From: Utricularia gibba | Taxonomy: Eukaryota > Streptophyta > Magnoliopsida > Lamiales > Lentibulariaceae | Assembly (NCBI GenBank): GCA_002189035.1 | Contig: NEEC01000515.1 | Location: forward strand, 1 to 29,483 | Length of the DNA stretch: 29,483 bases | Direction of reading: 5' to 3' | In this document: one piece after another, positions 1 to 29,483 of the stretch | Numbering within the stretch: position 1 is the stretch's first letter | How the letters are laid out: every line of letters starts with the position of its first letter | Program-made: the position numbers and the translations under genes | The notes under the pieces: generated by a model | What the model saw: the letters and a program-made list of their open reading frames with translations, nothing else | Told to the model about the DNA's origin: nothing | Database searches by the model: none

Positions 1-47
1 CAAATGCAACATTGTATTCATCGATTTGCATCCTTTTGTCCTCATGA

Positions 48-205
48 GCCATAAAGAATCGCGGGCCCGGACCAAGTTCCTAGCGAGACTGGCCGCCACA
101 AAACGAGAAGCTGTTCCTTGAAAAACCATGTAGGCAAACACCGAAAACCGAACGTTAATAAATACATCACTTTCTTTGCCGGGCTACAACTTACTTTGGG
201 CCAAG
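48..205 (+). repeat. Left ~157-bp half-unit of the monomer (example)
   Basis: In the first monomer, landmarks of this half recur in the second half at offsets of 154-160 bases: gccataaag (48) with gcctaagc (206); ccgg (67) with ccgg (224); ccaagt (72) with ccaagt (230); gact..ccgcc (87-97) with gaccgcc (245-251); ttgaaaaa (118) with ttgaaaaa (274); catgt (127) with catgt (284); and aaatacatca (160) with aaatggatca (318). They keep the same order and nearly constant spacing, so the halves look like diverged copies of one ancestral unit. Confidence 0.75.
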
Positions 206-364
206 GCCTAAGCTGATCTTTTTCCGGTTCCAAGTGCACCCAAAGACCGCCTTCTCAAGTATAAAGTAAGTTGTTGAAAAAATCATGTGGGGTGCACGTG
301 ACATCAATAATTTAAACAAATGGATCATTTTTTTTAATCGATTTGCATCCAGTTGACCTCATGA
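206..364 (+). repeat. Right ~157-bp half-unit of the monomer (example)
   Basis: This partner of the half at 48-205 runs over the caaatg junction into the next monomer. The C head form aaatgcatca matches the left-half aaatacatca at 9 of 10 positions, better than the A head (aaatgcaaca) or the B head (aaatggatca), so the C head may be the older state. The segment between ctacaact and gggcc aligns only weakly with atttgcatcc to gagcc. The half length is close to one nucleosome core plus a short linker. Confidence 0.72.
295..300. other. CACGTG palindrome at the end of each monomer (example)
   Basis: The block gtgcacgtga near each monomer end contains CACGTG, the G-box/E-box core bound by bHLH and some bZIP factors. 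I see it in every junction I read, including junctions that have lost neighbouring bases (catgtgtgcacgtg at 24486, gtgggggcacgtg at 3409). On the minus strand it reads GTCACGTG before A-type ends and ATCACGTG before B-type ends. It may be constrained, or simply part of a block that homogenisation has kept uniform; no binding is shown by the sequence. Confidence 0.6.
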
Positions 365-2498
365 GCCATACAGAATCGGGGTCAAGGACCAAGTTCCCAG
401 CGAGACTGGCCGCCACAAAACGAGAAGCGGTTCCTTGAAAAACCATGTAGGCAGCCCCCGAAAACCGAACGATAATAAATACATCACTTATTTGCCGGAC
501 TACAACTACTTTGGGCAAGCCAAACTTACCTTTGTCCGTTCCAGGTGCCCCAAGACCGCCTTCTCAAGTATAAAGTAAGTTGTTGAAAAAATCATGTGGG
601 GTGCACGTGATATCGCAATTTAAACAAATGCAACATTGATTCATCGATTTGCATCCTTTGTCCTCATGAGCCATAAAGAATCGCGGGCCCGGACCAAGTT
701 CCTAGCGAGACTGGCGCCACAAAACGAGAAGCTGTTCCTTGAAAAACCATGTAGGCAACACCGAAAACCGAACGTTAATAAATACATCACTTTCTTTGCC
801 GGGCTACAACTTACTTTGGGCCAAGGCCTAAGCTGACCTTTTTCCGTTTCCAAGTGCCCCAAAGACCGCCTCCTCATGTATAAAGTAAGTTGTTAAAAAA
901 ATCATGTGGGGTGCACGTGACATCATAATTTAAACAAATGGATCATTTTTTTTAATCGATTTGCATCCAGTTGACCTCATGAGCCATACAGAATCGGGGT
1001 CAAGGACCAAGTTCCCAGCGAGACTGGCCGCCACAAAACGAGAAGCGGTTCCTTGAAAAACCATGTAGGCAGCCCCGAAAACCGAACGATAATAAATACA
1101 TCACTTTATTTGCCGACTACAACTAACTCTCGATGCAAGCCAAACCTTACCTTTGTCCGTTCCAGGTGCACCCAAAGACCGCCTGCTCAAGTATAAAGTA
1201 AGTTGTTGAAAAAATCATGTGGGGTGCACGTGATATCGCAATTTAAACAAATGCAACATTGTATTCATCGATTTGCATCCTTTTGTCCTCATGAGCCATA
1301 AAGAATCGCGGGCCCGGACCAAGTTCCTAGCGAGACTGGCCGCCACAAAACGAGAAGCTGTTCCTTGAAAAACCATGTAGGCAACACGAAAACCGAACGT
1401 TAATAAATACATCACTTTCTTTGCCGGGCTACAACTTACTTTGGGCCAAGGCCTAAGCTGATCTTTTTTCCGGTTCCAAGTGCACCCAAAGACCGCCTTC
1501 TCAAGTATAAAGTAAGTTGTTGAAAAAATCATGTGGGGTGCACGTGACATCATAATTTAAACAAATGGATCATTTTTTTTAATCGATTTGCATCCAGTTG
1601 ACCTCATGAGCCATACAGAATCGGGGTCAAGGACCAAGTTCCCAGCGAGACTGGCCGCCACAAAACGAGAAGCGGTTCCTTGAAAAACCATGTAGGCAGC
1701 CCCCGAAAACCGAACGATAATAAATACATCACTTTATTTGCCGGACTACAACTAACTCTCGGCAAGCCAAACCTTACTTTGTCCGTTCCAGGTGCACCCA
1801 AAGACCGCCTTCTCAAGTATAAAGTAAGTTGTTGAAAAAATCATGTGGGGTGCACGTGATATCGCAATTTAAACAAATGCAACATTGTATTCATCGATTT
1901 GCATCCTTTTGTCCTCATGAGCCATAAAGAATCGCGGGCCCGGACCAAGTTCCTAGCGAGACTGGCCGCCACAAAACGAGAAGCTGTTCCTTGAAAAACC
2001 ATGTAGGCAACACCGAAAACCGAACGTTAATAAATACATCACTTTCTTTGCCGGGCTACAACTTACTTTGGGCCAAGGCCTAAGCTGATCTTTTTCCGGT
2101 TCCAAGTGCACCCAAAGACCGCCTTCTCAAGTATAAAGTAAGTTGTTGAAAAAATCATGTGGGGTGCACGTGACATCATAATTTAAACAAATGGATCATT
2201 TTTTTTAATCGATTTGCATCCAGTTGACCTCATGAGCCATACAGAATCGGGGTCAGGACCAAGTTCCCAGCGAGACTGGCCGCCACAAAAACGAGAAGCG
2301 GTTCCTTGAAAAACCATGTAGGCAGCCCCCGAAAACCGAACGATAATAAATACATCACTTTATTTGCCGGACTACAACTTACTTTGGGCAAGGCCTAAGC
2401 TGACCTTTTCCGTTCCAAGTGCCCCAAGACCGCCTCCTCATGTATAAAGTATGTTGTTAAAAAAATCATGTGGGGTGCACGTGATATCGCAATTTAAA

Positions 2499-4372
2499 CA
2501 AATGCACATTGTATTCATCGATTTGCATCCTTTTGTCCTCATGAGCCATAAAGAATCGCGGGCCCGGACCAAGTTCCTAGCGAGACTGGCCGCCACAAAA
2601 CGAGAAGCTGTTCCTTGAAAAACCATGTAGGCAACACCGAAAACCGAACGTTAATAAATACATCACTTTCTTTGCCGGGCTACAACTTACTTTGGGCCAA
2701 GGCCTAAGCTGATCTTTTTCCGGTTCCAAGTGCACCCAAAGACCGCCTTCTCAAGTATAAAGTAAGTTGTTGAAAAAATCATGTGGGGTGCACGTGACAT
2801 CATAATTTAAACAAATGGATCATTTTTTTTAATCGATTTGCATCCAGTTGACCTCATGAGCCATACAGAATCGGGGTCAAGGACCAAGTTCCCAGCGAGA
2901 CTGGCCGCCAAAAACGAGAAGCGGTTCCTTGAAAAACCATGTAGGCAGCCCCGAAAACCGAACGATAATAAATACATCACTTTATTTGCCGGACTACAAC
3001 TTACTTTGGGCCAAGGCCTAAGCTGACCTTTTCCGGTTCCAAGTGCCCCCAAGACCGCCTCCTCAAGTATAAAGTAAGTTGTTAAAAAAATCATGTGGGG
3101 TGCACGTGAATCGTAATTTAAACAAATGCATCATTTTTTTTAATCGATTTGCATCCTTTGTCCTCATGAGCCATAAAGAATCGCGGGCCCGGACCAAGTT
3201 CCTAGCGAGACTGGCCGCCACAAAACGAGAAGCTGTTCCTTGAAAAACCATGTAGGCAACACCGAAAACCGAACGTTAATAAATACATCACTTTCTTTGC
3301 CGGGCTACAACTTACTTTGGGCCAAGGCCTAAGCTGATCTTTTTCCGGTTCCAAGTGCACCCAAAGACCGCCTTCTCAAGTATAAAGTAAGTTGTTGAAA
3401 AAATCATGTGGGGGCACGTGACATCATAATTTAAACAAATGGATCATTTTTTTAATCGATTTGCATCCAGTTGACCTCATGAGCCATACAGAATCGGGGT
3501 CAGGACCAAGTTCCCAGCGAGACTGGCCGCCAAAAACGAGAAGCGGTTCCTTGAAAAACCATGTAGGCAGCCCCCGAAAACCGAACGATAATAAATACAT
3601 CACTTTATTTGCCGACTACAACTTACTTTGGGCCAAGCCTAAGCTGACCTTTTTCCGGTTCCAAGTGCCCCCAAGACCGCCTCCTCATGTATAAAGTATG
3701 TTGTTAAAAAAAATCATGTGGGGTGCACGTGATATCGTAATTTAAACAAATGCATCATTTTTTTTAATCGATTTGCATCCTTTGACCTCATGAGCCATAA
3801 AGAATCGCGGGCCCGGACCAAGTTCCTAGCGAGACTGGCCGCCACAAAACGAGAAGCTGTTCCTTGAAAAACCATGTAGGCAACACCGAAAAACCGAACG
3901 TTAATAAATACACTTTCTTTGCCGGGCTACAACTTACTTTGGGCCAAGGCCTAAGCTGATCTTTTTCCGGTTCCAAGTGCCCCCCAAGACCGCCTCCTCA
4001 TGTATAAAGTATGTTGTTAAAAAATCATGTGGGGTGCACGTGACATCGTAATTTAAACAAATGGATCATTTTTTTTAATCGATTTGCATCCAGTTGACCT
4101 CATGAGCCATACAGAATCGGGGTCAAGGACCAAGTTCCCAGCGAGACTGGCCGCACAAAACGAGAAGCGGTTCCTTGAAAAACCATGTAGGCAGCCCCCG
4201 AAAACCGAACGATAATAAATACATCACTTTATTTGCCGACTACAACTAACTCTCGGTGCAAAGCCAAACCTTACCTTTTTCCGGTTCCAGGTGCACCCAA
4301 AGACCGCCTGCTCAAGTATAAAGTAAGTTGTTGAAAAAATCATGTGGGGTGCACGTGATATCGCAATTTAAA
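2499..4372 (+). repeat. Hexamer A-BC-CA-BC-CA-B, copy 1
   Basis: Monomer starts are 2499, 2812, 3123, 3436, 3747 and 4058. The first has an A head with one a missing (gcacattg), a defect shared with the first monomer of the tetramer at 12674. Monomers 2 and 4 are B bodies with C tails; 3 and 5 are A bodies with gcatcat heads; 6 is a B with gcctgctc and gatatcgc. Monomer 2 ends gtgaatcgta, with the variable base before atcg missing. Monomer 5 lacks about five bases in the aataaata-cac segment near 3908. Total length is 1,874 bp. Confidence 0.75.
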
Positions 4373-4684
4373 CAAATGCAACATTGTATTCATCGATTTG
4401 CATCCTTTGTCCTCATGAGCCATAAAGAATCGCGGGCCCGGACCAAGTTCCTAGCGAGACTGGCCGCCACAAAACGAGAAGCTGTTCCTTGAAAAACCAT
4501 GTAGGCAACACCGAAAACCGAACGTTAATAAATACATCACTTTCTTTGCCGGGCTACAACTTACTTTGGGCCAAGGCCTAAGCTGATCTTTTTCCGGTTC
4601 CAAGTGCACCCAAGACCGCCTCCTCATGTATAAAGTAAGTTGTTAAAAAAATCATGTGGGGTGCACGTGACATCGTAATTTAAA

Positions 4685-4998
4685 CAAATGCATCATTTTT
4701 TTTAATCGATTTGCATCCAGTTGACCTCATGAGCCATACAGAATCGGGGTCAGGACCAAGTTCCCAGCGAGACTGGCCGCCACAAAACGAGAAGCGGTTC
4801 CTTGAAAAAACCATGTAGGCAGCCCCCGAAAACCGAACGATAATAAATACATCACTTTATTTGCCGGACTACAACTTACTTTGGGCCAAGGCCTAAGCTG
4901 ACTTTTTCCGGTTCCAAGTGCCCCCAAGACCGCCTCCTCATGTATAAAGTATGTTGTTAAAAAAATCATGTGGGGTGCACGTGACATCGTAATTTAAA
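4685..4998 (+). repeat. Representative BC monomer (B body, C tail)
   Basis: The body is B (agttgacc, catacag, ggggtcagg, cccagcg, cggttcc, cagcccccg, tttatttgccggac). After ctacaact it switches to acttactttgggccaagg and gcctaagctgac, as in A, then to gtgcccccaag, cctcctcatg, aagtatgttgtta and gacatcgta, which are C-specific. The head is gcatcat. The C tail resembles the A tail more than the B tail, so BC may have arisen by an exchange between B and an A-related copy near ctacaact. Confidence 0.8.
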
Positions 4999-5308
4999 CA
5001 AATGCATCATTTTTTTAAATCGATTTGCATCCATTTGACCTCATGAGCCATAAAGAATCGCGGGCCCGGACCAAGTTCCTAGCGAGACTGGCCGCCACAA
5101 AACGAGAAGCTGTTCCTTGAAAAACCATGTAGGCAGCCCCCGAAAACCGAACGATAATAAATACATCACTTTATTTGCCGGACTACAACTTACTTTGGCA
5201 AGCCAAAGCTTACTTTTCCGTTCCAGGTGCACCCAAAGACCGCCTCTCAAGTATAAAGTAAGTTGTTGAAAAAAATCATGTGGGGTGCACGTGATATCGC
5301 AATTTAAA
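4999..5308 (+). repeat. Chimeric A-to-B monomer
   Basis: The left part matches A at the cataaag, gcgggcccgg, cctagcg and ctgttcc sites; the right part matches B at the cagcccccg, gataataa and tttatttgccggac sites. The switch lies in the shared block ttgaaaaaccatgtaggca, near 5117-5136. Downstream, gcctctcaag lacks the base that distinguishes A (gccttctc), B (gcctgctc) and C (gcctcctc). A clean switch inside a shared block fits recombination, while the missing discordant base fits consensus blending; both may have occurred. Confidence 0.75.
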
Positions 5309-7183
5309 CAAATGCAACATTGTATTCATCGATTTGCATCCTTTTGTCCTCATGAGCCATAAAGAATCGCGGGCCCGGACCAAGTTCCTAGCGAGACTGG
5401 CCGCCACAAAACGAGAAGCTGTTCCTTGAAAAACCATGTAGGCAACACCGAAAACCGAACGTTAATAAATACATCACTTTCTTTGCCGGGCTACAACTTA
5501 CTTTGGGCCAAGGCCTAAGCTGATCTTTTTCCGGTTCCAAGTGCACCCAAAGACCGCCTTCTCAAGTATAAAGTAAGTTGTTGAAAAAATCATGTGGGGT
5601 GCACGTGACATCATAATTTAAACAAATGGATCATTTTTTTAATCGATTTGCATCCAGTTGACCTCATGAGCCATACAGAATCGGGGTCAGGACCAAGTTC
5701 CCAGCGAGACTGGCCGCCACAAAACGAGAAGCGGTTCCTTGAAAAACCATGTAGGCAGCCCCGAAAACCGAACGATAATAAATACATCACTTTATTTGCC
5801 GGACTACAACTTACTTTGGGCCAAGGCCTAAGCTGACCTTTTTCCGGTCCAAGTGCCCCCCAAGACCGCCTCCTCATGTATAAAGTATGTTGTTAAAAAA
5901 ATCATGTGGGGTGCACGTGAATCGTAATTTAAACAAATGCATCATTTTTTTTAATCGATTTGCATCCATTTGACCTCATGAGCCATAAAGAATCGCGGGC
6001 CCGGACCAAGTTCCTAGCGAGACTGGCCGCCACAAAACGAGAAGCTTCCTTGAAAAACCATGTAGGCAACACCGAAAACCGAACGTTAATAAATACATCA
6101 CTTTCTTTGCCGGGCTACAACTTACTTTGGGCCAAGGCCTAAGCTGACTTTTTCCGGTTCCAAGTGCACCCAAAGACCGCCTTCTCAAGTATAAAGTAAG
6201 TTGTTGAAAAAATCATGTGGGGTGCACGTGACATCATAATTTAAACAAATGGATCATTTTTTTTAATCGATTTGCATCCAGTTGACCTCATGAGCCATAC
6301 AGAATCGGGGTCAAGGACCAAGTTCCCAGCGAGACTGGCCGCCACAAAACGAGAAGCGGTTCCTTGAAAAACCATGTAGGCAGCCCCGAAAACCGAACGA
6401 TAATAAATACATCACTTTATTTGCCGGACTACAACTACTTTGGGCAAGGCCTAAGCTGACCTTTTTCCGGTTCCAAGTGCCCCCAAGACCGCCTCCTCAA
6501 GTATAAAGTAAGTTGTTAAAAAAATCATGTGGGGTGCACGTGATATCGCAATTTAAACAAATGCATCATTTTTTTCATCGATTTGCATCCTTTGACCTCA
6601 TGAGCCATAAAGAATCGCGGGCCCGGACCAAGTTCCTAGCGAGACTGGCCGCCACAAAACGAGAAGCTGTTCCTTGAAAAACCATGTAGGCAACACCGAA
6701 AACCGAACGTTAATAAATATATCACTTTCTTTGCCGGGCTACAACTTACTTTGGGCCAAGGCCTAAGCTGACCTTTTTCCGGTTCCAAGTGCCCCCCAAG
6801 ACCGCCTCCTCATGTATAAAGTATGTTGTTAAAAAAATCATGTGGGGTGCACGTGACATCGTAATTTAAACAAATGCATCATTTTTTTTAATCGATTTGC
6901 ATCCAGTTGACCTCATGAGCCATACAGAATCGGGGTCAAGGACCAAGTTCCCAGCGAGACTGGCCGCCACAAAACGAGAAGCGGTTCCTTGAAAAACCAT
7001 GTAGGCAGCCCCGAAAACCGAACGATAATAAATACATCACTTTATTTGCCGACTACAACTAACTCTCGGTGCAAGCCAAACCTTACCTTTGTCCGTTCCA
7101 GGTGCACCCAAAGACCGCCTGCTCAAGTATAAAGTAAGTTGTTGAAAAAATCATGTGGGGTGCACGTGATATCGCAATTTAAA
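5309..7183 (+). repeat. Hexamer A-BC-CA-BC-CA-B, copy 2
   Basis: Monomer starts are 5309, 5623, 5934, 6246, 6558 and 6871; total length is 1,875 bp. Monomer 4 has the mixed tail cctcctcaag with aagtaagttgtta and ends gatatcgc, and monomer 5 begins gcatcat followed by T-tract and catcg; the same pair of features recurs at positions 4 and 5 of the hexamer at 7184. Monomer 5 carries the variant aataaatatatcac near 6711-6724, seen elsewhere only at position 5 of the hexamer at 9887. Position-specific variants shared between copies support a true higher-order unit. Confidence 0.78.
6558..6870 (+). repeat. Representative CA monomer (C head, A body, C tail)
   Basis: The head is gcatcat plus T-tract plus catcg, followed by tttgacctc, a form between A (ttttgtcctc) and B (agttgacctc). 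The body is A (cataaag, gcgggcccgg, cctagcg, ctgttcc, caacaccg, ttctttgccgggc). The tail has gctgacc, gtgccccccaag, cctcctcatg, aagtatgttgtta and gacatcgta. It also carries the aataaatatatcac variant found only at position 5 of two hexamers. Confidence 0.8.
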
Positions 7184-9050
7184 CAAATGCAACATTGTAT
7201 TCATCGATTTGCATCCTTTTGTCCTCATGAGCCATAAAGAATCGCGGGCCCGGACCAAGTTCCTAGCGAGACTGGCCGCCACAAAACGAGAAGCTGTTCC
7301 TTGAAAAACCATGTAGGCAACACCGAAAACCGAACGTTAATAAATACATCACTTTCTTTGCCGGGCTACAACTTACTTTGGGCCAAGGCCTAAGCTGATC
7401 TTTTTCCGGTTCCAAGTGCCCCCCAAGACCGCCTTCTCAAGTATAAAGTAAGTTGTTAAAAAAATCATGTGGGGTGCACGTGACATCATAATTTAAACAA
7501 ATGCATCATTTTTTTTAATCGATTTGCATCCAGTTGACCTCATGAGCCATACAGAATCGGGGTCAGGACCAAGTTCCCAGCGAGACTGGCCGCCACAAAA
7601 CGAGAAGCGGTTCCTTGAAAAACCATGTAGGCAGCCCCGAAAACCGAACGATAATAAATACATCACTTTATTTGCCGGACTACAACTTACTTTGGGCAAG
7701 GCCTAAGCTGACCTTTTTCCGGTCCAAGTGCCCCCAAGACCGCCTCCTCATGTATAAAGTAAGTTGTTAAAAAAATCATGTGGGGTGCACGTGATATCGT
7801 AATTTAAACAAATGCATCATTTTTTTATCGATTTGCATCCTTTGACCTCATGAGCCATAAAGAATCGCGGGCCCGGACCAAGTTCCTAGCGAGACTGGCC
7901 GCCACAAAACGAGAAGCTGTTCCTTGAAAAACCATGTAGGCAACACCGAAAACCGAACGTTAATAAATACATCACTTTCTTTGCCGGGCTACAACTTACT
8001 TTGGGCCAAGGCCTAAGCTGATCTTTTTCCGGTTCCAGTGCACCCAAAGACCGCCTTCTCAAGTATAAAGTAAGTTGTTGAAAAAAATCATGTGGGGTGC
8101 ACGTGACATCATAATTTAAACAAATGGATCATTTTTTTTAATCGATTTGCATCCAGTTGACCTCATGAGCCATACAGAATCGGGGTCAAGGACCAAGTTC
8201 CCAGCGAGACTGGCCGCCACAAAACGAGAAGCGGTTCCTTGAAAAACCATGTAGGCAGCCCCGAAAACCGAACGATAATAAATACATCACTTTATTTGCC
8301 GGACTACAACTACTTTGGGCAAGCCAAGCTGACTTTTTCCGGTTCCAAGTGCCCCCAAGACCGCCTCCTCAAGTATAAAGTAAGTTGTTAAAAAAATCAT
8401 GTGGGGTGCACGTGATATCGCAATTTAAACAAATGCATTTTTTTCATCGATTTGCATCCTTTGACCTCATGAGCCATAAAGAATCGCGGGCCCGGACCAA
8501 GTTCCTAGCGAGACTGGCCGCCACAAAACGAGAAGCTGTTCCTTGAAAAACCATGTAGGCAACACCGAAAACCGAACGTTAATAAATACATCACTTCTTT
8601 GCCGGGCTACAACTTACTTTGGGCCAAGGCCTAAGCTGACCTTTTTCCGGTTCCAAGTGCCCCCAAGACCGCCTCCTCATGTATAAAGTATGTTGTTAAA
8701 AAAAATCATGTGGGGTGCACGTGACATCGTAATTTAAACAAATGCATCATTTTTTTTAATCGATTTGCATCCAGTTGACCTCATGAGCCATACAGAATCG
8801 GGGTCAAGGACCAAGTTCCCAGCGAGACTGGCCGCCACAAAACGAGAAGCGGTTCCTTGAAAAACCATGTAGGCAGCCCCCGAAAACCGAACGATAATAA
8901 ATACATCACTTTATTTGCCGGACTACAACTAACTCTCGGTGCAAGCCAAACTTACTTTGTCCCGTTCCAGTGCACCCAAAGACCGCCTGCTCAAGTATAA
9001 AGTAAGTTGTTGAAAAATCATGTGGGGTGCACGTGATATCGCAATTTAAA
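7184..9050 (+). repeat. Hexamer A-BC-CA-BC-CA-B, copy 3
   Basis: Monomer starts are 7184, 7498, 7809, 8121, 8430 and 8739; total length is 1,867 bp. It follows copy 2 with no trimer between. Monomer 1 has an A body whose tail is part C (gtgccccccaag, aagtaagttgtta). Monomer 5 (8430-8738) has a shortened head, gcat followed directly by the T-tract and catcg. Monomer 6 is a full B with actctcggtgcaagcc, gcctgctc and gatatcgc. Confidence 0.75.
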
Positions 9051-9886
9051 CAAATGCAACATTGTATTCATCGATTTGCATCCTTTGACCTCATGAGCCA
9101 TAAAGAATCGCGGGCCCGGACCAAGTTCCTAGCGAGACTGGCCGCCACAAAACGAGAAGCTGTTCCTTGAAAAACCATGTAGGCAACACCGAAAACCGAA
9201 CGTTAAAAATACATCACTTTCTTTGCCGGGCTACAACTTACTTTGGGCCAAGGCCTAAGCTGACTTTTTCCGGTTCCAAGTGCCCCCAAGACCGCCTCCT
9301 CAAGTATAAAGTAAGTTGTTAAAAAAATCATGTGGGGTGCACGTGACATCATAATTTAAACAAATGCATCATTTTTTTTTAATCGATTTGCATTTTGACC
9401 TCATGAGCCATACAGAATCGGGGTCGAGGACCAAGTTCCCAGCGAGACTGGCCGCCACAAAACGAGAAGCGGTTCCTTGAAAAACCATGTAGGCAGCCCC
9501 CGAAAACCGAACGATAATAAATACATCACTTTATTTGCCGGACTACAACTTACTTTGGGCAAGGCCTAAGCTGACCTTTTTCCCCAAGTGCCCCCAAGAC
9601 CGCCTCCTCATGTATAAAGTATGTTGTTAAAAAATCATGTGGGGTGCACGTGAATCGTAATTTAAACAAATGCATCATTTTTTTAATCGATTTGCATCCA
9701 TTTGACCTCATGAGCCATAAGAATCGGGGCCCGGACCAAGTTCCTAGCGAGACTGGCCGCCACAAACGAGAAGCTGTTCCTTGAAAACCATGTAGGCATA
9801 ATAGGCGGTTCCAAGTGACCGCCTCTCAAGTATAAAGTAAGTTGTTGAAAAAATCATGTGGGGTGCACGTGATATCGCAATTTAAA
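9051..9886 (+). repeat. Trimer A-BC-chimera, copy 2, with truncated last monomer
   Basis: Monomer starts are 9051, 9361 and 9667. The second has a damaged head, gcattttgacc, in place of gcatcc plus agttgacc. The third is only 220 bp long. The unit follows hexamer copy 3 directly, and an equivalent hexamer-trimer pair follows it at 9887-12673. Confidence 0.72.
9667..9886 (+). repeat. Truncated 220-bp monomer, ~93 bp missing
   Basis: The monomer opens with a C head and an A-like body (gaatcggggcccgg, cctagcg, ctgttcc), reaches catgtaggca at about 9789-9798, and then jumps through taatagg to cggttccaagtgaccgcctctcaag-like sequence. The central region with aaaaccgaacg, aataaatacatcac and ctacaact is absent. 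It also shows several one-base losses, such as cacaaacgag and ttgaaaacc. This is the largest internal deletion in the window, and it falls at the last position of a trimer, where other copies are A/B chimeras. It may be a genuine deletion or a failed consensus. Confidence 0.85.
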
Positions 9887-11750
9887 CAAATGCAACATTG
9901 TATTCATCGATTTGCATCCTTTGTCCTCATGAGCCATAAAGAATCGCGGCCCGGACCAAGTTCCTAGCGAGACTGGCCGCCACAAAACGAGAAGCTGTTC
10001 CTTGAAAAACCATGTAGGCAACACCGAAAACCGAACGTTAATAAATACATCACTTTCTTTGCCGGGCTACAACTTACTTTGGGCCAAGGCCTAAGCTGAT
10101 CTTTTTCCGGTTCCAAGTGCCCCAAGACCGCCTCTCAAGTATAAAGTAAGTTGTTGAAAAATCATGTGGGGTGCACGTGACATCGTAATTTAAACAAATG
10201 CATCATTTTTTTAATCGATTTGCATCCAGTTGACCTCATGAGCCATACAGAATCGGGGTCAGGACCAAGTTCCCAGCGAGACTGGCCGCCACAAAACGAG
10301 AAGCGGTTCCTTGAAAAACCATGTAGGCAGCCCCCGAAAACCGAACGATAATAAATACATCACTTTATTTGCCGGACTACAACTTACTTTGGGCAAGGCC
10401 TAAGCTGACCTTTTTCCGGTCCAAGTGCCCCCAAGACCGCCTCCTCATGTATAAAGTATGTTGTTAAAAAATCATGTGGGGTGCACGTGACATCGTAATT
10501 TAAACAAATGCATCATTTTTTTAATCGATTTGCATCCTTTTGACCTCATGAGCCATAAAGAATCGCGGGCCCGGACCAAGTTCCTAGCGAGACTGGCCGC
10601 CACAAAACGAGAAGCTTTCCTTGAAAAACCATGTAGGCAACACCGAAAACCGAACGTTAATAAATACATCACTTTCTTTGCCGGGCTACAACTTACTTTG
10701 GGCCAAGGCCTAAGCTGATCTTTTCCGGTTCCAAGTGCACCCAAAGACCGCCTCTCAAGTATAAAGTAAGTTGTTGAAAAAATCATGTGGGGTGCACGTG
10801 ACATCAAATTTAAACAAATGCATCATTTTTTTAATCGATTTGCATCCAGTTGACCTCATGAGCCATACAGAATCGGGGTCAAGGACCAAGTTCCCAGCGA
10901 GACTGGCCGCCACAAACGAGAAGCGGTTCCTTGAAAAACCATGTAGGCAGCCCCCGAAAACCGAACGATAATAAATACATCACTTTATTTGCCGGACTAC
11001 AACTTACTTTGGGCCAAGGCCTAAGCTGACTTTTTCCGGTTCCAAGTGCCCCCAAGACCGCCTCTCATGTATAAAGTATGTTGTTAAAAAAAATCATGTG
11101 GGGTGCACGTGACATCGTAATTTAAACAAATGCATCATTTTTTTTAATCGATTTGCATCCTTTTGACCTCATGAGCCATAAAGAATCGCGGGCCCGGACC
11201 AAGTTCCTAGCGAGACTGGCCGCCACAAAACGAGAAGCTGTTCCTTGAAAAACCATGTAGGCAACACCGAAAACCGAACGTTAATAAATATATCACTTTC
11301 TTTGCCGGGCTACAACTTACTTTGGGCCAAGGCCTAAGCTGACCTTTTTCCGGTTCCAAGTGCCCCCAAGACCGCCTCCTCAAGTATAAGTATGTTAAAA
11401 AAATCATGTGGGGTGCACGTGACATCGTAATTTAAACAAATGCATCATTTTTTTTAATCGATTTGCATCCAGTTGACCTCATGAGCCATACAGAATCGGG
11501 GTCAAGGACCAAGTTCCCAGCGAGACTGGCCGCCACAAAACGAGAAGCGGTTCCTTGAAAAACCATGTAGGCAGCCCCCGAAAACCGAACGATAATAAAT
11601 ACATCACTTTATTTGCCGGACTACAACTAACTCTCGTGCAAGCCAAACTTACCTTTGTCCCGTTCCAGGTGCACCCAAAGACCGCCTGCTCAAGTATAAA
11701 GTAAGTTGTTGAAAAAATCATGTGGGGTGCACGTGATATCGCAATTTAAA
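9887..11750 (+). repeat. Hexamer A-BC-CA-BC-CA-B, copy 4
   Basis: Monomer starts are 9887, 10195, 10505, 10815, 11127 and 11437; total length is 1,864 bp. Heads of monomers 2 to 6 are all gcatcat type, so the C head is more widespread here than in copies 1 to 3. Monomer 3 ends gacatcaaattt, missing bases at the site that is cat in A and cgt in C. Monomer 5 has aataaatatatcac (11285-11298), shared with monomer 5 of the hexamer at 5309, and a shortened junction tataagtatgttaaaa near 11383. Monomer 6 is B with gcctgctc and gatatcgc. Confidence 0.75.
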
Positions 11751-12673
11751 CAAATGCAACATTGTATTCATCGATTTGCATCCTTTGTCCTCATGAGCCA
11801 TAAAGAATCGCGGGCCCGGACCAAGTTCCTAGCGAGACTGGCCGCCACAAAACGAGAAGCTGTTCCTTGAAAAACCATGTAGGCAACACCGAAAACCGAA
11901 CGTTAATAAATACATCACTTTCTTTGCCGGGCTACAACTTACTTTGGGCCAAGGCCTAAGCTGACCTTTTTCCGGTTCCAAGTGCCCCCCAAGACCGCCT
12001 CCTCATGTATAAAGTATGTTGTTAAAAAAATCATGTGGGGTGCACGTGACATCGTAATTTAAACAAATGCATCATTTTTTTTAATCGATTTGCATCCAGT
12101 TGACCTCATGAGCCATACAGAATCGGGGTCAAGGACCAAGTTCCCAGCGAGACTGGCCGCCACAAAACGAGAAGCGGTTCCTTGAAAAACCATGTAGGCA
12201 GCCCCGAAAACCGAACGATAATAAATACATCACTTTATTTGCCGGACTACAACTTACTTTGGGCCAAGGCCTAAGCTGACCTTTTTCCGGTTGCCCAAGA
12301 CCGCCTCTCATGTATAAAGTAAGTTGTTAAAAAATCATGTGGGGTGCACGTGATCGAATTTAAACAAATGCATCATTTTTTTTAATCGATTTGCATCCAG
12401 TTGACCTCATGAGCCATAAAGAATCGGGGCCCGGACCAAGTTCCTAGCGAGACTGGCCGCCACAAAACGAGAAGCTGTTCCTTGAAAAACCATGTAGGCA
12501 GCCCCCGAAAACCGAACGATAATAAATACATCACTTATTTGCCGGACTACAACTAACTTCGGCAAGCCAAACCTTCTTTGTCCCGTTCCAGGTGCACCCA
12601 AAGACCGCCTTCTCAAGTATAAAGTAAGTTGTTGAAAAAATCATGTGGGGTGCACGTGATATCGCAATTTAAA
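11751..12673 (+). repeat. Trimer A-BC-chimera, copy 3
   Basis: Monomer starts are 11751, 12064 and 12365. The first is an A body with a C tail. The second (301 bp) has lost bases between ccggtt and cccaag and ends gtgatcgaattt, missing bases at the A/B/C discriminating site. The third (12365-12673) joins an A-like left body (cataaag, cggggcccgg, cctagcg, ctgttcc) to a B right body (cagcccccg, gataataa, acttcggcaagcc) and ends gatatcgc. Confidence 0.74.
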
Positions 12674-13917
12674 CAAATGCACATTGTATTCATCGATTTG
12701 CATCCTTTTGTCCTCATGAGCCATAAAGAATCGCGGGCCCGGACCAAGTTCCTAGCGAGACTGGCCGCCACAAAACGAGAAGCTGTTCCTTGAAAAACCA
12801 TGTAGGCAACACCGAAAACCGAACGTTAATAAATACATCACTTTCTTTGCCGGGCTACAACTTACTTTGGGCCAAGGCCTAAGCTGATCTTTTTCCGGTT
12901 CCAAGTGCACCCAAAGACCGCCTTCTCAAGTATAAAGTAAGTTGTTGAAAAAATCATGTGGGGTGCACGTGACATCATAATTTAAACAAATGCATCATTT
13001 TTTTTAATCGATTTGCATCCAGTTGACCTCATGAGCCATACAGAATCGGGGTCAGGACCAAGTTCCCAGCGAGACTGGCCGCCACAAAACGAGAAGCGGT
13101 TCAAAACCATGTAGGCAGCCCCCGAAAACCGAACGATAATAAATACATCACTTTATTTGCCGGACTACAACTTACTTTGGGCCAAGGCCTAAGCTGACCT
13201 TTTTCCGGTTCCAAGTGCCCCCAAGACCGCCTCCTCATGTATAAAGTATGTTGTTTAAAAAAATCATGTGGGGTGCACGTGAGATCGTAATTTAAACAAA
13301 TGCATTTTTTTTTTAATCGATTTGCATCCTTTGACCTCATGAGCCATAAAGAATCGCGGGCCCGGACCAAGTTCCTAGCGAGACTGGCCGCCACAAAACG
13401 AGAAGCTGTTCCTTGAAAAACCATGTAGGCAACACCGAAAACCGAACGTTAATAAATACATCACTTTCTTTGCCGGGCTACAACTTACTTTGGGCCAAGG
13501 CCTAAGCTGACCTTTTTCCGGTTCCAAGTGCCCCCAAGACCGCCTCTCATGTATAAAGTATGTTGTTAAAAAATCATGTGGGGTGCACGTGACATCGTAA
13601 TTTAAACAAATGCATCATTTTTTTTAATCGATTTGCATCCAGTTGACCTCATGAGCCATACAGAATCGGGGTCAAGGACCAAGTTCCCAGCGAGACTGGC
13701 CGCCACAAAACGAGAAGCGGTTCCTTGAAAAACCATGTAGGCAGCCCCCGAAAACCGAACGATAATAAATACATCACTTTATTTGCCGACTACAACTAAC
13801 TTCGGGCAAGCCAAACCTTACCTTTGTCCGTTCCAGTGCACCCAAAGACCGCCTGCTCAAGTATAAAGTAAGTTGTTGAAAAAATCATGTGGGGTGCACG
13901 TGATATCGCAATTTAAA
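12674..13917 (+). repeat. Tetramer A-BC-CA-B, copy 1
   Basis: Monomer starts are 12674, 12987, 13297 and 13607. Monomer 2 ends gtgagatcgta, a form shared only with the second monomer of the tetramer at 14541. Monomer 3 has the shortened head gcat plus T-tract. Monomer 4 ends gcctgctc, gatatcgc. The tetramer equals a hexamer with one BC-CA pair removed, as expected from unequal exchange in steps of one dimer. Confidence 0.75.
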
Positions 13918-14540
13918 CAAATGCAACATTGTATTCATCGATTTGCATCCATTTGACCTCATGAGCCATAAAGAATCGCGGGCCCGGACCAAGTTCCTAG
14001 CGAGACTGGCCGCCACAAAACGAGAAGCTGTTCCTTGAAAAACCATGTAGGCAACACCGAAAACCGAACGTTAATAAATACATCACTTTCTTTGCCGGGC
14101 TACAACTTACTTTGGGCCAAGGCCTAAGCTGATCTTTTTCCGGTTCCAAGTGCACCCAAAGACCGCCTTCTCAAGTATAAAGTAAGTTGTTGAAAAAATC
14201 ATGTGGGGTGCACGTGACATCATAATTTAACAAATGGATCATTTTTTTTAATCGATTTGCATCCAGTTGACCTCATGAGCCATACAGAATCGGGGTCAAG
14301 GACCAAGTTCCCAGCGAGACTGGCCGCCACAAAACGAGAAGCGGTTCCTTGAAAAACCATGTAGGCAGCCCCGAAACCGAACGATAATAAATACATCACT
14401 TTATTTGCCGGACTACAACTAACTCTTGCAAGCCAAACCTTACCTTTGTCCCGTTCCAGTGCACCCAAAGACCGCCTGCTCAAGTATAAAGTAAGTTGTT
14501 GAAAAAATCATGTGGGGTGCACGTGATATCGCAATTTAAA
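13918..14540 (+). repeat. A-B dimer between the two tetramers
   Basis: The A at 13918-14230 keeps an A head and A tail but has catttgacc in place of ttttgtcc, a C-type feature. Its end has lost one a (catcataatttaacaaatg), so the tttaaa site is broken at this junction. The B at 14231-14540 has actcttgcaagcc, a shortened form of actctcggtgcaagcc. Confidence 0.78.
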
Positions 14541-15796
14541 CAAATGCAACATTGTATTCATCGATTTGCATCCTTTTGTCCTCATGAGCCATAAAGAATC
14601 GCGGCCCGGACCAAGTTCCTAGCGAGACTGGCCGCCACAAAACGAGAAGCTGTTCCTTGAAAAACCATGTAGGCAACACCGAAAACCGAACGTTAATAAA
14701 TACATCACTTTCTTTGCCGGGCTACAACTTACTTTGGGCCAAGGCCTAAGCTGATCTTTTTCCGGTTCCAAGTGCACCCAAAGACCGCCTTCTCAAGTAT
14801 AAAGTAAGTTGTTGAAAAAATCATGTGGGGTGCACGTGACATCATAATTTAAACAAATGGATCATTTTTTTTAATCGATTTGCATCCAGTTGACCTCATG
14901 AGCCATACAGAATCGGGGTCAAGGACCAAGTTCCCAGCGAGACTGGCCGCCAAAAACGAGAAGCGGTTCCTTGAAAAACCATGTAGGCAGCCCCCGAAAA
15001 CCGAACGATAATAAATACATCACTTTATTTGCCGGACTACAACTTACTTGGGCCAAGCCTAAGCTGACCTTTTTCCGGTCCAAGTGCCCCCCAAGACCGC
15101 CTCCTCATGTATAAAGTATGTTCTTAAAAAATCATGTGGGGTGCACGTGAGATCGTAATTTAAACAAATGATCATTTTTTTAATCGATTTGCATCCTTTT
15201 GTCCTCATGAGCCATAAAGAATCGCGGGCCCGGACCAAGTTCCTAGCGAGACTGGCCGCCACAAAACGAGAAGCTGTTCCTTGAAAAACCATGTAGGCAA
15301 CACCGAAAACCGAACGTTAATAAATACATCACTTTCTTTGCCGGGCTACAACTTACTTTGGGCCAAGGCCTAAGCTGATCTTTTTTCCGGTTCCAAGTGC
15401 ACCCAAAGACCGCCTTCTCAAGTATAAAGTAAGTTGTTGAAAAAAATCATGTGGGGTGCACGTGACATCATAATTTAAACAAATGGATCATTTTTTTTTA
15501 ATCGATTTGCATCCAGTTGACCTCATGAGCCATACAGAATCGGGGTCAAGGACCAAGTTCCCAGCGAGACTGGCCGCCACAAAACGAGAAGCGGTTCCTT
15601 GAAAAACCATGTAGGCAGCCCCCGAAAACCGAACGATAATAAATACATCACTTTATTTTCCGGACTACAACTAACTCTCGGTGCAAGCCAAACCTTACCT
15701 TTGTCCCGTTCCAGGTGCACCCAAAGACCGCCTGCTCAAGTATAAAGTAAGTTGTTGAAAAAATCATGTGGGGTGCACGTGATATCGCAATTTAAA
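14541..15796 (+). repeat. Tetramer A-BC-CA-B, copy 2
   Basis: Monomer starts are 14541, 14854, 15165 and 15480. Monomer 2 ends gtgagatcgta, as in the tetramer at 12674, and contains the unique ttcttaaaaaatc in place of ttgttaaaaa. Monomer 3 begins with aaatgatcat, missing the g/c base that separates B from C heads. Monomer 4 is a full B, 317 bp, with a nine-base T-tract and tttattttccgg in place of tttatttgccgg. This is the last complex unit before the uniform dimer zone. Confidence 0.75.
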
Positions 15797-17363
15797 CAAA
15801 TGCAACATTGTATTCATCGATTTGCATCCTTTTGTCCTCATGAGCCATAAAGAATCGCGGGCCCGGACCAAGTTCCTAGCGAGACTGGCCGCCACAAAAC
15901 GAGAAGCTGTTCCTTGAAAAACCATGTAGGCAACACGAAAACCGAACGTTAATAAATACATCACTTTCTTTGCCGGGCTACAACTTACTTTGGGCCAAGG
16001 CCTAAGCTGATCTTTTTCCGGTTCCAAGTGCACCCAAAGACCGCCTTCTCAAGTATAAAGTAAGTTGTTGAAAAAATCATGTGGGGTGCACGTGACATCA
16101 TAATTTAAACAAATGGATCATTTTTTTTAATCGATTTGCATCCAGTTGACCTCATGAGCCATACAGAATCGGGGTCAAGGACCAAGTTCCCAGCGAGACT
16201 GGCCGCCACAAAACGAGAAGCGGTTCCTTGAAAAACCATGTAGGCAGCCCCCGAAAACCGAACGATAATAAATACATCACTTTATTTGCCGGACTACAAC
16301 TAACTCTCGGTGCAAGCCAAACCTTACCTTTGTCCCGTTCCAGGTGCACCAAAGACCGCCTGCTCAAGTATAAAGTAAGTTGTTGAAAAAATCATGTGGG
16401 GTGCACGTGATATCGCAATTTAAACAAATGCAACATTGTATTCATCGATTTGCATCCTTTTGTCCTCATGAGCCATAAAGAATCGCGGGCCCGGACCAAG
16501 TTTCCTAGCGAGACTGGCCGCCACAAAACGAGAAGCTGTTCCTTGAAAAACCATGTAGGCAACACGAAAACCGAACGTTAATAAATACATCACTTTCTTT
16601 GCCGGGCTACAACTTACTTTGGGCCAAGGCCTAAGCTGATCTTTTTCCGGTTCCAAGTGCACCCAAAGACCGCCTTCTCAAGTATAAAGTAAGTTGTTGA
16701 AAAAATCATGTGGGGTGCACGTGACATCATAATTTAAACAAATGGATCATTTTTTTTAATCGATTTGCATCCAGTTGACCTCATGAGCCATACAGAATCG
16801 GGGTCAAGGACCAAGTTCCCAGCGAGACTGGCCGCCACAAAACGAGAAGCGGTTCCTTGAAAAACCATGTAGGCAGCCCCCGAAAACCGAACGATAATAA
16901 ATACATCACTTTATTTGCCGGACTACAACTAACTCTCGGTGCAAGCCAAACCTTACCTTTGTCCCGTTCCAGGTGCACCCAAAGACCGCCTGCTCAAGTA
17001 TAAAGTAAGTTGTTGAAAAAATCATGTGGGGTGCACGTGATATCGCAATTTAAACAAATGCAACATTGTATTCATCGATTTGCATCCTTTTGTCCTCATG
17101 AGCCATAAAGAATCGCGGGCCCGGACCAAGTTCCTAGCGAGACTGGCCGCCACAAAACGAGAAGCTGTTCCTTGAAAAACCATGTAGGCAACACGAAAAC
17201 CGAACGTTAATAAATACATCACTTTCTTTGCCGGGCTACAACTTACTTTGGGCCAAGGCCTAAGCTGATCTTTTTCCGGTTCCAAGTGCACCCAAAGACC
17301 GCCTTCTCAAGTATAAAGTAAGTTAAAAAATCATGTGGGGTGCACGTGACATCATAATTTAAA

Positions 17364-17673
17364 CAAATGGATCATTTTTTTTAATCGATTTGCATCCAGT
17401 TGACCTCATGAGCCATACAGAATCGGGGTCAAGGACCAAGTTCCCAGCGAGACTGGCCGCCACAAAACGAGAAGCGGTTCCTTGAAAAACCATGTAGGCA
17501 GCCCCCGAAAACCGAACGATAATAAATACATCACTTTATTTGCCGGACTACAACTACTTTGGGCAAGCCAAACCTACCTTTTTCCGTTCCAAGTGCCCCC
17601 AAGACCGCCTCCTCAAGTATAAAGTAAGTTGTTTAAAAAATCATGTGGGGTGCACGTGATATCGCAATTTAAA
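17364..17673 (+). repeat. B monomer with intermediate B/C tail
   Basis: The body is B (ggatcat, catacag, cagcccccg) but the tail reads actactttgggcaagcc, aaacctacc, tttttccgttccaagtgcccccaag, cctcctcaag, ttgtttaaaa. That is neither the B tail (actctcggtgcaagcc, tttgtcccgttccaggtgcaccc) nor the C tail, but a shortened mixture of both. It ends gatatcgc. A nearly equivalent copy lies six monomers on, at 19248. Confidence 0.75.
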
Positions 17674-19247
17674 CAAATGCAACATTTTTTTCATCGATTT
17701 GCATCCTTTTGTCCTCATGAGCCATAAAGAATCGCGGGCCCGGACCAAGTTCCTAGCGAGACTGGCCGCCACAAAACGAGAAGCTGTTCCTTGAAAAACC
17801 ATGTAGGCAACACCGAAAACCGAACGTTAATAAATACATCACTTTCTTTGCCGGGCTACAACTTACTTTGGGCCAAGGCCTAAGCTGATCTTTTTCCGGT
17901 TCCAAGTGCACCCAAAGACCGCCTTCTCAAGTATAAAGTAAGTTGTTGAAAAAATCATGTGGGGTGCACGTGACATCATAATTTAAACAAATGGATCATT
18001 TTTTTTAATCGATTTGCATCCAGTTGACCTCATGAGCCATACAGAATCGGGGTCAAGGACCAAGTTCCCAGCGAGACTGGCCGCCACAAAACGAGAAGCG
18101 GTTCCTTGAAAAACCATGTAGGCAGCCCCCGAAAACCGAACGATAATAAATACATCACTTTATTTTGCCGGACTACAACTAACTCTCGGTGCAAGCCAAA
18201 CCTTACCTTTGTCCCGTTCCAGGTGCACCCAAAGACCGCCTGCTCAAGTATAAAGTAAGTTGTTGAAAAAATCATGTGGGGTGCACGTGATATCGCAATT
18301 TAAACAAATGCAACATTGTATTCATCGATTTGCATCCTTTTGTCCTCATGAGCCATAAAGAATCGCGGGCCCGGACCAAGTTCCTAGCGAGACTGGCCGC
18401 CACAAAACGAGAAGCTGTTCCTTGAAAAACCATGTAGGCAACACCGAAAACCGAACGTTAATAAATACATCACTTTCTTTGCCGGGCTACAACTTACTTT
18501 GGGCCAAGGCCTAAGCTGATCTTTTTCCGGTTCCAAGTGCACCCAAAGACCGCCTTCTCAAGTATAAAGTAAGTTGTTGAAAAAATCATGTGGGGTGCAC
18601 GTGACATCATAATTTAAACAAATGATCATTTTTTTTAATCGATTTGCATCCAGTTGACCTCATGAGCCATACAGAATCGGGGTCAAGGACCAAGTTCCCA
18701 GCGAGACTGGCCGCCACAAAACGAGAAGCGGTTCCTTGAAAAACCATGTAGGCAGCCCCCGAAAACCGAACGATAATAAATACATCACTTTATTTGCCGG
18801 ACTACAACTAACTCTCGGTGCAAGCCAAACCTTACCTTTGTCCCGTTCCAGGTGCACCCAAAGACCGCCTGCTCAAGTATAAAGTAAGTTGTTGAAAAAA
18901 TCATGTGGGGTGCACGTGATATCGCAATTTAAACAAATGCAACATTGTATTCATCGATTTGCATCCTTTTGTCCTCATGAGCCATAAAGAATCGCGGGCC
19001 CGGACCAAGTTCCTAGCGAGACTGGCCGCCACAAAACGAGAAGCTGTTCCTTGAAAAACCATGTAGGCAACACCGAAAACCGAACGTTAATAAATACATC
19101 ACTTTCTTTGCCGGGCTACAACTTACTTTGGGCCAAGGCCTAAGCTGATCTTTTTCCGGTTCCAAGTGCACCCAAAGACCGCCTTCTCAAGTATAAAGTA
19201 AGTTGTTGAAAAAATCATGTGGGGTGCACGTGACATCATAATTTAAA

Positions 19248-19557
19248 CAAATGGATCATTTTTTAATCGATTTGCATCCAGTTGACCTCATGAGCCATAC
19301 AGAATCGGGGTCAAGGACCAAGTTCCCAGCGAGACTGGCCGCCACAAAACGAGAAGCGGTTCCTTGAAAAACCATGTAGGCAGCCCCCGAAAACCGAACG
19401 ATAATAAATACATCACTTTATTTGCCGGACTACAACTAACTTCGGGCAAGCCAAACCTTACCTTTTTCCGTTCCAAGTGCACCCCAAGACCGCCTCCTCA
19501 GTATAAAGTAAGTTGTTGAAAAAATCATGTGGGGTGCACGTGATATCGCAATTTAAA
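19248..19557 (+). repeat. B monomer with intermediate B/C tail, second copy
   Basis: The body is B, with a T-tract of only five. The tail has acttcgggcaagcc, tttttccgttccaagtgcaccccaag and cctcctcagtataaag, where cag lacks the base that separates caag (A/B) from catg (C). It is followed by an A whose head is gcaacat plus T-tract. Its distance from the similar copy at 17364 is 1,884 bp, six monomers. Confidence 0.75.
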
Positions 19558-20188
19558 CAAATGCAACATTTTTTTTCATCGATTTGCATCCTTTTGTCCT
19601 CATGAGCCATAAAGAATCGCGGGCCCGGACCAAGTTCCTAGCGAGACTGGCCGCCACAAAACGAGAAGCTGTTCCTTGAAAAACCATGTAGGCAACACCG
19701 AAAACCGAACGTTAATAAATACATCACTTTCTTTGCCGGGCTACAACTTACTTTGGGCCAAGGCCTAAGCTGATCTTTTTCCGGTTCCAAGTGCACCCAA
19801 AGACCGCCTTCTCAAGTATAAAGTAAGTTGTTGAAAAAATCATGTGGGGTGCACGTGACATCATAATTTAAACAAATGGATCATTTTTTTTAATCGATTT
19901 GCATCCAGTTGACCTCATGAGCCATACAGAATCGGGGTCAAGGACCAAGTTCCCAGCGAGACTGGCCGCCACAAAACGAGAAGCGGTTCCTTGAAAAACC
20001 ATGTAGGCAGCCCCCGAAAACCGAACGATAATAAATACATCACTTTATTTGCCGGACTACAACTAACTCTCGGTGCAAGCCAAACCTTACCTTTGTCCCG
20101 TTCCAGGTGCACCCAAAGACCGCCTGCTCAAGTATAAAGTAAGTTGTTGAAAAAATCATGTGGGGTGCACGTGATATCGCAATTTAAA

Positions 20189-20502
20189 CAAATGCAACAT
20201 TGTATTCATCGATTTGCATCCTTTTGTCCTCATGAGCCATAAAGAATCGCGGGCCCGGACCAAGTTCCTAGCGAGACTGGCCGCCACAAAACGAGAAGCT
20301 GTTCCTTGAAAAACCATGTAGGCAACACCGAAAACCGAACGTTAATAAATACATCACTTTCTTTGCCGGGCTACAACTTACTTTGGGCCAAGGCCTAAGC
20401 TGATCTTTTTCCGGTTCCAAGTGCACCCAAAGACCGCCTTCTCAAGTATAAAGTAAGTTGTTGAAAAAATCATGTGGGGTGCACGTGACATCATAATTTA
20501 AA
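20189..20502 (+). repeat. Representative type A monomer, 314 bp
   Basis: This is a clean A copy. Diagnostic sites in order are gcaacattgtattcatcg, ttttgtcctc, cataaag, gcgggcccgg, cctagcg, ctgttcc, caacaccg, cgttaata, ttctttgccgggc, acttactttgggccaagg, gcctaagctgatc, tttttccggttccaag, gtgcacccaaag, gccttctcaag and gacatcat. The palindrome gggccc is confined to A bodies and absent from B, so it recurs roughly once per dimer in uniform zones. Aggcct occurs in A copies and in C tails. Many other A copies in domain 3 differ from this one at only a few positions. Confidence 0.9.
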
Positions 20503-20817
20503 CAAATGGATCATTTTTTTAATCGATTTGCATCCAGTTGACCTCATGAGCCATACAGAATCGGGGTCAAGGACCAAGTTCCCAGCGAGACTGGCCGCCA
20601 CAAAACGAGAAGCGGTTCCTTGAAAAACCATGTAGGCAGCCCCCGAAAACCGAACGATAATAAATACATCACTTTATTTGCCGGACTACAACTAACTCTC
20701 GGTGCAAGCCAAACCTTACCTTTGTCCCGTTCCAGGTGCACCCAAAGACCGCCTGCTCAAGTATAAAGTAAGTTGTTGAAAAAATCATGTGGGGTGCACG
20801 TGATATCGCAATTTAAA
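20503..20817 (+). repeat. Representative type B monomer, 315 bp
   Basis: This is a clean B copy. Diagnostic sites in order are ggatcat plus T-tract plus aatcg, agttgacctc, catacag, ggggtcaagg, cccagcg, cggttcc, cagcccccg, cgataata, tttatttgccggac, actaactctcggtgcaagcc, aaaccttacctttgtcccg, ttccaggtgcacccaaag, gcctgctcaag and gatatcgc. A and B are identical in the central block from gcgagactggccgcc to aaaacgagaagc and in the end block from aaaaaatcatgtgggg to gcacgtga. Divergence is concentrated in the head and in the segment after ctacaact. Confidence 0.9.
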
Positions 20818-21730
20818 CAAATGCAACATTGTATTCATCGATTTGCATCCTTTTGTCCTCATGAGCCATAAAGAATCGCGGGCCGGACCAAGTTCCTAGC
20901 GAGACTGGCCGCCACAAAACGAGAAGCTGTTCCTTGAAAAACCATGTAGGCAACACCGAAAACCGAACGTTAATAAATACATCACTTTCTTTGCCGGGCT
21001 ACAACTTACTTTGGGCCAAGGCCTAAGCTGATCTTTTTCCGGTTCCAAGTGCACCCAAAGACCGCCTTCTCAAGTATAAAGTAAGTGTTGAAAAAATCAT
21101 GTGGGGTGCACGTGACATCATAATTTAAACAAATGGATCATTTTTTTTAATCGATTTGCATCCAGTTGACCTCATGAGCCATACAGAATCGGGGTCAAGG
21201 ACCAAGTTCCCAGCGAGACTGGCCGCCAAAACGAGAAGCGGTTCCTTGAAAAACCATGTAGGCACCCCGAAAACCGAACGATAATAAATACATCACTTTA
21301 TTTGCCGGACTACAACTTACTTTGGGCAAGCCCTACCTTTTCCGTTCCAAGTGCCCCCAAGACCGCCTCTCAAGTATAAAGTAAGAAAAAATCATGTGGG
21401 GTGCACGTGACATCGTAATTTAAACAAATGATCATTTTTAATCGATTTGCATCCAGTTGACCTCATGAGCCATAAAGAATCGGGGCCCGGACCAAGTTCC
21501 AGCGAGACTGGCCGCCACAAAACGAGAAGCTGTTCCTTGAAAAACCATGTAGGCAACCCGAAAACCGAACGTTAATAAATACATCACTTTCTTTGCCGGG
21601 CTACAACTTACTTTGGGCAAGCCTAAGCTGACCTTTTTCCGGTTCCAAGTGCACCCAAAGACCGCCTTCTCAAGTATAAAGTAAGTTGTTGAAAAAATCA
21701 TGTGGGGTGCACGTGATATCGCAATTTAAA
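20818..21730 (+). repeat. Trimer A-BC-chimera inside the uniform dimer zone
   Basis: Monomer starts are 20818 (A, with gcgggccgg missing one c), 21130 (B body with a badly shortened tail ending gacatcgta, 295 bp) and 21425 (306 bp, A-like body ending gatatcgc). The order matches the trimers of domain 2, more than 8 kb upstream. In the third monomer, ttccagcg lacks the base that is t in A (ttcctagcg) and c in B (ttcccagcg), and aaatgatcat lacks the base that is g in B and c in C. It is the only place in domain 3 where the A-B alternation breaks. Confidence 0.8.
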
Positions 21731-22966
21731 CAAATGCAACATTGTATTCATCGATTTGCATCCTTTTGTCCTCATGAGCCATAAAGAATCGGGCCCGGAC
21801 CAAGTTCCTAGCGAGACTGGCCGCCACAAAACGAGAAGCTGTTCCTTGAAAAACCATGTAGGCAACACCGAAAACCGAACGTTAATAAATACATCACTTT
21901 CTTTGCCGGCTACAACTTACTTTGGGCCAAGGCCTAAGCTGATCTTTTTCCGGTTCCAAGTGCACCCAAAGACCGCCTTCTCAAGTATAAAGTAAGTTGT
22001 TGAAAAAATCATGTGGGGTGCACGTGACATCATAATTTAAACAAATGATCATTTTTTTTAATCGATTTGCATCCAGTTGACCTCATGAGCCATACAGAAT
22101 CGGGGTCAAGGACCAAGTTCCCAGCGAGACTGGCCGCCACAAAACGAGAAGCGGTTCCTTGAAAAACCATGTAGGCAGCCCCCGAAAACCGAACGATAAT
22201 AAATACATCACTTTTTGCCGGACTACAACTAACTTCGGCCAAGCCAAACCTTACCTTTGTCCGTTCCAGGTGCACCCAAAGACCGCCTGCTCAAGTATAA
22301 AGTAAGTTGTTGAAAAAATCATGTGGGGTGCACGTGATATCGCAATTTAAACAAATGCAACATTGTATTCATCGATTTGCATCCTTTTGTCCTCATGAGC
22401 CATAAAGAATCGCGGGCCCGGACCAAGTTCCTAGCGAGACTGGCCGCCACAAAACGAGAAGCTGTTCCTTGAAAAACCATGTAGGCAACACCGAAAACCG
22501 AACGTTAATAAATACATCACTTTCTTTGCCGGGCTACAACTTACTTTGGGCCAAGGCCTAAGCTGATTTTTCCGGTTCCAAGTGCACCCAAAGACCGCCT
22601 TCTCAAGTATAAAGTAAGTTGTTGAAAAAATCATGTGGGGTGCACGTGACATCATAATTTAAACAAATGGATCATTTTTTTAATCGATTTGCATCCAGTT
22701 GACCTCATGAGCCATACAGAATCGGGGTCAAGGACCAAGTTCCCAGCGAGACTGGCCGCCACAAAACGAGAAGCGGTTCCTTGAAAAACCATGTAGGCAG
22801 CCCCCGAAAACCGAACGATAATAAATACATCACTTTATTTGCCGGACTACAACTAACCAAGCCAAACCTTACCTTTTTCCGTTCCAAGTGCACCCAAAGA
22901 CCGCCTCTCAGTATAAAGTAAGTTGTTAAAAAATCATGTGGGGTGCACGTGATATCGCAATTTAAA

Positions 22967-23262
22967 CAAATGATTTGCATCCTTTTGTCCTCATGAGCCA
23001 TAAAGAATCGCGGGCCCGGACCAAGTTCCTAGCGAGACTGGCCGCCACAAAACGAGAAGCTGTTCCTTGAAAAACCATGTAGGCAACACGAAAACCGAAC
23101 GTTAATAAATACATCACTTTCTTTGCCGGGCTACAACTTACTTTGGGCCAAGGCCTAAGCTGATCTTTTTCCGGTTCCAAGTGCACCCAAAGACCGCCTT
23201 CTCAAGTATAAAGTAAGTTGTTGAAAAAATCATGTGGGGTGCACGTGACATCATAATTTAAA
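22967..23262 (+). repeat. A monomer with deleted head, 296 bp
   Basis: The start caaatg is followed at once by atttgcatcc: the head gcaacattgtattcatcg is almost entirely missing, about 17 bases. The rest is a regular A with aacacgaaaacc. The deletion lies between two short atg/gat-like matches, so replication slippage is possible. The preceding B (22664-22966) is also shortened and blended, so this whole region may be poorly resolved. Confidence 0.85.
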
Positions 23263-24511
23263 CAAATGGATCATTTTTTTTAATCGATTTGCATCCAGTT
23301 GACCTCATGAGCCATACAGAATCGGGGTCAAGGACCAAGTTCCCAGCGAGACTGGCCGCCACAAAACGAGAAGCGGTTCCTTGAAAAACCATGTAGGCAG
23401 CCCCCGAAAACCGAACGATAATAAATACATCACTTTATTTGCCGGACTACAACTAACTCTCGGTGCAAGCCAAACCTTACCTTTGTCCCGTTCCAGTGCA
23501 CCCAAAGACCGCCTGCTCAAGTATAAAGTAAGTTGTTAAAAAATCATGTGGGGTGCACGTGATATCGCAATTTAAACAAATGCAACATTGTATTCATCGA
23601 TTTGCATCCTTTGTCCTCATGAGCCATAAAGAATCGCGGGCCCGGACCAAGTTCCTAGCGAGACTGGCCGCCACAAAACGAGAAGCTGTTCCTTGAAAAA
23701 CCATGTAGGCAACACCGAAAACCGAACGTTAATAAATACATCACTTTCTTTGCCGGGCTACAACTTACTTTGGGCCAAGGCCTAAGCTGATCTTTTTCCG
23801 GTTCCAAGTGCACCCAAAGACCGCCTTCTCAAGTATAAAGTAAGTTGTTGAAAAAATCATGTGGGGTGCACGTGACATCATAATTTAAACAAATGGATCA
23901 TTTTTTTTAATCGATTTGCATCCAGTTGACCTCATGAGCCATACAGAATCGGGGTCAAGGACCAAGTTCCCAGCGAGACTGGCCGCCACAAAACGAGAAG
24001 CGGTTCCTTGAAAAACCATGTAGGCAGCCCCCGAAAACCGAACGATAATAAATACATCACTTTATTTGCCGGACTACAACTAACTCTCGGTGCAAGCCAA
24101 ACCTTACCTTTGTCCCGTTCCAGGTGCACCCAAAGACCGCCCTCAAGTATAAAGTAAGTTGAAAAAATCATGTGGGGTGCACGTGATATCGCAATTTAAA
24201 CAAATGCAACATTGTATTCATCGATTTGCATCCTTTTGTCCTCATGAGCCATAAAGAATCGCGGGCCCGGACCAAGTTCCTAGCGAGACTGGCCGCCACA
24301 AAACGAGAAGCTGTTCCTTGAAAAACCATGTAGGCAACACCGAAAACCGAAACGTTAATAAATACATCACTTTCTTTGCCGGGCTACAACTTACTTTGGG
24401 CCAAGGCCTAAGCTGATCTTTTTCCGGTTCCAAGTGCACCCAAAGACCGCCTTCTCAAGTATAAAGTAAGTTGTTGAAAAAATCATGTGTGCACGTGACA
24501 TCATAATTAAA

Positions 24512-24812
24512 CAAATGGATCATTTTTTTTAATCGATTTGCATCCAGTTGACCTCATGAGCCATACAGAAGGTCGACCAAGTTCCCAGCGAGACTGGCCG
24601 CCACAAACGAGAAGCGGTTCCTTGAAAAACCATGTAGGCAGCCCCCGAAAACCGAACGATAATAAATACATCACTTTATTTGCCGGACTACAACTAACAT
24701 GCAAGCCAAACCTTACCTTTGTCCGTTCCAGTGCACCCAAAGACCGCCTGCTCAAGTATAAAGTAAGTTGTTGAAAAAATCATGTGGGGTGCACGTGATA
24801 TCGCAATTTAAA
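24512..24812 (+). repeat. Shortened B monomer, 301 bp
   Basis: The body has acagaaggtcgaccaag in place of acagaatcggggtcaaggaccaag, a loss of about seven bases in the segment where A and B differ most. Other losses are cacaaacgag, aacatgcaagcc (for actctcggtgcaagcc) and gtccgttccagtgcaccc. The junction before it is also damaged: catgtgtgcacgtg and aattaaac at 24484-24513, which breaks both the gggg run and the tttaaa site. Confidence 0.85.
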
Positions 24813-26993
24813 CAAATGCAACATTGTATTCATCGATTTGCATCCTTTTGTCCTCATGAGCCATAAAGAATCGCGGGCCCGGACCAAGTTCCTAGCGAGA
24901 CTGGCCGCCACAAAACGAGAAGCTGTTCCTTGAAAAACCATGTAGGCAACACCGAAAACCGAACGTTAATAAATACATCACTTTCTTTGCCGGGCTACAA
25001 CTTACTTTGGGCCAAGGCCTAAGCTGATCTTTTTCCGGTTCCAAGTGCACCCAAAGACCGCCTTCTCAGTATAAAGTAAGTTGTTGAAAAAATCATGTGG
25101 GGTGCACGTGACATCATAATTTAAACAAATGGATCATTTTTTTAATCGATTTGCATCCAGTTGACCTCATGAGCCATACAGAATCGGGTCAAGGACCAAG
25201 TTCCCAGCGAGACTGGCCGCCACAAAACGAGAAGCGGTTCCTTGAAAAACCATGTAGGCAGCCCCCGAAAACCGAACGATAATAAATACATCACTTTATT
25301 TGCCGGACTACAACTAACTCTCGGGCAAGCCAAACCTACCTTTTTTCCGTTCCAGGTGCCCCAAGACCGCCTCTCAAGTATAAAGTAAGTTGTTGAAAAA
25401 ATCATGTGGGTGCACGTGATATCGCAATTTAAACAAATGCAACATCATCGATTTGCATCCTTTTGTCCTCATGAGCCATAAAGAATCGCGGGCCCGGACC
25501 AAGTTCCTAGCGAGACTGGCCGCCACAAAACGAGAAGCTGTTCCTTGAAAAACCATGTAGGCAACACGAAAACCGAACGTTAATAAATACATCACTTTCT
25601 TTGCCGGGCTACAACTTACTTTGGGCCAAGGCCTAAGCTGATCTTTTTCCGGTTCCAAGTGCACCCAAAGACCGCCTTCTCAAGTATAAAGTAAGTTGTT
25701 GAAAAAATCATGTGGGTGCACGTGACATCATAATTTAAACAAATGGATCATTTTTTTAATCGATTTGCATCCAGTTGACCTCATGAGCCATACAGAATCG
25801 GGGTCAAGGACCAAGTTCCCAGCGAGACTGGCCGCCACAAAACGAGAAGCGGTTCCTTGAAAAACCATGTAGGCAGCCCCGAAAACCGAACGATAATAAA
25901 TACATCACTTTATTTGCCGGACTACAACTAACTCTCGGTGCAAGCCAAACCTTACCTTTGTCCCGTTCCAGGTGCACCCAAAGACCGCCTGCTCAAGTAT
26001 AAAGTAAGTTGTTGAAAAAATCATGTGGGGTGCACGTGATATCGCAATTTAAACAAATGCAACATTGTATTCATCGATTTGCATCCTTTTGTCCTCATGA
26101 GCCATAAAGAATCGCGGGCCCGGACCAAGTTCCTAGCGAGACTGGCCGCCACAAAACGAGAAGCTGTTCCTGAAAAACCATGTAGGCAACACGAAAACCG
26201 AACGTTAATAAATACATCACTTTCTTTGCCGGGCTACAACTTACTTTGGGCCAAGGCCTAAGCTGATCTTTTTCCGGTTCCAAGTGCACCCAAAGACCGC
26301 CTTCTCAAGTATAAAGTAAGTTGTTTGAAAAAATCATGTGGGGTGCACGTGACATCATAATTTAAACAAATGGATCATTTTTTTTAATCGATTTGCATCC
26401 AGTTGACCTCATGAGCCATACAATCGGGGTCAAGGACCAAGTTCCCAGCGAGACTGGCCGCCACAAAACGAGAAGCGGTTCCTTGAAAAACCATGTAGGC
26501 AGCCCCCGAAAACCGAACGATAATAAATACATCACTTTATTTGCCGGACTACAACTAACTCTCGGTGCAAGCCAAACCTTACCTTTGTCCCGTTCCAGGT
26601 GCACCCAAAGACCGCCTCCTCAAGTATAAAGTAAGTTGTTGAAAAAATCATGTGGGGTGCACGTGATATCGCAATTTAAACAAATGCAACATTGTATTCA
26701 TCGATTTGCATCCTTTTGTCCTCATGAGCCATAAAGAATCGCGGGCCCGGACCAAGTTCCTAGCGAGACTGGCCGCCACAAAACGAGAAGCTGTTCCTTG
26801 AAAAACCATGTAGCAACACCGAAAACCGAACGTTAATAAATACATCACTTTCTTTGCCGGGCTACAACTTACTTTGGGCCAAGGCCTAAGCTGATCTTTT
26901 TCCGGTTCCAAGTGCACCCAAAGACCGCCTTCTCAAGTATAAAGTAAGTTGTTGAAAAAATCATGTGGGGTGCACGTGACATCATAATTTAAA

Positions 26994-27287
26994 CAAATGG
27001 ATCATTTTTTTTAATCGATTTGCATCCAGTTGACCTCATGAGCCATACAGAATCGGGTCAAGGACCAAGTTCCCAGCGAGACTGGCCGCCACAAAACGAG
27101 AAGCGGTTCCTTGAAAAACCATGTAGGCAGCCCCGAAAACCGAACGATAATAAATACATCACTTTATTTGCCGGACTACAACTAACGCAAGCCAAACCTT
27201 ACCTTTTTCCGTTCCAAGTGCCCCCAAGACCGCCTCCTCAATAAAGTTGAAAAAATCATGTGGGTGCACGTGATATCGCAATTTAAA
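26994..27287 (+). repeat. Shortened B monomer, 294 bp
   Basis: The tail reads aacgcaagcc, tttttccgttccaagtgcccccaag and cctcctcaataaagttgaaaa, missing several bases of actctcggtgcaagcc and most of caagtataaagtaagttgttg. It also has catgtgggtgcacgtg, with one g fewer. The mixture of B and C tail features matches the copies at 17364 and 19248. It lies six monomers after another blended B (25126-25433). Confidence 0.82.
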
Positions 27288-29170
27288 CAAATGCAACATT
27301 GTATTCATCGATTTGCATCCTTTTGTCCTCATGAGCCATAAAGAATCGCGGGCCCGGACCAAGTTCCTAGCGAGACTGGCCGCCACAAAACGAGAAGCTG
27401 TTCCTTGAAAAACCATGTAGGCAACACCGAAAACCGAACGTTAATAAATACATCACTTTCTTTGCCGGGCTACAACTTACTTTGGGCCAAGGCCTAAGCT
27501 GATCTTTTTCCGGTTCCAAGTGCACCCAAAGACCGCCTTCTCAAGTATAAAGTAAGTTGTTGAAAAAATCATGTGGGGTGCACGTGACATCATAATTTAA
27601 ACAAATGATCATTTTTTTTTAATCGATTTGCATCCAGTTGACCTCATGAGCCATACAGAATCGGGTCAAGGACCAAGTTCCCAGCGAGACTGGCCGCCAC
27701 AAAACGAGAAGCGGTTCCTTGAAAAACCATGTAGGCAGCCCCCGAAAACCGAACGATAATAAATACATCACTTTATTTGCCGGACTACAACTAACTCTCG
27801 GTGCAAGCCAAACCTTACCTTTGTCCCGTTCCAGGTGCACCCAAAGACCGCCTGCTCAAGTATAAAGTAAGTTGTTGAAAAAATCATGTGGGGTGCACGT
27901 GATATCGCAATTTAAACAAATGCAACATTGTATTCATCGATTTGCATCCTTTTGTCCTCATGAGCCATAAAGAATCGCGGGCCCGGACCAAGTTCCTAGC
28001 GAGACTGGCCGCCACAAAACGAGAAGCTGTTCCTTGAAAAACCATGTAGGCAACACGAAAACCGAACGTTAATAAATACATCACTTTCTTTGCCGGGCTA
28101 CAACTTACTTTGGGCCAAGGCCTAAGCTGATCTTTTTCCGGTTCCAAGTGCACCCAAAGACCGCCTCTCAAGTATAAAGTAAGTTGTTGAAAAAATCATG
28201 TGGGGTGCACGTGACATCATAATTTAAACAAATGGATCATTTTTTTTAATCGATTTGCATCCAGTTGACCTCATGAGCCATACAGAATCGGGGTCAAGGA
28301 CCAAGTTCCCAGCGAGACTGGCCGCCACAAAACGAGAAGCGGTTCCTTGAAAACCATGTAGGCAGCCCCCGAAAACCGAACGATAATAAATACATCACTT
28401 TATTTGCCGGACTACAACTAACTCTCGGCAAGCCAAACCTTACCTTTGTCCCGTTCCAGGTGCACCCAAAGACCGCCTGCTCAAGTATAAAGTAAGTTGT
28501 TGAAAAAATCATGTGGGGTGCACGTGATATCGCAATTTAAACAAATGCAACATTGTATTCATCGATTTGCATCCTTTTGTCCTCATGAGCCATAAAGAAT
28601 CGCGGGCCCGGACCAAGTTCCTAGCGAGACTGGCCGCCACAAAACGAGAAGCTGTTCCTTGAAAAACCATGTAGGCAACACCGAAAACCGAACGTTAATA
28701 AATACATCACTTTCTTTGCCGGGCTACAACTTACTTTGGGCCAAGGCCTAAGCTGATCTTTTTCCGGTTCCAAGTGCACCCAAAGACCGCCTTCTCAAGT
28801 ATAAAGTAAGTTGTTGAAAAAATCATGTGGGGTGCACGTGACATCATAATTTAAACAAATGGATCATTTTTTTTAATCGATTTGCATCCAGTTGACCTCA
28901 TGAGCCATACAGAATCGGGGTCAAGGACCAAGTTCCCAGCGAGACTGGCCGCCACAAAACGAGAAGCGGTTCCTTGAAAAACCATGTAGGCAGCCCCCGA
29001 AAACCGAACGATAATAAATACATCACTTTATTTGCCGGACTACAACTAACTCTCGTGCAAGCCAAACCTTACCTTTGTCCCGTTCCAGGTGCACCCAAAG
29101 ACCGCCTGCTCAAGTATAAAGTAAGTTGTTGAAAAAATCATGTGGGGTGCACGTGATATCGCAATTTAAA

Positions 29171-29482
29171 CAAATGCAACATTGTATTCATCGATTTGCA
29201 TCCTTTTGTCCTCATGAGCCATAAAGAATCGCGGGCCCGGACCAAGTTCCTAGCGAGACTGGCCGCCACAAAACGAGAAGCTGTTCCTTGAAAAACCATG
29301 TAGGCAACACCGAAAACCGAACGTTAATAAATACATCACTTTCTTTGCCGGGCTACAACTTACTTTGGGCCAAGGCCTAAGCTGATCTTTTTCCGGTTCC
29401 AAGTGCACCCAAAGACCGCCTTCTCAAGTATAAAGTAAGTTGTTGAAAAATCATGTGGGTGCACGTGACATCATAATTTAAA
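29171..29482 (+). repeat. Final type A monomer, unpaired at the window edge
   Basis: This is a regular A of 312 bp with gcctaagctgatc, gccttctc and gacatcat. Small losses are gttgaaaaatcatg and catgtgggtgcacgtg. The following base, 29483, is the c that would open the next monomer, expected to be a B. The array therefore continues, or the contig is cut, exactly at a monomer junction. Confidence 0.92.
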
Positions 29483-29483
29483 C

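Follow-up and report, generated by a model that had tools for sequence, protein, structure and literature searches.

The window, that is, the whole stretch of DNA analysed here, is the entire contig C33 of Utricularia gibba (29,483 bp), and a tandem repeat search resolved it as a tandem array with a period of 314 bp. Over 44 polymorphic columns along the whole window, agreement between copies was 0.817 at lag 2 and 0.255 at lag 1, and the unit is therefore an A-B dimer of ~628 bp. The tail of a third form, C, is A-like in part and elsewhere carries alleles of its own. The array is organized as follows:

1..29483, plus strand: whole contig, 314-bp satellite array (93 whole monomers between 94 cut sites, and two end pieces)
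1..15469, plus strand: dimers in which C tails are numerous, along with mixed forms, from the copy tables
15470..29483, plus strand: mostly regular A-B dimers (~628 bp), many of them identical at the polymorphic columns, with hybrid B/C tails interspersed
9657..9876, plus strand: truncated monomer of 220 bp at a slip of the dimer register, from the monomer cuts and a junction search

When the assembly (100,091,633 bp in 516 contigs) was searched with an exact 25-mer of the repeat, 5,728 matches were obtained, so that the satellite stands head to tail in thousands of copies, as tandem satellite DNA does. It sits on small contigs: taken in contig order, the first of the matches listed is on C7, and thus the listed matches include none on C1 to C4, contigs of 3.8 to 8.5 Mb. 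Contigs C1 to C4 begin with CCCTAAA repeats, which gives the assembly a plant-like look. The contig gave no Rfam match at gathering scores, the plasmid records gave no match, and the junction of the 220-bp monomer (9657..9876) had no other match in the assembly at ≤3 mismatches. We also looked for a second assembled copy of this array by means of two odd junctions and rejected it, since each pattern was found once, in the window only. In its ~314-bp head-to-tail monomers, A-B dimers, register-slip hybrids and thousands of copies the array resembles plant satellite DNA with a dimeric higher-order unit; a literature search covering few subscription papers returned no description of this 314-bp satellite.

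A preliminary description of the sequence had pointed out short deletions at exactly those columns that distinguish A, B and C, and had read them as the sign of a consensus blended from several repeat copies. Every deletion string that it cited is present at its place, within a few bases. The cited strings are listed here together with further places of the same losses and with one additional deletion, gggtcaggacc:

5242..5251, plus strand: gcctctcaag, lacking the base of the three-allele column (t/g/c); further copies at 9821, 10130, 10750, 21365, 25369 and 28163
11060, plus strand: gcctctcatg, base of the same three-allele column (t/g/c) missing; also at 12303 and 13542
3106..3113, plus strand: gtgaatcg, lacking the c/t base; further copies at 5917 and 9650
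15166..15175, plus strand: aaatgatcat, lacking the g/c base; further copies at 18620, 21426, 22043 and 27603
21497..21504, plus strand: ttccagcg, lacking the t/c base, in an odd monomer (21415-21720) that separates a B copy from an A copy
19497..19508, plus strand: ctcagtataaag, lacking the a/t base; further copies at 22907 and 25065
2250..2260, plus strand: gggtcaggacc, shortened by one base and linked to C tails; also at 3497, 4747, 5684, 7560, 10256 and 13049

Seven places of the cited losses had not been listed before, namely gcctctcaag at 25369 and 28163, gcctctcatg at 11060, 12303 and 13542, and ctcagtataaag at 22907 and 25065. The string ttccagcg occurs once, at a register slip. At the three-allele column the window also holds the intact forms gccttctcaag (37), gcctgctcaag (21), gcctcctcaag (7) and gcctcctcatg (15), while its ten losses are divided evenly between the two phases of the dimer (five each) and stand on several backgrounds, the linked next site being t in 3, a in 6 and itself lost in 1. 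Across the assembly this column is lost in 587 copies and intact in 6,618 (~8%), and the same losses recur on many contigs.

To compare diagnostic columns with the rest of the monomer, we counted single gaps only at columns whose majority base lies outside runs, and took as controls the non-diagnostic columns that do not adjoin diagnostic ones. The pooled window sample comprised 92 of the 93 whole monomers, the 220-bp monomer and the two end pieces being left out; 28 of 29 monomers were pooled from L010, and 10 and 8 pieces outside 250-340 bp were excluded from C7 and C10, respectively. Stretches of 12 of the other satellite-bearing contigs were used in total, seven here and five in a further comparison. 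Single gaps occupied 43 of 1,564 diagnostic cells vs. 6 of 8,740 control cells in the window, and 110 of 3,315 vs. 17 of 18,525 in the seven other contigs. Losses at diagnostic columns exceed chance, and to this extent the preliminary description was right; its wording was nevertheless too wide. The eight A/B columns in the front half of the monomer showed no single gap in 728 window cells with like-typed neighbours and one in 8 at type switches, and these spared columns rule out, for the window, the reading that all the columns separating A, B and C are hit. In the other contigs the corresponding figures were 28/1,440 and 10/110, so the sparing is incomplete there.

Next, we asked how the losses relate to disagreement between copies of the same dimer phase. 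Phase was called from the front block of the monomer, 13 columns could be read by exact flanks, and the contig-by-phase groups were sorted by the share of the minor allele, skipping groups with fewer than 5 readable copies both here and in the five further contigs. Two copies with a tied phase call were assigned to the B phase in this analysis, in that of the linked alleles and in that of a 27-bp string described below. In the window, 26 of 491 positions were lost where the minor-allele share was ≥0.1, vs. 2 of 667 below 0.1. The figures were 94/1,493 vs. 35/2,067 for all eight contigs, in which columns s68 and s96 were kept although their position near the phase-call block makes them nearly fixed by construction, and 68/1,002 vs. 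33/1,400 for the seven other contigs alone. The 33 losses in the low-share groups arise in part because phase was called from the front block; in the same seven contigs the lowest-polymorphism bin (29/973) loses as much as the 0.10-0.25 bin (12/483). A gap-based test of 16 columns in the eight contigs, stratified by column, gave 75 losses in polymorphic groups where 51.6 were expected, and the five further contigs, with s68 and s96 excluded, gave 35/644 in polymorphic and 31/1,606 in low-polymorphism groups. The losses in the window thus lie mainly where same-phase copies disagree, with a weaker contrast in the other contigs. Mixing of copies would take place mostly within one dimer register, and therefore most A/B columns of the window are spared.

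Some columns departed from this pattern. Although polymorphic, s52 (0/76), s305 (1/179) and s293 (3/219) were hardly lost. On C17 the three-allele base was missing from 4 of 15 B-phase copies while the other 11 all carried g, an outcome contrary to what a consensus artefact leads one to expect, and on C8 column s68 was lost in 5 of 63 copies though nearly fixed; both cases are compatible with an artefact only on the condition that the mixture included reads of other arrays. C8 had been chosen beforehand as fixed at the three-allele column, and none of its 22 callable B-phase copies had lost the base, but 78 of 100 were uncallable, which makes this a weak result. Gap events per B-phase tail averaged 3.56 in hybrid B/C tails (n = 16), 2.38 in pure B tails (n = 21) and 2.22 in pure C tails (n = 9), some of the gaps being fixed length differences between the types.

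The local string can be held constant by following a 27-bp string common to A and C tails. In the window this string was exact in 44 A-phase copies and shortened in none, while in the B phase, in which B and C tails compete, 6 copies carried it unchanged and 9 of the 15 carried a form shortened solely by deletion. The six other dimer contigs gave 66 exact and 7 shortened copies in the A phase and 19 of each in the B phase. Copies without a C-type tail were excluded (2 of 46 A-phase and 31 of 46 B-phase copies in the window), as were 15 B-phase copies of the six other contigs classed as "other" and L008, whose array is not built of dimers (24 exact, 3 shortened, 3 other, 1 without). Taken as it stands, this comparison indicates that loss depends on the bases held by the other copies and not on the local string, with the reservation that only shortened forms are scored, so that a B/C hybrid may pass as a pure deletion.

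We then simulated reads with long-read-like errors. Under a likelihood consensus, every two-allele mix retained one of its alleles (11 sites, three error models), and a mix of three equal alleles dropped the base in one of the three error models; as a cause this consensus is unsupported for two-allele mixes. Its margin against deletion put the sites in an order that agreed roughly with the observed losses (Spearman 0.54, 0.70 and 0.85; p 0.09, 0.02 and 0.0008). A majority pileup over an indel-friendly alignment, on the rough basis of 12 trials per point, dropped the base in 0.33 to 0.67 of trials when the alleles had equal shares and in 0.92 with three alleles, vs. 0 to 0.08 when the input was pure; a control that had no polymorphic column remained intact in all 36 trials. 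This model also predicted losses at s52 and s293, contrary to the observed 0/76 and 3/219. Since the majority pileup produces such losses and the likelihood consensus does not with two alleles, the best reading of the simulations is a consensus step of the majority or graph type, during read correction or layout.

From the assembled sequence we infer, with a probability of about 0.75, that most of the one-base losses that recur are artefacts of the consensus. The assembly would have averaged noisy long reads drawn from different satellite copies; at positions where same-register copies disagree, an indel-friendly alignment would give none of the bases a majority, and the consensus would skip the position. 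The assembler would have worked by such a majority or graph step, and polishing would then have left the satellite unrepaired because reads map ambiguously to it and would be skipped by polishing tools. A PacBio genome of U. gibba was assembled with HGAP, according to PMC5793159. For another assembler, Canu, the accessible part of PMC5411767 describes correction by falcon_sense, with Myers O(ND) read alignment and choice of the heaviest path in a graph; by analogy, a graph consensus of this type is the kind of step at which such losses can arise. Our literature search, including that part of PMC5411767, met no account of base loss by blended consensus. The contig shares with collapsed repeats in noisy long-read assemblies its losses at differing columns, its hybrid copies and its place among small contigs of pure repeat, and differs from them in that here the effect was traced through the dimer phase, from assembled sequence alone.

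The reads so mixed may have come from other arrays, from other copies within this array or from two homologues. The last case, in which the two homologues of one array collapsed and no wider set of arrays was pooled, is a special form of the consensus artefact and seems to us rather doubtful. It would leave marks identical to those of pooled arrays, and nothing in this analysis tells the two apart; still, the losses peak at the three-allele column and also occur where the local contig has one allele, as on C17, and both observations fit a wider pool at least as well.

Alternatively, the deletions might be real alleles that arose by mutation and were spread by unequal crossing-over and gene conversion, which we regard as unlikely for most of them. 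One point in its favour is gggtcaggacc, which in the B-phase copies of the window was found in 7 of the 10 readable copies with a C tail and in none of the 33 without (2 of 35 and 0 of 67 in other contigs). Because it is linked to one tail type, this deletion is probably inherited, unlike most of the losses. The recurrence of the same losses on many contigs, the losses with no other allele visible nearby (C17) and the register-slip hybrid monomers, which are the expected remnant of out-of-register crossing-over, can be added on the same side. What real alleles leave unexplained is the greater loss at columns variable within a phase in the window, the sparing of an identical string in one phase, and the presence of one loss on several backgrounds in both phases.

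It appears quite improbable that the losses are ordinary run-length or indel noise, left in an unpolished assembly in which copies were never mixed. Contraction of a run from one type could yield four of the five examples first cited, gtgaatcg being the sole exception, and invariant four-base runs, a true exception to an otherwise low background, were contracted in 31 of 545 cases. However, invariant runs of two bases were contracted in 9 of 1,940 cases and single bases were lost in 11 of 10,494 (three-base runs, 1/554; five-base runs, 2/283), and across the assembly the invariant GG was contracted in 21 copies vs. 5,728 intact (~0.4%). The two-phase comparison of the 27-bp string moreover keeps the string constant. 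Thus, the two-base runs and that comparison disfavour noise alone, even though four-base runs contract often. Finally, repair of B/C heteroduplexes during homogenisation might delete the mismatched base, so that the satellite would erode its own diagnostic columns by real losses, but we consider this very improbable.

Blending of copies, which the preliminary description had set against recombination, is thus partly supported, as the best explanation for most of the losses: in the window they track the disagreement between copies and not the local sequence, stand on several backgrounds, recur on other contigs and are produced by the majority simulation. It has to be amended in two respects, as it is disagreement within a phase that matters and gggtcaggacc looks inherited. 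We take the dimer and the C form to be probably real, together with some variants, gggtcaggacc among them. The satellite itself is real, while its finest variants are probably an artefact of assembly and untrustworthy; as the losses are best explained by the averaging of copies, the finest variants of this contig should not be read as biology.

These results carry a warning for satellite contigs in noisy long-read assemblies, in which averaging can create fine variants, hybrid copies and short monomers. We suggest a test of assembled satellites that can be made without reads, in which loss is compared between variable and fixed columns within a phase and the same string in the other phase serves as the control. 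Studies of recombination or age in such arrays should mask these columns. As for U. gibba itself, its putative centromeres are described as without satellite repeats in PMC8333044, and the thousands of satellite copies on small contigs are to be set against that statement.

The 314-bp satellite takes a recombinant form in a stretch of contig C94 that lacks the alternation of A and B monomers:

Contig C94 of the assembly (G000), 10001-20000: satellite array without A-B alternation (L008).

A B-type front joined to an A-type rear was found in 24 of the 31 monomers of this stretch, and the switch from B to A falls mostly between alignment columns 96 and 128. L008 is a distinct recombinant satellite array.

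Departures in length were found in another array and in the window itself. In L038, the satellite stretch at positions 1-10000 of contig C10, the median monomer measured from cut to cut is 274.5 bp, compared with ~310 elsewhere, and 8 of its 34 monomers fall outside 250-340 bp; this stretch is either a degenerate array or a heavily compressed consensus. Two monomers of the window carry larger internal losses:

Window 26984-27277: monomer with a larger internal loss.
Window 9657-9876: monomer with a larger internal loss.

When the junctions of both were searched assembly-wide, each matched only itself.

Outside the satellite, two HSP70 genes were each matched as two overlapping pieces in differing frames (assigned manually), the pattern expected from a frameshift of one base:

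C451, near 3343871-3343898: frame change in an HSP70 gene.
C496, near 433378-433408: frame change in an HSP70 gene.

Either both genes are true pseudogenes or the assembly contains errors in this unique sequence. Five of the 16 assembly contigs whose length was checked have a size that divides evenly by 2,500 bp (8,500,000; 6,192,500; 3,452,500; 2,492,500; and 267,500), which suggests that contigs were cut at processing chunks.

Finally, the satellite is abundant, with 5,728 exact 25-mer matches across the assembly, and therefore totals ~1.8 Mb or more; among the matches listed, small contigs from C7 onward carry it. This amount in Utricularia gibba sits oddly with putative centromeres that PMC8333044 states to be without satellites.
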